This document shows, one piece after another, positions 1 through 64,000 of a stretch of 64,000 nucleotides of DNA (positions are counted from its first letter, which is position 1; each line of letters begins with the position of its first letter). Both the position numbers and the translations under genes were made by a program. Source of the DNA: Geobacter sp. DSM 9736. Lineage in GTDB: Bacteria > Desulfobacterota > Desulfuromonadia > Geobacterales > Geobacteraceae. The DNA is taken from NCBI RefSeq assembly GCF_900187405.1, contig NZ_LT896716.1, positions 3,658,753 through 3,722,752 of the forward strand. Reading direction: 5' to 3'. Under the pieces are notes generated by a model, which saw only the letters and a list, made by a program, of their open reading frames with translations, was not told the origin of the DNA and searched no databases.

Positions 1-1
1 G

Positions 2-757
2 GACACCATATATTTCGGGGATTCCGCGCGCTTCCCCTACGGTACGAAGTCCCCTGACACCATCGTCAGGTACAGCCACGAGATCGCCGCCTTTCTTTCC
101 CACCGTGACATCAAGCTCCTCGTGGTCGCCTGCAATACCGCATCTGCAATGGCGCTCGAATCTCTCAAGCAGCAGTATGACATGCCCATCGTTGGCGTGA
201 TCGAGCCGGGGGCGCGCCGGGCGGTGACGGTGACGAGAACGGGGAGGGTGGGTGTAATCGGGACGGAGGGTACAATCCGGAGCGGCGCCTACACGAAGGC
301 CATCAAGCGCATGAACCCTGAGGTCGAGGTGCTCACCCGGGCGTGCCCGCTTTTTGTTCCCCTGGCTGAAGAAGGCTGGGTCGATAATGATGTGGCGAGG
401 CTTACGGCCAACCGTTATCTTCAGGGGCTCAAGGAGGAGGGGGTCGATACGCTGGTCCTGGGCTGCACCCATTACCCGCTCCTCAAGGGGATCATTTCGG
501 AAGTGATGGGAGAAGGGGTTACGCTGGTCGATTCAGCCGAGGAGACGGCGCGCACCGTTGCCGAAATTCTTCGCGGGAGAGCGCTGCTGCGCCCTTCGGC
601 AGAGAGGGGCAATCATCACTACTTCGTAACAGACGTGCCGGCGGGCTTCATACGGATCGGTAACCGCCTCTTCGGGGGGAAGCTCGGCGATGTCTTTCAG
701 GTGAGCCTTGACGACCCTGAGCTGGCGGGAAGGGGAGCGGTGCATGAAGAGAGTTAG
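2..757 (+). CDS. murI: Glutamate racemase, 5'-truncated by the window edge
   Basis: Converts L-glutamate to D-glutamate for peptidoglycan precursors in the cytoplasm. The reading frame is open from base 2, and the visible protein starts at DTIYFGDSARFPYG, a conserved early segment of the family. Only a few tens of N-terminal residues should therefore be missing. Both catalytic cysteine regions are present: VACNTASA near the start of the visible part and LGCTHYPLL in the second half. The stop at 755-757 lies 14 bases inside the next gene, so the two are translationally close. Assignment is secure from the two cysteine motifs and full C-terminal length. Confidence 0.95.
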   Translation, partial: DTIYFGDSARFPYGTKSPDTIVRYSHEIAAFLSHRDIKLLVVACNTASAMALESLKQQYDMPIVGVIEPGARRAVTVTRTGRVGVIGTEGTIRSGAYTKAIKRMNPEVEVLTRACPLFVPLAEEGWVDNDVARLTANRYLQGLKEEGVDTLVLGCTHYPLLKGIISEVMGEGVTLVDSAEETARTVAEILRGRALLRPSAERGNHHYFVTDVPAGFIRIGNRLFGGKLGDVFQVSLDDPELAGRGAVHEES

Positions 758-1322
758 ATCGCGGCGGAAGACGACGCTCATCTTTCTTGCGTTCCTGGTC
801 TGCGCCGGCTTTCTGGGCCTGTTCATGCTGAAGCGGTACGAGACCAGGCATCCGCAGGTTCCGGCAGTTCCGGTTCCTCAACAATCGGGCAGCGTTTCCC
901 TTACACTCTTCTTCGCCGCTCCCGATGGTTCCGGCCTGATTCGCGAGGGGCGCAACGTCGAACCGTGCAGCGCTACCGCAGAGTGCATCGGACGGCTCAT
1001 CGAGGAGCTCGCAAGTGGGCCACTGGGAGAACTTGGGCCTACGATCCCGCCTAATACCGTTGCCCGTGGAGTGAACGTAGCGGGGGACATGGCGGTTATC
1101 GACCTTGAGGAGAGCTTCGTGGAGGGCCTGCCGCCGGGAAGCTCCGCGGAGATGATGGCGGCCTACTCCCTCGTCAACAGTATCGCGGTCAATTTCCCGC
1201 AGATCAGCAAGGTGCGATTATTGGTAGGTGGCAAGGGTGTAGAAACGCTGAAGGAGCATCTTGATATCCGGGAGCCTCTTTCTCCCGATTTTTCTCTGGA
1301 AAAGAACGCCGCGGCACAGTGA
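744..1322 (+). CDS. Membrane-anchored GerMN-domain protein
   Basis: 192 residues. I chose the ATG at 744 because AGGGGAG lies just upstream; an upstream in-frame start at 708 would overlap murI more deeply. Residues 1-30 are a basic stretch (MKRVRSRRK) followed by one hydrophobic segment, i.e. a signal anchor. From about residue 50 the sequence (VSLTLFFAAPDGSGLIREGR to LVGGKGVETLKEHLDIREPL) matches the GerMN domain, first named in spore germination protein GerM. In non-spore-formers this domain occurs in exported envelope proteins of unknown biochemical role. Overlap with murI and likely co-transcription suggest an envelope function, which is inference. Confidence 0.8.
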   Translation: MKRVRSRRKTTLIFLAFLVCAGFLGLFMLKRYETRHPQVPAVPVPQQSGSVSLTLFFAAPDGSGLIREGRNVEPCSATAECIGRLIEELASGPLGELGPTIPPNTVARGVNVAGDMAVIDLEESFVEGLPPGSSAEMMAAYSLVNSIAVNFPQISKVRLLVGGKGVETLKEHLDIREPLSPDFSLEKNAAAQ

Positions 1323-1397
1323 CCGATGCTGCTGCGGGATGTTCCAGGGCTGCATGTTCATCTCGGCAGCACATATTCTAAAGTGAGGACGAATTAA

Positions 1398-3809
1398 ATG
1401 ATGCGACCTTTTCTTCAGGCCCTGCAGGAGCGGGTGCTTGTTCTTGATGGTGCGATGGGGACCCTGCTTCAGGAGCGCGGGCTCGCCCCTGGGCAGTCGC
1501 CGGAAGAGCTCAACCTGACGATGCCCGATGTGGTGGGGGGGGTGCACCGAGATTACGTGGAGGCCGGGGCCGATATCATCGTTACGAACTCCTTCGGCGG
1601 AAACCGGATCAAGCTTTCCCACTATGGCCTTGAAGAGAAGGTGCGAGAGATCAATGTCCGCTCTGTCGAGATAGCACGTGCGGCTGCGGGTGACCGGGCT
1701 TACGTTGCGGCATCCATAGGTCCTACGGGGAGGTTTATGGAGCCTGTCGGAGATGCTTCCTTCGACGAGCTGTACGAGGTCTTCCACGAACAGGCCGAGG
1801 CTCTCATCGCAGCCGGGGCCGATGCTATCACTTTCGAGACCTTCCTGGACATAAAGGAGCTTCGAGCCGGCATCATAGCTGTCCGGGACATAGATCCCAC
1901 CTTTCCGATTATCGCAATGCTTACCTTCGACGATAACGGCAGAAGCGTACTGGGTACGCCGCCGGAGGCCGCTGCCATCACCCTTGAAGCGGCGGGAGCC
2001 GATGTTGTGGGTTCCAACTGCGGTCTGGGCGTGGAGGGGATCTACGAGATACTGTCGGCCATGCGCCGCGTATCGCGTCTTCCGCTTATCTCCCAGGCCA
2101 ATGCCGGACTTCCTCTTCTCGTGGATGGAAAGACGGTCTTTCCCGGTACACCGGAGGAAATGACATCGTACCACGACCGTTTTCTCGACCTGAACGTGCG
2201 AGTGATCGGCGGCTGCTGCGGGACGACACCTGCGCACATAGGGGCTATAAAGAAAAAACTTTCCGTGTGCGATCAGCGGTGGCGTTCTTGCGGGCCCCCC
2301 GACGGCGTGCTGTTTCTTTCAAGCCGCACTGCCTGGACCGCCATAGGTGGCGACAACCCGGCCGCCATTATCGGCGAACGGATCAATCCGACCGGCAAAA
2401 AGGCTTTTGCCGCGGAGCTGCGGGAGGGGAAGGTATCATATATCCGTCGCGAAGCTGTAGAACAGGTGGCAGCCGGAGCCACACTTCTGGACGTTAATGT
2501 CGGAACGCCCGGCATCGACGAACCGGAAGCCATGGAGCGCGCCGTTTTCTGTGTTTCCGGGGCCGTACCGGTCCCCCTCGTTCTCGATTCGTCGAACCCG
2601 GCGGCCCTGGAGCGTGGCCTCAAGGCTGTGGACGGGAAGGTTCTCGTCAATTCCGTTTCTGGGGAAGAGAAGAGCATTGCGCGGGTGCTGCCCCTCGTCA
2701 AAAAATATGGCGCTGCGGTGGTAGGTCTTGCCCTGGATGAAGCGGGCATACCGGAGACTGCGGAGGGACGGGTGCGCGTCGCTGAGCGCATCGTCGCTGC
2801 CGCCGAGACTCTGGGCATCGCCAGGCGAGATGTTGTCGTCGATTGTCTGACCCTCACCGTGAGCGCTGAACAGAAGAGGGCCGTGGAGACATTGTCTGCG
2901 GTGAAGGATGTGAAGGAACGCCTGGGAGTGGCTACCGTCCTGGGCGTCAGCAATATCTCCTTCGGACTTCCGAGGAGGCCGCTGGTTTCTTCCACTTTCT
3001 TCGCCATGGCTCTTGCCGCGGGTCTGGATGCCGCCATCGTCAATCCGAAGGAAGAGGCCATGATGGCGGCTTTTCGCTCCGCCATGGTTCTTCTGAACCG
3101 GGACGCCAACGCGGCAGCATACATCGAGGCATACAAGGGGAATGTGGAAGAGGTCGCTTCGGCGGTTTCAGCTGCTCCTGCCGATATTCGGGGGCGCCTC
3201 GCTTCTGCGGTAATCGGCGGTGAGCGGGAAAATGTCGTATCCCTGGTGGATGAGGCGCTGCGTGAAGGCCTTTCACCACTTCAGATCAGCAACGAGGGGC
3301 TCCTGCCGGGCCTGGAGGAGGTAGGGCGCAGGTTCGAGCGTAACATATACTTCCTTCCCCAGGTCATGCTTTCCGCCGAGACCATGCAGGCTGCCTTCGG
3401 CCGCCTCAAGCAGGAGATGCAGGGTGGAGAGATGGGGAGCGCCGGCCGCATCCTCATGGCGACCGTGGAAGGTGATATCCACGACATAGGCAAGAACATC
3501 GTCTGCACACTCCTGGAAAATCACGGGTTCGAGGTGATCGACTTGGGGAAGAACGTCTCCGCCGAACGGATAGTTGCGGAAGCCAGATCAAGGCAGGTTG
3601 ATGCCGTAGGGCTTTCCGCTCTCATGACCACGACCATGACTGAAATGGAGAATGTCATAGCACGCCTGAAGGAGCAGGGAGTGAAGACATTTACGATGGT
3701 GGGGGGCGCCGTGGTGACTCAGGAATACGCCGACAGTATCCATGCCGATCTCTACGCCAGAGATGCAATGGAAGCGGTCGCTAAAGTCAAGCGCCTTCTC
3801 GCGGGATGA
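1398..3809 (+). CDS. metH: Cobalamin-dependent methionine synthase, short form without reactivation domain
   Basis: Methylates homocysteine to methionine using methyl-tetrahydrofolate through cobalamin. At 803 residues it contains three modules in order. The homocysteine/zinc barrel is at about 1-290, with zinc ligands C208, C273 and C274 (SNCG, GGCCGTTP). The pterin-binding barrel is at about 315-570 (IIGERINPTGKK, LLDVNVGTPG). The cobalamin domain is at about 585-803, with axial H695 in DIHDIGKN. The roughly 330-residue C-terminal AdoMet reactivation domain of E. coli MetH (1,227 residues) is absent, so oxidised cobalamin would have to be rescued by another protein or the anaerobic lifestyle makes it dispensable. 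Start is ATG 1398 (or 1401) behind GAGGAC. Confidence 0.95.
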   Translation: MMRPFLQALQERVLVLDGAMGTLLQERGLAPGQSPEELNLTMPDVVGGVHRDYVEAGADIIVTNSFGGNRIKLSHYGLEEKVREINVRSVEIARAAAGDRAYVAASIGPTGRFMEPVGDASFDELYEVFHEQAEALIAAGADAITFETFLDIKELRAGIIAVRDIDPTFPIIAMLTFDDNGRSVLGTPPEAAAITLEAAGADVVGSNCGLGVEGIYEILSAMRRVSRLPLISQANAGLPLLVDGKTVFPGTPEEMTSYHDRFLDLNVRVIGGCCGTTPAHIGAIKKKLSVCDQRWRSCGPPDGVLFLSSRTAWTAIGGDNPAAIIGERINPTGKKAFAAELREGKVSYIRREAVEQVAAGATLLDVNVGTPGIDEPEAMERAVFCVSGAVPVPLVLDSSNPAALERGLKAVDGKVLVNSVSGEEKSIARVLPLVKKYGAAVVGLALDEAGIPETAEGRVRVAERIVAAAETLGIARRDVVVDCLTLTVSAEQKRAVETLSAVKDVKERLGVATVLGVSNISFGLPRRPLVSSTFFAMALAAGLDAAIVNPKEEAMMAAFRSAMVLLNRDANAAAYIEAYKGNVEEVASAVSAAPADIRGRLASAVIGGERENVVSLVDEALREGLSPLQISNEGLLPGLEEVGRRFERNIYFLPQVMLSAETMQAAFGRLKQEMQGGEMGSAGRILMATVEGDIHDIGKNIVCTLLENHGFEVIDLGKNVSAERIVAEARSRQVDAVGLSALMTTTMTEMENVIARLKEQGVKTFTMVGGAVVTQEYADSIHADLYARDAMEAVAKVKRLLAG

Positions 3810-3941
3810 CGGAGCAGGAAAAAGCCGGACTGCTTTCCTTTGCCGCTTAAGCCCGCGCCTGACGGGGTTTTACTTGTTGCAACTATTTCACCCCTGTGGT
3901 ACGGTGCAGTTACGTCATTTGGCGGGAAGCGGAGTTCCGCG

Positions 3942-4232
3942 ATGGTCGTAGGGTTCAATCACAACATAATGTACAGGGGCGAGGCCTTCCATATTCAGAC
4001 GGAGGATGGTGGTGCCGATAACCCCAGCATCGTGACCCACATATTTCGCGGCGGCAGTGTTGTCTCCTCCAAAAAGCTGAGCTACGCCGACATCGTCAAG
4101 GTCGAAAATCTGGATACGGTAGTGACCGAACTGATGAAAGACCAGCACAAGGAAATGCTCCGCAGGCTGAAAGACGGCGAATTCGATGACCGTGCGCTTC
4201 CGGAACGATCTCGCGGTACGGATCTGCCATAG
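3942..4232 (+). CDS. Conserved small protein of unknown function
   Basis: 96 residues, not assigned to a named family. I place the start at ATG 3942 because GGAG lies 7 bases upstream; an upstream start at 3840 would add 34 residues with no coding character. The sequence begins MVVGFNHNIMYRGEAFHIQTEDGG, and the mid-part (VTHIFRGGSVVSSKKLSYADIVK) looks like a compact beta-rich fold followed by a charged helix (LMKDQHKEMLRRLKDGEFDD). It has no signal peptide or membrane segment, so a cytoplasmic location is likely. It stands alone between metH and the transketolase pair. Confidence 0.6.
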   Translation: MVVGFNHNIMYRGEAFHIQTEDGGADNPSIVTHIFRGGSVVSSKKLSYADIVKVENLDTVVTELMKDQHKEMLRRLKDGEFDDRALPERSRGTDLP

Positions 4233-4320
4233 CTGCCGCCGGCTTGCCTCCTCTTCCTCCCGCCGTGATCCCGTACTTCAAACTCCGAATTTCATAAATC
4301 ACCCCTGAAAGGAAGTCGTA

Positions 4321-5145
4321 GTGAACCTCGCTATTGCCGATCTGGAAAAGAAAGCCAACAGCCTGCGCGTTTCCATCGTCAGAACCCTTCACAAATCTCA
4401 GTCCGGCCATACCGGAGGGTCCCTTTCCGCCATTGACATGGTCGCCGCCCTATATTTCCACAAAATGCGCCACAACCCGCAGAACCCGGCGTGGGAGGGG
4501 CGCGACCGGTTCGTGCTCTGCAAAGGACACGCTGCCCCCGCCCAATATGTGGCTCTGGCGGAAGCGGGTTATTTTCCGAAAGAAGACCTGATGATGCTCC
4601 GCCGGCTCGGAAGCCATCTCCAGGGGCATCCCGACAGCAAATCAACCCCGGGGGTCGACGTCTGCACCGGCTCCCTCGGCCAGGGCCTGTCGATGGCCAA
4701 TGGTATTGCGCTCGGCTTGCGGCTCGATGGGAGCGCTTCGCGAGTTTATGCACTTCTTGGGGACGGCGAACTGCAGGAGGGGCAGGTATGGGAAGCCGCC
4801 ATGGCTGCGGCGCATTACCGGCTCGACAACCTGTGCGCTCTCGTGGATCTGAACGGGCTGCAGATCGACGGGGAGGTCGCGAAAGTGATGAATGTGATGT
4901 CCGTCGCAGACAAATTCCGCGCGTTCGGGTGGAATGTCCTTGAAATCGACGGCCATGACATGGCCGCCATCGTCGAAGCTCTTGATGCAGCCGAACAGGC
5001 AGAGGGGATGCCGACCGCTGTGGTTGCCACAACCGTAAAGGGGAAGGGGGTTTCCTTTTTCGAGAACAAGGCTTCCTACCACGGAGTAGCCCCCAGTGAC
5101 GAGGAGCTACCGCGGGCACTGGCCTGCCTCGGCGTTGTCGACTAG
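4321..5145 (+). CDS. Transketolase, N-terminal (thiamine-diphosphate-binding) subunit
   Basis: 274 residues, corresponding to the first third of a full-length transketolase. Together with the next gene it transfers two-carbon units in the non-oxidative pentose phosphate pathway. Visible ThDP-domain features are GHTGGSLSAIDMVAAL, CKGHAAPAQY, TGSLGQGLS and the magnesium/ThDP motif GDGELQEGQVWEA through DLNGLQ. Start is a GTG at 4321 with AGGAAG upstream. Split transketolases are common in anaerobes and archaea. The partner subunit begins about 200 bases downstream, with a repeat element occupying most of the gap. Confidence 0.92.
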   Translation: MNLAIADLEKKANSLRVSIVRTLHKSQSGHTGGSLSAIDMVAALYFHKMRHNPQNPAWEGRDRFVLCKGHAAPAQYVALAEAGYFPKEDLMMLRRLGSHLQGHPDSKSTPGVDVCTGSLGQGLSMANGIALGLRLDGSASRVYALLGDGELQEGQVWEAAMAAAHYRLDNLCALVDLNGLQIDGEVAKVMNVMSVADKFRAFGWNVLEIDGHDMAAIVEALDAAEQAEGMPTAVVATTVKGKGVSFFENKASYHGVAPSDEELPRALACLGVVD

Positions 5146-5147
5146 AC

Positions 5148-5284
5148 GGTTGTTGAAAAGCAGCCATTTCGCCCCCGTCCTCGAAAGCCGCCGTGTGCGG
5201 CGTAGCGCTGTTTATGCCCCAGAGGGTACTACGCCTCCGTGGGCTTTCTGCGGGTGCGACGATCTAGCTATTTTTGAACAACCT
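5148..5284. repeat. Interspersed repeat element, copy 1
   Basis: A 137-base element beginning GGTTGTTGAAAA and ending TTTTTGAACAACC, so its ends are inverted repeats of each other. Inside are conserved blocks (AGCCATTTCGCC, GCCGCCGTGTG, GCGTAGCGCTG, CTGCGGGTGCGACG). The same layout recurs at 63853-63964. It begins 3 bases after the stop of the transketolase N-subunit gene. It carries no gene and is likely a small non-autonomous or REP-like repeat. Confidence 0.8.
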
Positions 5285-5348
5285 GGGCCTTCGTAATGAC
5301 TTGCGCTGCCTGCTGTGGGTTTAAGAAATTGAAAGGATGAGTTGAGTT

Positions 5349-6290
5349 ATGAGCCAGATGATTGCTACACGGGACGCTTATGGGGAAGTTCTTGCCGAGC
5401 TCGGGACGGAGAACCCCGATATCGTAGTGCTTGATGCGGACCTCTCGGGTTCAACCAAGACCGCCGTCTTTGCGAAAAAATTTCCTGAGCGTTTCTTCAA
5501 TATGGGTATAGCCGAGGCCAACATGGTAGGGACAGCGGCGGGGCTGGCTGCTGCCGGGAAGGTGCCCTTCGTTTCCACCTTTGCGATATTCGCGGCTGGG
5601 CGGGCGTGGGAGCAGATCCGCCAGTCGGTGGCCTATCCGAAAGCCAACGTGAAGATAGTTCCGACCCACGGCGGCGTGACCGTCGGCGAGGATGGCGGTT
5701 CGCACCAATCGGTGGAAGATATCGCCATCATGAGGGCAATACCCAACATGACCGTCATCGTTCCCGCGGACGGACCTGAGACGAAAGCGGCTATAAGGGC
5801 TGCTGCCCTTTACAAAGGGCCGGTGTATGTGAGGCTCGGACGAAACAAGGTCCCTTCGGTCTTTCCGGCTGACTGTTCTTTCCAGATCGGGAAGGGGTGC
5901 GAGCTGCGCGGGGGCGCCGACCTGACTTTCGTCACAACCGGGTTGATGACAGCCCAGGCGCTGAAAGCTGCCGAGCTTCTGCAGAAGGAAGGAATCTCCG
6001 CACGCGTAGTGCACCTGGGAACCGTTAAGCCTCTGGATCAGGAGCTTGTAATCCGCGCCGCCCGGGAGACCGGAGCCATCGTCACTGCCGAGGAGCATTC
6101 GGTCGTGGGCGGGCTTGGGGGGGCTGTCTCAGAGGTGCTCTGCGAGAATTTCCCTGTGCCGGTAAAGAAAGTGGGAGTAAACGACCGTTTCGGGACCTCC
6201 GGTAAAGCGGAGGAACTGCTCAAATACTTCGGACTTACCGCGGAGGATCTGGTGGAAGCGGCGCGGGAGGTCCTTGCGCGGAAAAGGTAG
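5349..6290 (+). CDS. Transketolase, C-terminal (pyrimidine and C-terminal) subunit
   Basis: 313 residues, the second half of the split transketolase. It begins with the pyrimidine-binding domain (IATRDAYGEVLAEL, VVLDADLSGSTKT, FFNMGIAEANMVGTAAGLA, THGGVTVGEDGGSHQSVED) and finishes with the transketolase C-terminal domain (FVTTGLMTAQALKAAELL, VGVNDRFGTSGKAEELL). The glutamate in IAEAN is the expected ThDP-activating residue. Start ATG 5349 follows AAAGGATGAG. The same gene order (N then C subunit) is usual for split enzymes, but here an interspersed repeat sits between them. Confidence 0.92.
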   Translation: MSQMIATRDAYGEVLAELGTENPDIVVLDADLSGSTKTAVFAKKFPERFFNMGIAEANMVGTAAGLAAAGKVPFVSTFAIFAAGRAWEQIRQSVAYPKANVKIVPTHGGVTVGEDGGSHQSVEDIAIMRAIPNMTVIVPADGPETKAAIRAAALYKGPVYVRLGRNKVPSVFPADCSFQIGKGCELRGGADLTFVTTGLMTAQALKAAELLQKEGISARVVHLGTVKPLDQELVIRAARETGAIVTAEEHSVVGGLGGAVSEVLCENFPVPVKKVGVNDRFGTSGKAEELLKYFGLTAEDLVEAAREVLARKR

Positions 6291-6296
6291 CGGGTA

Positions 6297-6878
6297 ATGA
6301 AGCCGAAGTGTCTCTTCTCAACCGCAGGATTCACCTACATCGCTGCGCTCATGATGGTGGTGGTCATGGGGATCATGCTCGGCGTGGTGGCCGAGTCGTG
6401 GCAGATGATCATGAAGCGGGAGCGTGAAGAGGAGCTTCTGTTCCGTGGCGAACAGATCCGGTATGCCATCGAGCGGTGGTACAAACCGAGACCGGGGCAA
6501 CACGTGCCGACTCCGCTGCGAAATCTTGATGACCTTGCCCAGGACCCTCGCTCTCTTTCGGTAGTGAAGTACCTGCGGAATAAACCGTCTGAAGCGGCAT
6601 CGCTGAAAGACCCGATAACCGGCAATGAGTGGGAGGTTGTAAAGAACCCCGAAGGGGGCATCATGGGCGTTCACAGCAAGAGCGAAGCGGAGCCTGTAAA
6701 GCAGAAGAACTTCCCCATTGTGAACGAGACTCTTCCCAACAACACCGTGAATCGGGATATTTACAAAAGGTTCGAAGGTAAGAAGAAGTACAGCGAATGG
6801 CAGTTCGTTTACAACCAGCTGCCGCCTGCCGGATCGGTAACCGGGCTAGACAGGCCGTTCGGCTCCGGCGCCCGATGA
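6297..6878 (+). CDS. Type II secretion/type IV pilus-like pseudopilin
   Basis: 193 residues. Residues 6-32 form a class III signal with a short basic leader, a prepilin-peptidase site at G|FTYIAALMMVVVMG and a hydrophobic helix, but without the usual Glu at mature position 5. The helix continues into a charged coiled segment (MIMKREREEELLFRGEQIRYAIERWY), typical of GspG-like pseudopilins, followed by a small globular head with DPITGNEWEVV. It starts 6 bases after the transketolase stop. Its substrate system is not encoded here, so it may serve a secretion apparatus located elsewhere. Confidence 0.75.
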   Translation: MKPKCLFSTAGFTYIAALMMVVVMGIMLGVVAESWQMIMKREREEELLFRGEQIRYAIERWYKPRPGQHVPTPLRNLDDLAQDPRSLSVVKYLRNKPSEAASLKDPITGNEWEVVKNPEGGIMGVHSKSEAEPVKQKNFPIVNETLPNNTVNRDIYKRFEGKKKYSEWQFVYNQLPPAGSVTGLDRPFGSGAR

Positions 6879-6973
6879 TACGTACCAAACTTAGCGACGG
6901 GATTTTTATGTTGCCTCATCTGCCGTTTTTCATTCACAGCATCGCCTTTCCGGCCTGATTCGACGGAGGCAGG

Positions 6974-8491
6974 TTGATTTTCAAAAGCGTTACAACCAGA
7001 GTAATCGTTATCTCCATCAGCCTGCTGGTCTTCGGCATCAGCTCCTTCACCTTCCTCAATCTCACAAGGGAAAGAACACAGCTCATCAAGTCTGCCCGGG
7101 AGAGCACAGAGCTTCTGCTGCAGACCATCGAGCGGAGCATCTACGGTTCCATGCGGATCGGGAACACCGAGGACGTTCAGCGGATACTGGAGATGGTGGG
7201 TCAGAATCACAAGCTCCAGGGGGTGCGGATCTTCCATCCTCACGGAGTCGTCCTCAAGTCCTCCAATCCGGATGAAGTGGGGAAGCCGGTGGATGACCGG
7301 GACTACAACCTCTTCATCAACAACAAGAAGGATGGAATTTTTACCGTTGCGGGGCGTGGTGACGTCATCAAGATGCTCAAGCCCATCTATAACGACGTTG
7401 CCTGTTACACCTGCCATGGCCACAAAACAAAGGTCATCGGCGTTCTCAATATCGAATATTCGCTGGCGGAAACGCGGAAACGGATGGTGGAGGCCACGAA
7501 GCTTTTCATCGTCTCCACCATTGCCATCATCTCCTTCCTTTCAATAATGATCTCCTTCGTGATGCTGAAGTTCGTACGAACACCCCTGCGGCTCATGGCG
7601 GAGAATATGGCTCGGGTGGAAAAGGGGGATTTGTCGGTCCGGATGAAGCACGAGGCCCCGGACGAGATAGGCCGCCTTATTTCCAGTTTCGACTCCATGG
7701 TGGGCCGGCTCGACACTGCGCGTAAGGAACTGGAGCAGCTTCATTTCCAGCAGATGGAGCGGGCCGACAGACTCGCTTCGGTGGGGGAGATGGCGGCGGG
7801 TATCGCCCATGAGATCAAGAACCCGCTGACCGGAATAGCTTCGGCCATTTCCATTATAAAAGACGATTTTTCCCCCGAGGACGGGCGGACGGAGATATTA
7901 AACGAAGTCCTGGAGCAGGTGAAGCGTCTCGACAAGACGGTTAACGACCTGCTCTTCTTCGGTAAGCCGACTCCCCCGGAACCTGCCTATACGAATATCA
8001 ACAGCGTTCTTAAAAAGACGCTGCTTTTCGCTGCGCAGCACCGCGGCGGCAAAAGCGTGGAGAAGCGGCTTGACCTTCAGGACGAGCTTCCTCCCGTTTA
8101 CGTGGACCCGAAGCAGATCCAGCAGGTCTTCCTCAACCTGATGCTCAATGCTCTCCAGGCGATGCAGGGCAAAGGAGTGCTGACAGTGAGGACGCGCCTG
8201 ACGGACGAGGAGGGGGCGCGATGGATCTGCGTCAGCATAGCCGACACCGGGCCCGGAATTCCTGCGCCTATTCTGGACAAGATTTTTATACCTTTTTTCA
8301 CCACCAAAGCCCAGGGGACCGGTCTCGGACTTGCCATCTGCCATAAACTGATCAAGCAGCAGGGGGGGGAGATCTCGGTGGTAAGTGAAGACGACGTTGG
8401 GACCGAATTCATCGTCAAGCTGCCTGTGGCCGTCGATCCGACCCTTCTTGCCGAAGGTAGGATTTCGGAAGTACATTACGAAGGAGCATAG
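6974..8491 (+). CDS. Membrane sensor histidine kinase with a c-type heme motif in its sensor domain
   Basis: 505 residues, read from a TTG start at 6974 behind GGAGG. Layout: transmembrane helix (about 8-30), periplasmic sensor (about 31-172), second helix (about 176-198), HAMP (about 200-250), HisKA with phospho-acceptor H279 (GIAHEIKNPLTGI), and HATPase (LNLMLNALQAM, DTGPGIP, GTGLGLAI). The periplasmic part contains one CxxCH at C144-H148 (CYTCH), so the sensor probably binds covalent heme and may read redox state or a small gas. The response regulator gene follows after 9 bases, so the pair is one system. Confidence 0.88.
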   Translation: MIFKSVTTRVIVISISLLVFGISSFTFLNLTRERTQLIKSARESTELLLQTIERSIYGSMRIGNTEDVQRILEMVGQNHKLQGVRIFHPHGVVLKSSNPDEVGKPVDDRDYNLFINNKKDGIFTVAGRGDVIKMLKPIYNDVACYTCHGHKTKVIGVLNIEYSLAETRKRMVEATKLFIVSTIAIISFLSIMISFVMLKFVRTPLRLMAENMARVEKGDLSVRMKHEAPDEIGRLISSFDSMVGRLDTARKELEQLHFQQMERADRLASVGEMAAGIAHEIKNPLTGIASAISIIKDDFSPEDGRTEILNEVLEQVKRLDKTVNDLLFFGKPTPPEPAYTNINSVLKKTLLFAAQHRGGKSVEKRLDLQDELPPVYVDPKQIQQVFLNLMLNALQAMQGKGVLTVRTRLTDEEGARWICVSIADTGPGIPAPILDKIFIPFFTTKAQGTGLGLAICHKLIKQQGGEISVVSEDDVGTEFIVKLPVAVDPTLLAEGRISEVHYEGA

Positions 8492-8500
8492 GGGACGAGT

Positions 8501-9871
8501 ATGAGGAAGACGAAGATCCTTGTGGTCGATGATGAGCATCTTATCCGCTGGTCGCTGGAACAGAACCTTAAAAAGCAGGGTTATGAAGTCATCACCGCGG
8601 GAAATGGCGAGGATGCACTGAAGCTCGTTCGTGACGAGCAGCCGGACATGCTGCTGCTGGATATTCAGCTTCCCGGAATCAGTGGACTGGAAGTGCTGGA
8701 AAAGGTGAAGGAGATCGATGAGGAAATCATCGTCATCATGGTAACTGCCCACGGCGGCCTTGAGACTGCGGTTAACGCCATGCGGCTGGGTGCTTACGAT
8801 TACATCAACAAGCCCTTCAACCTCGATGAAATGGCCATTGTAATCAAAAAGGCCCTGGAAACTTCCGATCTCCGACGGGAAGTGGCAAGCCTCCGCAGCG
8901 AGCACAAGAAGTTCGGGCCTCCGAAGATAATAGGTGCCAGCAAGCACATGCAGAATGTGCTCGATATGATGGCGAAGGTGGCACGCAGCGAGGCTTCAAC
9001 TGTCCTTATTCAGGGAGAGTCGGGTACCGGTAAGGAATTGGTCGCCAAGTGGATACACTATGAGTCGAACCGTGCCGAAAAACCGTTTGTAGCCATTAAC
9101 TGTGCGGCGGTTCCTGCGACGCTCCTTGAAAGCGAGCTGTTCGGGCATGAGAAAGGATCATTTACCGATGCCAAGGTAACGAAGAAAGGCCTTTTCGAAC
9201 TCGCCGACGGCGGTACCGTGTTTCTCGACGAAATAGGTGACATGGAAGTGGGGATGCAGGCCAAGCTCCTCCGGTTCCTTGAAGACAGGACCTTCCGCAG
9301 GATCGGGGGAACAAAAGGAATCTCTGTCGATGTTCGCATCATCTCGGCGACAAACAAGGACCTGCTCAAGTCTATCGAGGACAAGACCTTCAGAAACGAT
9401 CTATACTACCGGCTCCAGGTTATCCCGATCTTCCTGCCCCCCCTGAGAGAGCGTAAAGAAGACATCATTCAGATTGCCAACTACTTCATCGAGCACTTCA
9501 ACAAGGAATTCAACAAGCACGTCAGGGGCATCTCCAGCATGGCCGAGAAGATGCTGGCCGACTATCATTGGCCGGGCAACATCCGCGAACTGAAAAATGT
9601 GATCGAGCGAGCGATTATCCTCGGGAACGAGGACACCCTCCTGCTGGAACATCTACCTCTTGAAATAGTGGCCAAAAGCACCAGCTCCTGCGCTTCCGTC
9701 ACAACGTTCAAGCTCCCCCCCGAAGGAGTGGACATTGAAGAAGTCGAAAAAGAGCTGATCAGGCAGGCTCTCGACAACAATGACTGGAATCAGTCAAAGG
9801 CTGCAAAAAAACTGAACCTGGGAATAGATGCCTTCCGCTACAGGATGAAGAAGTTCGGTTTCCTAAAGTAG
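8501..9871 (+). CDS. NtrC-family sigma-54 response regulator with atypical GSFTDA loop
   Basis: 456 residues: receiver domain (1-120; D54 phospho-acceptor in LLLDIQLPG, K in NKPFN), AAA+ domain (about 140-370; Walker A GESGTGKE, Walker [13 protein letters not shown], arginine-finger region PLRERKED) and a C-terminal Fis-type helix-turn-helix (NNDWNQSKAAKKLNLGIDAFRYRMKK). The sigma-54-contacting loop, normally GAFTGA, reads GSFTDA at residues 219-224. The central F-T is kept, so sigma-54 contact is plausible but not assured. It is partnered with the heme-motif kinase immediately upstream and may control nearby cytochrome genes, though no binding site was identified. Confidence 0.92.
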   Translation: MRKTKILVVDDEHLIRWSLEQNLKKQGYEVITAGNGEDALKLVRDEQPDMLLLDIQLPGISGLEVLEKVKEIDEEIIVIMVTAHGGLETAVNAMRLGAYDYINKPFNLDEMAIVIKKALETSDLRREVASLRSEHKKFGPPKIIGASKHMQNVLDMMAKVARSEASTVLIQGESGTGKELVAKWIHYESNRAEKPFVAINCAAVPATLLESELFGHEKGSFTDAKVTKKGLFELADGGTVFLDEIGDMEVGMQAKLLRFLEDRTFRRIGGTKGISVDVRIISATNKDLLKSIEDKTFRNDLYYRLQVIPIFLPPLRERKEDIIQIANYFIEHFNKEFNKHVRGISSMAEKMLADYHWPGNIRELKNVIERAIILGNEDTLLLEHLPLEIVAKSTSSCASVTTFKLPPEGVDIEEVEKELIRQALDNNDWNQSKAAKKLNLGIDAFRYRMKKFGFLK

Positions 9872-9899
9872 CAGAAGTGCATACATTGTTCTTTCTGAG

Positions 9900-9926
9900 C
9901 CCCCGAACGCTTCGGGGGTTTTTTTT
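9900..9926 (+). terminator. Intrinsic terminator after the two-component pair
   Basis: An 8-bp perfect stem (CCCCCGAA/TTCGGGGG) with a 3-base loop is followed directly by eight T residues. It lies 28 bases after the response regulator stop and separates it from the cytochrome-locus genes. Confidence 0.9.
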
Positions 9927-10083
9927 GCCGGGGGTACGGCAGATCTGCCAAGGTACAGAAAAAGAGAGCGGCGTGGCCGGGACTGGGCATCTTGATTGCA
10001 TTTGTCCTGGGTAATCTTCGCAGCACGACTTTTATGAACTATACGGTCTGCAAAAATCTCCAATAGTTTCGGAGGGATATAAA

Positions 10084-12873
10084 ATGGGACTCAGCTCACC
10101 GAAAAACCTCGCAACACTGGTCATCTCGCTGGCATTGACGGTTATTTCACTGCCTGCAGTATCGTTTGCCGGCCCGCCAGTAATTGCGCCTTCAAGCATC
10201 CGTGTGCTTACGGATGGGGTGAAGACGCCTCTTGGCGTGGCGCTGGACGGCGAGGGTAACATCTTCGTGGCGGATGCCGGCCGACGCGGCGTCGTGCGCT
10301 TAAGCAAGTTCGGTGTGCCGACGATGTTTATAAAAACCGTGGGGGTTCCTCAGCGGGTTCTGGTGAAGGATGACGGGAACATTCTCGTTTCCCAGGGCAA
10401 TCAGGTTATTGAGTATAACAATAACGGCAGTGAGGTCCGTCGGCTGACGGGTGGCGATCTCAAGTTCGCAAACGGTATCGCCGTTCACCCGGTCACTAAG
10501 GAGATTCATGTTGTCGACAGCGGAGCCAAGCTTGTAAAGGTTTTTGCGTCTGACGGAAGCTATGCCAACAAGAGTTATGGGACGAACATTGCTCCTCCGG
10601 AGCCGACCCGTCCCGGTTATGTTGATTTTCTGATGCCGACGGACATAGTTCTTGTTGATGAGAGGCCTGGCGGAGGCCCCTTGCGTAGTATCCGATTTGC
10701 GGTCGCCGATACGGGTGGCGGCAGGATAGCTATCTTCGACGGTTCGGGGGTCATTCAGAGCGTGATCGGCAGGTTTGGCGTCAACATGAATGAATTTCTG
10801 ATGCCTCAGGGTATTGCGGTCGAGTACACTGATGGTGCGGCGGCGGACAGGGTCGTGGAGAGGTTTTATGTAGTCGATTCCTATCACGGCGTACAGGTTA
10901 TGGATGCTTCCTGGTTGTCGCAGGGGTTTGTCGGGCGCTACGGGACTGGCACGGGAAACCTGATCAATCCGGCGGCGGCAGCGTTTGACGTTGCAAACAG
11001 TCGGCTCATTGTCTCCAATGGCTTCGGCAACGTTACCATGTATCCAGTTGATGGCGGCAGTAATCCTGTGGCCAGTGACGTGACCCCTCCTCAGTTCGAG
11101 ATTCTGGTGTCAGCCAATAACGTAAGCGTGCCCGACATAACCATTAACGGTACCCGTGAGGGGGCCGATGTAACTCTTCGTCTGACCATCAATACTGTCG
11201 CAAAGGTAGGTAAAACCGAGTATCTCGACGCCCAGAACTGGAGGACGGCCATCGCCGGTCTTGCGCCGGGGGCCAACGCAATTACGGCTGAGGCGGTTGA
11301 CCTTGCTGGAAATAAGACTACAAAAACCGTAACCATTTACTATACAAATTCTCCATTCCGCATTCAGAGCTGGGACGGCTTGACAAAGGTCAACCCCTAT
11401 CCGTTCGAGGGGGAGCGGCCTGTAGGCGCAACTGTTGATGTAAACCTTGCCGCTACGTGTTCCTACCCTACTGTAACTACCTGGAGATGTCTCGTTACCC
11501 TGGCTGAGGGGCCGGCGCCGACTCTCGTTCAGTTCACCGTCACCGATGGAGGAGCCTCCTCTACCGGGTCCGCGAGCATAATCCTTGATACGACTGCCCC
11601 GGACGTTACCGTCTATGCCGTTGGGGATGGGAAATCCACGAGTACCCAGGTTCACAACGTAATAGGCACTGTTGCTGATCCGCATCTTGATAAGGTCACT
11701 GTCGAGTTCAACGGTCAGGCTCCTCAGGATGTCGCGGTGGTCAATGGTGTCTTCAGTGTTCCGTTTGTTCTCAACAACACCGGCTCGGCGGGAAATATAT
11801 TCTCCGTCAAGGCTATAGACCGGGTTGGCAATGAAAGAACCACGCTGCCTCAGACGGTAAATCTCGATATGAATGCGCCGGTTGTTACTATTGATGCTCC
11901 GGCGGATGGAATAACCACCAAAACCTCCAGCCTTTCGCTCGCAGGAAGTGTGGATCGCGTCGCAACCTGCAAATTGGGTGGAGTGGATGCAAACGTTGAT
12001 GGCCTCAATTGGACGATTTCATCAGTTAACCTGGTGGAGGGATACAACAATCTCGTCGTCGAATGCACCGCAGGCGGAAAGACATCCGCTGTCAAGCGCA
12101 CAGTATATTACCAGCCGGCTGCGCTTGATCTGACTGTTGCGTCTCCAAAGCAGGATGCTGCCACCAAGGCAGCTTCCGTGGCCATTGCAGGCACGGTTGA
12201 CAGCACCGTCACTTCTCTCACTGCTACACTCAACGGGGTAAGCAGCAAGGTTAATGTAGACAATGGCGCCTTTACTTTTAATGCCCCCCTGTCAAAAGAG
12301 GGTACATATTCTGTTGTGTTTGCTGCTGCTGATGGGAGTGGAAAAACCTCTATCTCCACCAGAAGCGTAATTGCCGATACTACGCCCCCCGCTCTCGCCA
12401 CTCAGTATGCATACAGTGGTGAAACTCCGGTGACTAATGCTTCGGCTGTCTCCGGTACGGTTGAGCCTGGTGCTAAGGTCGTTGTCACTAACCTGAGCAA
12501 CCAGCCGGTCGGCACAGTATCCTATACCCACGGCGGATTCGATGCGGTGCTTGGGCAGAATTACGATCTCTTCAGTCTTGTTGTTGCCGCTACGGATCAG
12601 GCCGGAAACGTGACGACCAGGTCTGCAGCCCGGCCGGACGGCAATTGTAATGGAAGCGTAGGAGGTTCTGTCAACTCCGATGACGTGCTTGTGTGTCTCG
12701 ATATAGTCGCTGGAAGAGCGGCGACAAATCTCGAAGTTGCTCACTGCGACATCGGCCCGCTCCAGGCGGGGCAGATCAATCCGAGTGGTCAGATCGACCT
12801 TGCCGATTGTATTCTTACTCTGCGTAGGGCCAATACCCTTCCGCCGGAATGGTGGAAGAAGCCCACGCCGTAG
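10084..12873 (+). CDS. Secreted NHL-repeat / Ig-like / dockerin-like protein
   Basis: 929 residues with a signal peptide (hydrophobic core LVISLALTVISLPAVSFA, cleavage before GPPV). Residues about 35-330 are NHL-type beta-propeller blades (TPLGVALDGEGNIFVADAGRRGVV, ANGIAVHPVTKEIHVVDSGAK, QGIAVEYTDG). Residues about 345-830 are successive Ig-like/bacterial adhesion domains (IAGLAPGANAITAEAVDLAGN, TVYAVGDGKSTSTQVHNVIGTV, LSLAGSVDRVATCKLGGVDA). The last about 70 residues (DGNCNGSVGGSVNSDDVLV and GQIDLADCILTLRRA) resemble a dockerin calcium-loop pair with an insertion in the first loop. Start ATG 10084 follows GGAGGG. It ends 49 bases before the first cytochrome and is probably co-transcribed with it. 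Confidence 0.82.
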   Translation: MGLSSPKNLATLVISLALTVISLPAVSFAGPPVIAPSSIRVLTDGVKTPLGVALDGEGNIFVADAGRRGVVRLSKFGVPTMFIKTVGVPQRVLVKDDGNILVSQGNQVIEYNNNGSEVRRLTGGDLKFANGIAVHPVTKEIHVVDSGAKLVKVFASDGSYANKSYGTNIAPPEPTRPGYVDFLMPTDIVLVDERPGGGPLRSIRFAVADTGGGRIAIFDGSGVIQSVIGRFGVNMNEFLMPQGIAVEYTDGAAADRVVERFYVVDSYHGVQVMDASWLSQGFVGRYGTGTGNLINPAAAAFDVANSRLIVSNGFGNVTMYPVDGGSNPVASDVTPPQFEILVSANNVSVPDITINGTREGADVTLRLTINTVAKVGKTEYLDAQNWRTAIAGLAPGANAITAEAVDLAGNKTTKTVTIYYTNSPFRIQSWDGLTKVNPYPFEGERPVGATVDVNLAATCSYPTVTTWRCLVTLAEGPAPTLVQFTVTDGGASSTGSASIILDTTAPDVTVYAVGDGKSTSTQVHNVIGTVADPHLDKVTVEFNGQAPQDVAVVNGVFSVPFVLNNTGSAGNIFSVKAIDRVGNERTTLPQTVNLDMNAPVVTIDAPADGITTKTSSLSLAGSVDRVATCKLGGVDANVDGLNWTISSVNLVEGYNNLVVECTAGGKTSAVKRTVYYQPAALDLTVASPKQDAATKAASVAIAGTVDSTVTSLTATLNGVSSKVNVDNGAFTFNAPLSKEGTYSVVFAAADGSGKTSISTRSVIADTTPPALATQYAYSGETPVTNASAVSGTVEPGAKVVVTNLSNQPVGTVSYTHGGFDAVLGQNYDLFSLVVAATDQAGNVTTRSAARPDGNCNGSVGGSVNSDDVLVCLDIVAGRAATNLEVAHCDIGPLQAGQINPSGQIDLADCILTLRRANTLPPEWWKKPTP

Positions 12874-12922
12874 CTGAAGGTAGATTCACGTTGATAATCA
12901 CATGCTTTGCTAGGAGCGTGCT

Positions 12923-15900
12923 ATGAAAAGATCGGCAGTCCAATATCTGATTTTCGCCACTGTTCTGTTGCTGATGCCCTCTGTGGTCTTGGCTGCGGAC
13001 GGCCACGAGCTGCATCAGCCTTATGAATGTGCGACTTGTCATAAGGCAAGTACACACAAGGACCTGGGTGTCTCAGGCAGGTACTCGAACCTTTGTGTCG
13101 GTTGTCATAAGCCGGGCAACGTGGACCTCTATACAGGCGATTATTATGTTCGCTCATTCAGCTACGGCGACATGGCCAACCCGTACAAGAATGACCCGGG
13201 TCTCAACGGCAAGAAGGATGCCATGCAGCTTTCCCACAAGTGGGTAGGGTCCGATACGGTACCTGCTGCCGGAGCGGTTCCTCCGACTACCGATGCATTG
13301 AATCCCCGTACAAACGAAGGTTACGCGCTTCTCGGCACTGTCAGTTGTACGCGTTGCCATAACGTCAAACTCGTAAACACTAACAAGCCTTACCTGCGAG
13401 CCCAGATCGACGACATGTGTCTTGACTGTCACAGGCCCCGCAATACCACGAGTCACCTCGAAGGTACCCATCCGGTTAACGTCTCGTACACAAGCGCTAC
13501 ATCGAAGCCGAAGCTCTTCCCGGGTCAGTACTATCCGCGCCCCCTCAACTCAAACCCTGATAACAAGACTTCTCAGCTTGGGACGAAGGGGGGTAAAATC
13601 CTCTGTACCACCTGTCACGGCATCCACTATGTCGATTCCAATAGCCGCACCTATGATAATTTCTCCAGTCTCGTGATGGGACGCCTTTCCAGCTCACAGG
13701 GCAACCTGCTGAAGACCGATCTTCGCGGTGGAACGGCCAACGACAGAAACATCTGTACCAATTGTCACAAGTCTGCAGACGACCCTGCTAACACTCTGGC
13801 CAAGGTTAAGAATCACAACGGCAAGAAAAACCAGAACGTTCAATGTGCTGACTGCCACGGTGGCCATGTGGAGTACGATCCGGCAGATCCGACCGCGCTT
13901 AAAAACGTGTACCTCATCAACCGTTACATGAATATCTCCACTACCTATGGAGCGGTCAGGAACAAAAGGGTCCTTTTCCAGGATGTGAGCAACAAGAACT
14001 ACAACCAGGACCAGTATGGCGTCTGCGTAGCATGTCATGTGCCTACACCGCGAATTGAGCATACGAATAAGGGTGGCGTCTACTGCAACAAGTGTCACGT
14101 CCATGAAAAAGGATTCTCTGCCGACTGCACAACCTGCCACGGCTTCCCGCCGACAGCGTCTGACAAGGGTGGGGGACCTTACGGCTACGCAGATACCCCT
14201 TACGATTACAGCGATCCGCAATATGGTGTTTACAAAGATGAATCCAAGACGCCTCATGCAAAGCATGCGGCAGGAGGGAGTAGCAACTATTCATACGATT
14301 GTGCCCAGTGCCACAAAGGGTACACTCACATGGACGGCAAGTTCCAGGATGTTTTCATCGATCCTGTCGACACCCTGGCTGGATCGGCGGCGACCTACAC
14401 CAAGGCCTCACCCGGAACCTGTAACAACGTCTACTGCCACAGCAACGGTGCTCAACCTGCCGTTTACAAAAACCCCACGTGGGATCAGGGTAAAAACACC
14501 GTTGGCTGTAATTTCTGCCACGATGCCAAACCTACAACCAATGCTCACTCTCGTCACGTAGCAGGCGGGGCGCAGGGCAAGGCGTATGACTGCGAGGCTT
14601 GCCATAGCGCAACAGTGACCGGTTCCACCATTATCAAAGACAGGGCCAAGCACGTTGATGGACGTTTGGATGTAGTCGGTGCTGATGGATGTCTCGACTG
14701 TCATAACAATGCCGCTGGCGGTCCTCCGGCTGTGACACCCGACTTCAAGGTCAGCACGACCGGACAGTGCGGTTCCTGCCATGCCAACCCCCCAGGATAT
14801 GCTCACAATGCGCATATCTCCGCAGTATACGGTCCGGTCTTCGGTGCTGATACACTGGTAGCCTGTGCCAAGTGCCATACCTACACCGGCGAGCTTTCAG
14901 CGACACATGTCGATGGCAAACTCGACAACACTCTTCAAGCAGTGGCATGCGGAACATGTCACCCCGGCACCCTTCCCAACTGGAAAGGGATAGGCAGGGT
15001 TACCTGCGAAAGCTGTCACTCCGGCGGAACCCAGTCCGTTATTAACGGTATCGCTGCGCCTGCCAAGAAACTTTCTACCGAGTCGGGCCACGGAAAATTC
15101 GAAGGGGCCAGAAAGACCTGCGCCGACTGTCATGACGGTGATTCAGCCCATATCGATGCCAGTGCCTCCGTACACAGAAAACGCGTGTTCGACAACATGA
15201 CCGGCTTCAACAAGGGTTGTACTTACTGCCATAACGACGAGCAGAAGATCAAGGCCGGATGGACATGGCGTAACTACAGCAGTACCTACAAGATAAGAGG
15301 GTATGTCCCCTTCTACAATATGAGCACGCACTTCACCAAGAAGGGCGGAAGTGCGGTACCCAATGGTCAGGACATGGCTTGCTCGCAGTGTCATGATCTT
15401 CACGGCACTACCAACCTCTCCATGGTCAGGACCAAGATTGCTTACACAAACAGCACTACCTGGACCATCAGTTTCGCCAACAGATCCACGATCGGTGGAG
15501 GTGACGGGCCAGTCAACAAGGTAACGAACCGCGGTCTCTGCCAGGTCTGCCACACCAAGACCAAGTACTTCAGGGCCGGTGTAGACGAGACGGGGCATCC
15601 GGACCGCAACTGTTTCAGCTGTCATCCACATAATGCAAGAGGCGGGGCGTTCAGCCCGAGTGATGGTACCTGCGACACCTGCCACGGCTATCCGCCGATT
15701 CCGAAGAGTTCGGTCGTTGGTCCCGAGCAGGTAAGGGGCACTGCCCTCTTCAGGCAGACCTATGGGGTTGAGAACAACTTCATCAACGCCAAGTTCGAAG
15801 ACTACTCGGGTGGCGGCGGTGTCCATATGTGGCACGTCGACCCGGCTGCCAAAGCAAGCGACGGCTGGAACGCCTGTGCCATCTGCCACACCGGCGGAAG

Positions 15901-16129
15901 CATGACGAATACGCAGACTCACGTGATGAGAATGCCCCTCAAGCAGAACATCAGCAACGTAACGGTTAAAATAGATCCAAGGTGGCGCTTCAATGACGCC
16001 GTCCTGCCTACCTACACCGGGGCAAGGCTGGTGAATCCGCCTGAGGTCAACAAGACCGGCTCCTGCATCAGCGTCGGCTGTCACTTCAAGCCTACAGGAC
16101 TGATCGGTCCCTGGAGTGCTGATAGGTAA
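12923..16129 (+). CDS. Secreted multiheme c-type cytochrome, 27 heme motifs
   Basis: 1,068 residues; signal peptide MKRSAVQYLIFATVLLLM to VVLAA. I count 25 CxxCH motifs plus two CX4CH motifs (CNNVYCH mid-protein, CISVGCH at the C terminus), 27 in all. Spacing is irregular, with many free histidines available as distal ligands. There is no lipobox and no transmembrane segment after the signal, so periplasmic or extracellular release is expected. The C-terminal about 110 residues (FEDYSGGGGVH, NISNVTVK, then CX4CH-FK) are shared with the next cytochrome. ATG 12923 follows TAGGAG. A strong terminator follows the gene. Role inferred: long-range extracellular electron transfer. Confidence 0.9.
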   Translation: MKRSAVQYLIFATVLLLMPSVVLAADGHELHQPYECATCHKASTHKDLGVSGRYSNLCVGCHKPGNVDLYTGDYYVRSFSYGDMANPYKNDPGLNGKKDAMQLSHKWVGSDTVPAAGAVPPTTDALNPRTNEGYALLGTVSCTRCHNVKLVNTNKPYLRAQIDDMCLDCHRPRNTTSHLEGTHPVNVSYTSATSKPKLFPGQYYPRPLNSNPDNKTSQLGTKGGKILCTTCHGIHYVDSNSRTYDNFSSLVMGRLSSSQGNLLKTDLRGGTANDRNICTNCHKSADDPANTLAKVKNHNGKKNQNVQCADCHGGHVEYDPADPTALKNVYLINRYMNISTTYGAVRNKRVLFQDVSNKNYNQDQYGVCVACHVPTPRIEHTNKGGVYCNKCHVHEKGFSADCTTCHGFPPTASDKGGGPYGYADTPYDYSDPQYGVYKDESKTPHAKHAAGGSSNYSYDCAQCHKGYTHMDGKFQDVFIDPVDTLAGSAATYTKASPGTCNNVYCHSNGAQPAVYKNPTWDQGKNTVGCNFCHDAKPTTNAHSRHVAGGAQGKAYDCEACHSATVTGSTIIKDRAKHVDGRLDVVGADGCLDCHNNAAGGPPAVTPDFKVSTTGQCGSCHANPPGYAHNAHISAVYGPVFGADTLVACAKCHTYTGELSATHVDGKLDNTLQAVACGTCHPGTLPNWKGIGRVTCESCHSGGTQSVINGIAAPAKKLSTESGHGKFEGARKTCADCHDGDSAHIDASASVHRKRVFDNMTGFNKGCTYCHNDEQKIKAGWTWRNYSSTYKIRGYVPFYNMSTHFTKKGGSAVPNGQDMACSQCHDLHGTTNLSMVRTKIAYTNSTTWTISFANRSTIGGGDGPVNKVTNRGLCQVCHTKTKYFRAGVDETGHPDRNCFSCHPHNARGGAFSPSDGTCDTCHGYPPIPKSSVVGPEQVRGTALFRQTYGVENNFINAKFEDYSGGGGVHMWHVDPAAKASDGWNACAICHTGGSMTNTQTHVMRMPLKQNISNVTVKIDPRWRFNDAVLPTYTGARLVNPPEVNKTGSCISVGCHFKPTGLIGPWSADR

Positions 16130-16152
16130 ACCTGTTACATAGATGGAATAGT

Positions 16153-16187
16153 GAGGCATGCGCCAGGATGGGCATGCCTCTTTTTTT
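16153..16187 (+). terminator. Intrinsic terminator after the 27-heme cytochrome
   Basis: A 9-bp perfect stem (GAGGCATGC/GCATGCCTC) with a 10-base loop is followed by seven T residues, 23 bases after the cytochrome stop. It makes the next cytochrome a separate transcription unit. Confidence 0.92.
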
Positions 16188-16944
16188 GTATTGAAGCAGG
16201 AGTCGGGAATGGTTGTGTCGATCAAGATTAGCGCGATGCGGACATTTCGAGTCTTTTCGTTCGTGTGCATTGCCGGATTAGGTCGTACCGGGATCTAGTT
16301 CTGATCACAGCAGATGCCTGTCATAACCAGTCGCATGCCAACCTGTTTTAGCTGCTCCCGGCTATATAATAGACGTTGAGGCTAGCCCATGATGCGTTAT
16401 TCCACCGAGCGATATGGCAGTTGCCGTATCTATCATGTGCAGGTAGGCCTGGATCAAACGCCGGGTGTGCTTGTTAAAATTTCACGTTTTTCGGCGTTAA
16501 ACAGGTTCTAGTCTGCAGCATAATATCGAGCATGGAGAGGTAAGCCTAGCGAAGAACGCCCTGCGCAGACACTCCCTCAAAGCGACAGTAATAGGTTTAA
16601 AAAGAAGATGTGAATGGGCTCATTTCTCCAAAATAATTTTAAGATCTGCATATTTCCATGTAGTTGGTATGCATATTTGCATATGTACTTGTCCTGAGAA
16701 GGATGGAACAGTCAAATCCCCAATGATTTAACAGTGATGCGATTAGCTTTAAATATTATTGTGCAGCTATTTCGCGGTTTACTGGGTTAAAAGGCCAAAC
16801 AATTTGAGCTGGAGTAAACCGTACGGAACTGTATCTGCTGGTGCAGCGTGCCAGCTAAAGAGATTATGTTTGAGAACCGAGAAGCTGATAGGTATCGCAG
16901 TGAAAAGAGACTCGCAGGTAGATTCGATAAAGGAGGAGATTATT
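16188..16944 (+). promoter_or_regulatory. Long non-coding leader/control region of the 35-heme cytochrome
   Basis: About 757 bases with no convincing gene. A perfect TATAAT lies at 16365-16370, but without a clear -35 box. A 9-bp hairpin (GATATGGCA/TGCCGTATC, one G-U pair) is at 16411-16430. An AT-rich patch with three GCATAT repeats and the palindrome ATGCA-TATT-TGCAT is at 16647-16685. An 8-bp stem (CGGTTTAC/GTAAACCG) encloses 31 bases at 16775-16821, and a short GCTGG/CCAGC hairpin is at 16837-16855. I compared it by eye with the GEMM c-di-GMP/cGAMP riboswitch core and did not find it. It may be a structured leader or carry regulator sites. Confidence 0.4.
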
Positions 16945-19900
16945 GTGAGCAGCTATTTTAGGAGGATGGCGGCATTAGCGCAGGTCGGATTGTTGGCCTT
17001 GTGTCTAGTTGTCGCAATTTCAGGTGCAGCACAGGCCGCGCAGTACAGCATGACCTGTGCCTCTTGTCACGGGATGCCCCCGCTGGACGACACCACCCGA
17101 AATATCGGTACGGGTGCATTCCAAGGGAATCACCAGACTCACCAGCCGGCAGTTGCTACTGCTACTGATTGCGCGATGTGCCACAACGTCACAGGATTCC
17201 ACAATGGGCACATGGATGGGCGGATCAATTTACAGCCGAATGTAAATAATTCTCCGGCTACGGCTCAATACAGAGTAGGTGGGGCGGCTGTTGCATTCAA
17301 GAACCAGACATCTGTGCCTGTTCTTGGTTCCTGTTCCAATGCAAACTGCCATTTCGAGAGACAAACTCCTGTCTGGGGCAGCCCGAAACTGGGCGCACGC
17401 TCAGAAGCCGTCTGTTCCACTTGTCACGATGCAGTTCCGACCACGGATGCTCATGCAAAGCACACTGCATTCATTGCCTCCAAAAACTCAGTCCCTGCGG
17501 CAGATACCTGTAATTCCTGTCACGTAACCAATTATGGTGATGCAGCGCATGCCTTCGAGGTTGGGCGGGCTATCAAGGTGCAACTCGCTTCTGGAAAGTA
17601 TAGCACCGCCACCAAGGCGAGCTACCTGCCATCCCAGCAGTCTTCAAGGGTCGCTGGTGATTGTAGCAACCTTTACTGCCACAGTAACGGTGCAGGAAGC
17701 TTCACCAAGCCGAACTGGGGAACTCCGGCATCTGGAGCCTGCGGAACATGTCATGCTAATCCTCCGGTGACGTCGACCCACCAGACCTTCGGCGCAGCAG
17801 CAAATAACTGCTCGACCTGTCACATCGACACGGACGCAGCCCACGTAAATACAAAAATCGATAAATCGGCACGGCTGACCAGCGCGCCGCACTTCAATAA
17901 CGTTACCACCGGCTCATACCCGGCATCGTACATCACCTCGAGATCTGCCTGTGCGGACTGCCACAACACCACGGCCGGCAATCAAACGATTCGTCAGCAG
18001 TGGGCCGGCTCAGGCCATGGCACCACTACCGCTTCACCCTGGGTTTCTTCTGACTTCAAGACGCGCTCAGGCTGCGTACAGTGTCACACCACCACAGGCT
18101 TCGTAGCCTTCTCTTCGGCCAAGAAGACCTCCGCATGGGGTGTTGCTTCCGACAAGACGAAGGAAACCATCACTTGCCGTGCCTGCCACAGCGACGAGGC
18201 CACAGGTGCTGTGCGGATGGTTACTCCGGCTAAGACGTTCAGCAGCTATACTGCGTTCCGCAATGCCGACATGCGTACCTCCAATATCTGCGCCGACTGC
18301 CACAGCGGCAGGGATGCAGCCAACCGCAGAGTTGCCGTAATGACAAACTTCAGTACGGCTATGAGCTATGGCGCACATTATCTGCCCGCAGCGGGTACGG
18401 TACAGGGGATAACCGGCTACGCATTCCCCGGCCGCAGCTACACTCTTGCAGACAACAGCCACAGCAAGGCCGGGACGCTCAATGCCAACAACACCGGCAC
18501 TGACGGCCCCTGCGTTACCTGCCATATGACCGCTACCGATAAGCACACGTTCGGTGCTGTCACTACTGATGCCGGGGGTGCAATCACCGGTATCAAGACC
18601 ACCATCTGTACGAACTGCCACAGCAGTTCGCTTCCTGCAGCAACGCTCGATGCCAAGCGTGTAGCATTCAACAACGCCATGGATGTCCTTAAGGCAGCCT
18701 TTGCCGACAAGGGGATCATCTGGAACAGCACATCAAAGACCTTCAACACCACTACCGGTGGAACTGTCATCAAGTGGGGACTTAAAACCGGCAACGAGGC
18801 AGCTAGAAACAAGTACGGCGCGGCTTACAACTATCGTCTGTTCTATGCCGACCCCGCTGCCTACACCCACAACCCGGCGTATGCGCGTCAGTTGATAATT
18901 GATTCTATCGACGCAGCATATAATAACGGGATTGTTACCGGCGACATTACCGCAGCGCTTGCCGACCTGGTAAACAGAGGCAAGATCACACAGGTCCAGG
19001 CCGACAGCGTCGTGGCCTACAAGAGCCCGACGGCCAGCTGTAACGGCTGTCACGGAAATCCGCCGGCCACCACAACCCACACCGCGTTCGGCACTGCAGC
19101 AAATACCTGCTCGACCTGCCACGTATTCACCGGCGTGAACGGCGAGACGCACCTCAACGGCACGGTCAACAAGACGGCACTGCTTACGAGCGCACCGCAC
19201 TTCAACAACCTGACGGGAGCGAAGTTCCCGGCCTCGTACATCACCACCCAGTCTACCTGCGCTGACTGCCACAACACCACTGCAAACAACAAGACGATCC
19301 GTCAGCAGTGGGCCGGTTCCAGCCACGGGGATACCACGGGGCTGGCCTGGATCAACTATGACTTCAAAACCAGGGCCGGCTGCGTACAGTGTCACACCAC
19401 CACCGGTTTCGTAACCTTCTCGACTGCACGTAAGACCAGTGCCTGGGGCGTTGCTTCTGACAAGTCGAAAGAAACCCTTACCTGTCGTGGCTGCCACAGC
19501 GACGTAGCCTCGGGTGCGGTACGCAACGTCACCCGCTCGAATCCTTTCGACGTAGAAACCACCTACCAGAACGTCGAAATGTCCACGTCGAACATCTGTT
19601 CCAACTGCCACAGCGGCCGGAACAACGGCGTATCTATTCAGTCCAAGGTCGGGACCTCCGACTTCACCAACCTGGCCTTTATTTCGCCGCACTACCTGTC
19701 GGCTGCAGGTTCGGTACAGGGCAAAACTGCTTTCCACTTCCCCGGCCGCACCTACACTGGCTTTGCGGACAACGCTCACGGCAAGGTCGGCATGGGTAAC
19801 GCCAACGGTACCGGCACCACCGGCCCCTGCGTCGCCTGTCACATGACCAGTGGGGAGAAGCACACGTTCGAGCCGATATCTACCGCCTCCAACGGTGCGA

Positions 19901-22197
19901 TCACCAAGATCACCAGCACCTCATGTACCAAGTGTCACAACACATCGCTGCCGGCTGTCACGCTGGACACGAAGCGAGTTGACTTCAACAGCGCCCTCAA
20001 CGTCCTCAGGGCGGCCCTTGCAGCACGTACACCTGCCATCATCGTCACCGATGCCTACCCGTATGTCAGCAACAGGAACTGGGGCACGGGTCAGGCTGGT
20101 GCGAACCTGATGGGTGCAACCTTCAACCTCAAACTTTTCATTACCGAACCGGGCGCTTATGCCCATAACCCGGCGTATGCGAAGCAGATCATCGCAGACT
20201 CCATCGAAGCAGCAGTAACGGGGGGCACCGTAACAGGCGACCTCAATACCGCCCTGGCCACCCTGGTAACGCGTGGCACTATCACGCAGCCCCAGGCTGA
20301 CAGCGTTCTCGGTTACAGGGATCCCGAAGGCTCCTGTGCAACCTGTCACGGAAATCCGCCGGCCACCACAACCCACACCGCGTTCGGCACTGCAGCAAAT
20401 ACCTGCTCGACCTGCCACGTATTCACCGGCGTGAACGGCGAGACGCACCTCAACGGCACGGTCAACAAGACGGCACTGCTTACGAGCGCACCGCACTTCA
20501 ACAACCTGACGGGAGCGAAGTTCCCGGCCTCGTACATCACCACCCAGTCTACCTGCGCTGACTGCCACAACACCACTGCAAACAACAAGACGATCCGTCA
20601 GCAGTGGGCCGGTTCCAGCCACGGGGATACCACGGGGCTGGCCTGGATCAACTATGACTTCAAAACCAGGGCCGGCTGCGTACAGTGTCACACCACCACC
20701 GGTTTCGTAACCTTCTCGACTGCACGTAAGACCAGTGCCTGGGGCGTTGCTTCTGACAAGTCGAAAGAAACCCTTACCTGTCGTGGCTGCCACAGCGACG
20801 TAGCCTCGGGTGCGGTACGCAACGTCACCCGCTCGAATCCTTTCGACGTAGAAACCACCTACCAGAACGTCGAAATGTCCACGTCGAACATCTGTTCCAA
20901 CTGCCACAGCGGCCGGAACAACGGCGTATCTATTCAGTCCAAGGTCGGGACCTCCGACTTCACCAACCTGGCCTTTATTTCGCCGCACTACCTGTCGGCT
21001 GCAGGTTCGGTACAGGGCAAAACTGCTTTCCACTTCCCCGGCCGCACCTACACTGGCTTTGCGGACAACGCTCACGGCAAGGTCGGCATGGGTAACGCCA
21101 ACGGTACCGGCACCACCGGCCCCTGCGTCGCCTGTCACATGACCAGTGGGGAGAAGCACACGTTCGAGCCGATATCTACCGCCTCCAACGGTGCGATCAC
21201 CAAGATCACCAGCACCTCATGTACCAAGTGTCACAACACATCGCTGCCGGCTGTCACGCTGGACACGAAGCGAGTTGACTTCAACAGCGCCCTCAACGTC
21301 CTCAGGGCGGCCCTTGCAGCACGTACACCTGCCATCATCGTCACCGATGCCTACCCGTATGTCAGCAACAGGAACTGGGGCACGGGTCAGGCTGGTGCGA
21401 ACCTGATGGGTGCAACCTTCAACCTCAAACTGTTCATTACCGAACCGGGCGCTTATGCCCATAACCCGGCGTATGCGAAGCAGATCATCGCAGACTCCAT
21501 CGAAGCAGCAGTAATGGACGGCACCGTAACGGGCGACCTCAACACCGCCCTGGCTACCCTGGTAACGCGTGGCACTATCACACAGGCCCAGGCTGACAGC
21601 GTTCTCGGTTACAAGAATCCCGAAGGCTCCTGTACAACTTGCCACGGCAATCCGCCAAATAACGATACGCATCTTGGTATCGTGGCGGGGACATGCGCAA
21701 GCTGCCATGAGTACACCGGGGTAAACGGTGCAACTCACAATAACGGCACCGTAGACATGAATGCCACCGGCGGCAGCTGTGATGCTTGCCATGGTTACCC
21801 GCCTGCACCGCGTAAAATCGCAGAGGGACAGACTCTTGTATTCGGTAAGCAGGGTCAGTGGTCAAGCGCACGCTTCGAGGATTACTCGGGCGGTGGTGGT
21901 GCTCACCTCGTAGCAGCTCATATCAATCCAGGCGTCAAGCCTTCGGATGGCTGGGCACCGTGCCTCACCTGCCACGTAGACGGCTCTGCGGCACATGCCA
22001 GAACGTTGCCGGTCAAATACAACGTGAGCAACGTGACGGTCAAGATGAAGCAGAATTACAAGAAGTTCAACGTCAGCCAGTTCATTACCTACAGTGGCGC
22101 GAAGTTGAGCAATCCGCCGCTGCGTAACACAACAGGCAGCTGTTACAACTCCAGCTGTCACTTCAAGCAGTCTCCGCAGTGGAGTATAGAGAGGTAG
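16945..22197 (+). CDS. Giant secreted multiheme c-type cytochrome, 35 heme motifs, internal tandem duplication
   Basis: 1,750 residues from a GTG at 16945. AGGAGGAG at 16931 sets this start, and a typical signal peptide (AALAQVGLLALCLVVAISGAAQA) follows; the frame is open further upstream but that part is not protein-like. I count 32 CxxCH and 3 CX4CH motifs. Structure: N-terminal module shared with the 23- and 12-heme neighbours, three tandem 8-heme units of about 430 residues (the first diverged, the second and third nearly identical at DNA level), then a C-terminal cap shared with the 27-heme protein (FEDYSGGGGAH, NVSNVTVK, CYNSSCHFK). No membrane anchor is visible. Inferred role: extracellular electron conduit or filament-like wire. 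Confidence 0.9.
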   Translation: MSSYFRRMAALAQVGLLALCLVVAISGAAQAAQYSMTCASCHGMPPLDDTTRNIGTGAFQGNHQTHQPAVATATDCAMCHNVTGFHNGHMDGRINLQPNVNNSPATAQYRVGGAAVAFKNQTSVPVLGSCSNANCHFERQTPVWGSPKLGARSEAVCSTCHDAVPTTDAHAKHTAFIASKNSVPAADTCNSCHVTNYGDAAHAFEVGRAIKVQLASGKYSTATKASYLPSQQSSRVAGDCSNLYCHSNGAGSFTKPNWGTPASGACGTCHANPPVTSTHQTFGAAANNCSTCHIDTDAAHVNTKIDKSARLTSAPHFNNVTTGSYPASYITSRSACADCHNTTAGNQTIRQQWAGSGHGTTTASPWVSSDFKTRSGCVQCHTTTGFVAFSSAKKTSAWGVASDKTKETITCRACHSDEATGAVRMVTPAKTFSSYTAFRNADMRTSNICADCHSGRDAANRRVAVMTNFSTAMSYGAHYLPAAGTVQGITGYAFPGRSYTLADNSHSKAGTLNANNTGTDGPCVTCHMTATDKHTFGAVTTDAGGAITGIKTTICTNCHSSSLPAATLDAKRVAFNNAMDVLKAAFADKGIIWNSTSKTFNTTTGGTVIKWGLKTGNEAARNKYGAAYNYRLFYADPAAYTHNPAYARQLIIDSIDAAYNNGIVTGDITAALADLVNRGKITQVQADSVVAYKSPTASCNGCHGNPPATTTHTAFGTAANTCSTCHVFTGVNGETHLNGTVNKTALLTSAPHFNNLTGAKFPASYITTQSTCADCHNTTANNKTIRQQWAGSSHGDTTGLAWINYDFKTRAGCVQCHTTTGFVTFSTARKTSAWGVASDKSKETLTCRGCHSDVASGAVRNVTRSNPFDVETTYQNVEMSTSNICSNCHSGRNNGVSIQSKVGTSDFTNLAFISPHYLSAAGSVQGKTAFHFPGRTYTGFADNAHGKVGMGNANGTGTTGPCVACHMTSGEKHTFEPISTASNGAITKITSTSCTKCHNTSLPAVTLDTKRVDFNSALNVLRAALAARTPAIIVTDAYPYVSNRNWGTGQAGANLMGATFNLKLFITEPGAYAHNPAYAKQIIADSIEAAVTGGTVTGDLNTALATLVTRGTITQPQADSVLGYRDPEGSCATCHGNPPATTTHTAFGTAANTCSTCHVFTGVNGETHLNGTVNKTALLTSAPHFNNLTGAKFPASYITTQSTCADCHNTTANNKTIRQQWAGSSHGDTTGLAWINYDFKTRAGCVQCHTTTGFVTFSTARKTSAWGVASDKSKETLTCRGCHSDVASGAVRNVTRSNPFDVETTYQNVEMSTSNICSNCHSGRNNGVSIQSKVGTSDFTNLAFISPHYLSAAGSVQGKTAFHFPGRTYTGFADNAHGKVGMGNANGTGTTGPCVACHMTSGEKHTFEPISTASNGAITKITSTSCTKCHNTSLPAVTLDTKRVDFNSALNVLRAALAARTPAIIVTDAYPYVSNRNWGTGQAGANLMGATFNLKLFITEPGAYAHNPAYAKQIIADSIEAAVMDGTVTGDLNTALATLVTRGTITQAQADSVLGYKNPEGSCTTCHGNPPNNDTHLGIVAGTCASCHEYTGVNGATHNNGTVDMNATGGSCDACHGYPPAPRKIAEGQTLVFGKQGQWSSARFEDYSGGGGAHLVAAHINPGVKPSDGWAPCLTCHVDGSAAHARTLPVKYNVSNVTVKMKQNYKKFNVSQFITYSGAKLSNPPLRNTTGSCYNSSCHFKQSPQWSIER
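19047..20218 (+). repeat. Tandem repeat unit B inside the 35-heme cytochrome gene
   Basis: This 1,172-base stretch is matched at +1,296 bases (20343-21514). By eye the copies are identical except one T/G difference at 20136 versus 21432. The period is 432 codons and in frame, and each unit carries eight heme motifs. Outside this block the two units diverge modestly. Confidence 0.93.
20343..21514 (+). repeat. Tandem repeat unit C inside the 35-heme cytochrome gene
   Basis: Second copy of the block at 19047-20218. Near-identity including silent positions points to a recent duplication or ongoing gene conversion. Unit A, upstream at roughly 17750-19040, has the same heme order but is clearly diverged in sequence. 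Confidence 0.93.
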
Positions 22198-22208
22198 CAG
22201 GGCAGTGA

Positions 22209-22245
22209 GTGGAGGGGGGCCTGTGTCCCCCTCCACGTCTTAATT
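22209..22245 (+). terminator. Terminator-like hairpin after the 35-heme cytochrome
   Basis: A perfect 10-bp stem (GTGGAGGGGG/CCCCCTCCAC) begins 11 bases after the stop codon. The tail (GTCTTAATTT) is only moderately T-rich, so termination may be incomplete. The remaining gap to the next gene (to 22474) is AT-rich and holds an ACCTG/CAGGT small inverted repeat but no gene. Confidence 0.65.
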
Positions 22246-22474
22246 TCGAAAGTTATGTGGCTAAGTTAAGTAATTCACAATTCATGTCGAAGATATTGCT
22301 GTACCTGTTTGTGAGGCAGGTCACAGTTTTTACTTTTTCCCGCATTTACAATGGTTTTAGATAATCACATCAATGGTTGGAGATATTACAAATTTTTAAT
22401 TGTTTTTTTGTTGAAAAGTCTCCGTTCAAATATTAAAAACGTACAAATGTTTTTCTATGTGCAAGGAGTATGAG

Positions 22475-25189
22475 ATGAGAAATACGTTTGGAGCTACTAC
22501 CATAGTTCGCTCAAGAAATTGGCTCTTCCTGCTGCCTGTTCTCATGCTGTGTGGTATTCAGTCCGTGGAGGCCGCTCCGCAATACAATCTCACCTGCAGC
22601 TCCTGCCATAATATGCCCCCTCTAGACGGCGCTAGCAGGAATCCTGGGACCGGGGCTTTTACCGGCAATCACCTGACTCATCAGCCTGCCAGCGCCACCA
22701 GTGGCGACTGCGTTCTTTGCCACAGTGATGATGCCGCTGATTTTTCAACCGGTCATACCGATGGGACTATCAGCTTCAAGGCTAATATCAATGCATCACC
22801 TGCTGTCGGGCAGTATAAGGTTGCCGGCAGTGCCGTATTATTCAAGAACCAGACGTCGGTCCCTGCTTTGGGTACTTGTTCCAACGTCAATTGTCACTTC
22901 GAAAAAACGACACCACAATGGGGCGCGCCCGCATTAGGTGCTGCAGATATAGCAAACTGTTCCGTATGTCACGATGCATTGCCCTCCTCGAATTCACATG
23001 CAAAGCACATTTCCGCCGGTGGCGGCACTTTGGCTTCATGCGCTAAATGTCATCCCGATTACGCTGCCCCCGCTCTTCCCAAGCCTTACATGCATGCGAC
23101 GAGTGTCGGCCGCCCGATTCTCATAACAGCGGAAAATTCTTACATTGGCTCCAATAATCTCTATCTTCCCAGCCAGAGCGGAAGCCGAGTTTTGGGTAGC
23201 TGCGATACCGCAAGTTGTCACGATGATGGTACCGGAACACAGGTTGATACTCCTGCCTGGGGGACGGTTGTTCCGAGCTGCACCGTCTGTCACCCGCGCC
23301 AGCCCCAGTCCGGGAGCCATGAAGGGCATCTGGGCATGGGAGCGGTATGCGCAGACTGTCACGGTGGGACTGTTGAAGGCTCGACGGCGAATGCGAAGCA
23401 TGTCAATGAAGTCATAGACGTCTTCAAAACAAACCCCGGCGACCTTGGATATCCGCAGAACAAGGCAAAAGGAAGTGCATACGCTACCTGTTCAAATGCC
23501 AGCTGCCATGACAACGGAACCGGTGTTCCCAGCACTACTCCCGTCTGGGGAGATGTAGCTCCGAAATGTACTCAATGTCATGCTCTTAAGCCGACTACCG
23601 GAAGCCATACCGCTCACTTCAACGGAATGACCATGGTATGTTCAGACTGCCATAAGGGTGCAGTTGAGGGTGTCACTCCTCCGGTGGAGCATCTCGACCA
23701 CAACATCGATGCTTATGTAACCAATCCTGGAGATATGGGCTACCCGGCCAATAAGCCGAAAGGCACCGCAGGCGCAACCTGCAGCACTGCAACTTGTCAT
23801 GACGACGGGCGGGGAAACCTGGTTACCTCGCCAGCTTGGGGCACTCCCAATAATGACTGTTCAGCCTGTCATGCGAAACGGCCGACTACCGGGACTCATA
23901 CTCAACATGTTGTCGGCGTCGGCATGACCTGCGCAGGCTGTCATAAAGGGGCGATTGAAGGATCTACCGCTTCCCTGCAGCACATGGATCATAATGTCGA
24001 TGTTTACAAAACGGTAGACGGCGATCTTGGCTACCCTGCCAATAAGGCAAAGGGAAGCGCCTTTACTTCATGCTCGGCGTCTGCTTGTCATGGCACGTTG
24101 TCCCCCGCTTGGGGAGCCAATACCAACAGTTACCAGTGCACCAAGTGCCACGGCAAGGGCACTGTACTGCAGAACTACAGCACCGGCACGCATCAGCAGA
24201 GCGCTCCCGGCTACGACTCTGTCGGGCTCGGCACCGGAAGACAGACGGGAACGATTATCAGTGAAGTATCGGATGATCCCAAGGTCGGGGCGCATGACGC
24301 ACACCTCAGGTCCCGCAACAATATTGGAAAGCCTTCGCTCTGTACTGACTGCCATGCGGTACCCGCAACGGCTCTCATAGCGGGACATATGAACGGGTCG
24401 TCCCTCCCCAGCTTCAGCAAGTTCGTCAAGAACGTTGAGACTTCAACCGGCAGTAACGTGCCCTATACCTGGTCTTCAGGAGCATTGATCTCTTCCTATT
24501 CTGCCGGTACCTGTTCCAATACGTACTGCCATGGTTCCACGCTGCCAGGTGGAACGGACAAGAGCCCGAAATGGAACGTGGGAAGTTATCTCGATGGAAC
24601 GAGTGCAGACTGCGCGAAGTGCCATGGTAACCCTCCCACCACCTCTGTTAAATATCCTCACGCCGCAGGCGACACAGCTTGCTCGTCATGTCATCCGCAC
24701 GACGGTCACAAATCGGAGGTCGATCCGCTTAATGGTGTTCCTTTCCACCTCAACGGCAAACTCGAGGCCAACAAATACTGTGATACCTGCCATGACTATG
24801 ACACTCGCGGTGTAGGAGGAACTATCTGGGGCAAGGGTGCGCCGATGGCTGTAGAAGGTTTCGGCGCCCACGCAATGCATATCAACTACCTTAAAATGCG
24901 TATGAACGCGACATACCTCAATCCAAACGTGGATGAATACGGGCAGGGCTATGCCGCTGCCGTCTGCGGTGTTTGTCACACGAACGACCCGCTCAAGCAT
25001 GAGAAAGGGAATCGCAGCGCGCCGCGGGACATCACCTTTGGTGAAAGCAACGCACGCCAGTTTGGATCTGTCAGTGATTACACCCTCTGGTACAACGGAA
25101 GAACAGGCCAATCATCAGCCGTTCGACTCAAAACTTGTTCCAACATAGACTGCCACTACAAAACGTCGCCTATTTGGCAGCCGTTCTAG
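22475..25189 (+). CDS. Secreted multiheme c-type cytochrome, 23 heme motifs, CX4CH-rich
   Basis: 904 residues from ATG 22475, 6 bases after AAGGAG; an in-frame ATG at 22457 lacks a ribosome site. Signal peptide: NWLFLLPVLMLCGIQSVEA. I count 16 CxxCH and 7 CX4CH motifs, the highest CX4CH share in the locus. Residues about 225-540 are four tandem repeats of about 85 residues of the pattern CX4CH-DDG..P.WG-CxxCH..P.(S/T)GSH..H-CxxCH-G..EGST, which resembles the Geobacter CxxxxCH/CxxCH domain family. The N-terminal module resembles that of the 35-heme protein, and the protein ends in CX4CH-YK-SP-W. It ends 20 bases before the next cytochrome and is likely co-transcribed with it. Confidence 0.9.
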   Translation: MRNTFGATTIVRSRNWLFLLPVLMLCGIQSVEAAPQYNLTCSSCHNMPPLDGASRNPGTGAFTGNHLTHQPASATSGDCVLCHSDDAADFSTGHTDGTISFKANINASPAVGQYKVAGSAVLFKNQTSVPALGTCSNVNCHFEKTTPQWGAPALGAADIANCSVCHDALPSSNSHAKHISAGGGTLASCAKCHPDYAAPALPKPYMHATSVGRPILITAENSYIGSNNLYLPSQSGSRVLGSCDTASCHDDGTGTQVDTPAWGTVVPSCTVCHPRQPQSGSHEGHLGMGAVCADCHGGTVEGSTANAKHVNEVIDVFKTNPGDLGYPQNKAKGSAYATCSNASCHDNGTGVPSTTPVWGDVAPKCTQCHALKPTTGSHTAHFNGMTMVCSDCHKGAVEGVTPPVEHLDHNIDAYVTNPGDMGYPANKPKGTAGATCSTATCHDDGRGNLVTSPAWGTPNNDCSACHAKRPTTGTHTQHVVGVGMTCAGCHKGAIEGSTASLQHMDHNVDVYKTVDGDLGYPANKAKGSAFTSCSASACHGTLSPAWGANTNSYQCTKCHGKGTVLQNYSTGTHQQSAPGYDSVGLGTGRQTGTIISEVSDDPKVGAHDAHLRSRNNIGKPSLCTDCHAVPATALIAGHMNGSSLPSFSKFVKNVETSTGSNVPYTWSSGALISSYSAGTCSNTYCHGSTLPGGTDKSPKWNVGSYLDGTSADCAKCHGNPPTTSVKYPHAAGDTACSSCHPHDGHKSEVDPLNGVPFHLNGKLEANKYCDTCHDYDTRGVGGTIWGKGAPMAVEGFGAHAMHINYLKMRMNATYLNPNVDEYGQGYAAAVCGVCHTNDPLKHEKGNRSAPRDITFGESNARQFGSVSDYTLWYNGRTGQSSAVRLKTCSNIDCHYKTSPIWQPF

Positions 25190-25209
25190 GTTTGGGAGGA
25201 AATTACATC

Positions 25210-28200
25210 ATGGGTAAGAAACTGGGCAATTCTATAAAACGTATGAGCTGGCAGGCGAAAGCCGGGCTTGTAACGCTTTTCACTCTCCTCCTCACTGTTG
25301 GAATGTATCAGGGATGGTACGGCATCCTCACTTCTGAAGCAGCGCCTGTGGGAGGAAATGCTTGGACCTCGGTATATGCAAACCAAGCGTATCCGAACAA
25401 CTCCAATTACACTCTGACCATACCTTCGGGCCAGAACCGCCTGCTAGTAGTCGCAATCGGTACTACGCGAACCACCGCCGGTGCTGTAACCATCGCTACT
25501 CCTACCTTCGGCACCCGTCCGATGACGCTCGCCGCTGGTGATGCCGGGAGCACGACGACTTGGAATCATTCGGCACTTTACTACTTGACGGAAGCAGATC
25601 TCGCAGCCGCATCAAACTCAACACTCAATCTGACCATCAGTGGCGGAACGGCCTATTATAACTATGTTTATTACCGGGTCTACACAGGAGTAGATCAGAG
25701 TGCTCCCATTACCGCAGCCCGAAACTACAACAGCAACTCCACATCCAGCAGCAGCGTTGGTCCTTTCAATCCGACCCTTACAGTCGGCGCAAATGATCAA
25801 GCCATTGAGATCGTAAACCTTGCAAGAAACGCATCAGGTACAACTGCACCGAGTATCTCAACCTGGGCTACCGGTTGGACAACCGCCGGCGTAGCGCCCA
25901 CCGCGCGCACTACTTCAGGACCCACTGCACGGCTATACATCCGGGATCGGGCTGTCCCGACCGCTGTCACCAATGACGGTTCCACCCACACCGCCAGCAC
26001 TGCCAGTTCATGGAAGTCGATGACCGCAATGAGTCTGAAGGCTGCGCCTGCCTCTACAAGTCTCACAGTTTCGAACAATACTGCTATAGCAACAGGGAGT
26101 AAACTCGATAGCGATGAGGGCGTCCTGATGCAGCGCATTCAGGTGACAGGCTCGGGCCAGCTAGAGCTTAACTCCCTTACAATGAACAATACCGGAACTG
26201 CCACTACGATCGGCGCTGCAGAAATCTATATCTCTTCCTCCTCTCAAACAACGCTTCCTGCCGATGCTGTCCTGCTCGGCAGCGCTACCAACTGGGGAGG
26301 TGCCTCCACCCAAATCAGCCTTACCGGTGGAACACAGACAAACAGGACATTGGGAGGTACGCAGCCGCTGACCAAATACCTCTACATTGTGTATGACATG
26401 TCAATTGGACAGGCAGGAAGCACTGTCGGTTCCCGTGTGACTGCAGTCGGTGTTGCATCCCCCAACACGGGGGCAACAGGCCTGAGCCTCAGTTCCAATA
26501 CCCTTACTCTTACCCGCTCCGGCAACCTCCTTTCGGTCACCGGAAACATTCCCGGCCGCACCACAGCCAAGGATTCCGACGCCGCGGTCGTGATGCAGCA
26601 CTTCCAGGTTGACTGCGACGCTGCATTCGATAACGCACTGCAGATCGATTCCGTTACCATCGAGGATCTGGGAACCGCAGCACTCGTCGATTCCGTCAAG
26701 GTCTATATCAGCTCGGTTGAGGAAGCCGATGCTACTGTGCTGCCAGCTTCAGCAAAACTGATAGGCGCTATTGGAGAATGGAACAAGACTTCCACGGTGA
26801 TAGATTTCAACGAACATGATCCCGGCACTACAGCCGACAGAACCGTCATAGCCAATGGGACGTTGAACGGTGGACCCAAGTACATCTATATAGTCTACAG
26901 CATGCATTACGATGATGTATTTGTCGCCGGCAAGACAGTTCAGTCGAAAGTGACTGCAGTGGGAGTCGCTTCTCCGGATGGCGGTGCAAACAACCTCAGC
27001 CTTCTCTCAAACACCATCACGCTCACCCGTGGAACCTGGTCCAAGATTACCAGCTGCGGTGGTTGTCACGACACGGCCAATATCCAGGATGGAACTGCTC
27101 GTAACGTTCCCGATGGTAAATTCATCGGCTCTCACAACAAACATACCAATGCACTGGCAATGGACTGTATTGTCTGCCATGCCAAACCACCGATCAACAA
27201 ATTCAATCACGCCGACGGATTTATCAACCTTACAGGAGCTGTAGGGAAAGGTTATTCCAAAACCAAAAAGTTTCAGGTCTCGAATAATCCGACAATGGGA
27301 ACATGCTCCGGTCTTTACTGCCACAGTAACGGTACATCCGTAGCTACCGGAAATGTTCAGCCTATCCAGACTCCTGCTTGGGGGGGAAGTACCAATTGCA
27401 GCAGCTGTCATGCATTCCCACCGGCATACACAAGCGGGACACCTAAAGCAAATACGCATTCCGCCAGTGGTCATAATATCGGCTGCGACAGATGCCATTA
27501 CTCGGTTACCACCAATGGAACTTCCGTAACAAATGGTGCAAATCACGGTAATAATGCCTATGATGTAAGCCCGAATACCGGGGCCGGCATAAGTTTCACC
27601 TATACATTTGCACCTTCAGGAGGCACATGCTCCTCCAATGCGTGCCACGGCAACGTCGCTTGGGGCGGTTCCCTCGGCTGCATAGAGTGTCATAACAAGA
27701 CTATCACGCGAACCAAAGGGCGGCCCGGGACCACTCTCGCTAATGTCTCAGCCGAGTTCGGACTGGCATGGGGGCACAAGAAGGCTGGGCGAGGGGCAGT
27801 AACGAGCGCCGACTGCATCGTGTGCCACCTTGAGGGTGTTTCGTCAACAGGCAGAACCTCCTCGTACCATCAAAACGGCAACATCGATCTGAGAGACCCT
27901 GACGGCACCGGTGAGGCACAGATTAAAGATGTTTCCGGTGTAAATGCTTTTGCGTTCGCACGGTTTTCAACATCATATGCAGCTGGAACAAGGACCTCGA
28001 CAGGGCACAACTCCAATACCGACATCGCCAACGTGATAACTCAGAAATTCTGTCTCGCCTGCCATGATGCCGATGGTGCTACCAACACTACCGCCCGTTC
28101 GGGTGCCAATGCTACGCAGTACATGCCATGGAACGGTGTTCAGCTCGGTGCAAACTATACGGCAACCAATGGCGCTACCGGGACCCAGGGGCTCGTTAAC

Positions 28201-28917
28201 GTGAAGTCACAGGTCGCTACGACGAACTCTTCGAAGCATCCGGTACTCGGGCCGCTCAATCGCGATTACCCGACGGCAGCAAGGCTCCAAGTTCCGTACA
28301 AGCCGACAGGAAGCCGCGGGACTTCCGGCACGCTGTCACAGGGCGTAGTTATCAACTGCTTCGACTGCCACAACATCCCCGGCAACTCGCCGCTTACGAA
28401 ACGTACCGTGACGGCGCACGGTAATGCCAATACGGTCCGCGGCGTGCCTGCCGTGTTCGGGACAGCCTCGGTGTCTAACCAGGCGTCACTTTGTCTGATC
28501 TGTCACCTCGGATACGACACTGTAAGTACCTACGACCACGGTACCGGCTCTGCGGCCGGGACCAGCGGCACATTCGACAGGTCCGAGAAGAGTGCGTATA
28601 TCAAGTGGGGCTGCAACCTCTGCCACAGCAGTACCTATACTTCGACTGCCACCGCAGTACGTCCCGTCAGGGCCATGGACGTACACGGTTCCAACGTCGT
28701 GCCTACCGGCCAGGTCGCCAAGCGTTCCGGCAGCAGGTGGGCCAGCGGTGGCGGACCGATCGCTTTCATCCGCAACAGCGATCAGTTTAGCACTCACAAC
28801 CCGAGAAGGATCGGTACGACGACCTATACACCGGAGTGTATGGGCGGTAGTTCCGGTAAATTCAGTGCCTGCAACAGAAGCTCCGTAGAAAACTACGCTC
28901 CAGGCGGAACATTCTAG
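25210..28917 (+). CDS. Cytochrome with large beta-rich N-terminal region and 12 heme motifs
   Basis: 1,235 residues from ATG 25210 behind GGGAGGAAA. A long signal peptide or anchor (AGLVTLFTLLLTVGMYQGWYG) precedes about 560 residues without cysteine-heme motifs. These comprise a beta-rich adhesin-like domain (about 45-280) and two related repeats of about 160 residues, each ending in VTAVGVASP(N/D)-G-A-LSL-SNT(L/I)TLTR. From residue about 610 onward there are 10 CxxCH and 2 CX4CH motifs. The first heme module (CGGCH, CIVCH, CSGLYCH) matches the N-terminal module of the two upstream cytochromes. The heme-free region could dock the cytochrome to a surface, matrix or partner; no specific ligand is recognisable. 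Confidence 0.88.
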   Translation: MGKKLGNSIKRMSWQAKAGLVTLFTLLLTVGMYQGWYGILTSEAAPVGGNAWTSVYANQAYPNNSNYTLTIPSGQNRLLVVAIGTTRTTAGAVTIATPTFGTRPMTLAAGDAGSTTTWNHSALYYLTEADLAAASNSTLNLTISGGTAYYNYVYYRVYTGVDQSAPITAARNYNSNSTSSSSVGPFNPTLTVGANDQAIEIVNLARNASGTTAPSISTWATGWTTAGVAPTARTTSGPTARLYIRDRAVPTAVTNDGSTHTASTASSWKSMTAMSLKAAPASTSLTVSNNTAIATGSKLDSDEGVLMQRIQVTGSGQLELNSLTMNNTGTATTIGAAEIYISSSSQTTLPADAVLLGSATNWGGASTQISLTGGTQTNRTLGGTQPLTKYLYIVYDMSIGQAGSTVGSRVTAVGVASPNTGATGLSLSSNTLTLTRSGNLLSVTGNIPGRTTAKDSDAAVVMQHFQVDCDAAFDNALQIDSVTIEDLGTAALVDSVKVYISSVEEADATVLPASAKLIGAIGEWNKTSTVIDFNEHDPGTTADRTVIANGTLNGGPKYIYIVYSMHYDDVFVAGKTVQSKVTAVGVASPDGGANNLSLLSNTITLTRGTWSKITSCGGCHDTANIQDGTARNVPDGKFIGSHNKHTNALAMDCIVCHAKPPINKFNHADGFINLTGAVGKGYSKTKKFQVSNNPTMGTCSGLYCHSNGTSVATGNVQPIQTPAWGGSTNCSSCHAFPPAYTSGTPKANTHSASGHNIGCDRCHYSVTTNGTSVTNGANHGNNAYDVSPNTGAGISFTYTFAPSGGTCSSNACHGNVAWGGSLGCIECHNKTITRTKGRPGTTLANVSAEFGLAWGHKKAGRGAVTSADCIVCHLEGVSSTGRTSSYHQNGNIDLRDPDGTGEAQIKDVSGVNAFAFARFSTSYAAGTRTSTGHNSNTDIANVITQKFCLACHDADGATNTTARSGANATQYMPWNGVQLGANYTATNGATGTQGLVNVKSQVATTNSSKHPVLGPLNRDYPTAARLQVPYKPTGSRGTSGTLSQGVVINCFDCHNIPGNSPLTKRTVTAHGNANTVRGVPAVFGTASVSNQASLCLICHLGYDTVSTYDHGTGSAAGTSGTFDRSEKSAYIKWGCNLCHSSTYTSTATAVRPVRAMDVHGSNVVPTGQVAKRSGSRWASGGGPIAFIRNSDQFSTHNPRRIGTTTYTPECMGGSSGKFSACNRSSVENYAPGGTF

Positions 28918-28939
28918 CATCTGACAGTGCAGATGCGAC

Positions 28940-28972
28940 AAAAGCCCCGCTTGCCAAAGGCGGGGCTTTTGA
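28940..28972 (+). terminator. Intrinsic terminator after the cytochrome cluster
   Basis: An 11-bp stem (AAAAGCCCCGC/GCGGGGCTTTT) with a 9-base loop, 23 bases after the cytochrome stop. The T tract is part of the stem. It separates the cytochromes from the lipoprotein/ResB/CcsA genes. Confidence 0.85.
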
Positions 28973-29041
28973 TTTATCCTCGTAAGGGTGTTCAGCCCCA
29001 GCAGTTCCCATTTTTATTTCAATGTTTTTAACTGAGGCAGA

Positions 29042-30346
29042 ATGAATCCGAAGATCGTATGGTTTCCCGTCATCCTCCTGTTGCTTGCGTTATCCGCGTG
29101 CAGCAGGACCGCCGGAAAGGCTTCACCCTCACCATTCAATTCGAAATCGACAAAGCTTGCCACGCTCCCTCCTGGGTACGAGATAGGAGATATATTTTTC
29201 AGCCCCAACGGCCACGGAGTTGCCGTATTTGCTGGCCGGGAAGGACAGTCTGTAGTATCGCTCAATGGACGGCTTGGCAAAAGCTATGCGGCAGTACTTA
29301 CCCCGGTTTTCAGGCAAGGCGCTGATGATTTTGCGCACGTTGCCGTTGAGGGCAGCAAGCAGCGGGTGTTGGTAAACGGAGATGAGGGTAAGGCATACGA
29401 CTCGGTCGGAAAACCCGTTTTTGCATCTAATGGCCGCATCATCCATGAAGCACGTGTCGGGGAGAAGTGGGTCATAGTCAGGAACGGCGGGGAAAGCTCC
29501 CAGTTCTCATCTGAGAACCCGGGCATAGTAGTCGCCTCTGACGGTGCACGATTCGCCTATGTAGAGCAGACGCCCGATCATAAGAAGTCTTTTGTTCGCG
29601 TGTGTTCCAGTGATATGGGAACCTGTTTCAAGGGGAAAGAGTATGACTGGATCAGTGCAATTGAGACTGACAGATCTGGGACCCGTCTCTTCTATACCGT
29701 CAGGAATGGGGCAAGCAAAGCCCTCGTCACTACTGATCCCCGTCAGAAGGACTTTTCAGAGGAGGAATCCCCCTGGTATATTGATATTCTTTTTGCAGGG
29801 ATCTCGGATGGCGGTGGTCACGTCGCTTATTTTGCCCAGCGGAAAGGGCGGACTGTCCTGATCAGGGACGGCCACGAAGTGGCCCCCGCCCCTGACCAGA
29901 ACATTTTCAATATTGCTGTTTCTCGGACAGGCAGGACAGTTTATTCGGCCTTGATTGATGGGAAGGTTGCCGCATGGGTTGACGGCATCAGGCAGCGAGA
30001 AGCTTACGATGAAATCAATGAACCTTCATTCAGTCCCGACGGCATTCACTTTGTTTATGCTGTAACGCGTGGGGAAAAATCGTTCATTGTGGTGGACGGA
30101 ACCGAAGGCCCGCAGTACGACAAGGTGGTTGGGCCGAAATTTTCACCGGACGGCTCGCGTCTAGTCTATCGTGCTCGTAGAGACGGGCAGCGTTTTGTGG
30201 TGATTGCAGACCTCAAGGGGGCTACCCTTCGGGAGCTTCCTCAATACGAAGCGGTCTGGGACACTTCTTTCTCCCCTGACGGGAAGCTTGTCGGATACGG
30301 CGTGAGACAGGGGAACGATCTCTGGTGGATGGTCGAAAAGCTTTAG
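29042..30346 (+). CDS. Lipoprotein with TolB-like (PD40) beta-propeller repeats
   Basis: 434 residues. The signal ends in a lipobox (LLLLALSAC, C20), so the mature protein is lipid-anchored in the inner or outer membrane. The body is a run of WD40/PD40-like blades, with repeated phrases such as GDIFFSPNGHGVAVFAG, EPSFSPDGIHFVYAV, GPKFSPDGSRLVYRARR and DTSFSPDGKLVGYGV. No catalytic motif is visible. It stands between the cytochromes and the heme-attachment genes, and a scaffold or assembly role for the cytochromes is possible but only inferred from position. Start ATG 29042 follows GAGG. Confidence 0.78.
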   Translation: MNPKIVWFPVILLLLALSACSRTAGKASPSPFNSKSTKLATLPPGYEIGDIFFSPNGHGVAVFAGREGQSVVSLNGRLGKSYAAVLTPVFRQGADDFAHVAVEGSKQRVLVNGDEGKAYDSVGKPVFASNGRIIHEARVGEKWVIVRNGGESSQFSSENPGIVVASDGARFAYVEQTPDHKKSFVRVCSSDMGTCFKGKEYDWISAIETDRSGTRLFYTVRNGASKALVTTDPRQKDFSEEESPWYIDILFAGISDGGGHVAYFAQRKGRTVLIRDGHEVAPAPDQNIFNIAVSRTGRTVYSALIDGKVAAWVDGIRQREAYDEINEPSFSPDGIHFVYAVTRGEKSFIVVDGTEGPQYDKVVGPKFSPDGSRLVYRARRDGQRFVVIADLKGATLRELPQYEAVWDTSFSPDGKLVGYGVRQGNDLWWMVEKL

Positions 30347-30415
30347 AACGCGCATTATCAGCATGGATTGCAGCTCGCGCACACATTCAGTGCTGCTCAT
30401 ATTCGTAAGGTTCAC

Positions 30416-31564
30416 ATGATCGACAACAATCAACCGGCCTACACAGAACAGGAAAAAGATTCCGAAACCTATCCCGTCCAGCCCCGATATCACCCTATCC
30501 ATAAAATACCCCGCGTGATATATGATTTTCTGGCTTCCGCAAGGCTTGCTATGGCCTTGCTCCTGGTTATCCTCTCCTGCAGCGTCGCCGGGGTGACTAT
30601 CTGGCGGGGAGAGACGGCATGGCAGCTTATCTTCAGCACCGTCTGGTTCAATTCGATTCTGGTCCTGCTGGTTGTAAATGTCGCCTGCTGTTTTTTCGGG
30701 AGGATCTGGGGGCGGCGGATCACCATAGTGTCCTTTGGGATGATCCTCTTTCATCTGAGCTTCGTTGCCATGTTTGCCGGCATAGTCTATAACAGCCTGT
30801 TTTTCTTCGACGGCATTTTGCGGCTGACCGAAGGGGAGACTCTGCGCAATGGGGACCCACAGAGTTATGACACGATCCGTTACGGGCGCTTCTTTTCATT
30901 TTCGAAACTCAAGGGAGAGACCACCCTCATCAAGATGTACAAGGGGTACAGGGTAGGGGATGAGGACAAAAGGGTAGCTTATGAAGTCGCTGTAGGGGAA
31001 GGGGCTTCGAAAAAGCAGCAGGTTATCTATGTTACAAAGAATCTATCTTTTAACGGGATAAAGTTTTTTCCTGAAAAGGAGGGGTATTCGCCTCTCGTTC
31101 TGCTTGCCGACGGAAGAGGCAGAGAAATTTATGGAGCATACATCCCGCTCCAGAGCCTCAGGCAGGCGGATGACTCCTATTTCTACACCACCGGAACCAA
31201 GGACGGGCCCGGTGCGTTCCTCTATCCGCAGGAGCCGCTGGGAAAGCCGCTTTTCGATTTGCAGGTGACATATCTGCCTTCGAAGCTGGACGACCGTGGA
31301 GGAGAGGTCACCCTCAGCATATGGCCCATTGACGGATCACAATCTGGAGGGAAGCCTATTGGGGGGGGGAGAATACCAATTAATTCGAGCCTGGAAGCCG
31401 CCGGGCACAAATTCATGTTTAAAGAGCTGCGTTACTGGGTCGGCATGAAGGTGCGTTACGATCCGGGAAAGCCGTTTGTGCTGACGAGTCTCTGGATAGG
31501 ACTCGCCGGGATGCTCATTACCACTGTCGGGCGCATGATGCGAAGCGGGGCGCGTAAAGCCTGA
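30416..31564 (+). CDS. resB: ResB-family cytochrome c biogenesis protein
   Basis: 382 residues from ATG 30416, which follows GTAAGG; an upstream in-frame start at 30368 has no clear ribosome site. In system-II maturation ResB (CcsB/Ccs1) works with CcsA to deliver heme to CxxCH motifs on the outer face of the membrane. Features: a cytoplasmic N-terminus, hydrophobic helices at about 45-65, 80-100 and 112-135, a large extracytoplasmic domain (LRLTEGETLRNGDPQSYDTIRYG to LEAAGHKFMFKELRYWVGMKV) and a final helix (SLWIGLAGMLITTVGRMM). It is followed by its natural partner ccsA. The pair is probably devoted to the cytochromes encoded just upstream. Confidence 0.88.
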   Translation: MIDNNQPAYTEQEKDSETYPVQPRYHPIHKIPRVIYDFLASARLAMALLLVILSCSVAGVTIWRGETAWQLIFSTVWFNSILVLLVVNVACCFFGRIWGRRITIVSFGMILFHLSFVAMFAGIVYNSLFFFDGILRLTEGETLRNGDPQSYDTIRYGRFFSFSKLKGETTLIKMYKGYRVGDEDKRVAYEVAVGEGASKKQQVIYVTKNLSFNGIKFFPEKEGYSPLVLLADGRGREIYGAYIPLQSLRQADDSYFYTTGTKDGPGAFLYPQEPLGKPLFDLQVTYLPSKLDDRGGEVTLSIWPIDGSQSGGKPIGGGRIPINSSLEAAGHKFMFKELRYWVGMKVRYDPGKPFVLTSLWIGLAGMLITTVGRMMRSGARKA

Positions 31565-31640
31565 GCGGCTTTTTCAGTTCAGCCCTGTTTGAAACGCATA
31601 ATGCGCATGCAGCGCTGCCATTCCATTATAAGGAGCCTCT

Positions 31641-32465
31641 ATGAAACCCGAATTCATGTTCTTTTGGACTGCTGTCGCACTCTATGGCGTCAGCGCGTTC
31701 AGCTACATCTTCGGCATGATGGCGAAGCAGGACAAGCTGTTCAAGATCGGCCTCTTCAGCGCGTTGGCCGGTTTCATCCCGCATACTGTTGCCATTGGCC
31801 TTCGTTGGGCAGCGACGAGCATCAGTCCTTTCATTGCAACGTCGGAATCGCTTTCTCTCGGTGTCTTCATGGCGGTGCTGATATTCCTTGCTCTTGAGTT
31901 CAGCCCCCGCAAAGTTATGCCGATGGGGGTGCTGGTTATGCCGATATCGTTCGTTCTCATGGGATGGGCAGGAACGCTGATGGAGGAGGTTGCAAGCACT
32001 ATCGCTCCGGCGCTGCAGAGCGGCTGGATCTGGGCCCACATAGTCGGAGCATCTGCCGGTTTCGGCGCAGTTCTCGCGGCGGCAGGACTCGGATTGATGT
32101 ACCTCCTCAAGGAAAAGAACTCCGGAGGCATGTATGCAAAGCTGCCGGATTTAAAGGCGATGGATGAGCTATCCTACAGATTCGTTGCAGGGGGCTTCAT
32201 CATGTATGGCCTCATGATGGTTTCAGGGTGTTTCTGGGCTAACCAGGTGAAAGGGAACTACTGGAACTGGGATCCGGTCGAAGTATGGTCTCTCGTTTCA
32301 TGGCTCACCTACGGAATCTACCTCCACTTGCGCGTCACCTTCGGCTGGCGTGGTAAAAGGCTCGCCTGGTACGCGCTTCTCGCTCTGGTAGCGATGATCG
32401 TCAGCTACTGGGGCATACCTTTCACAGTGGAAACTTTCCACTCGGGATTCCGCATCGAACATTAA
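31641..32465 (+). CDS. ccsA: CcsA-family heme exporter / cytochrome c synthase component
   Basis: 274 residues, highly hydrophobic with about eight membrane helices. It carries the tryptophan-rich heme-handling motif of the family, GNYWNWDPVEVWSLVSW. Candidate axial histidines are in PHTVAIGLRW, AHIVGASAG and the C-terminal TFHSGF region. CcsA moves heme across the membrane and, with ResB, attaches it to apocytochromes. Start ATG 31641 lies behind AAGGAG. The gap to resB is 76 bases on the same strand, so one operon is likely. Confidence 0.92.
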   Translation: MKPEFMFFWTAVALYGVSAFSYIFGMMAKQDKLFKIGLFSALAGFIPHTVAIGLRWAATSISPFIATSESLSLGVFMAVLIFLALEFSPRKVMPMGVLVMPISFVLMGWAGTLMEEVASTIAPALQSGWIWAHIVGASAGFGAVLAAAGLGLMYLLKEKNSGGMYAKLPDLKAMDELSYRFVAGGFIMYGLMMVSGCFWANQVKGNYWNWDPVEVWSLVSWLTYGIYLHLRVTFGWRGKRLAWYALLALVAMIVSYWGIPFTVETFHSGFRIEH

Positions 32466-32542
32466 GGCAATGGGTCGCGCCTTATACCGGGGAAGGTAAA
32501 TCGGCAGCTCGGCTGTACATGAGTAAGAGGGGGAGTATCCAG

Positions 32543-33043
32543 TTGACCAAGATCGTCGTTATGTTCATCCTTGTGTTTGCCGCGCTGCAGGTCGGTGCAT
32601 GTTCGAGGAATGAATCGGAAACCTTGACTAATAAAAAAGGAACACCTGCGTTTCATGGTGTGAACGATACCTCAGCAGGCTCTTCCCAAGGTTTTGTAGC
32701 AATCATAAAGGGTGCAACCCTTGCAGATTACAGAACGGCAACAATCGGTAAGGCTACCGACGATTACCGCTACTTCACCCGTAGGGAGTGGAGTGAGACA
32801 AGGTCCGAAAACGGCAAGGTATATGTGGATTTCTCCGGCTGGTTCGATGGCAAGAGGGTGATCAATGGACTTGCTGCTGACGGAGTCGAAGTGAAGTTCG
32901 TCATCGAGCCTACCGGTGAATTCTATGTTGCCATGGTGTCCGGTCTTCAGGGCAATGCGGGTGCAGGGATCACACGACATCCACTGGCGCAGATCAAGCC
33001 GGTGCTGGAATCCATCTACAGCAACAAGCCGATCACCCTCTGA
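32543..33043 (+). CDS. Small lipoprotein of unknown function
   Basis: 166 residues from a TTG at 32543, chosen because GGGGAG lies just upstream and the resulting N-terminus (TKIVVMFILVFAALQVGAC) is a compact lipoprotein signal. The ATG at 32519 lacks a ribosome site. The lipobox is VGAC. The mature part (FVAIIKGATLADYRTATIGKA, REWSETRSENGKVYVDFSGW, VEVKFVIEPTGEFYVAMVSG) is alpha/beta with no recognised family. It follows ccsA after 77 bases and precedes a radical SAM gene by 32. Association with cytochrome maturation is positional only. Confidence 0.65.
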   Translation: MTKIVVMFILVFAALQVGACSRNESETLTNKKGTPAFHGVNDTSAGSSQGFVAIIKGATLADYRTATIGKATDDYRYFTRREWSETRSENGKVYVDFSGWFDGKRVINGLAADGVEVKFVIEPTGEFYVAMVSGLQGNAGAGITRHPLAQIKPVLESIYSNKPITL

Positions 33044-33075
33044 TCGGCCCTGTTATCGGTCTTAAGGCTACTGAA

Positions 33076-34413
33076 ATGAAACTCTGCATTATCAAGCCGC
33101 CCCTGCCGTTCGGGTGGACCCCGGTTGCACCTCCGATACTGGAGTATCTCGCTGCGCTTACCCGTCGGGCTGACCCATCCATCGAGATCGAGCTCCTCAG
33201 CGCCAGTGCAACCCCGGACGCCATCGATAAGCTGGAGTGCGACCTGGCGGCGATAAGCCTCCTCACCCCTACCGCAGTGCCCGGCTATCGGATTGCAGAG
33301 AAGTTGCGCGCTCGCGGAATAAAAGTCGTTTTTGGCGGCATGCACGCTTCCGCCATGCCCGAGGAGGCCAAGTCACACGGCGACTCTGTAGTGATCGGCG
33401 AGGCTGAATCGGCTTGGCCCGAGGTGCTGCGTGACTTCCGGGCGGGCACGCTCAAACCGTTCTACTATGGCGAGCAGCTTCCGCTAGACGATCTTCCCAC
33501 TCCTCTCTACGGGATGCTGCAGGGGGGGCATCAGTTCCGGATCCTGAATACATCGAGAGGCTGTCCATACAATTGCACATTCTGCTCGGTAAAGCCGTTC
33601 ATGGGGGAAAAGATACGGTTCCGTCCCATAGACGATGTCGTTCGCGATGTGGCCGCAATACCTGAGAAGATGTACATCAACGGCGATGAGAATATCTGGT
33701 GGGCCGGCTTCGAGCAGAGGGCCATCGATATGTTCACCGCGCTGAAGGGGAGCGGAAAGAAATGGATGGGGTTCGGGAGCCTTCGCCCCGTCCTTACTCC
33801 GGCAGGGTCCCGCATGCTTAACGCTGCCCGCGAAAGCGGGATGCTGACGGTCTGGGTGGGCTGGGATGCTATCTCCGACGAGAGCCTCACGGCATACAAG
33901 GCTGACGGAAAGATCGGGGTGGACCGGGAACGGGCGGTGCGGACTCTCAGGGATCACGGCATCGACGTCTCCCTCTTTTACATGCTCGGCAGCCGCACGG
34001 ACACGCTAGATGATTTCAAACGCGCTGTCGATGTGGCCGACCGTCTTGGGGTCAGCATGCATCCATCGCTGGTCGTGCCCTATCCGGGAACCGAGCTTGC
34101 GAAGCAGTACGAGCCGTATATCTACAAGGACCTGGGTTGGGAGTATTATACCGGGGCATACGCCCTCTTCGAGCATCCAGATCCGGCCATGACGCCGGAA
34201 GCGCGAGAAGAGCAGTTTTACGAGAGCTCGCTCGAGCTGTTAAGCCTTCCGCGCGTCCTGAGGCATATGTTCAAGATCCCGGTTTCCGGCTTCCCCTATG
34301 CTCACATACTGTCTCTCATGAACCAGCTTCCAGTCCGAAAAGGGATGCGGATCGCATATGAGCAGTGGAAATTATCAAAGAAGCAGGTGCGAGAGAAACA
34401 GCTGAAGGTTTAG
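33076..34413 (+). CDS. B12-binding-domain radical SAM enzyme (first of two)
   Basis: 445 residues. Residues 1-130 form a cobalamin-binding Rossmann domain of the BchE type (MKLCIIKPPLPFGWTPVAPPILEYLAAL, VVFGGMHASAMPEEA, VVIGEAESAWPEVL). The radical SAM core follows with the 4Fe-4S ligands C163, C167 and C170 (CPYNCTFC) and the downstream segments YINGDENIWWAGFEQRA and MLGSRTDTLDDFKRAVDVA. Such enzymes methylate or rearrange unactivated carbons, or do other radical chemistry, on small molecules under anaerobic conditions. The substrate is unknown. A second enzyme of the same class and an acyl-activating protein lie downstream. Confidence 0.85.
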   Translation: MKLCIIKPPLPFGWTPVAPPILEYLAALTRRADPSIEIELLSASATPDAIDKLECDLAAISLLTPTAVPGYRIAEKLRARGIKVVFGGMHASAMPEEAKSHGDSVVIGEAESAWPEVLRDFRAGTLKPFYYGEQLPLDDLPTPLYGMLQGGHQFRILNTSRGCPYNCTFCSVKPFMGEKIRFRPIDDVVRDVAAIPEKMYINGDENIWWAGFEQRAIDMFTALKGSGKKWMGFGSLRPVLTPAGSRMLNAARESGMLTVWVGWDAISDESLTAYKADGKIGVDRERAVRTLRDHGIDVSLFYMLGSRTDTLDDFKRAVDVADRLGVSMHPSLVVPYPGTELAKQYEPYIYKDLGWEYYTGAYALFEHPDPAMTPEAREEQFYESSLELLSLPRVLRHMFKIPVSGFPYAHILSLMNQLPVRKGMRIAYEQWKLSKKQVREKQLKV

Positions 34414-34702
34414 CGGCGATTTGCGTGCATACATAATAGGCCCTCTCGCTGCGCTGTCTCGCCTGTCTTTCCTGTTATCCCTGAAACCCCTGTCCTGCCG
34501 GGCATTCATCCGGTTCACCTCATCGTGTCCTATGTTCAGAGAAAACGGGGTTTTTCATTTACTCTTTCAGGATGTTCCTGTTATATTTTGCTTTCTGCAT
34601 GCACATAAACCTTCAGTATTAGCCGTTATGAGACAATCTCCAACGACGCAGGTTGATCGTCATACGGACAAGAGGCAGCCAACAAGCTAGAGGAGGTCTT
34701 TC

Positions 34703-36184
34703 ATGTCCACGAATGACAACAGTACCCATCAGCTGACCGAGGAGGTCCTGGGACTCATAGCCGCCGGGGTTGACGCCGATCTTTCGGACGCGGCTTTCAA
34801 CGCCTATTCAATGCGGCTCTTCGCGCTGCATTACGACAACAACAAGATCTTTCGTGAGTTCTGCGAGGCAAAGAAGGTCACGCCCGAACAGGTAACCAGG
34901 TGGGAAGACATCCCGATGGTCTACAACGATGTCTTCAAAACCCATCTGGTAGCCTCCTTTCCCCTTGAGCAGGCTGTCATGGCCTGCCTTACCGGAGGAA
35001 CTACGAGCCTGACCCAGAGGGGACGAATTTTTAGAGACGAGGACGGGAAGCGGTTGGTTTTTGCCGCCAATCGAACTATGACCGGCGCCTATCTTTTTCC
35101 CGATTTCGAGGAAGGGAGGCGGTGCCGTATCCTCATTCTTGCGCCAAGCCCTGATCTGGCTCCTTCCATGGGGATGGCCATAGGTATGGACCAGACCCGC
35201 CGCGCGTTCGGTACCGAAGACAGCATGTTTCTTCTCGGGAAAAGCGGCATTGATATAAAGGCGCTCCTCAAGGCGCTTCGCGAGTCGGAATCGAGCGGCG
35301 TACCTGTGGCGTTGATAGGTGCGACATCGGCATATGTATACTTCTTCCAGGCCTGTCGTAGAAAAAATATGTCGTTTCGTCTCCCCCCGGGCAGCCGCAT
35401 CTGTGACGGAGGCGGATACCGTGGGCGTTTCGGCAAGGTAAGTCGCCAGGACTATTATGATATGGTGCAGGAAATCCTGGGCATACCGGAGACTCATTGT
35501 GTGAATGTGCTGGGGGAGGCCGAGACTGCGACCAATTTATTTGACGACGCTCTGCGGCGGCATGTGAAAGGACTCCCAACGCGCCAGCGCACTCGGCCTG
35601 TACCCCCCTGGTCACGGGTTCTGGCGATGAGCATCGATACCCTGAAGCCCCTGCCGGACGGCGAAGTAGGGCTCCTTGCCCACTGGGATCTGGCTAACGT
35701 TCCCACTGTCCTGGCGGTAATCACCGACAACCTCGGCTATACCACTGACGGCGGCCGCGGGTGTGAGATGGTGGGGCGGGCGAAGATCGAAAATGGCAAG
35801 GTGTCGCCGCTCCCCGATGAGACGCCCATCAGCCCCATGGGGGATTCCGCGATCTTTCGGATGCTGGAGACGTATGTCAACTTCTCCATCGACTTCAAGA
35901 TGCGGGTTGCCAAAGATCCGAAGGTCGAACCGAGTGTGCGGGAGGAAATCGAAGCACGCCCAGGGTCCGTGGCGTCGTGTCCTCAGGTGGTGGATGAAAT
36001 TCTTGTTGCCCAGGCTGATGAGGAAGCAGCCAGGCTGCGGGATGCCGCGCTTGGTACGTTCAAGGATCAGACTGAACGGCCGCTCGACTGGTACAAGGCT
36101 GAAGCGGAAAAACAGGACCTCCTGGACCACCCTGAAGGTCTCGGCTCTGAGAAAAAGACTGCTGTGAAAAAAGGGCGCCCTTGA
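34703..36184 (+). CDS. LuxE-family acyl-activating (acyl-protein synthetase-like) enzyme
   Basis: 493 residues with AGAGGAGG before ATG 34703. The central part resembles LuxE/coenzyme F390 synthetase-type adenylating enzymes: a TGGTT phosphate-binding loop (CLTGGTTSLTQRGRIFRDEDG), an aspartate-rich patch (SRICDGGGYRGRFGKVSRQDYYDMV), a NVLGEAETA segment and a C-terminal TDNLGYTTDGGRGCEMVGRA. Family members activate a carboxylate as acyl-AMP and pass it to a cysteine or other acceptor. Placed between two B12 radical SAM genes, it may activate a fatty or organic acid for their pathway; that is inference. The 289-base gap upstream holds no supported gene. Confidence 0.7.
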   Translation: MSTNDNSTHQLTEEVLGLIAAGVDADLSDAAFNAYSMRLFALHYDNNKIFREFCEAKKVTPEQVTRWEDIPMVYNDVFKTHLVASFPLEQAVMACLTGGTTSLTQRGRIFRDEDGKRLVFAANRTMTGAYLFPDFEEGRRCRILILAPSPDLAPSMGMAIGMDQTRRAFGTEDSMFLLGKSGIDIKALLKALRESESSGVPVALIGATSAYVYFFQACRRKNMSFRLPPGSRICDGGGYRGRFGKVSRQDYYDMVQEILGIPETHCVNVLGEAETATNLFDDALRRHVKGLPTRQRTRPVPPWSRVLAMSIDTLKPLPDGEVGLLAHWDLANVPTVLAVITDNLGYTTDGGRGCEMVGRAKIENGKVSPLPDETPISPMGDSAIFRMLETYVNFSIDFKMRVAKDPKVEPSVREEIEARPGSVASCPQVVDEILVAQADEEAARLRDAALGTFKDQTERPLDWYKAEAEKQDLLDHPEGLGSEKKTAVKKGRP

Positions 36185-36207
36185 GGCTTCATGGCTGACT
36201 CGCGGAG

Positions 36208-36558
36208 ATGAAGATTAAGAAATCGGTTGTCATACTGAATGGTTTTATACACGACTTCGCAGCGGGTATTTGGCTGGCGGCGATTGTCGTCATTGGCTGG
36301 CTCCATGCGGCTCAGCAGACTCACCCGTTGGCGGCAGAGGTTCTCTCCCTGCTCGAAAAGCGGATGTTCTGGATGAGCGTGGTGTCCGCAGTCCTCATCA
36401 TGGCCACCGGAGCGGGAAGAACCTTCACCTACGTAGACAACTGGTATGGTGAGGATGCCGAGCGCACCCGTCGTCGTGCCCTGATCGTCAAGCATGTTGT
36501 GCTCTTCGCCGCCTATGGGACCGGGTATCTTTGGGTGTGGGAAAAGGTATTCCATTGA
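36208..36558 (+). CDS. Small membrane protein, about three helices
   Basis: 116 residues. Hydrophobic helices lie at about 18-34 (GIWLAAIVVIGWLHAA), 52-70 (MFWMSVVSAVLIMATGAGR) and 92-112 (VVLFAAYGTGYLWVWEKVF). Conserved-looking residues include H15 and the FTYVDNWYGEDAERTRRRALIVKHV loop. I do not recognise a family with confidence; CopD-like or DUF2269-like integral membrane proteins have a similar layout. The gene begins 23 bases after the LuxE-like gene and precedes the second radical SAM gene, so it is likely part of that operon. Confidence 0.6.
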   Translation: MKIKKSVVILNGFIHDFAAGIWLAAIVVIGWLHAAQQTHPLAAEVLSLLEKRMFWMSVVSAVLIMATGAGRTFTYVDNWYGEDAERTRRRALIVKHVVLFAAYGTGYLWVWEKVFH

Positions 36559-36639
36559 AGGGGGCCAAGATCGGGCAGGTATCGTTTGACCGGATTGAAC
36601 GGGACTGGGCGATTGCATGGTGGTCCGTTTTTTGCTATT

Positions 36640-36697
36640 CGTGCATGAACCTTTTCTATCAGGAGCTGCGTGCATGAACCTTTTCTATCAGGAGCTG
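36640..36697 (+). repeat. Perfect 29-bp tandem duplication covering a ribosome binding site
   Basis: Two exact head-to-tail copies, 36640-36668 and 36669-36697, each containing GTGCATGAACC, TTTTCTATCA and GGAGCTG. The second copy supplies the GGAG used by the radical SAM gene that starts at 36700. The first copy is an untranslated duplicate. Confidence 0.95.
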
Positions 36698-36699
36698 AA

Positions 36700-38208
36700 A
36701 TGAAGATAAAGAAAGTCGCCCTCATCACGCCACCGTATCACTCCGGTGTGGTCGAATCCGCCGGCACATGGCTCAACGTCGGCTTCGTATATATCGCAGG
36801 AGCCCTCCGAAAAGCAGGCTATGAGGTCGACTACTACGACGCAATGTCGTTGTGGCACAAGTGGCCGGAGATCGAAAAGCGGATTGAGGAATTCGCTCCA
36901 GATGTCGTCTGCACTACCGCATACACAGCATCGATCGTGGATGCTGTAAAGCTCCTCAGGTTGGCCAAGCAGATCAACCCTAGGACCATCACCGCGCTAG
37001 GCAATGTCCACGCTACCTTCTGCTATGACGAGCTTCTGAAGGCGGACCATGATGCAATCGATTTCGTGGTGCGGGGGGAGGGGGAGGAGACGCTTCCCAT
37101 GCTCCTTACTTGCATAAATGCCGGAGACGATCCAGCAAAGGTTCCGGGACTTGCATTCTGGCGTGAAGGTAAGGTGGAAGTCACCGTTAAGGCCCCCTAT
37201 ATTCAGGATCTGGACTCTCTGTCTCCAGCCTGGGACCTGGTGCAGTGGCCGATTTATTCATACCGAGCAAAAAACAATGCCCGCCTTGCCATAGTATCTT
37301 CTTCGCGCGGCTGCCAGCAGCAGTGCTCCTTCTGTTCACAGCAACTCTTCTGGGCAAGAAGCTGGCGCGCACGCAGTCCTGAAAATTTCGTGGCCGAGCT
37401 TGAACTGTTGCATGGCTCCTACGGGGTCGAAGTGGCGATGCTTTCCGACGAAATCCCTACTTTCGACCGTGCGCGATGGGTCAGGATTCTTGACCTGATG
37501 ATCGAGCGCCAGGTACCGGTAAAGCTCCTGATGGAGACCCGTGTCGACGACATTCTGCGGGACGTCGATATCATGGAAAAGTACACGCGTGCAGGCGTCG
37601 AGCACATCTATGTCGGCGTGGAGGCGGGAAGCCAGGAAACGCTCGATCTCTTCAAGAAGGAAACTCTTGTTGAGCAGTCGAAGCAGGCCATAGACATCAT
37701 CAATGAAGCCGATATTGTCTCCGAGACCTCCTTCGTGCTCGGGATGCCGGAGGATACGCCCGAATCCATCGCCCAGACCATCGAGCTCGCCAAGCATTAC
37801 AATCCGGACATGGCATTTTTCCTCGCCATTGCGCCGTGGCCCTATGCCGAGCTCTACCCCGAACTCGAGCAATATGTCGCGACCAAGGACTACCGGAAGT
37901 ACAATCTCGTGGAGCCGGTCCTGAAGCCCCGGAACATGTCGCTGCAGGAACTGGAGCGTGAACTTGGAAAAGCTTCCCAGAAGTTTTTCATGCACAAGTT
38001 CCAGAATCTCCACCAGCTTTCCCCCTGGAAGCAGGAGTTCATGCTTTCCGTCCTCGATCTTCTTATCAATCATTCCTACCTTGCCGGCCAGATGAAGGCC
38101 GCCATGAAGGACGGCAAGGAGATGCCGGAGGAGGTCAAGCGGCTGTTGAAAACAGTCAGTTCGGCTTCTGCATCCGGTGCTCCACACGTCATAGCTCCCA
38201 TTCCCTGA
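36700..38208 (+). CDS. B12-binding-domain radical SAM enzyme (second of two)
   Basis: 502 residues from ATG 36700, 5 bases after GGAG; an in-frame GTG at 36670 lies inside the 29-bp repeat and would give a peptide copied from it. The N-terminal cobalamin domain shows VALITPPYHSGVVESAGTW, GFVYIAGALRKAGYEVDYYDAM and FVVRGEGEETLPMLL. The radical SAM core has ligands C205, C209 and C212 (CQQQCSFC), then EHIYVGVEAGSQETLDLFKK and SFVLGMPEDTPESI. The C-terminal about 110 residues are helical. This is the same class as the enzyme at 33076 but clearly a different protein. Substrate unknown. Confidence 0.85.
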   Translation: MKIKKVALITPPYHSGVVESAGTWLNVGFVYIAGALRKAGYEVDYYDAMSLWHKWPEIEKRIEEFAPDVVCTTAYTASIVDAVKLLRLAKQINPRTITALGNVHATFCYDELLKADHDAIDFVVRGEGEETLPMLLTCINAGDDPAKVPGLAFWREGKVEVTVKAPYIQDLDSLSPAWDLVQWPIYSYRAKNNARLAIVSSSRGCQQQCSFCSQQLFWARSWRARSPENFVAELELLHGSYGVEVAMLSDEIPTFDRARWVRILDLMIERQVPVKLLMETRVDDILRDVDIMEKYTRAGVEHIYVGVEAGSQETLDLFKKETLVEQSKQAIDIINEADIVSETSFVLGMPEDTPESIAQTIELAKHYNPDMAFFLAIAPWPYAELYPELEQYVATKDYRKYNLVEPVLKPRNMSLQELERELGKASQKFFMHKFQNLHQLSPWKQEFMLSVLDLLINHSYLAGQMKAAMKDGKEMPEEVKRLLKTVSSASASGAPHVIAPIP

Positions 38209-38255
38209 TTCAGCCCTGACCAGCAATCCTTACAAAGTGTCGCACCACCTTTTAT

Positions 38256-38291
38256 GGCTCCGGCATGAGTAACAGTTCTCATGCCGGAGCC
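38256..38291. other. Perfect 14-bp hairpin downstream of the radical SAM cluster
   Basis: GGCTCCGGCATGAG and its exact complement are separated by 8 bases, 48 bases after the stop of the second radical SAM gene. There is no T tract on either strand, so it is terminator-like only in position. It may protect the mRNA 3' end or act with a termination factor. Confidence 0.7.
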
Positions 38292-38494
38292 TGTCTCGCC
38301 CCCGGTTAAAACACGGTTACGTATTTTTAATCCGGCCAAATGGCTAGCATAACTAGTTGGTTTAATTCTATTTATTGTTATTTATTTATGTGCCTTTTCT
38401 TATGCTGTTTGATTTTTGAGGCTTTCTACGCCTAGGGAGGCAGGTAAGCCTTCCCGGAGATTAAAAAGGTAGGGAGGTGGTGCTGGAGGAAGGC
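38292..38494 (+). other. Non-coding stretch with no supported gene
   Basis: AT-rich around 38320-38410, with an imperfect GGGAGGC/GCCTTCCC hairpin at about 38436-38456. Nothing on either strand looks like a gene or a known RNA. Confidence 0.4.
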
Positions 38495-38510
38495 TGGCAT
38501 TCATTGTGCT
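38495..38510 (+). promoter_or_regulatory. Candidate sigma-54 (-24/-12) promoter
   Basis: TGGCATTCATTGTGCT keeps the invariant GG-N10-GC spacing and matches TGGCA and GCT of the consensus TGGCACG-N4-TTGCW, with three mismatches between. It lies about 77 bases before the GTG start at 38587, a suitable distance for the small protein gene. Confidence 0.4.
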
Positions 38511-38586
38511 CTTCGTAATTTGTGATAACGGCCGGCTTAGGTGTTTCCTGATCAAGCGAAAATGAGCAAGTTCGCAGGAGGTGAAG

Positions 38587-38877
38587 GTGGGAAACAGGGA
38601 ACATGTCCCGATTATCGTGAAAAACAGCACTACGTCGATAATAGAGGACGCGTATCTGGTTGCGGCGCTGATGACCTTTGATCCTGATGTGGTGTGTTAC
38701 CCGATACTGAACAGCTCCGGACGTGTTGCCTTTGAAGTGAAAGGTCAGATCGCCGACAAGCTGGAGCGCCTCTACTCGGGGGAATCCGCCTCGCTGGAAG
38801 CTTTTATCTCCAATCTGAAAAAATTGAGAGCATCAATTTTCAAACTGAAGAACGCATACAAGAAAAATCAAAGCTGA
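38587..38877 (+). CDS. Small conserved cytoplasmic protein of unknown function
   Basis: 96 residues. The GTG at 38587 is preferred because AGGAGG ends 6 bases upstream; the GTG at 38581 would overlap it. The protein has no signal or membrane helix. The first half (HVPIIVKNSTTSIIEDAYLVAALMTFDPDVVCYPILNSS) is mixed alpha/beta, and the second half (VKGQIADKLERLYSGESASLEAFISNLKKLRASIFKLKNAYKK) is a charged, probably coiled-coil helix. No family recognised. It is convergent with the DUF362 gene; a weak AGCTG/CAGCT hairpin lies between them. Confidence 0.6.
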   Translation: MGNREHVPIIVKNSTTSIIEDAYLVAALMTFDPDVVCYPILNSSGRVAFEVKGQIADKLERLYSGESASLEAFISNLKKLRASIFKLKNAYKKNQS

Positions 38878-38905
38878 CTGCAGCTTCCCCCTTTTCATAC
38901 CATCG

Positions 38906-40012
38906 TCACAACCGCACAAGTTCGTACACCCGAGTCCCAAGCCCGATTTTCTCTGCGTGTTCCAGCTGAATTTCCCAATCGATATCGGGGTGAACGCCCC
39001 TGAATTTGTCGCCTCCCGGCTCCCAACCGCTCTGTAGCGCGGTGTCTCTGTTTCCTTGGGCATTGTTGACAAGGTCCGCACAGGCCTGATCGAGAGCTAC
39101 CGGATCGTTGGAGGCGCAGATGCCGATATCGTTGACGATGGGCGCATCGGCATGTCCGTAGCAATCGCAGGCAGGTGATACTTGAGTTATGAAGTTGACG
39201 TAGAGCGTCTTCTCGGTCTTTCCCTGAACCGCACCGAGGGCGAACTCAGCCATTTTCTTCATGACGAGCGGTGCCGCCTCATTCCACTGAATGTTCACGG
39301 CCTTTCTGTGGCAAGCGGTAATGCAGCGGCCGCATCCGGCACAGCGGTCGGGGTCGATTCGGGCGCTGCCTTCGATGATGGCGATGGCGTCATGAACACA
39401 CGCTTTGAGGCAGATCCCGCAACCGTTGCAGAATTTTTCCGCCACCTTTGGCGCCACGTTGGAGTGCTGAACAAGCTTTCCTGAGCGGCTGGCGCACCCC
39501 ATCCCGAGATTCTTCAGCGCTCCTCCGAATCCCGTGAGCTCATGGCATTTGAAATGAGAGACCGTGACCAATGCGTCGGATTCAAGGATTTCGCGGCCAA
39601 TGCTTACCGATTGCAGGACCTCGCCCCGTATCGCTACATCTTCCGCGGAATGGCCACGCAAACCGTCGCTCATGATCAAAGGTGCCCCTACTACCGCAAA
39701 GGCGAAGCCATTTTCTATTGCACACCGAAGCGCCGAGACCGCTTCCTTCCTTTCTCCGGGATAGAGGGTTGAAGAGTCGGTAAGGAACGGATTGCCGCTG
39801 CAACCCCTGATTTCGTCCACAACGCGTCGGATGAAGATGGGGCGAATGAAGGTGTGGTTTCCGCGCTCCCCGAAATGAAGCTTAACAGCTACAAGGTCAT
39901 TCGCGGAAATCTTCTCGGAGATTCCGCATGCCTTCAGCAGGCGGCCGAGCTTGTCCAGCAGGTTTTCCCGATGCCCAGCCCTCATGTCCGCAAAAAAGAC
40001 CTTGCTTGACAT
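38906..40012 (-). CDS. DUF362-family protein with two 4Fe-4S ferredoxin motifs
   Basis: 368 residues. The N-terminal about 180 residues follow the DUF362 pattern (LVAVKLHFGERGNHTFIRP, FLTDSSTLYPG, DALVTVSHFKCHELTGFGGALKNLGMGCASR). A dicluster ferredoxin domain follows, with ligands CNGCGICLKAC and CAGCGRCITAC, and then the C-terminal DUF362 part with an extra CDCYGH. The two clusters make it an electron carrier or an iron-sulfur enzyme; its partner is unknown. It lies divergently from the pseudo-receiver gene, with about 155 bases between for both promoters. Confidence 0.8.
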   Translation of the reverse strand: MSSKVFFADMRAGHRENLLDKLGRLLKACGISEKISANDLVAVKLHFGERGNHTFIRPIFIRRVVDEIRGCSGNPFLTDSSTLYPGERKEAVSALRCAIENGFAFAVVGAPLIMSDGLRGHSAEDVAIRGEVLQSVSIGREILESDALVTVSHFKCHELTGFGGALKNLGMGCASRSGKLVQHSNVAPKVAEKFCNGCGICLKACVHDAIAIIEGSARIDPDRCAGCGRCITACHRKAVNIQWNEAAPLVMKKMAEFALGAVQGKTEKTLYVNFITQVSPACDCYGHADAPIVNDIGICASNDPVALDQACADLVNNAQGNRDTALQSGWEPGGDKFRGVHPDIDWEIQLEHAEKIGLGTRVYELVRL

Positions 40013-40166
40013 TGATCTCCCTCCTCATAAATCGTGCCGCCGAGGCGGCTGTTGCCGTGACAGACGCTATCGCTGTGCTTTGAGGGAGAAGCTATCATAT
40101 AAATCCTCATCGATCAAGGCAGCAGCCGGAGCAGGTGGAAGAAATGTCTTGCGCAGAAAGGAAAAT

Positions 40167-40961
40167 ATGATATTTATTAGAAAACTTGAAGCACCGACAG
40201 GAGTGGGGATGGCGGCATCTGGAAACGGGCGTGAACTGTGGCTGATGGGGTTCGGGGAGAGGCTGGAGCGCAGTGCGTTAGTGCGCGAGTACTTGGCTGA
40301 TGCCGGTTATCAGACCAGGTTCGGAACTCCTGCCGAGCTTCCGGGAGGACGGGCTCTGGGAGTGCTGCTGGATCTTTCTCCATATTCCGACGACGGGTGG
40401 GGGATTCTCCTCTCGCTGAAGAGCAACCCCGAGACCCGCAACATTCCCATTCTCCCTATCTATCTCAGTGAAGAAGGGAAGGTAGGAGGGGTTTTCCCCG
40501 TTGCTGGTTTCTTTACCCTGCCGATCGACGAGCAGTACTTCGTGGATCGGCTCGCAGTGCTGGGTCTGATCGAGGATACGGAAGACTACGACCTTCAGGC
40601 TCTCCTCATCTCACGTAAAGGGGAGGAGCGGGTCAGTAAGCTGCTGGAGTCGATCGGTTTTGAGGTGGTGAACGCCTACACCGGGAAGGAGGCTCTTGCT
40701 CTCGCCACCACAGGACGACACTACATCATATTCTGCAGCCTGATGCTGTCCGATATAGCTTCGTTCGAGCTTATAGAAAGGTTCCGTCTCTTCCCGCAGA
40801 CGAGAAATATTCCGTTCTTTGTGCTCGTGAAGGATTCGATGAAGGAAGGGGAGCGCATCGCCATAAGCCGTGAGATTGAGCATCTGGTACGGAAGAAGTC
40901 TATGTCAAAAGAGGAATTCCTGACTTACTTCAGACGGAGAAGCCGGGAAGGGGAGGAATAA
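40167..40961 (+). CDS. Double pseudo-receiver protein
   Basis: 264 residues from ATG 40167, preceded by AAAGGAAA. An open frame from 39951 would run into the divergent DUF362 gene, so I reject that start. Two CheY-like folds are visible: residues about 25-125 (ALVREYLADAGYQTRF, GVLLDLSPYSDDGWGILLSLKSNPETRNIPILPIY) and about 145-255 (ALLISRKGEERVSKLLESIGFEVVNAYTGKEAL, NIPFFVLVKDSMKEGERIAISREI). The second lacks the phospho-acceptor Asp (IIFCSLMLSD), and the first lacks the conserved Lys (GFFTLPID). It probably acts as a phosphorylation-independent interaction module. The neighbouring sigma-54 activator on the opposite strand may be its partner. Confidence 0.7.
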   Translation: MIFIRKLEAPTGVGMAASGNGRELWLMGFGERLERSALVREYLADAGYQTRFGTPAELPGGRALGVLLDLSPYSDDGWGILLSLKSNPETRNIPILPIYLSEEGKVGGVFPVAGFFTLPIDEQYFVDRLAVLGLIEDTEDYDLQALLISRKGEERVSKLLESIGFEVVNAYTGKEALALATTGRHYIIFCSLMLSDIASFELIERFRLFPQTRNIPFFVLVKDSMKEGERIAISREIEHLVRKKSMSKEEFLTYFRRRSREGEE

Positions 40962-40977
40962 GGCTCTTCGCCCCCCC

Positions 40978-43779
40978 TCATATCTTAACCGTCTTGTATA
41001 GAAAATTCTTGAAACGGAAAAAGCGTTTCCGTTCTTCTTCATCCCCATTTACATCACCGCTGATGGCCTTGAGGTGACGGGCGATCTGCGGCATGCTCCG
41101 TCCCGCAATATTCCTGCTTTTTTCTACAACCAACCTTACCACATCCCTCGATATTGCGTTTTGTGAATAAGGCTCGTACACGGCCTGCCAGAAGTCATGG
41201 CCTTCGGCGATTTTTTCCAGTATGTTTCCTGCTATCTGGCTTGTTAGGAGCTGCGTCGCACCTTCGGGTGGTGACTTGAGCATGTCATACTCGATCGCAC
41301 GCTCAATATCGTCTTCATCGATGAATTTCCCTTTGCGGAAGAAGATGGCGCGCAGCAGTATGCTGCGGAGTTCCCGGATGTTCCCCTTGTAGCTGTGCGC
41401 TACCAGCACCCGCTTTGCCTCTTCGGTAAGAACAGGCTGTGTTTCCCTGGAATCATCTTTGCTCCAGTAGGTCCTGTAGAGCTTACCAAGGAAATGCGTT
41501 GCGAGGTCCGGTATGTCCTCATGCCGCTCGTTAAGGGAGGGGACCTTTACGGAAAGTTCCGAGAGCCGGTGGTAGAGATCCTCACGGAAGTTCCCCTTGC
41601 TGATTTCATCCATGAGATTGCGATTTGTGGCGGCCACTACCAGCACGCGACTGAACCGGTCCTGATTGTCGCCGAGCCTGATGAACCCCCCATTGTCGAG
41701 GAATCGTAGCAGCTGCACCTGAGTCTTGGGGTCCGCATCCCCGATCTCGTCGAGAAAGACTATACCCCCGTGGGCTTCCTCCAAAATACCTTTCCTGTCG
41801 CTGTATGCGCCGGTGAATGCTCCTTTTTTGTGACCGAACAGCTCCGAGTAAGTCAATTCTCCGCTGTAAGCGGCTATATTTGTTTTCTTGACGGGCAGCT
41901 CTCCGGTAGGATTGATTTCGTCGCGGTACATCTCGTTCAGCTTGTTGTAGAGGTTGTTGAAGAAGAATTCCTTTCCCGAACCTGTTTCCCCGAGCACCAG
42001 GATTGACGGCAGGCCTATGGTGGCTTCACGAAGAACATTCTTGCTCCAAAGCGCGATCCTGTTGAACAGGGGGACTGATACGGTGTTGATGAAGTCGACT
42101 ATCTCCTGGGCCTTCCGGCTGTTGCCGATGATGTTTCCGAGGCGGTAGGAGGAGATCTGCGGATCTTTATATGCGACGTCGGTCTGCAGCCTGGTGACTT
42201 CGCTCTGAAGCCGGTCGATACGCTGGATGTCCGAGATGTGCCGGGCCGTCAGCCTGTCGATGATCTGGAGGATCTGCTTGTGCTCTTCCGTAAAATAGTT
42301 GGGGGAGAGGGAGTTGAGGCAGACGACCGCAATGACTTCGTCGTCGCAGATTATCGGGACAGCCATCTCGCTCTTGATAAGCTCGTTCATTGATCGGTGA
42401 AACTGTGCCCCCTGCTGTTCCTCTTCTACATGGCTGATGATCTTCGGCTGCTTTGACCAGGCCACATACCCGGTCAGGCTTCGCTCTTCGGCAGGAAGTT
42501 CATGGCCGCCAATTCTGAACGGCGGGATGTATTTCTTGAGCCATTCCTTGTTTTTGGCTCCGACAATGCTGCCCTGCTCATCTTCCACGACAAGCCATTT
42601 CCCCCCTTCGCGCTCCTCCACGATCGCGATGCTGCCGGTATCGGCGCCGATCAGTTCCGTCGCCTTTGAAAGCACCTTGGTGAGGAAAGAGTGGAGCCCC
42701 TCATTCCGTTGCTGGAGGAGGTGTGTTATTTCCGCCAGCACCTTTATCTCCAGGTGCTCGCCCCCTATTTCGTGGATCGCTCGCTCCACCATTTCGGCGT
42801 GTGTCTGCAGGAGCCCCATTTCAAAATCGGAGAACCGGTAGACTTCGCGGGTGAAATAGTTTACGAGGCAGATGACCTTCCTCGTGGCAGGCTCGTAACG
42901 CGGAACCACGTAGAGGGAGCGGAGTGCCATCTGCTCCGTTAAGGCGCGCTTTTGAAGGGTGTGCTGTGTGAGGTCCGCAATAAAGATCGGGCGCAGCAGG
43001 CGGTCGTCAGAGATGACCCCGTCATCCCTTACGTACTGAGATATGAGGGACTTCCCCTTTTGCAGATCGATAGCCCCCTGCTGGTCGTAAAGAGCCTTCA
43101 TCTCTACATCTTCCGAATAGCTTGCAAGAATTTCCAGCGCACCCTGGCTGCTGTGATGGGAGGGGACAAGCACCGAGGCAAGGGTCAGGCGGTCGATGAG
43201 CCGGACGGCGGATCTCACCATGAACCCTGCTGCTTCCCGTTTTTTATATTCATCCACCCTGCGGGCCAGCAGGAGCTGCTGATGGTATATCCTGGCGTGG
43301 TCAATGCGATCGGCGATGCCGGTGACGAACTCGTTGAGCAATGACTTTTCGCGGGCGCCGAGCACTTCGCCCGGCTGGTCCTGGTCAATGCATACCACTC
43401 CTATCGATTTTCCGTAGCTGGTAACCGGAATCAAATATGACGAGGCGATGTTGAACCTTGAACAGAATTCCCGGTCCTGTGCCGGGCCGTGCCCCAGGGT
43501 ATCCCTGAATTCGGTGGCATATTGTGATGCAAAAACGCTGGAAACCATTGCCGAGCGGGAGATGATGGGAAAGGTGACTTCCCGCACTTCGCTCGCAAAG
43601 GGCCCGGCAGCGTAGCTGCAGGTTAGAGAGCCGCGGGTAAGATCCTCAAGATACGCCCGCACCCTTTCACGTCCCGTGACGGTCCGTATTCCTTCCACGA
43701 CGCTGTGCAGCATCTCGGTAAGGTTTTCCTTGCCATACCCTTCGATTTTTTCCTGCAGACGGACAAGTTGCCGTTTCAT
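40978..43779 (-). CDS. GAF-domain sigma-54 enhancer-binding regulator
   Basis: 933 residues. There is no receiver domain. Residues about 15-175 and 345-505 look like GAF domains ([30 protein letters not shown]-like; [22 protein letters not shown]), with another sensory segment between. The AAA+ domain spans about 550-810, with Walker A GETGSGKE, a canonical GAFTGA loop, Walker [12 protein letters not shown] and RPL-type arginine-finger text ([13 protein letters not shown]). The C-terminal about 100 residues ([39 protein letters not shown]) probably form a DNA-binding helix-turn-helix, though not a textbook Fis domain. It ends 16 bases from the pseudo-receiver gene, which is convergent. Signal molecule unknown. 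Confidence 0.85.
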
Positions 43780-43866
43780 GTGTGCTCTCGCTGAGTAAAT
43801 TTTTACACTGAAGGGTCACTGTAAAGAAATCTTCAGGTGGTGTCAAGGTGGGAGAGGGCTGGGGCT

Positions 43867-44625
43867 CTAGGAGCAGTCGATGGAGAGGCCATCGTAGGCC
43901 AGCTCGATGCCGGGGGGTAGATTGCGGCCATCACTGTATGGGACTTCGTGGGTAAGGTGGGTCAGGATTGCCCGCTTGGGGTTAAGCTTCCGGACCATAT
44001 CCAGTGCGCCGTCGATGTTGAAATGATGCGGATGCGGTGTGTAGCGCAGACCGTCGATGATTAGGAGTTCGAGGTTTTCGAGGAGGGGAAGCGACGTGTC
44101 CGGAATCAGGCTGCAGTCGGTGAGGTACGCGGCATCGTTGAACCTGTAGCCGGTAGCGGGCATCGAGCCGTGCCGAAGGGGGACCGGTGTGATCCTGCAT
44201 CCGGCAAGGGCTACGGGGCCTTCAATGATGTGAGGTTGGAGTAGCTTTGCATAGCCGGCCCGTTCCAGTCCGTCAAAGATGTAGGGGAACTTCTCCATGA
44301 TCGCTTCCATTGTTTCCCTCTCCCCATAACAGGGAATCACCCTCTTATGTATGAAATGAAATCCTCTCATGTCATCTATGCCATGGATGTGATCGGCATG
44401 GGCGTGAGTGAAGAAGACTGCATCGATATGGGGAATTCCCGCGCGTATGGCCTGCTTCCTCAGGTCGGTCGAAGTGTCGACGAGGAGGTAGTGTCCCTCG
44501 GTTTCGACGAGGATAGAAGCTCTTGTACGCTTGTCGCGTCGATCGGTGGAGGTGCAGACATTGCAGCGGCAGCCGACCATCGGGACGCCGGTGGAGGTGC
44601 CGCTGCCGAGTATGGTGATTTTCAT
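43867..44625 (-). CDS. PhnP-like metallo-beta-lactamase-fold phosphodiesterase
   Basis: 252 residues from the ATG whose first base is 44625, behind AAGGAAG; an upstream ATG at 44661 gives 12 extra residues without a ribosome site. It begins MKITILGSGTSTGVP. The structural zinc site GCRCNVC is the PhnP signature. The catalytic metal motif is THAHADHIHGID, followed by PLRHGSMPATGYR, LTDCSLIPD and HHFNIDGALDM. PhnP hydrolyses phosphoribosyl cyclic phosphate, but relatives act on other phosphodiesters, and no phn genes are nearby, so the substrate is open. It lies 66 bases downstream of metX on the same strand. Confidence 0.8.
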   Translation of the reverse strand: MKITILGSGTSTGVPMVGCRCNVCTSTDRRDKRTRASILVETEGHYLLVDTSTDLRKQAIRAGIPHIDAVFFTHAHADHIHGIDDMRGFHFIHKRVIPCYGERETMEAIMEKFPYIFDGLERAGYAKLLQPHIIEGPVALAGCRITPVPLRHGSMPATGYRFNDAAYLTDCSLIPDTSLPLLENLELLIIDGLRYTPHPHHFNIDGALDMVRKLNPKRAILTHLTHEVPYSDGRNLPPGIELAYDGLSIDCS

Positions 44626-44691
44626 GGTACTTCCTTGCGAGGCATACGCTGAAAATACCATGAGAAAGAGGGGGAGGCAAGGGGGCCGCGG

Positions 44692-45792
44692 CTAGCCAAG
44701 CCTGTCCAGAAACGCACGTATGAGCGGCGCGAAGGTCTCATGTTCGAGCAGAAATGCATCATGGCCGTAGGAAGAGGGGATCAGATGGTATTCCGCGTCT
44801 TTCTTCAGGTCGTGGAGGGCCTGCACCATTTCCTCGGTCTGATAAGGGGGGTAGAGCCAGTCGGAAGTGAAGGCGAAGAACTGGATGGGGACCTGTACCG
44901 GCGCGAAAGCTTCATGCAGGCTGTCGCATCCCAATGCCGCATCGTAGAGATCCAGAGCCTTGGCCAGATAAAGAAAGGAGTTGGTGTCGAAGCGATCGAC
45001 GAAGTTGTAGCCATTGTAGGTAAGATATCTTTCGACTTCGAACTGGCCGAAGAAGTCGAACTGCCCATCCTTCGCCGAAAAACGTCGGCCGAATTTGGCA
45101 GTCATCGATTCATCGGAGAGAAAGGTGATGTGTCCTATCCCGCGGGCCAGCGCCAGGCCGTCCTTCGGATTCTTCCGGTACTCTCCCTTCTTCCAGCTTG
45201 GGTCGTTGAATATGGCCCATCTGGCCACCGCGTTCATGGCGATGGCCTGCGCGGATGGGCGGGGCGTCGTAGCGAGGGCAATGGCCGAAGCAACACGATC
45301 TGGAAAGCAGATTGCCCATTCCAGGGCCTGCATGCCTCCCATGCTGCCGCCGAGAACGGTCAGCAGCTTATCGATTCCAAGATGATCTATCAGGAGTTTC
45401 TGCGCCCGCACCATGTCCCGTACCGTGACCACCGGAAAGGACAGGTTGTATTTCTTTCCGGTTTTCGGATTGATGGAGGCCGGGCCGGTCGAGCCGTAGC
45501 ACGAGCCTATTACGTTGGAGCAGATTACACAGTAGCGGTCGGTATCCAGCAGCCGTCCCGGCCCGACGACAGCGTCCCACCATCCCGGCTTTGCTTCATC
45601 GGCGTTGTATCTTCCGGCCAGATGCGCACTGCCTGTCCATGCATGAGTGACGAGGATGGCATTGGTCCGATCCCTGTTCAGTTCGCCGTAGGTCTCGTAA
45701 GCAAGGGTTATGGGGCCGAGAATCCGCCCGCTCTCCAGTCGCAGGTCTACATCGAAGGTTATGGATTGAGGTTCAACGATTCCGGTGTACAT
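44692..45792 (-). CDS. metX: Homoserine O-acetyltransferase
   Basis: Acetylates homoserine with acetyl-CoA, committing it to methionine synthesis. The 366-residue alpha/beta hydrolase has the nucleophile elbow [13 protein letters not shown], the early oxyanion motif [30 protein letters not shown], and the catalytic aspartate and histidine regions [14 protein letters not shown] and YGHDAFLLE. The leader contains a SAM-I riboswitch followed by a terminator (45828-45995), so expression should fall when S-adenosylmethionine is abundant. No metW partner follows it, which differs from the common metX-metW arrangement. Confidence 0.95.
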
Positions 45793-45827
45793 TTAGTTCC
45801 AGTCTGGTCAGGTAGGTTCCAAGCGAC

Positions 45828-45863
45828 AAAAAAGCCCCTTTTCATGATGAAAAGGGGCTTTGG
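45828..45863 (-). terminator. Riboswitch-controlled attenuator terminator of metX
   Basis: Read on the minus strand it is AAAGCCCCTTTTCATCATG, then AAAAGGGGCTTT and a T run: a 12-bp stem with a short loop and T tail. It lies between the SAM-I aptamer and the metX start, so it is the expression platform. Confidence 0.92.
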
Positions 45864-45882
45864 GGCAGGATGGGCAGTTCAG

Positions 45883-45995
45883 CGCCTTTCTCATCTTTGC
45901 CTTTCGGCAGGATTTAGCACCTGGCGTCCGCTGGCGGACCGGTTGCTGTGGCTTCGCAGGGCCTATCCCTCCACCACTCTTTATAAGAAAGCGAG
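45883..45995 (-). promoter_or_regulatory. SAM-I (S-box) riboswitch aptamer upstream of metX
   Basis: On the minus strand the conserved S-box landmarks occur in order: CTTATAAAGAG, GGTGGAGGGA, GGCCC, GAAGCC, CAGCAACC, GGTGCTAAATCCTGCC, GAAAGGCAAAGATGAG. A closing P1 helix forms between CGCTTTCT and AGAAAGGCG. S-adenosylmethionine binding should favour the following terminator and turn metX off. The core is nearly textbook; the P1 ends are approximate. Confidence 0.95.
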
Positions 45996-46068
45996 TATTC
46001 AATTGTGCGGGAAGAATAACGAAAGGGCGGCGCCTTTGTCAACGGAAAACCAGCGGCACCTGCTTCCT

Positions 46069-46953
46069 CTATTTTTTCTCCTTTCGTCCGAGAGCATGGA
46101 GCATGGCGTGCCCCATCCTTGTCGGACTCTGCGACACCGTGACTCCACATTCCTGTAAAGTTCTTATCTTGTCTTCAGCTTTTCCCTTGCCGCCCGTGAT
46201 GATCGCCCCCGCATGCCCCATTCTTTTGCCCGGAGGGGCGGTAACTCCTGCGATGAAAGCACCGACCGGCTTTTTCATGTTTTCCCGGATCCATTCAGCA
46301 GCTTCTTCTTCTGCCCCGCCGCCGATCTCTCCGATCATGAAAACACCCTCGGTTTCTTCATCCTCATTGAAGTGCTTCAATACGTCGATGAACTTCAATC
46401 CGATGATGGGATCACCTCCGATGCCGACGCAGGTAGACTGGCCTAGACCCACTTCGGTCAACTGCTTTACCGCCTCATAGGTGAGCGTTCCGCTGCGGGA
46501 CACGACGCCGATTTTACCCGGCTTGTGAATGTATCCCGGCATGATGCCTACCTTGCACTGCCCGGGAGTGATGACACCTGGGCAGTTGGGGCCGATCAGC
46601 TTCATCTTTTTCCCGTCAAGTATTCGCCGGGCCTGTACCATGTCGCGCACCGGAATCCCCTCGGTGATGCACACAGCGAGGTCTATTCCTGCATCTGCCG
46701 CTTCCAGTATGGCGTCTGCGGCAGCAGGGGGCGGAACGAAAATCATGGAGACCGTCGCTTGCGTGTAATGCACGGCTTCCTCGACGGTATCGAACACCGG
46801 AATCCCCTCGATGTGTACGCCACCCCTGCCCGGGGTTACCCCGGCGACTATCTTGGTGCCGTAATCGCGGCACTGCTGGGTGTGGAAGAGGCCGCTGCGG
46901 CCGGTTATGCCCTGCACGAGAACCTTTGATTCACTGTTCAATAATATCGCCAT
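46069..46953 (-). CDS. sucD: Succinyl-CoA ligase (ADP/GDP-forming), alpha subunit
   Basis: 294 residues, usual length. Landmarks: CoA-binding Rossmann start ([17 protein letters not shown]), [19 protein letters not shown], the [19 protein letters not shown] segment, [10 protein letters not shown], and the phospho-histidine loop [20 protein letters not shown]. It catalyses succinyl-CoA to succinate with nucleotide triphosphate formation in the TCA cycle, together with the beta subunit encoded just upstream (28-base gap). Confidence 0.96.
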
Positions 46954-46981
46954 TGCATTCTCTCCTGTCTGATGGTGCGTT

Positions 46982-48160
46982 TCAGGCTTCCTCGTGCTTG
47001 TCGTGATTGAGCATTGCTACTATTCTGGCAGCGCCATCCCCCAGGTTTTCCCCCACCTGTACATTCAGCCCTGATTCAAGAAGCAGTTTCTTTCCTTCTT
47101 CCACCTGCGAACCGTCCATCCGTACCACTATCGGAAGTGTGCAGTGAACCTCCGAGGCGGCTTCGATGATCCCCTGTGCTATGATGTCGCAGCGCATGAT
47201 GCCGCCGAAGATGTTGACGAATACTCCTTTGACGTCGGCGTCCTGAAGGATGATCTTGAAGGCTTCCGCTACCTTCTCCCGCGTTGCTCCACCCCCTACA
47301 TCCAGGAAATTCGCCGGTTCGGCACCGAATTCCTTGAGGACGTCCAGAGTTGCCATGGCGAGGCCCGCTCCGTTGACCATGCATCCTACGTTGCCCTGGA
47401 GCTTTATGTAGGAGAGGTCATACTTGCTCGCATTGATCTCCAGCGTATCGAGCTGGGAATAATCGAGCATGTCCGGGTATTCCCGGTGCCGGAACATCGC
47501 GTTGTCGTCGAAGTTGATCTTGGCGTCCATTGCCATCAGCCAGCCCGCCTTGGTGATAACCAGAGGGTTTATCTCTACGAGGAAGCAGTCCTTCTCCAGG
47601 GCGCAGCGGTACAGGTTGAGGATGAGCTCCACGCAGTCCTCGCAGATGCTTCCCTTGAGACCTAGAGCGATGGCGATTTTCCTTGCCTGATAGGGGCGCA
47701 GTCCCGTATAGGGGTCGATGGTAAGAACATGTATCTTGTCCGGCGAGCGTCTAGCCACCTCTTCTATTTCCACCCCTCCTTCCGCCGAAGCGATGAGGCA
47801 GTAGCGGGATGTCTCTCTGTCAAGGGTTATGGAGAGGTAGAACTCGCGTGCAATCTCCACCGCCTCTTCCACTAGGATCCGTCGTACCCGCAGCCCTTCC
47901 GGCCCTGTCTGCGGCGTTACCAGCCTGCGGCCGAACAGTTCCTTGCCGAGTTCCTGGGCCTGCTCGGGGTGATGGACCAGCTTTACACCTCCTCCTTTTC
48001 CCCTTCCCCCCGCATAAATCTGTGCCTTGACGACGCACCGTCCCCCCATCTCCTTAGCCGTCCTCTCGACCTGGTCGGAGGTGAGGGCTACGCGACCGCG
48101 GGGGACCGGTATGCCGTAGGAGCTGAGAATTTCCTTCGCTTGGTATTCATGGATATTCAT
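46982..48160 (-). CDS. sucC: Succinyl-CoA ligase, beta subunit
   Basis: 392 residues. It has an ATP-grasp fold with [52 protein letters not shown] and, at the C-terminal ligase part, [29 protein letters not shown] and [13 protein letters not shown]. It is the first gene of the sucC-sucD pair. The ribosome site is ACGGAG. A leader of about 170 AT-rich bases upstream may hold the promoter. Confidence 0.96.
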
Positions 48161-48447
48161 GGCTTCTCCGTTTTAGTCATAATAAATTTTTTTATCTATA
48201 TCATAATGTGATGGCGGGGCAAGAACTTTTTAACGTTTCCTCCGCCTAACAGTGTATCGCCTTCTTGTAGAAGTGCCTTTAGCTTTTGTTCATGATTATT
48301 CTTATTAGGTATCATGCCTGCGGTCATAGTCAATCGGGGTGATTAGGTAAGCAGTACCACGCCTTGAACCGCCCTTCCGAGCTGGTACAATTGACGTACA
48401 GCCGCTGTTCTGCAATGAGAGCGGCTGCAACGGGAGAGGGGGGGGCG
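48161..48447. other. Intergenic control region upstream of sucC
   Basis: About 290 bases. It is AT-rich near 48175-48210, where the minus-strand promoter of sucCD is expected. No RNA gene, repeat or clear protein is seen. Confidence 0.5.
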
Positions 48448-48612
48448 ATGGATTTCGACAACACCGACTATGAATATCTTCCTGAATGCACGGACGGCTG
48501 TGGAGCGATAACGGAATGGCTGAGGAGCAAGAAGGCGGCCCATGACGTGGCGCATGCTCATGACGCCGACCGGGGGCACCATTCGGTCGTAAGGGAGAGG
48601 ATGCGGGCGTAG
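48448..48612 (+). CDS. Possible small acidic/histidine-rich protein
   Basis: 54 residues from ATG 48448, preceded by GGGAGAGGGG. The peptide reads MDFDNTDYEYLPECTDGC to HDVAHAHDADRGHHSVV; it has two cysteines and five histidines, suggesting metal binding if real. It ends 4 bases before the stop of the convergent comM gene. Longer in-frame versions from 48364 are less likely. I could not match a family, so existence is uncertain. Confidence 0.3.
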   Translation: MDFDNTDYEYLPECTDGCGAITEWLRSKKAAHDVAHAHDADRGHHSVVRERMRA

Positions 48613-48615
48613 CGG

Positions 48616-50145
48616 TTACTCGGTTTTCCGGTCGAGACTACGATACTGGATAGCTTCCGATATGTGGTTGTCGCGGATTCGATCGCTCCCCGCCAGGTCG
48701 GCTATGGTCCGTGAAACCTTGAGGATCCTGTTATAGGAGCGCGCGGAGAGGCCGAGGCGGTCCGTGACTAGTTCGAGCAGGCGGTGTCCTGCTTCGTCGA
48801 GTTCGCAGTGCTTCTTGATGAGGCGTGGCGTCATCTGCGAGTTGCAGTGTACTTTGGTGCCCCTGAACCGCTCCTGCTGGAGAAGCCTTGACTGCTCCAC
48901 CCGCTTGCCGATGTCAATCGAGGTTTCCCCATCACGGCTGTCGGAGAGATCACGATACTTGACACCAGGAACCTCGATGTGGATGTCGATCCGGTCGAGC
49001 AGCGGCCCCGAAATCCGGGAACGGTACCGCTGCACCATGATCGGTGTGCAGGAGCACTGATGAAGGGGATCGCCGAGATAGCCGCAGGGGCAAGGGTTGA
49101 GCGCGCTGACCAGCATGAAGCGGGAGGGGTAGGTCATCGAGGTGAGGGCACGGGAGATGGTGACCCGCCCATCCTCCAGCGGTTGGCGTAGCACCTCCAG
49201 GACATGTTTCTTGAATTCCGGAAGCTCGTCGAGGAAGAGCACGCCGTTGTGGGATAGGGAGACTTCCCCGGGCCTCGGGGAGTTGCCGCCGCCGATCAGT
49301 CCGATATCGGATATGGTATGATGAGGCGAGCGGAAGGGACGGCTGGCGATAAGAGCCTTGTCTCTGTCGAGCAGTCCCATGACGCTATAGACCTTGGTCG
49401 TTTCGATTGCTTCGTCGAAGGACATTGGGGGGAGGATGGAGGGAATACGTCGGGCCAGCATGGTTTTGCCGGAGCCGGGAGGGCCGATCATCAGGATGTT
49501 GTGCCCACCGCTGGCCGCGACCTCCAGGGCGCGCTTCGCGTGCTCCTGGCCTTTCACCTCGGAAAAATCATCCCCATATTCTGCGTTCTGCCGGAATAGC
49601 GACTGAACGTCGACACGGTGCGGATTCAAATCCAGCTCGCCGTTCAGGAATTGAACCACCTCGGCCAGTTCTGTTACGCCGATGATGTCGACTCCTTCGA
49701 CTACGGCAGCTTCACCGGCGTTGTCCTTTGGAACGATGATGCCCGCGAGATTGCTGGCTCGGGCGGCGACTGCTACCGGGAGGGCACCCCGTATCGGTTT
49801 TATCCGTCCATCGAGGGAGAGTTCGCCGAGGAGCAGGTAGTTCCTCAGACGGTGGTCCTTTACGACGCCGGTTGCGGCAAGGATGCCGATGGAGATGGGG
49901 AGGTCGAAGGCGGCGCCTTCCTTTCGGATGTCTGCGGGGGCTAGATTTACCGTGATCCTTCGATTCGGAAACTCGTAGCCGGAGTTTTTCAGAGCCGATT
50001 TGACGCGGTCTTTGCTTTCCTTGACCGCGCCGTCAGGAAGACCGACCGTTGCGAACTGGGGGAGCCCCTGGGCGATGTCCACCTCCACGTCGACCAGGAT
50101 TGCATCGATGCCGAGCAGGGCGCTGCTGAGTACCTTGGCAAGCAT
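48616..50145 (-). CDS. comM: ComM/YifB-family Mg-chelatase-like AAA+ ATPase
   Basis: 509 residues when started at the second of two adjacent ATGs (first base 50145), with AGGGAA upstream; a longer form from 50169 adds 8 residues. Layout: N-terminal Lon-protease-like fold (VDVEVDIAQGLPQFATVGLPDGAVKES), AAA+ core with Walker A GPPGSGKTMLARR and Walker B NGVLFLDELPEF, a cysteine pair region (LNPCPCGYLGDPLHQCSC) and a C-terminal Mg-chelatase domain (ARSYNRILKVSRTIADLAG). Homologues remodel branched DNA during recombination and transformation. Confidence 0.93.
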   Translation of the reverse strand: MLAKVLSSALLGIDAILVDVEVDIAQGLPQFATVGLPDGAVKESKDRVKSALKNSGYEFPNRRITVNLAPADIRKEGAAFDLPISIGILAATGVVKDHRLRNYLLLGELSLDGRIKPIRGALPVAVAARASNLAGIIVPKDNAGEAAVVEGVDIIGVTELAEVVQFLNGELDLNPHRVDVQSLFRQNAEYGDDFSEVKGQEHAKRALEVAASGGHNILMIGPPGSGKTMLARRIPSILPPMSFDEAIETTKVYSVMGLLDRDKALIASRPFRSPHHTISDIGLIGGGNSPRPGEVSLSHNGVLFLDELPEFKKHVLEVLRQPLEDGRVTISRALTSMTYPSRFMLVSALNPCPCGYLGDPLHQCSCTPIMVQRYRSRISGPLLDRIDIHIEVPGVKYRDLSDSRDGETSIDIGKRVEQSRLLQQERFRGTKVHCNSQMTPRLIKKHCELDEAGHRLLELVTDRLGLSARSYNRILKVSRTIADLAGSDRIRDNHISEAIQYRSLDRKTE

Positions 50146-50224
50146 CATTTCCCTTTCATAAGGCGGCATGCACCATGGTCTTTGAAATGGCTGAAGCTGT
50201 TACCTGAGCTGAGACGGGGAAAGA

Positions 50225-51172
<948 letters not shown>

Positions 51173-51334
51173 CTAATCCTCCTGCTGATTTGTGGCTACC
51201 ATACCAGCAAGCGCCCGGGATTGCAAGGCTCCATAGCCTGAGGAGCGCGACTCGAAGCCGGCCGGGGTTGACCGGAGAGGATCGCTCTGGTAGACTCACT
51301 TCGTTTTCAGAAAATCTCATTAATTGGAGGGGTG

Positions 51335-52057
51335 ATGAAAAGACTGCTGATGGTATGTATCCTCGTTGCGGCTTTTGCCGGGCAAGCGACCGCCGGCGAC
51401 ATCAGATTTACCAGTGCGTTCACGTCCGGTGAATTCCGGGAGCTCAGCAAAGAACTCGGGGCTGCTCTTTCCTTCAAGAACAATCTCCCTCCGCATCCCC
51501 TGGGGGTCACCGGTTTCGATATAGGCGCTGAGGTTAGTGTCGCCGACATCAAGGAAGAGAGCAGTCACTGGAGCCGGACCACCGCCCCTTCGGTCATAGT
51601 GTTGCCTAAGCTGCGGGCGCGCAAAGGCCTGCCCTTCGGGATCGACATTGGCGGCATGTATTCCAATGCCGGAAACACGGATATCGAGCTATACGGCGTG
51701 GAGCTGACCAAAGCGATCATCGAGGGGGGGCCTGCCACCCCGGCCCTTGGCCTTCGGGCGGCATACACAAAACTGACAGGCTTAAGCGATCTGGACCTGC
51801 AGACGGTCGGCGTGGATGCGAGCATAGGCAAAGGGTTCCTCTTCATCACTCCTTACGTCGGCGCCGGGATGCTCTGGATCGACACCGAGGCAAAGGGGGA
51901 GTTGCAGCGGTTATCCGGGTCGCTTTCCGAGGAGATCTGGCAGCCGCGGTTTTTCGGGGGTGTAGAGATAAAGCCCCTCCCTCTGTTGCGAGTGATAGGT
52001 GAAGTCGAGTACGCCGTACGGCCGGTTTATTCGCTGAAAGCGGCCATCGGCTTCTGA
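51335..52057 (+). CDS. Predicted outer-membrane beta-barrel-like protein
   Basis: 240 residues from ATG 51335, directly preceded by GGAGGGG. Signal peptide: LLMVCILVAAFAGQATA|GDI. The mature part alternates hydrophobic and polar residues in strand-like stretches (GFDIGAEVSVADI, LPFGIDIGGMYSN, IELYGVELTKAI, FITPYVGAGMLWI, VIGEVEYAV) and ends in phenylalanine (AAIGF), as many outer-membrane barrels do. It is likely an 8-10-stranded barrel of unknown function. The gene stands alone ahead of the metal exporter. Confidence 0.68.
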   Translation: MKRLLMVCILVAAFAGQATAGDIRFTSAFTSGEFRELSKELGAALSFKNNLPPHPLGVTGFDIGAEVSVADIKEESSHWSRTTAPSVIVLPKLRARKGLPFGIDIGGMYSNAGNTDIELYGVELTKAIIEGGPATPALGLRAAYTKLTGLSDLDLQTVGVDASIGKGFLFITPYVGAGMLWIDTEAKGELQRLSGSLSEEIWQPRFFGGVEIKPLPLLRVIGEVEYAVRPVYSLKAAIGF

Positions 52058-52098
52058 AAACAGGGCCGGATGGCCGAATTCACCAAAGGTGGTACTCA

Positions 52099-53094
52099 AT
52101 GGAAGGTGAAGCACATCTCGATCAGACCATAGCAGGCCGCTTCAAGTACGCTATAGTGCTTACCGCTCTCACCCTTGTGGCGGAGGTGGTGGGGGGAATC
52201 TGGACCAACTCCCTTGCTCTCCTCTCCGATGCGGCCCATGTGTTTCTGGACATCTTCGCCCTGGTCCTCTCCCTGGTGGCCATCAAGCTCGCTGCTTTCC
52301 CCGCCACCGACACGCGCACCTTCGGCTGGCATCGGGCGGAGGTTTTCGCCTCGTTCATAAACGGGATCACCGTGTTTCTCATGGCACTCGGGATCTTCTA
52401 CGAAGGGTGGCATCGGTTGTTCGATCCCCAGGAGGTGAAGAGCCTGCCGATGTTCATCATTGCCGTGATCGGCCTCGTAATGAACCTCTTTGCAGCATCT
52501 GCCCTTCACCAGCATTCACATGACGATCTAAACGTCCGAAGCGCGTTCCTGCATGTGGTCGGGGATGCTGCGGCATCGGTGGGTGTGATCGCCGGCGGCC
52601 TTGTGATGTATTTCACCGACTGGTTCGTGGTGGACGCTGTAATTTCCATATGCATCGCCTTCGTTATCTTCTGGGGGGCGTGGCGCGTCCTTCGGGAGGC
52701 TTCACACATATTGCTTGAAGGTGTGCCGCGGGGGTTGAGCGTGCCGGAAGTTGTCGAGGCGATACATGCAGTGCCGGGGGTGAATCACGTCCACAACCTC
52801 AACATCTGGACAATCTGCTCCCATATCCTCGCGCTCTCGGCGCATGTGGACATATTGCCGGAATACAAGGAGGAGCGGCAGGCCGAGGTGTTGCGCGCAA
52901 TAGAGGAAATGCTTATGCAGCGGTACCATATCTCGCATACGACGCTCCAGGCCGAGTGCACCATGTGCATCGAGGCTCCCCCCGTAATCAAGGAACTGCG
53001 CCACCGGCCCCGCGTGAGGGATCAGCACGGCCATCATCATGACGATGGCGGCCATGCTCATGGGCCTGGCTGCGCCCACGGCCATCACCACTGA
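52099..53094 (+). CDS. Cation diffusion facilitator (Zn/Co/Cd exporter, CzcD/ZitB-like)
   Basis: 331 residues with six transmembrane helices and the paired metal sites SDAAHVFLD (helix 2) and HVVGDAAAS (helix 5). A cytoplasmic C-terminal domain (VPEVVEAIHAVPGVNHVHNLNIWTI) binds regulatory metal, and a histidine-rich tail (HGHHHDDGGHAHGPGCAHGHHH, as separated clusters) probably collects zinc. It exports divalent metals by proton exchange. Start ATG 52099 follows AAGGTGG. It lies 14 bases before ilvA and is probably co-transcribed with it. Confidence 0.92.
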   Translation: MEGEAHLDQTIAGRFKYAIVLTALTLVAEVVGGIWTNSLALLSDAAHVFLDIFALVLSLVAIKLAAFPATDTRTFGWHRAEVFASFINGITVFLMALGIFYEGWHRLFDPQEVKSLPMFIIAVIGLVMNLFAASALHQHSHDDLNVRSAFLHVVGDAAASVGVIAGGLVMYFTDWFVVDAVISICIAFVIFWGAWRVLREASHILLEGVPRGLSVPEVVEAIHAVPGVNHVHNLNIWTICSHILALSAHVDILPEYKEERQAEVLRAIEEMLMQRYHISHTTLQAECTMCIEAPPVIKELRHRPRVRDQHGHHHDDGGHAHGPGCAHGHHH

Positions 53095-53108
53095 ATTGCG
53101 GTCTATTC

Positions 53109-54335
53109 ATGACACATACCGACAAACTGCTCGATTACTCTCTCGTCGCTGAAGCTGCGGACCGGCTTAAAAAGCGCATCCGCCGCACAGAACTCATTCA
53201 TTCCCACCCCTTCAGCGAAAGATGCGGCCTTCCCGTCTATTTTAAATGCGAAAACCTGCAGCGCACGGGCTCCTTCAAGATACGCGGAGCACTGAACTTC
53301 ATGACTGCGCAGCCGCGGGAAAAGCTCGAACGTGGCGTAATTACTGCCTCGGCGGGCAATCACGCCCAAGGGGTCGCTTTCTCTGCCGATCTTCTAGGGG
53401 TGAAGGCGGTCGTCTACATGCCGGAAACCACCCCCCCGCAGAAGGTATTCTCCACCCGGGATTACGGGGCGGAGGTGGTTCTTACCGGCCGGAATTTTGA
53501 TGAGGCCTTTGCGGCGGCCCGCAAAGCCGAACAGGAAAGAGGGGCACTTTTTGTCCATCCTTTCGACGATCCTCTCGTAATGGCGGGGCAGGGGACGATA
53601 GGCCTGGAAATACTCCATGACCTTCATGATGTTGCCAATATTCTGGTTCCCATCGGAGGAGGAGGCCTCATTGCCGGGATCGCACGGGCTGTCAAGGAGA
53701 TGCGTCCGGGTGTGCGTATAATAGGGGTCGAGGCGCAGGCGGCTCCCTCCATGCACTTCTCCCTTCTCCAGGGGAGGATCATGGAGACGCCGCTGGCGGT
53801 AAGCCTTGCCGACGGCATTGCTGTCAAACGTGTGGGAAAAAACACCTTCCCGGTCGTGCAGGAGTTGGTGGACGAAGTGGTGCTGGTAGAGGAGGAGGCG
53901 ATTGCCCAGGCCATCGTAGCCCTACTCGAGAAGACGAAGTTGCTCGTCGAAGGGGCGGGAGCAGTGACGCTGGCTGCGCTCCTGTCGGGCGCGGCGTCGG
54001 GCCTGTCAGGCAAGACGGTTTGTCTGCTGTCGGGGGGGAATATCGATGTAAAGACTATATCTGTAGTCGTGGAAAGGGGGCTCCTGGCCGCAGGACGCTA
54101 CCTGAAGCTTCGGGTGCAGCTTGACGATGTTCCCGGCTCTCTTGCCAAGCTCGCGACTGAAATTGCCGCTGCAAAGGCAAATATCTCCATCATAACCCAT
54201 GACCGCCGCTCGAAGTCGCTCCCCATCGGGAAGACTGAGGTACTGGTGGAACTTGAAACACGTGGTTATGAACATATCCAGGAAGTGATCGGCTATCTTG
54301 AGCGGGTTGGTTACGAGATTGAGGTGTTGAAGTGA
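53109..54335 (+). CDS. ilvA: Threonine ammonia-lyase with one C-terminal ACT domain
   Basis: 408 residues. PLP-binding lysine in RTGSFKIRGALNFM, substrate loop ASAGNHAQGVAF, and a phosphate-binding glycine loop (PIGGGGLIAGIARA). Residues about 325-408 form a single ACT domain (LRVQLDDVPGSLAKLATEIAAAKANISIITHDR), the medium-length type rather than the 514-residue E. coli IlvA with two regulatory domains. It makes 2-oxobutanoate for isoleucine synthesis or threonine breakdown. The ribosome site is weak, consistent with coupling to the exporter gene upstream. Confidence 0.93.
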   Translation: MTHTDKLLDYSLVAEAADRLKKRIRRTELIHSHPFSERCGLPVYFKCENLQRTGSFKIRGALNFMTAQPREKLERGVITASAGNHAQGVAFSADLLGVKAVVYMPETTPPQKVFSTRDYGAEVVLTGRNFDEAFAAARKAEQERGALFVHPFDDPLVMAGQGTIGLEILHDLHDVANILVPIGGGGLIAGIARAVKEMRPGVRIIGVEAQAAPSMHFSLLQGRIMETPLAVSLADGIAVKRVGKNTFPVVQELVDEVVLVEEEAIAQAIVALLEKTKLLVEGAGAVTLAALLSGAASGLSGKTVCLLSGGNIDVKTISVVVERGLLAAGRYLKLRVQLDDVPGSLAKLATEIAAAKANISIITHDRRSKSLPIGKTEVLVELETRGYEHIQEVIGYLERVGYEIEVLK

Positions 54336-54364
54336 CTACTTGCTCTCCTTCAATGGTTTGATAG

Positions 54365-54400
54365 AAAAAACGCCCTGCATCACTTGCAGGGCGTTTTTTT
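54365..54400. terminator. Bidirectional intrinsic terminator
   Basis: AAAAAACGCCCTGCA pairs perfectly with TGCAGGGCGTTTTTT around a 6-base loop. A-tract and T-tract flanks make it work in both directions, between convergent ilvA and the HYR-repeat gene. Confidence 0.95.
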
Positions 54401-54431
54401 CTTCTGGCCATCTGTTAAAGAATAAGGAATC

Positions 54432-57400
54432 CTACTTGGTAATTGCAAGCCATGTGGCTTTTACCGTTCCACCATCCAGCATGACCTGAATCTGGTACGT
54501 TCCCCTCTCCAACAGACTCGTGTTGAGGTTATAGATATAGATTCCATCGGAAATACGGAAGTAGTTGCCAGTATCAGCTCCGCTTGTGGAAGTTACCTCG
54601 ATTGGGTCTCCGACCGGCTCGCTGCCGGCATACTTCTGCAGAAGGAACTTTGCTGTTGCAGAAGTCACGGGATTGCCGCCTGCGTCGGTAAGCTGAAATT
54701 TGACCGGTACGGTGGAGCCGGCTTTAAAAGGTTTGCCCAGATTTACCGGCGGCAAAAACCCTGCGAAGACGTAGTCCACCCAGATCGTTGCCGAGGCTGA
54801 AGTGCTGTTGCCGAAATCATCGGTCGAGGTGAACGTGACTATTTTCGGCCCCACTGCAGTCAAATCGGGAACGGTGTAGGTGACTGTCGTGTCGGAATCG
54901 ACATTGTCAGTTGCGGACGCTGCCCCCAGAAACGCCTGGACTACAGGCGCACTGACCGGTGTATTCAATGGTACCCAGATCGCCGCGGGAACATTCAGTA
55001 CAGGAGGAGTGGTGTCCTGAACCTTGATGCTAAAGCTTCCCGTTGCGCTGTTCCCACTGCCATCACTCGCCTTGCAGGTAACTGTAGTTGTTCCGATCGC
55101 GAAGACACTGCCTGATGCCGGTGTGCAGGTAACATGAGGATTTTCTGTTACCAGATCCCGTGCAGTGACGTTGAAAGCCACAATGGCGCCGCTAGCGGAT
55201 GTTGCTTCTACTACTCGACCGTCAAGACCTGCAAGTACCGGAGGTGTGGTGTCTGTTACGGATACGGTTTGAGTTGCGGTTCCCCTGTTTCCCGCCGCGT
55301 CAGTGGCGGTCCAAAGGACGGTGGTCGTGCCGATGGGGAATTCTCCCGGAGCGTTGCTGGTGAGGGACGTAACACCTACGGCATCAGCGGCAGTTGCCGT
55401 GCCAATGGCGACAGTGGTTTGCGGACCTGTTGCTTCAACGTTCAGATTCGTAGGCGGGATAACGACTGGTGCAGTACTGTCTGTCACAGTCACGGTCTGA
55501 GTCGCAGTTCCCCTGTTCCCCGCCGCGTCAGTGGCGGTCCAAAGGACGGTGGTCGTGCCGATGGGGAATTCTGCCGGAGCGTTGCTGGTGAGGGACGTAA
55601 CCCCTACGGCATCAGCGGCAGTCGCCGAGCCAATATCGACAGTGGTCTGCGGCCCTGTTGCTTCAACGTTCACATTCGTCGGCGGAATAACGACTGGCGC
55701 AGTACTGTCTGTCACAGTCACGGTCTGAGTCGCAGTTCCCTCGTTTCCTGCCGCGTCTGTGGCGGTCCAGATGATGGTTGTAGTCCCTAGGGGGAAAGTC
55801 GAGGGAGCGTTGTTGGTAAGAGACACAACGCCGACGGCATCGGCTGCGGTTGCCGTGCCGATTGCAACTGCGGTCTGCGGATCTGCTGCCTCGACAGTCA
55901 CATTGGCCGGGGGTGTGACTGCCGGAGCGGTGGTGTCCACGACGGTAACGCTGCTCGTCACCGAGGTGGAGCCGCCCGCGAAGTCGAACGCTGTCGCTGT
56001 GACAACGGTCGTGCCCATCGGGTAGACCGAGAGCGATGGAGTCACCACCATCCTGTCGAGTCCGCAGACATCGGTTGCCGTGACAGGGAGGCTGTAGGGC
56101 GCACCAGTCGGCCCTGTTGCTTCGATTGTCACGGCCGGATCAGCGATAACAGTCGGGGAGACGGTGTCTGAGATCGAAACCGTGACAGAGGCGGTGTCTG
56201 TTGCTTTGCCGTCGCTTACGGTAAGGGTTATTGCATGTATTCCTCTGGCCAACATAGTCAATACGGGGCTACCGGTTGCTGTTCCGAAAGGTCCACTCCA
56301 GCTGTAAGAAAGGGTGTCGCCGTCGGGGTCTAACGATCCTGATCCGTCAAGGGTTACCGCAGTCAGAGGGCCGCTGCACTCGTATGTCTGGGACACTCCC
56401 GGATTAGCTTGTGGGGGGGCGTTGCGGTAGCTCGTTCCCGAAACAGCAATTGTTGTTGTTCGCCCAAGTGCGTCGGTTGCCACCGCCTTGACGACGACCG
56501 TCGCCCCTTCCGGAAGATCGGTAACGCCGAACGCGGAGGTGAAGGGAGCGCTCGAGTCTTCGCCGAGGAAGAGAGAGCCGCCCGCTGATTCGCGGAAGAA
56601 ACTCACACGCGCGGGCGCATGGTTCGGATCAACGGATATTTCCACGGGAATTCCTGTTCCTGAAAAGACCCCCGCCGGAAGCGGCTTAAGGAAGGAGACG
56701 GGGGGGCCGAGGTTGTCGACGGCCCCGGTGCTGGTCTTTTCTACGGTTCTTCCGTCGGCGAAGGTGGCGACGACCTTGAGGGTGATGGTGCCATTGGCAA
56801 ACTGGGTTGAGTCAAATGATGATTCGAATACTCCTCCGGCATTCGGCGTGTCATCGCTGCCGACTTCTACTCCATTGACGTAGAAACCCATTTTCGTAGT
56901 CTGTGCGATGCGGTCGGTCGTGGCCTGAAATAGGACGGAAGATCCGGAAACGGTTCCCGTAGGCTGGAGAATGGTGACTGCTGCGAGATTCCCGAGAGCC
57001 CGATCGAGATCTGACCGGTCGAGGATATAGGCATAGGTGACCGACTTCGACTGCCCAGGAGCGAGGTCGCCAAGGTCGAAGGCCAGGACGATTGCCTGAT
57101 CGTATACGACCGGCGCCGACGGCGTCGGCTGCGCCGGGTTGTCGAGGATACGGTCGATGTCGCGGTTTGAGAACCCTTGCGTGGCGACAACGGCCCGAGG
57201 ATCGATGGCGCCGAGGCCGAGGGTAAAGCCGTACCGCAGCCCCTGTGCGAGGACGAGCGCACTGCTCGTGTTACCGTCAGGGCGGGCAGGGAGGCCGGAT
57301 TTGCCCGGAACACCGCTGCGCGGTGGCTGAGCCTCGACCCAGTTGCGCGTCGTAAAGTCCCCGTAGGGAAGTTCCACTTCCTGGTCCGGATCCACGTTTC

Positions 57401-57947
57401 TCATATACTTCAGTGCATGAAGCGTGGATGTGCCGGTGTTCGTGAAGACGACATTCATCGTGAAGAAGAGGTCGTTGACGTTGAAACTGACATTTTGCGT
57501 TACATCCAGTTTTCCTTCTCTCCCGTTGGCGGTTCCGACCCAAAGGGCGGATTTAGTGTCGCCGCTGCTTGTTTCGGCGAGACTCGTGACGGGGACCTGA
57601 ACCTGGCTCATCAGCCCATAGTTGTGGAAGAGATTTTTTTCTCCCAGGGCGTCTGTCCACTGGACCGACCATCCTTCTTCGGGAGAGCCGGGAACGAAAA
57701 AGTCACCGGTGGCAGGGGGATTGCCTACCGACCATCCATCCTTTGCCGGGTCGGCAATAAAACCAAGGCGCCTGCCGTAGCTGTGAAAACTTGCTGGGGG
57801 CGAGGTCGAAGTGCCGAACGATCCACTGTTATGAACGCCGACCTCTATGTAGTTTCCCTTGAGGAACACCTCTGCGCAAGGCGCGCCGGCTAGAAGGTGA
57901 GAGGCTGCGGCGAAGAGAACGAGAGAAATCCATTTTCTGAGCATCAT
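54432..57947 (-). CDS. Secreted PKD/HYR-repeat surface protein
   Basis: 1,171 residues; signal peptide WISLVLFAAASHLLAGAPC. Residues about 25-330 are a unique beta-rich domain (KGNYIEVGVHNSGSFGTS, YAYILDRSDLDRALGNL). They are followed by Ig-like segments, one PKD-type domain (ECSGPLTAVTLDGSGSLDPDGD), about five HYR domains (three in tandem nearly identical at DNA level with a 228-base period), an Ig-like domain and a C-terminal PxKF-type domain (GSTVPVKFQLTDAGG). The protein is presumably extracellular and adhesive. The start overlaps the stop of the upstream small secreted gene by 4 bases (ATGA), so they are translationally coupled. Confidence 0.88.
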   Translation of the reverse strand: MMLRKWISLVLFAAASHLLAGAPCAEVFLKGNYIEVGVHNSGSFGTSTSPPASFHSYGRRLGFIADPAKDGWSVGNPPATGDFFVPGSPEEGWSVQWTDALGEKNLFHNYGLMSQVQVPVTSLAETSSGDTKSALWVGTANGREGKLDVTQNVSFNVNDLFFTMNVVFTNTGTSTLHALKYMRNVDPDQEVELPYGDFTTRNWVEAQPPRSGVPGKSGLPARPDGNTSSALVLAQGLRYGFTLGLGAIDPRAVVATQGFSNRDIDRILDNPAQPTPSAPVVYDQAIVLAFDLGDLAPGQSKSVTYAYILDRSDLDRALGNLAAVTILQPTGTVSGSSVLFQATTDRIAQTTKMGFYVNGVEVGSDDTPNAGGVFESSFDSTQFANGTITLKVVATFADGRTVEKTSTGAVDNLGPPVSFLKPLPAGVFSGTGIPVEISVDPNHAPARVSFFRESAGGSLFLGEDSSAPFTSAFGVTDLPEGATVVVKAVATDALGRTTTIAVSGTSYRNAPPQANPGVSQTYECSGPLTAVTLDGSGSLDPDGDTLSYSWSGPFGTATGSPVLTMLARGIHAITLTVSDGKATDTASVTVSISDTVSPTVIADPAVTIEATGPTGAPYSLPVTATDVCGLDRMVVTPSLSVYPMGTTVVTATAFDFAGGSTSVTSSVTVVDTTAPAVTPPANVTVEAADPQTAVAIGTATAADAVGVVSLTNNAPSTFPLGTTTIIWTATDAAGNEGTATQTVTVTDSTAPVVIPPTNVNVEATGPQTTVDIGSATAADAVGVTSLTSNAPAEFPIGTTTVLWTATDAAGNRGTATQTVTVTDSTAPVVIPPTNLNVEATGPQTTVAIGTATAADAVGVTSLTSNAPGEFPIGTTTVLWTATDAAGNRGTATQTVSVTDTTPPVLAGLDGRVVEATSASGAIVAFNVTARDLVTENPHVTCTPASGSVFAIGTTTVTCKASDGSGNSATGSFSIKVQDTTPPVLNVPAAIWVPLNTPVSAPVVQAFLGAASATDNVDSDTTVTYTVPDLTAVGPKIVTFTSTDDFGNSTSASATIWVDYVFAGFLPPVNLGKPFKAGSTVPVKFQLTDAGGNPVTSATAKFLLQKYAGSEPVGDPIEVTSTSGADTGNYFRISDGIYIYNLNTSLLERGTYQIQVMLDGGTVKATWLAITK
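55251..55934 (-). repeat. Three tandem 228-base HYR repeats
   Basis: Units begin near 55251, 55479 and 55707 and end near 55934. The first two are nearly identical along the whole unit and the third is somewhat diverged. Each encodes 76 residues with VVIPPTN and WTATDAAGN signatures. Repeat number may vary between strains. Confidence 0.9.
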
Positions 57948-58366
57948 GGCGTCCCTCCTTCGCTGACGAGGATTAATGAGGCAACACGGCCTGAGGCGTC
58001 GGTGGCTGATACGTCGAAGTTGAGCGGGATTTCGACCCCCTCGCGAAGCTGCTCCGGAGGGAGTAAGCTGAGGACAGCTATGTCGAGGGTTATCGAGTCG
58101 CCGGCAGCGAGGCCGGATATATCAATTGTCGATCCGGGCGAACCGGGGACGACGAGAGGATCTTTTGCCGACAGACGCGCGGCAGCAAGATCGGTATCTC
58201 CGGTGTTAGTAACCGTGAGCATGAATCGGAGCGTACTCCCGCCGTCTGCGGGTGTGCCGGAGACGAGGCGGTGTGTTCCGGAAAAGGAGACGCCGGCATG
58301 GACAAGCGTGGCGGAGATTGTGAGAAGCAGCGTGAACATCAACAGAAGTAAGCGAATTAATTTCAT
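57944..58366 (-). CDS. Small secreted DUF11/CARDB-like protein
   Basis: 140 residues. Signal peptide: LIRLLLLMFTLLLTISATLVHA|GVSF. The rest is a single Ig-like beta-sandwich (LRFMLTVTNTGDTDLAAARLSAKDPLVV, IDISGLAAGDSITLDIAVLSL, IPLNFDVSATDASGRVASLILVSE), the kind found in cell-surface repeat proteins. It is the first gene of the operon with the HYR protein (4-base overlap). AAGGAGG-like sequence precedes the ATG. Function unknown. Confidence 0.78.
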   Translation of the reverse strand: MKLIRLLLLMFTLLLTISATLVHAGVSFSGTHRLVSGTPADGGSTLRFMLTVTNTGDTDLAAARLSAKDPLVVPGSPGSTIDISGLAAGDSITLDIAVLSLLPPEQLREGVEIPLNFDVSATDASGRVASLILVSEGGTP

Positions 58367-58558
58367 TTTTCCTCCTTGTGAATTGAAGATGTGCCCTCAT
58401 GCGCATTAACCTTTAGGCTGATTTACGACGTTCACCCCCTTAATGAACTTTGCGAAAACGATATCAGGGTAGGGGTTACGGATTGGGGTACGTATGGGCA
58501 AGAAAACGATTAGCGGTCTTTAAACAGGGGGGTATTCGGCATTAGAGAGGATAGTCTC

Positions 58559-61500
58559 TTATTTCAATGCGGCTTCATAGAGTGCGGTGGTCTTGGGGGA
58601 TGGTGGGACCCGAAGTCCGATGGCGAGGTTCTTCTTGCATCGTTCAAAGGCTTTTATCGCTTCCGCTCGCAGTCCAGCGGAGAGGTAGCATTCCATCAGA
58701 TTCTGATATATCTCTTCTGCAAGGTCGTCGACCTCCAGCCCATACAGATAGCATGACATCGCACGGCTGTCGTCGTTTCTCTTCCGGTATAGGCCCGCCA
58801 GTGCCACGACATTGAGGACGAACCTGCTCTTCAGGCGCTTCCGGAGAGACACTGCCCATGGCTTGTCGGCATCCTCGGCAACAAAGTGTCCGCGGTACAG
58901 GCTTATGGCATTTTTCGTCAATCCAATGGCCTTTGTCTCCTCTCCCGCTTCCCCCTGCATTTGGGCCTGAGCCAGCAGGCTCTCGAACGCCCAGGCATCA
59001 ACCCAGAAATATCGCCGATCCATGAAAAGACGACCCTCTCGCAGTTGAAGGGCTTTTTCGGCTCCGACAAGTTCCCGCAGGCGGTAAAGGGTCACCTTAA
59101 ACGAGTTTCTCGCCGTGTCTCCGTTCGAATCCGGCCACAGAAGGTCTGCGATCTGCCCTTCCGTTTTCTCCTCACCGCCTAGCGCGATGAGAGCTTTCAG
59201 TATCTCCAGCGGCTTTTTCTGCACTTTCCCGGAAAATGCGAGGGTCTTGCCATCCTTCACCAGCCTAAAGCTGCCTAACATGTACACCTTGAGCGGCCAG
59301 GGCCAGCGTTCAATGTGGATAGGGGATTCAGTGGGCCATAATTCGCGTTTCCTGATCAGAGCAGTAACGTATTCCACTTCGATGCCTGCTTCCAGGGCCT
59401 TCATACATAGCCTGGTCATACGTTCAGGTTTCCAGAAATAAAAATTTTCGATCCGATGTAGTGCTCCCAGCCTGAAAGCTTTCTTGAGAGAATCGATTTC
59501 TTTTGGTTCATTGCCCTCTTTCATGTGGAGATATGATTCCGTAAGGAAATAGATCAGCGAAAGGTAGGCACTGTCCATGCTCAATACTCGCGGGAGCGCT
59601 TTCTGCAGACATAGCGAGGCTTCCCTTTGATTTCCTAGGTCAAGATGTGTTTCTGCCATGTTAATCATCATTGCAGTTTCAGGAGCGACAAACCCTATCC
59701 TAGAGCCTATTTCCAATGCAAGTTCCAGGAACTGCCGTGTTTGCACGAAATTTTCCTGGAGGGCGAATTTCCACGCCATCAGCCAGTAGTAATATGCCTT
59801 GTCGACACGGCGACAGTCGGTTAAGCCGGCGGACATTTTTGCCGTCAGTTCTCCAGCAATGTTTTCGTCACCTTTGGCCAGTGCGGCCGCAAGCGCATGG
59901 CCGTGATTGTGCATTGCCCATATATCGATCCCGCTTTTAACGGAAAGGTCGAGGACCTCAAACGCCTTTTCCAGGCACTTTTCGAGTTCACATGTGGCGA
60001 ATGCGTAATGTGCTTCCACTGTTTTCACCATCATGAGGACGAATTCGTTGGCTCCTTTCGACTTGGTAGGCTCACGAATGAGATCGACGATGACTGCTGC
60101 TCTGGCCAAATCCCCCTGGTAGATGAGATGAATGGCGAGATGGAGCCCTGCACTGAGAAACAGGTTCGCATCCGATACTTCTCCCGTGCATAAAAGTGCA
60201 AAGGCCTGCTCGCGGATCGTATTGATATCCCGGTGGTTAGGAAGTCCAAAGGCCACGGCATTGAACTGGTTTAGTGCGACACGCACCTCGATGTCCCTCG
60301 ATGAATACCGGGGGTGCTCCTTCAGAACCTCGCTCAAAACCTCAATCCATTGCGGCATAAGCGCATATTCGCTGGTGTGTATGGTTGCGTCTACAACCCC
60401 GCACCAAGAAAGAAAAACACCTGTTTCATCCCCCTGAGAGCGAAAAATCTCGAAAGCTTTTTTAAAACGGCTGCGACTTTCGACCGGGTCTGATGAAAAA
60501 AGAGAGGCCCCTGACCAAAAGAGGAGATACGGCGTGCCTTGCAGCAGGGGAAGCGGTAGACGGTCCACCCATTCTATAACTGTGCGATTTCTTCCTTGGC
60601 ATAAGAAGGTTGGTGCATTTCGGACAATCAATCCGGCAAGCCGAGACCAGTCGCTCGTGTCGATGCAGAGCGAAGCTGCTTCTTCTATTCTGCCTGATTC
60701 CTCCAGAAGGTCAGATGCGCTTGCCTTGATTTGGGCAAGATGCTGCCGGTCGTAGACAGTTTCGGCCTTGTTGATCAGGTACTCGCGGAAAAGAGGATGA
60801 AAGCGGTAAATGACTTCTCCATCGTACCGTTTTTCAGTGAAAAAACTATGGTTGTGCAACTCTGCCAGGATCACGGCCGCGTCTGAGTTTTCCGACAGCC
60901 TTTCCGCCAATCGCGGAAGGACAGCCGGCATAAACGATGTCTTTAGCAGTAGGTCCCGGATGCGAGGGTCGGTCTTGTTGAACAGTTCCTCGGCGAAGTA
61001 GTTGAAGATTTCCTGCTGTGTTCTTTTCCCTTCGAGCCATTGCTCCAGTTCTTCGACGCTGCCCCGCTCCAGCAGGAGCACGAGCCCGGCGACCCACCCC
61101 CCGATCCTGTCGTGGAGCTTGCCGAAAGCCTCAGGCCACTCACCGGACCTGCCATGCAACTGAATTATGCCTGTAGTTTCCTCTACAGTCAGCCGCAGTT
61201 CGTCCCAGCCAACAAATGACATCTGTTTGCCTGCGCGCAAGCGGGCCATGGCTGGAGGCGGGGGAGTTCGGCTCATCACAATGATGTTGATTCCCTGGGG
61301 AACCTCGGCGAATGCGTATTTGACTACTTCATGAAATATCGAATCTGGGCCGACCTCGTGGTAATCGTCCAGGACCAGCGTATAGGGGGGCTTCAGCCGG
61401 GCGAAAAGTTTTTCGAAGTAGCGCCGGGCGAAGGTTTCGGCTCCAGGTTGGTACTCGGGAGTGAATAGCGGGAGTGGGCGGCCACGCTGTGGCGCAGCCT

Positions 61501-61765
61501 TCCTGGCCGCAAGCCTCATGTAATGAAAAAGGGTCGCAACGTCTGCGTCCCCTTGATCTACCTGATACCAGATAGATGGAAGTTTCCGGAAATCGAGATA
61601 ACTAGCGACGAGTGTTGATTTGCCGGAGCCTCCTGGGCCGTGAATCCAGGTCACCGGCCTCTCGAGGCAGTGGTCGAGAATGTGGAACAACCGCTCGCGA
61701 GGAAGGATGTCCGACATCCTCGGGCGGGTGATTTTGTTTATCGAGGATGGGCTTTCTGTACGCAT
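58559..61765 (-). CDS. MalT/STAND-type ATPase transcriptional activator with BTAD domain
   Basis: 1,068 residues. N-terminal NTPase: Walker A GPGGSGKSTLVASY (about 45-57) and Walker B YTLVLDDYHEV. Then a long helical tetratricopeptide-like region (about 370-830). From about 840 there is a winged-helix OmpR/SARP DNA-binding domain (LKVYMLGSFRLVKDGKTLAFSGKVQKKPLEILKALIALGG) and a bacterial transcriptional activator domain (WVDAWAFESLLAQAQ, AISLYRGHF, YLYGLEVDDLAEEIYQNLMECYLSAG). Effector-triggered ATP binding is expected to drive activation. Position directly upstream of the secreted HYR operon makes that operon a plausible target. GGAG precedes the ATG at 61765. Confidence 0.88.
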   Translation of the reverse strand: MRTESPSSINKITRPRMSDILPRERLFHILDHCLERPVTWIHGPGGSGKSTLVASYLDFRKLPSIWYQVDQGDADVATLFHYMRLAARKAAPQRGRPLPLFTPEYQPGAETFARRYFEKLFARLKPPYTLVLDDYHEVGPDSIFHEVVKYAFAEVPQGINIIVMSRTPPPPAMARLRAGKQMSFVGWDELRLTVEETTGIIQLHGRSGEWPEAFGKLHDRIGGWVAGLVLLLERGSVEELEQWLEGKRTQQEIFNYFAEELFNKTDPRIRDLLLKTSFMPAVLPRLAERLSENSDAAVILAELHNHSFFTEKRYDGEVIYRFHPLFREYLINKAETVYDRQHLAQIKASASDLLEESGRIEEAASLCIDTSDWSRLAGLIVRNAPTFLCQGRNRTVIEWVDRLPLPLLQGTPYLLFWSGASLFSSDPVESRSRFKKAFEIFRSQGDETGVFLSWCGVVDATIHTSEYALMPQWIEVLSEVLKEHPRYSSRDIEVRVALNQFNAVAFGLPNHRDINTIREQAFALLCTGEVSDANLFLSAGLHLAIHLIYQGDLARAAVIVDLIREPTKSKGANEFVLMMVKTVEAHYAFATCELEKCLEKAFEVLDLSVKSGIDIWAMHNHGHALAAALAKGDENIAGELTAKMSAGLTDCRRVDKAYYYWLMAWKFALQENFVQTRQFLELALEIGSRIGFVAPETAMMINMAETHLDLGNQREASLCLQKALPRVLSMDSAYLSLIYFLTESYLHMKEGNEPKEIDSLKKAFRLGALHRIENFYFWKPERMTRLCMKALEAGIEVEYVTALIRKRELWPTESPIHIERWPWPLKVYMLGSFRLVKDGKTLAFSGKVQKKPLEILKALIALGGEEKTEGQIADLLWPDSNGDTARNSFKVTLYRLRELVGAEKALQLREGRLFMDRRYFWVDAWAFESLLAQAQMQGEAGEETKAIGLTKNAISLYRGHFVAEDADKPWAVSLRKRLKSRFVLNVVALAGLYRKRNDDSRAMSCYLYGLEVDDLAEEIYQNLMECYLSAGLRAEAIKAFERCKKNLAIGLRVPPSPKTTALYEAALK

Positions 61766-62175
61766 GCTCTCCGTGGCAATTCCCGCATTGAATAGGAACC
61801 ATATAACAATTTTCGAGATATTTTTCCATATCTTTCATGAGAGCAGTTTGCGGATTGTGTGGGAACGAAAGGTCTTATCGAGGGCCTTCGCCGGCTTATA
61901 TCGATGTTGGGTCCACCGTGACCGTTATGGCGGCTCCTGAGTACGTTGTTCCGAGGTGAAAAGAGGGGCGTGTGCGGCTCCAGTGCCGGTTGGGGAAGGG
62001 GTAAGGTATCCATTACGAGAGAAGTTGAAAGAACGTCTGTTGATCGTGCCCGTGAAAAAGCTCCAGTTCGATGCGCTTTGCCATTGGAATCCAAGATAGA
62101 ATTTCCAGCTATTCTCGTGCAATGCTTACAGGTCTGAACGCCATAATCGCCACGGTGATGGTGCGGCTGAAAGAG
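61766..62175. other. Intergenic region with no supported gene
   Basis: About 410 bases between two minus-strand genes. Short open frames on both strands (e.g. 61738-62094 minus) lack a ribosome site, similarity or coding bias. Nothing recognisable as RNA or repeat. It should hold the promoter of the ATPase regulator and the 3' end of the glycosyltransferase transcript. Confidence 0.5.
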
Positions 62176-62850
62176 TCACAGAGAGTTTTGGTCGGACCGC
62201 AGAGCTCGGAGGATAAATTCCCGCGTCATCCGCGCGCCGTTCCTCTCATCCAGCAGTTCCGGTCTCAGCAGGTCCTCAGCCGTGTCCAGGTCGTGCCACT
62301 CGGGGAGAAGGGCGAATCGTATGCCGGCAGCGGTTGCCTTTTCGATGGTTTTTTTCAGAACTGAAGAACTGCTCCAGGCTATCCCGCAGAAGAGCTCCCG
62401 ATGGAGCGTCTTCATTGCCAAAAGGTAATAGCCACCATCGGTGGCTGGTCCGAATACCGCGTCTACAGCATCGTCTTTGAGAAGCAGGAAGGCTTCCTCC
62501 AGGTAGTGCCGGGGAAGATGGGGCGAATCGGTCCCTATGATGGCCGCTGCCATGCTTCCGCGATCGAAGATCTGACGGAATGCGTCCTCCATCCGCTCTC
62601 CAAGGTCTTTTCCCCGTTGTGCCATGCGCTCCAGTTCCGGGGCTACTTCCTCAAAATACGAGCAGGCATCGATGTCAGGTTCGAAGAAGAGGACCGACTG
62701 CCTACGCATAGGCTTGACGAGTTCCAGCGTGTCGAGCAGCATGCAGCGGTAGAGCTCCGCAGCTTCTTCCGGCAGTAGAGCGGGCGTGAGGCGTGTCTTC
62801 ACTCTTCCGGGCCGGGGGTGCTTCGCGAAGATGATTAGGGACTCTTTCAA
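62176..62850 (-). CDS. CofC-like glycosyltransferase (DUF2064 / TIGR04282 type)
   Basis: 224 residues with a GT-A nucleotide-sugar fold: IIFAKHPRPGRVKTRL at the N terminus, the AAIIGTDSPHLP metal-binding region, and VFGPATDGGYYLLAMK. The family adds sugars or, in relatives, guanylylates phospholactate. The C-terminal part (FALLPEWHDLDTAEDLLRPEL) is typical. Substrate unknown. Followed downstream by non-coding sequence; upstream are DnaA boxes and folE2. Confidence 0.85.
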   Translation of the reverse strand: MKESLIIFAKHPRPGRVKTRLTPALLPEEAAELYRCMLLDTLELVKPMRRQSVLFFEPDIDACSYFEEVAPELERMAQRGKDLGERMEDAFRQIFDRGSMAAAIIGTDSPHLPRHYLEEAFLLLKDDAVDAVFGPATDGGYYLLAMKTLHRELFCGIAWSSSSVLKKTIEKATAAGIRFALLPEWHDLDTAEDLLRPELLDERNGARMTREFILRALRSDQNSL

Positions 62851-62964
62851 GAGCAGGTGCTCCTCCGGTTTTTCATCATGGCTGCCCGACCCGTGCGCGT
62901 TTGGTAACGAACCGATGACAGAATCGGGAGGTGAAAAATGTAGTTTTTTCCACTTTTTATTGCT

Positions 62965-62985
62965 TTATGCACAGGGTTATCCACA
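62965..62985 (+). other. Two perfect tandem DnaA boxes
   Basis: TTATGCACA (62965-62973) and TTATCCACA (62977-62985) both match the consensus TTATNCACA, in the same orientation, 12 bases apart start to start. They lie in the roughly 200-base gap between the glycosyltransferase and folE2 genes. Confidence 0.75.
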
Positions 62986-63052
62986 GAAAGGGGAGGTGAT
63001 GCCAAGGAGAAGCAGATGTAGTTCGGTTAGGTTTTGTTCATAAGGTGCCGGG

Positions 63053-63838
63053 TTATGAAGAGGCCTTGTCACGCTCGATGGACGCATAGGCCGAGTGCTT
63101 GTGGATAGACTCGTAATTCTCGGCCTCGACTGCGAACCAGGTGATATTGTCGCTCCCCATCAGCTTCTGGGTTGCTTCCCGTACGATGTCCTCGACGAAC
63201 TTGGGGTTCTCGAAAGCCTGCTCGGTCACGAACTTCTCGTCCTCTCTCTTCAGCAGAGAATAGACGGGGCTCGACCCGCACGATTCGATAAGCTCGATGA
63301 TATCCTCGATCCAGATGAACTCACGGTAGCGGACCCTCACGGTGATGGTGCTTCGCTGGTTGTGGGCGCCGTAGCGGGAGAGTTCCTTGCTGCACGGGCA
63401 GAGGGAGGTAACGGGAATCCTGATGCCGAGGATGAAGTCGAAGGTGTCGGCGAGGCTGGCGATGAACTCGCAGGTATACTCCATGAGGCTCTTTGCCTTC
63501 GAGACCGGTGCCTGCTTTTCCACGAAATAGGGGAATTCCATTTCCAGGTGAGCACGTGAAGCTCCGAGCTTTTCCTTCATGCGCTGGAGGATGACCTCGA
63601 GCTTGTCCAGTGCGATGTTCTCCCTGTAGTGGTTGAGTATCTCGATGAAGCGGCTCATGTGGGTCCCCTTGAAATGGTGGGGAAGGTCCACGTACATGTT
63701 TACACGCGCGACCGTGTGCTGGAGGGTCTTGTTCTTGTCCATCACTATGATCGGGTAGGAGATGTCCTTCACTCCCACCTTGTTGATGGGGATGTTCCGA
63801 GGGTCGCGGGTCTTCTGCATGTCGGGCATGAGGGTCAT
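63053..63838 (-). CDS. folE2: GTP cyclohydrolase FolE2 (type IB)
   Basis: Converts GTP to dihydroneopterin triphosphate, the first step of folate synthesis. About 261 residues when started at the ATG with first base 63838; alternatives at 63829 and 63820 also fit. A longer frame from 63880 starts inside the interspersed repeat and is rejected. Landmarks: KTRDPRNIPINKVGVKDISYPI, the metal/catalytic segment TSLCPCSKELSRYGAHNQRS, and the C-terminal ITWFAVEAENYESIHKHSAYA. No standard FolE is seen here. Confidence 0.93.
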   Translation of the reverse strand: MTLMPDMQKTRDPRNIPINKVGVKDISYPIIVMDKNKTLQHTVARVNMYVDLPHHFKGTHMSRFIEILNHYRENIALDKLEVILQRMKEKLGASRAHLEMEFPYFVEKQAPVSKAKSLMEYTCEFIASLADTFDFILGIRIPVTSLCPCSKELSRYGAHNQRSTITVRVRYREFIWIEDIIELIESCGSSPVYSLLKREDEKFVTEQAFENPKFVEDIVREATQKLMGSDNITWFAVEAENYESIHKHSAYASIERDKASS

Positions 63839-63852
63839 GGCAGTCTCTGGTG

Positions 63853-63964
63853 GGTTGTTGAAAAACAGCCATTTCGCCACTCTCCTCGTAAACCGCCGTG
63901 TGGCGTAGCGCTGCCTCCATGGGGCTTACTGCGGGTGCGACGTCTGTCTGTTTTTGAACAACCT
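63853..63964. repeat. Interspersed repeat element, copy 2
   Basis: A 112-base copy of the element at 5148-5284, again beginning GGTTGTTGAAAA and ending TTTTTGAACAACC and sharing the blocks AGCCATTTCGCC, CCGCCGTGTG, GCGTAGCGCTG and CTGCGGGTGCGACG. It is shorter than copy 1 in the centre. It sits 15 bases upstream of the chosen folE2 start. Confidence 0.8.
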
Positions 63965-64000
63965 GAATTTTCAAATAACCTGCTAAGGGCGGTTCTTGTG

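Follow-up and report, generated by a model that had tools for sequence, protein, structure and literature searches.

The heme synthases NrfI and CcsA1 of Wolinella are fused CcsBA proteins. They are dedicated to the motifs CXXCK and CX15CH and stand beside a general synthase as extra system II enzymes, each for particular cytochromes (PMC12285233). For the ResB/ResC pairs of Geobacter, co-transcription with multiheme cytochromes has been predicted; they are perhaps dedicated to these cytochromes, the purpose of the several pairs being left to be determined (PMC2700814, 2009). Here we describe a locus within a window of Geobacter sp. DSM 9736, i.e. the whole stretch of 64,000 nucleotides that was analyzed. 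It resembles the known Geobacter clusters (e.g. GSU2891-GSU2890; PMC2700814) in joining a ResB and ResC/CcsA-like pair to several multiheme cytochromes, and differs from them by larger cytochromes, a separate block structure and a cassette of radical-SAM, LuxE-like and BchE-like genes (Table 1). A cytochrome cluster with its own ResB/CcsA pair has been known since 2009, and the link to a radical-SAM cassette is the new part; the terms radical SAM and BchE are absent from PMC2700814, and in open-licence full texts, for part of them among the top matches only, we found no description of a radical-SAM or BchE linkage to Geobacter or to cytochrome maturation. In contrast to the fused Wolinella proteins, ResB and CcsA are separate here, and specificity for unusual motifs is a feature of the Wolinella enzymes.

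The porin-cytochrome (Pcc) conduits of Geobacter (omcB and ext clusters; PMC6148476) likewise cluster multiheme cytochromes with lipoproteins. Such a conduit has a porin, whereas no outer-membrane beta-barrel or porin family match was found at this locus in Pfam and NCBIfam, a barrel outside these libraries being possible; this speaks against the self-contained surface conduit suggested by a sequence-only reading of the region. No sequence relation to the solved filament cytochromes of the OmcS, OmcE and OmcZ nanowires was found for C27, C35 and C23, which gave no phmmer match among PDB sequences, although low-complexity heme proteins may escape phmmer. The OmcAHG operon of G. sulfurreducens is under riboswitch control (PMC6456294); no riboswitch was found at the present cytochrome locus, and control of that type was rejected, as GEMM had no match even at a relaxed threshold.

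We consider it somewhat better than an even bet that the locus is a composite of two separately inherited parts, probably working in extracellular electron transfer, in which the synthase and the radical-SAM cassette serve the giant cytochromes.

Table 1. Features of the cytochrome locus, in window coordinates
Feature	Position	Strand	Basis or remark
Histidine kinase, one CXXCH (CYTCH) in sensor part	6974-8491	+	HisKA/HATPase/HAMP; weak Mcp40H-20 heme-sensor match
NtrC-type sigma-54 response regulator	8501-9871	+	NCBIfam
Terminator-like hairpin 3' of regulator	9897-9921	+	
Sigma-54-like promoter site GGGCATCTTGATTGC	9985-9999	+	8/10 consensus matches
Secreted NHL-repeat/Ig-like protein	10084-12873	+	Pfam NHL, Glucodextran_B, Big_13
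C27, 27-heme cytochrome	12923-16129	+	25 CX2CH + 2 CX4CH
C35, 35-heme cytochrome	frame 16759-22197; gene 16945-22197	+	32 CX2CH + 3 CX4CH
C35 octaheme module 1	17686-18984	+	
C35 octaheme module 2	18985-20280	+	19047-20135 identical to part of module 3
C35 octaheme module 3	20281-21576	+	20343-21431 identical to part of module 2
Terminator-like hairpin 3' of C35	22209-22236	+	12-pair stem
C23, 23-heme cytochrome, CX4CH-rich	22457-25189	+	16 CX2CH + 7 CX4CH
C12, 12-heme cytochrome	frame 25135-28917; gene 25210-28917	+	10 CX2CH + 2 CX4CH
Terminator-like hairpin 3' of C12	28939-28971	+	14-pair stem; between C12 and PD40-ResB-CcsA unit
PD40 propeller lipoprotein (lipobox)	29042-30346	+	Pfam PD40; weak TmcD-family match, far below cut-off
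ResB, short, divergent; likely start 30416	30368-31564	+	Pfam ResB
CcsA, dedicated clade	31641-32465	+	Pfam, NCBIfam; PDB 7s9y alignment; tree
Small lipoprotein	32519-33043	+	lipobox by eye; conserved adjoining CcsA
rSAM, B12-binding radical-SAM enzyme	33076-34413	+	
LuxE-like acyl-protein synthetase (ligase)	34703-36184	+	PF04443
Small membrane protein, conserved H15 and H96	36208-36558	+	
BchE-like B12-radical-SAM enzyme	36670-38208	+	TIGR02026 399.9 bits

Two conserved gene blocks and their control

The source genome is a single contig of 3.96 Mb, and the search covered 48 genomes of its family. A contig search with a single protein as query gave no match and an alignment as query gave matches; the alignment-based search of a separate genome collection found relatives in Geobacter, Geomonas, Geotalea, Pelotalea, Geomobilimonas and Citrifermentans. 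The front block, with the order transketolase halves, small protein, kinase, regulator, NHL and C27, is syntenic in eight relatives (G047, G004, G006, G008, G009, G029, G030 and G031), some of which add a 4-heme gene, and the genes after it are other giant cytochromes of different size. The back block, C12-PD40-ResB-CcsA-lipoprotein-rSAM, is found in 13 genomes of genera g6, g7 and g11 that were chosen solely by CcsA identity (62-79%); some of them have extra genes between ResB and CcsA, others a contig end or a missing member.

Genera g3, g5, g14 and part of g7 have the kinase-regulator-NHL-27-heme block without this type of 12-heme/PD40/ResB/CcsA block. G033 has an NHL-C27 block at 4.03 Mb and the back block 3.4 Mb away, at 0.60 Mb, and G030 has the two on separate contigs; the window therefore joins two units that exist separately elsewhere. 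A partial union occurs in G022, where a C27-like protein precedes the back block, and G095, from another family, has the regulator, NHL protein, 27-heme protein, C12-like protein, CcsA and rSAM all together. Judged by gene order, each block is conserved and the union of both is occasional, not unique. The sequence-only reading had taken the region for a self-contained locus whose products form one assembly. A conserved order is supported by the eight and the 13 genomes, as is a maturation pair belonging with the cytochromes, whereas the single assembly is not supported; homologues are neither scattered without co-occurrence nor always together.

The heme-motif kinase and sigma-54 regulator noticed ahead of the cytochromes agree with the domain families and the CYTCH motif. 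The kinase CXXCH is kept in 8/8 syntenic relatives, and the regulator shares 83-91% identity with its counterparts there. Between the regulator and NHL genes lies the sigma-54-like site, and the same interval holds a site with 8-10 consensus matches in all eight same-order relatives (shuffle frequencies 0.5-8% each), i.e. in 9/9 genomes with the front block. This double conservation, of site and heme motif, is good evidence for a predicted route from a heme sensor through the NtrC-type regulator to a sigma-54 promoter. The gene behind this putative promoter had been read as propeller/dockerin-like; its NHL and Ig-like domains are recovered by Pfam, whereas the dockerin-like C-terminus is seen by eye only, with no Pfam match at E 0.01.

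Giant cytochromes and putative transcription units

Our motif recount of the window ORFs gives 27, 35, 23 and 12 heme motifs for the four cytochromes, 97 in sum (14 of them CX4CH), exactly the numbers first counted by eye. None of the other ORFs of at least 100 aa in the whole window has more than two, so that the motif density of the four is not due to chance. The likely start of C35 is a GTG at 16945, preceded by AAAGGAGGAG, within a longest frame from 16759; that of C12 is an ATG at 25210, followed by a long heme-free N-terminal part. The heme register of C27 is fixed, with all 27 motifs kept in 18/18 aligned sequences at ~35-53% identity, and ~24 more histidines beyond the motifs are conserved in nearly all of them; in a wider set of close homologues the motif total is mostly 27. 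Such a register with extra histidines would fit bis-His hemes, and hence electron transport rather than catalysis.

Of the 1,296 nt of modules 2 and 3 of C35, 32 differ between the two, all of them close to the ends, and a stretch of 1,089 nt is identical, which points to a recent duplication or gene conversion. The identical stretches form a perfect direct repeat with divergent ends. Relatives have a single such octaheme module, in proteins of ~1,160-1,240 aa, and C35 evidently grew through tandem octaheme modules. The C-terminal part is common to C27 and C35 and the N-terminal part to C35 and C23, the likeness exceeding the heme motifs. AlphaFold2 gave poor models both for C27 (mean pLDDT 41, from 37 sequences) and for the octaheme module (mean pLDDT 46, from 9 sequences). 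The same genome has a second giant-cytochrome locus (G000:C1 3085000-3112000; L056, L057) with an NHL protein, ResB and a CcsA of another clade; its cytochromes have 36 and 46 motifs in 1,578 and 2,519 aa.

The three terminator-like hairpins divide the region into several units; those after the C35 and C12 genes make one operon improbable. Their positions suggest the units kinase-regulator, NHL-C27-C35 (with an interval of 815 nt between C27 and C35), C23-C12, and PD40-ResB-CcsA-lipoprotein-rSAM, the last perhaps extending further.

A separate CcsA clade and its radical-SAM neighbors

The ResB and CcsA genes adjoin multiheme cytochrome genes on the same strand. ResB shares 54-61% identity across syntenic loci, and CcsA aligns to the solved CcsBA (7s9y) with the WWD region retained, as are four histidines that, by eye, are candidate heme ligands, so that the heme-attachment pair proposed from the letters looks intact and functional; the two lipoproteins named with it both have a lipobox. 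The tree places the CcsA of the window apart from the canonical clade, in a clade of 32 with full support. Many rows of this clade were chosen through rSAM, which inflates its size; the unbiased measure is that 13/13 genomes chosen by CcsA identity have rSAM beside CcsA. Several relatives (L188, L186, L182) have between ResB and CcsA polytopic proteins with TPR-like C-termini, glycosyltransferase-like by eye and variable in presence, a possible link to glycosylation. A PD40-like match also lies in a 13,772-aa open frame (L110, G029:C1:3695999-3697054), perhaps a giant gene, perhaps a masked run.

The gene run was first taken to end at 33043, and it extends further, the rSAM gene beginning 32 nt downstream. 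A 289 nt gap separates rSAM from the LuxE-like gene, so that the cassette may not be one transcript. The closest named family of the last cassette protein is BchE, the anaerobic Mg-protoporphyrin monomethyl ester cyclase, with which it has B12-binding and radical-SAM domains in common; unlike BchE, it has no chlorophyll context at this locus and scores below the family cut-off (481.35 bits; next family 166), which makes a porphyrin substrate a lead rather than a finding. Between genera the cassette proteins are highly similar (rSAM 75-90%, BchE-like 77-82% in the main clade, LuxE-like mostly 78-85% identity), compared with roughly 35-59% for C12 and 30-49% for PD40.

In nine single-contig genomes, 11/11 rSAM copies lie within 10 kb (all within 6.4 kb) of a non-canonical CcsA, with 0.08 expected; 6/6 LuxE-like copies lie within 10 kb (0.05 expected) and 12/14 BchE-like copies within 25 kb (0.29 expected), as against 0/8 of the more distant rSAM homologues. 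Other CcsA clades have rSAM or BchE-like neighbors too. Among the 48 genomes, BchE-like genes and at least 10 CX4CH domains occur together in 25, one without the other in 3 and 3, and neither in 17; this figure ignores kinship, and the co-occurrence holds within one genus as well (P 0.003).

Elsewhere in the window, a GPMC-system gene pair is encoded on the minus strand at 40978-44661, with an MBL-fold hydrolase (NF038231) and a sigma-54 regulator (NF038230) both above cut-off; in G095, a 933-aa regulator similar to NF038230 follows the rSAM gene. A SAM riboswitch at 45888-45989, also on the minus strand, lies upstream of a MetX-like homoserine acyltransferase gene.

Proposed working of the locus and alternatives

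In the composite locus that we favor, the c-heme sensor kinase and its NtrC-type regulator would act on the sigma-54 promoter to turn on the secreted NHL protein and the 27-heme cytochrome. Downstream would follow more giant cytochromes, of varying size and number and with modules in common, and then the back part: the 12-heme cytochrome, the unit from propeller lipoprotein through ResB, CcsA and small lipoprotein to rSAM, and the LuxE-like, membrane and BchE-like genes. ResB/CcsA, as a dedicated system II synthase, would attach hemes to the nearby giant cytochromes; once exported, these would conduct electrons through extended chains of bis-His hemes, either on the cell surface or outside it. 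The three cassette enzymes may tailor heme or cytochrome, the cassette probably helping to make or finish the cytochromes through a modification of porphyrin, polypeptide or a surface partner. We favor this explanation because of the front block in eight relatives and the back block in 13, the sigma-54-like site (9/9), the C27 register (18/18), the functional-looking CcsA of a separate clade with rSAM beside it (13/13), the cassette linkage, and the correlation of CcsA gene number with CX4CH domain number across the 48 genomes (Spearman 0.76, kinship not corrected).

A serious contender, to which we give somewhat less than even chances, is that the cassette belongs to a neighboring lipid, small-molecule or electron-shuttle pathway that has regulation or ecology in common with the cytochromes and no direct role in their maturation. 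B12-radical-SAM families include lipid enzymes, and the hopanoid and ladderane models score weakly in the same family search as the BchE-like protein; the 289 nt gap would fit as well. In several f2 genomes the stretch retrieved around CcsA-lipoprotein-rSAM lacks a giant cytochrome, and in G035 the LuxE-like and BchE-like genes lie at the start of a contig where no CcsA is seen; both observations count against a direct cassette role in cytochromes. However, the linkage is seen for several separate CcsA clades, rSAM follows the lipoprotein gene closely and all 11 copies lie near a non-canonical CcsA, and in G018, G024 and G013 BchE-like genes adjoin giant cytochromes with no CcsA in view.

An unlikely reason for the ResB/CcsA pair is that CX4CH motifs require a synthase to themselves, in the manner of Wolinella NrfI and CcsA1 with CXXCK and CX15CH (PMC12285233). 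The Spearman trend and this precedent speak for it, but total heme load explains the trend equally well. CX4CH giants occur in G038 and G010 with no extra CcsA genes, and G036 has extra CcsA and no CX4CH domains; these mismatches rule out a strict rule and also count against the composite explanation. A bolder idea, which we rate as quite improbable, is that the heme of giant Desulfuromonadota cytochromes is tailored or their polypeptide modified, the BchE-like, rSAM and LuxE-like proteins altering porphyrin or cytochrome and the dedicated ResB/CcsA clade handling the altered cofactor. The least probable explanation is that of the sequence-only reading, in which the four cytochromes together form one surface conduit or filament: their genes are adjacent, three have terminal modules in common and the C27-like and C12-like combination recurs in G022 and G095, but the blocks are apart in G030 and G033, partner cytochromes vary in number, size and heme content, terminator-like hairpins stand between the units, no porin family match was found at the locus and the models are poor.

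The near-identical octaheme modules of C35 would exemplify the lengthening of a heme wire via tandem copying. The conserved linkage of the ResB/CcsA pair to two B12-radical-SAM enzymes, one of them BchE-like, makes the question of what such pairs are for testable, and the cassette could give BchE-like proteins a role in bacteria without a chlorophyll context. If the tailored-heme idea were true, it would represent a previously undescribed branch of c-type cytochrome maturation.

Follow-up and report, generated by a model that had tools for sequence, protein, structure and literature searches.

Modular c7 cytochromes such as GSU1996 are built as one chain of repeated triheme c7 modules. Duplication of multihaem cytochromes at the level of whole genes is already known (PMC2825233, PMC5585712). 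Multihaem cytochromes of metal-reducing bacteria were reported to change fast in a 2026 rate study (PMC12977616), and its main text mentions neither tandem repeats nor recombination nor gene conversion by these words. Intragenic homogenisation, in the form of concerted evolution, is described for the aciniform silk genes of spiders (PMC3933166). In our literature search, which covered few subscription papers, we did not find homogenised modules described for any multihaem cytochrome, and it is this feature that would be new in the locus presented here, per the literature searched.

The window, i.e. the whole stretch of DNA that was analysed, comprises 64,000 nt of Geobacter sp. DSM 9736 and contains, on the forward strand, a gene for a giant multihaem c-type cytochrome with 32 CxxCH and 3 CxxxxCH motifs (16945..22197). 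The open reading frame as listed begins at TTG 16759 and stops at 22197. The probable start codon is GTG 16945, which gives 1750 codons, because AGGAGG precedes it by 8 nt and the residues encoded after it resemble a Sec signal peptide, both read from the sequence. The predicted signal peptide suggests that the protein is secreted; there is no evident lipobox in the sequence. The 35 haem motifs are distributed as six in the N-terminal part, eight in each of the units A, B and C, and five in the tail. The N-terminal region (17056..17739; 4 CxxCH, 2 CxxxxCH; PF09698) is followed by unit A (17740..19038; 433 codons), unit B (19039..20334; 432 codons) and unit C (20335..21630; 432 codons), all with 8 CxxCH motifs, and the tail (21631..22197) opens like a fourth unit and diverges after that. 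Three more multihaem reading frames (1071, 924 and 1279 codons when measured between stop codons) are found around this gene, and there are cytochrome biogenesis-like genes at 30368-32465, where the CcsB-type match, at 163.7 bits, falls short of the cut-off (187.6). The window also holds a 228-nt tandem array with a period divisible by three (55250-55904; 2.9 copies, 85% matches) and a perfect 29-nt tandem doublet (36640-36697).

Over 24 aligned units, six CxxCH motifs (C80, C121, C155, C193, C270 and C302, as numbered in the first row) and several lone histidines are invariant, haems 1 and 2 being less constant. The catalytic haem of NrfA is lysine-ligated and has a CxxCK motif. Unit B matches PF14522 and PF02335 above their cut-offs; the latter, the NrfA family, gives 33.5 bits against a cut-off of 24.1 in a partial match (270-414 of 438). 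Unit B, however, has CxxCH in all eight of its motifs and no CxxCK, so an NrfA-type catalytic haem was rejected and we make no claim of an enzyme. The whole protein matches PF22113 (MtrC/MtrF domain II/IV) with 127.4 bits, above the 30-bit cut-off and with the best stretch at unit A; PF22113 is not among the matches for unit B alone. Membership in the OmcA/MtrC family of decahaem cytochromes (TIGR03507) was rejected as well, as 49.7 bits falls below the whole-protein cut-off of 209.3. When the 24-row unit profile was compared with structures, partial and weak matches were obtained to MtrF (E 2e-8) and to NrfA chains (best E 5e-6), and a phmmer search of the PDB with unit B gave no match up to E 0.1. 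The AlphaFold2 models were too poor for fold comparison or for judging filament assembly of the OmcS nanowire type, with a mean pLDDT of 39.6 for unit B (5 rows) and 38.2 for B+C (3 rows).

The same genome encodes a 502-aa cytochrome with a lipobox-like start that aligns with most of the unit at 36% identity. It adjoins a 230-aa protein with 8 CxxCH motifs and a 412-aa barrel-like protein for which no family matches were found. In porin-cytochrome conduits, a surface cytochrome with a lipoprotein signal is typically accompanied by an adjacent porin and a periplasmic cytochrome, and it is from this layout that we read the gene group as a putative conduit. If this reading is correct, the giant protein would represent several surface-cytochrome modules on one chain, and, judging from this homology and from the signal peptide, the array would most likely serve extracellular electron transfer. 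A separate observation is that another locus (L113:2739-9460) carries two neighbouring sets of a barrel-like protein, an 8-CxxCH protein and a single-unit cytochrome, apparently a doubled conduit.

Position-by-position comparison at an offset of 1296 nt showed that 19047..20218 and 20343..21514 agree over 1172 nt with the sole exception of position 20136, where CTT and CTG, both coding for Leu, make a synonymous mismatch. The period of 1296 nt equals 432 codons, in frame, with 8 CxxCH motifs per unit. An earlier note on this DNA had claimed a near-identical in-frame duplication preceded by a diverged related unit; its coordinates, length, period and single difference were all right, and unit A is indeed only 59.8% identical to unit B in protein (251/420). 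At fourfold sites, 73 of the 135 comparable ones differ between A and B, as opposed to 4/246 between B and C over the whole units. When the DNA of unit B was searched against the whole genome, the matches were units B and C themselves, two parts of unit A and a single 45-nt stretch at another place; a third near-identical copy was not found. The length of the block alone excludes chance. It may be argued that extreme constraint at the nucleotide level holds B and C alike without any exchange, since the region encodes conserved haem sites. However, about half of the fourfold sites in the same region differ, both between A and B and between the lineages compared below, which leaves this explanation with a negligible probability.

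The surroundings of the block are quite different from the block itself. To the left of 19047 the sequences are strongly diverged, and on the right flank the B/C linker (20219..20342) shows 11/124 differences from the C/tail linker (21515..21638) and 51/124 when compared with the A/B linker. Of the 11 differences from the C/tail linker, 7 alter the encoded residue, and the other 4, in unit codons 398, 402, 406 and 415, are synonymous. The differences are thus unevenly distributed, i.e. 1/1172 in the unit body versus 11/124 in the linker (Fisher p 4e-11, for a tract that was picked after the fact). If the unit had been copied just once, similarity should be even over the whole 1296 nt, so one duplication is hardly enough to explain this pattern. 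Either the bodies were equalised again after the linkers had diverged, or a diverged allele took part in the crossover.

The start of unit C contains a chimeric junction (20335..20360), tail-type on the left and unit-B-type on the right: the stretch before unit C resembles the stretch before the tail (GAAGGCTCC TGT.CAAC) until the codons of haem 1, and from there on it is the start of unit B. The switch lies within the haem-1 CxxCH codons, and the word common to both sides consists of the CxxCH-GNPP codons. The chimeric junction and the linker differences together form the trace that would be expected if the beginning of unit B had recombined with that of the tail, and growth by one whole unit is supported by this junction. 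The unevenness of the differences suggests, in addition, that the bodies of units B and C were probably homogenised after the duplication. A simpler history, in which unit B was recently duplicated in tandem only once without later conversion, and the linkers changed fast under selection or came from a diverged crossover allele, would agree with the coincidence of the block's left edge with the proposed crossover point and with the residue changes caused by 7 of the 11 linker differences. But it has to account for the difference between body and linker, for the 4 synonymous linker changes and for an independent identical pair with diverged edges in a second genome, and we regard it as unlikely.

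This second genome (G062) is a metagenome-assembled genome labelled Geobacteraceae Cfx3-08, which is placed in another family of the order. Its homologue, hereafter L001, is the sole full-length relative found; it has 1349 codons with 24 CxxCH and 3 CxxxxCH motifs and contains two units, which show 0 differences over 1173 nt at a period of 1350. Although the bodies are identical, the unit edges have diverged, with 11/22 differences on the right and 77/158 on the left, the latter figure being ungapped and inflated by an indel. Both units belong to type A, with 69.3% identity to unit A and 51.9% to unit B, and the unit tree groups them with unit A, and unit B with unit C, both groups at 100/100. 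The junction words keep their position across the two genes (TASCNGCHG at the second unit, NPE.SCT.CHGNPP at the tail). The neighbourhoods of the two genes are unrelated: when the L001 stretch was compared with the window at E 1e-15, nothing else matched except antisense frames of the same gene.

The alignment of units across species that the earlier note had proposed showed that units within a gene are closer to each other than to the corresponding units of the other lineage, in identity (98.4% for B-C and 94.9% for the two L001 units, versus 51.6-69.3% between genes) as well as in the tree; moreover, the near-identical tracts are sharp-edged and the unit edges diverged, as is typical of concerted evolution. 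At fourfold sites, the two L001 units differ at 11/215 over the whole units, and the lineages differ at 51-53%. As about half of these sites differ between the lineages and only few within each gene, the near-identity must have arisen separately in each, and two lineages with separate recent homogenisation at one locus point to intragenic concerted evolution. It should be added that this history rests on two full-length genes, from different families and unrelated neighbourhoods, and that the G062 assembly is in about 130 contigs, so that the copies of an exact 1.17-kb repeat may have been counted wrongly in it.

Short-read data are known to be prone to error at exact repeats longer than 1 kb, and it might be suspected that one unit was doubled, or two diverged units falsely homogenised, by the assembly. 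Yet the genome is a closed single contig of 3,957,683 bp, the B/C linker is unlike both other linkers, while a copied stretch would not differ, and a tract of this kind, though with other edges, is present in a second genome that was assembled separately. An artefact of this kind is, in our opinion, very improbable; the worry expressed in the earlier note is lessened, although some risk stays. The same note had offered growth by whole 8-haem units or gene conversion as alternatives. Both parts held up, growth through the chimeric B/C junction and the two-unit homologue, homogenisation through the uneven differences and the independent identical pair in L001, but the alternative itself did not, and "and" is the better reading.

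Homologues of the N-terminal part are widespread, matching in 63/141 genomes of the order at E 1e-20; the best match outside this genome is the 66% identical region in L001, and others among the matches listed reach at most 54%. Unit A, at E 1e-50, matches in 31/277 genomes of the class and in 3/395 sampled genomes of the phylum, both counts including this genome. Adjacent units at least 59% identical to the query occurred, among the matches listed in the class search, only in this genome (G000) and in G062, and the same search found a genome (G004) that carries two units at 42% and 35%. An internal repeat of at least 150 nt was found in 19/134 distinct cytochrome reading frames, and only 2 of these reach 95%, namely the giant cytochrome and its L001 homologue; the sample was drawn from 125 records, many chosen by likeness to the giant cytochrome or by length, and some incomplete. 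Homogenisation as a general rule for cytochrome arrays was rejected, because a 7-unit array from another genus, compared between two genomes (G040 and G017b), matches best by position in 7/7 units; deeper paralogues in this comparison mix. The survey and the positional array together indicate that, within the sample, strong homogenisation is special to this locus.

Other arrays came to light in the course of this work. The 37-CxxCH proteins of G040 and G017 (L119, L120, L121) contain seven tandem units of ~230 codons, and in G017a, units 3 and 5 share 92% protein identity, a hint of exchange between non-neighbours. Within a 979-aa reading frame (L125, G102), 264 nt are repeated with 94.7% identity and an exact core of 95 nt, possibly another recent exchange, and in a 2445-aa frame of L121, which has 9 CxxCH motifs, 2194 nt are repeated with 81% identity. 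The present genome encodes two further giant cytochromes with tandem units, of 360 codons at 79% DNA identity in a 2535-aa frame (L109) and of 445 codons at 74% in that of a 2086-aa gene (L106). Chains of c7 domains occur in it at two different lengths, with nine consecutive domains in a 723-aa frame with 27 CxxCH (L110; G000:C1:524244-526250), and four in a 351-aa frame with 12 CxxCH (L111; 1193317-1194222).

On balance, we think it likely that the giant cytochrome consists of tandem 8-haem modules of surface type, the third of which was added by recombination, that B and C were later homogenised, and that the locus evolves in a concerted manner. The third module was probably added by a crossover between the start of unit B and that of the tail, within the conserved haem-1 CxxCH-GNPP codons. 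The homogenisation over ~1.17 kb would have followed via gene conversion or another unequal exchange, as the uneven differences suggest, and the same process appears to have acted separately in L001, whose bodies are identical and unit edges distinct. There may also have been an older exchange between units A and B: in columns 19-168, unit A resembles B more than L001 at 33/45 informative protein sites, compared with 23/120 outside (permutation p 0.003), but as saturation of the fourfold sites is no lower in columns 41-160 (21/40) than elsewhere, this is suggestive only. One may speculate further that the array is alive and variable in length, recombination at CxxCH-GNPP adding and removing modules and conversion keeping them interchangeable, so that populations would vary in haem counts and reach; we offer this as a tentative and rather doubtful idea.

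The locus would provide a concrete route to fast change, in which whole haem modules are added in frame and then homogenised. Genes with two or three units form a natural series in which an influence of module number on electron transfer could be looked for; the number of units might, as the earlier note proposed, set the length of the electron path. Caution is advisable when units are counted in short-read assemblies and when rates are estimated for genes of this type.

A comparison with known systems shows both similarities and differences. MtrC/MtrF and NrfA have haem numbers unlike that of the unit, and the profile likeness is partial and weak. GSU1996 also carries repeated haem modules on one chain, but these are triheme c7 modules as opposed to 8-haem units of surface-cytochrome type. 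Borg multihaem cytochromes share recent tandem repeats in genes for extracellular multihaem cytochromes (PMC9879509); however, those repeats are mostly disordered and cysteine-poor and never disrupt functional domains, whereas here a whole haem domain is repeated. The omcB/omcC genes of the related bacterium Geobacter sulfurreducens are a near-identical tandem duplication of outer-surface cytochrome genes, but there whole gene clusters were doubled and not units within one reading frame (PMC5585712, PMC2825233). The aciniform silk genes resemble the present case in their long tandem protein units, with >98% nucleotide identity within the gene and more divergent terminal regions (PMC3933166). 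The difference is that silk is a eukaryotic structural protein whose repeats vary little between species too, while the giant cytochrome is a haem protein of bacteria, has two or three units, and shows strong divergence of these from one lineage to the other.
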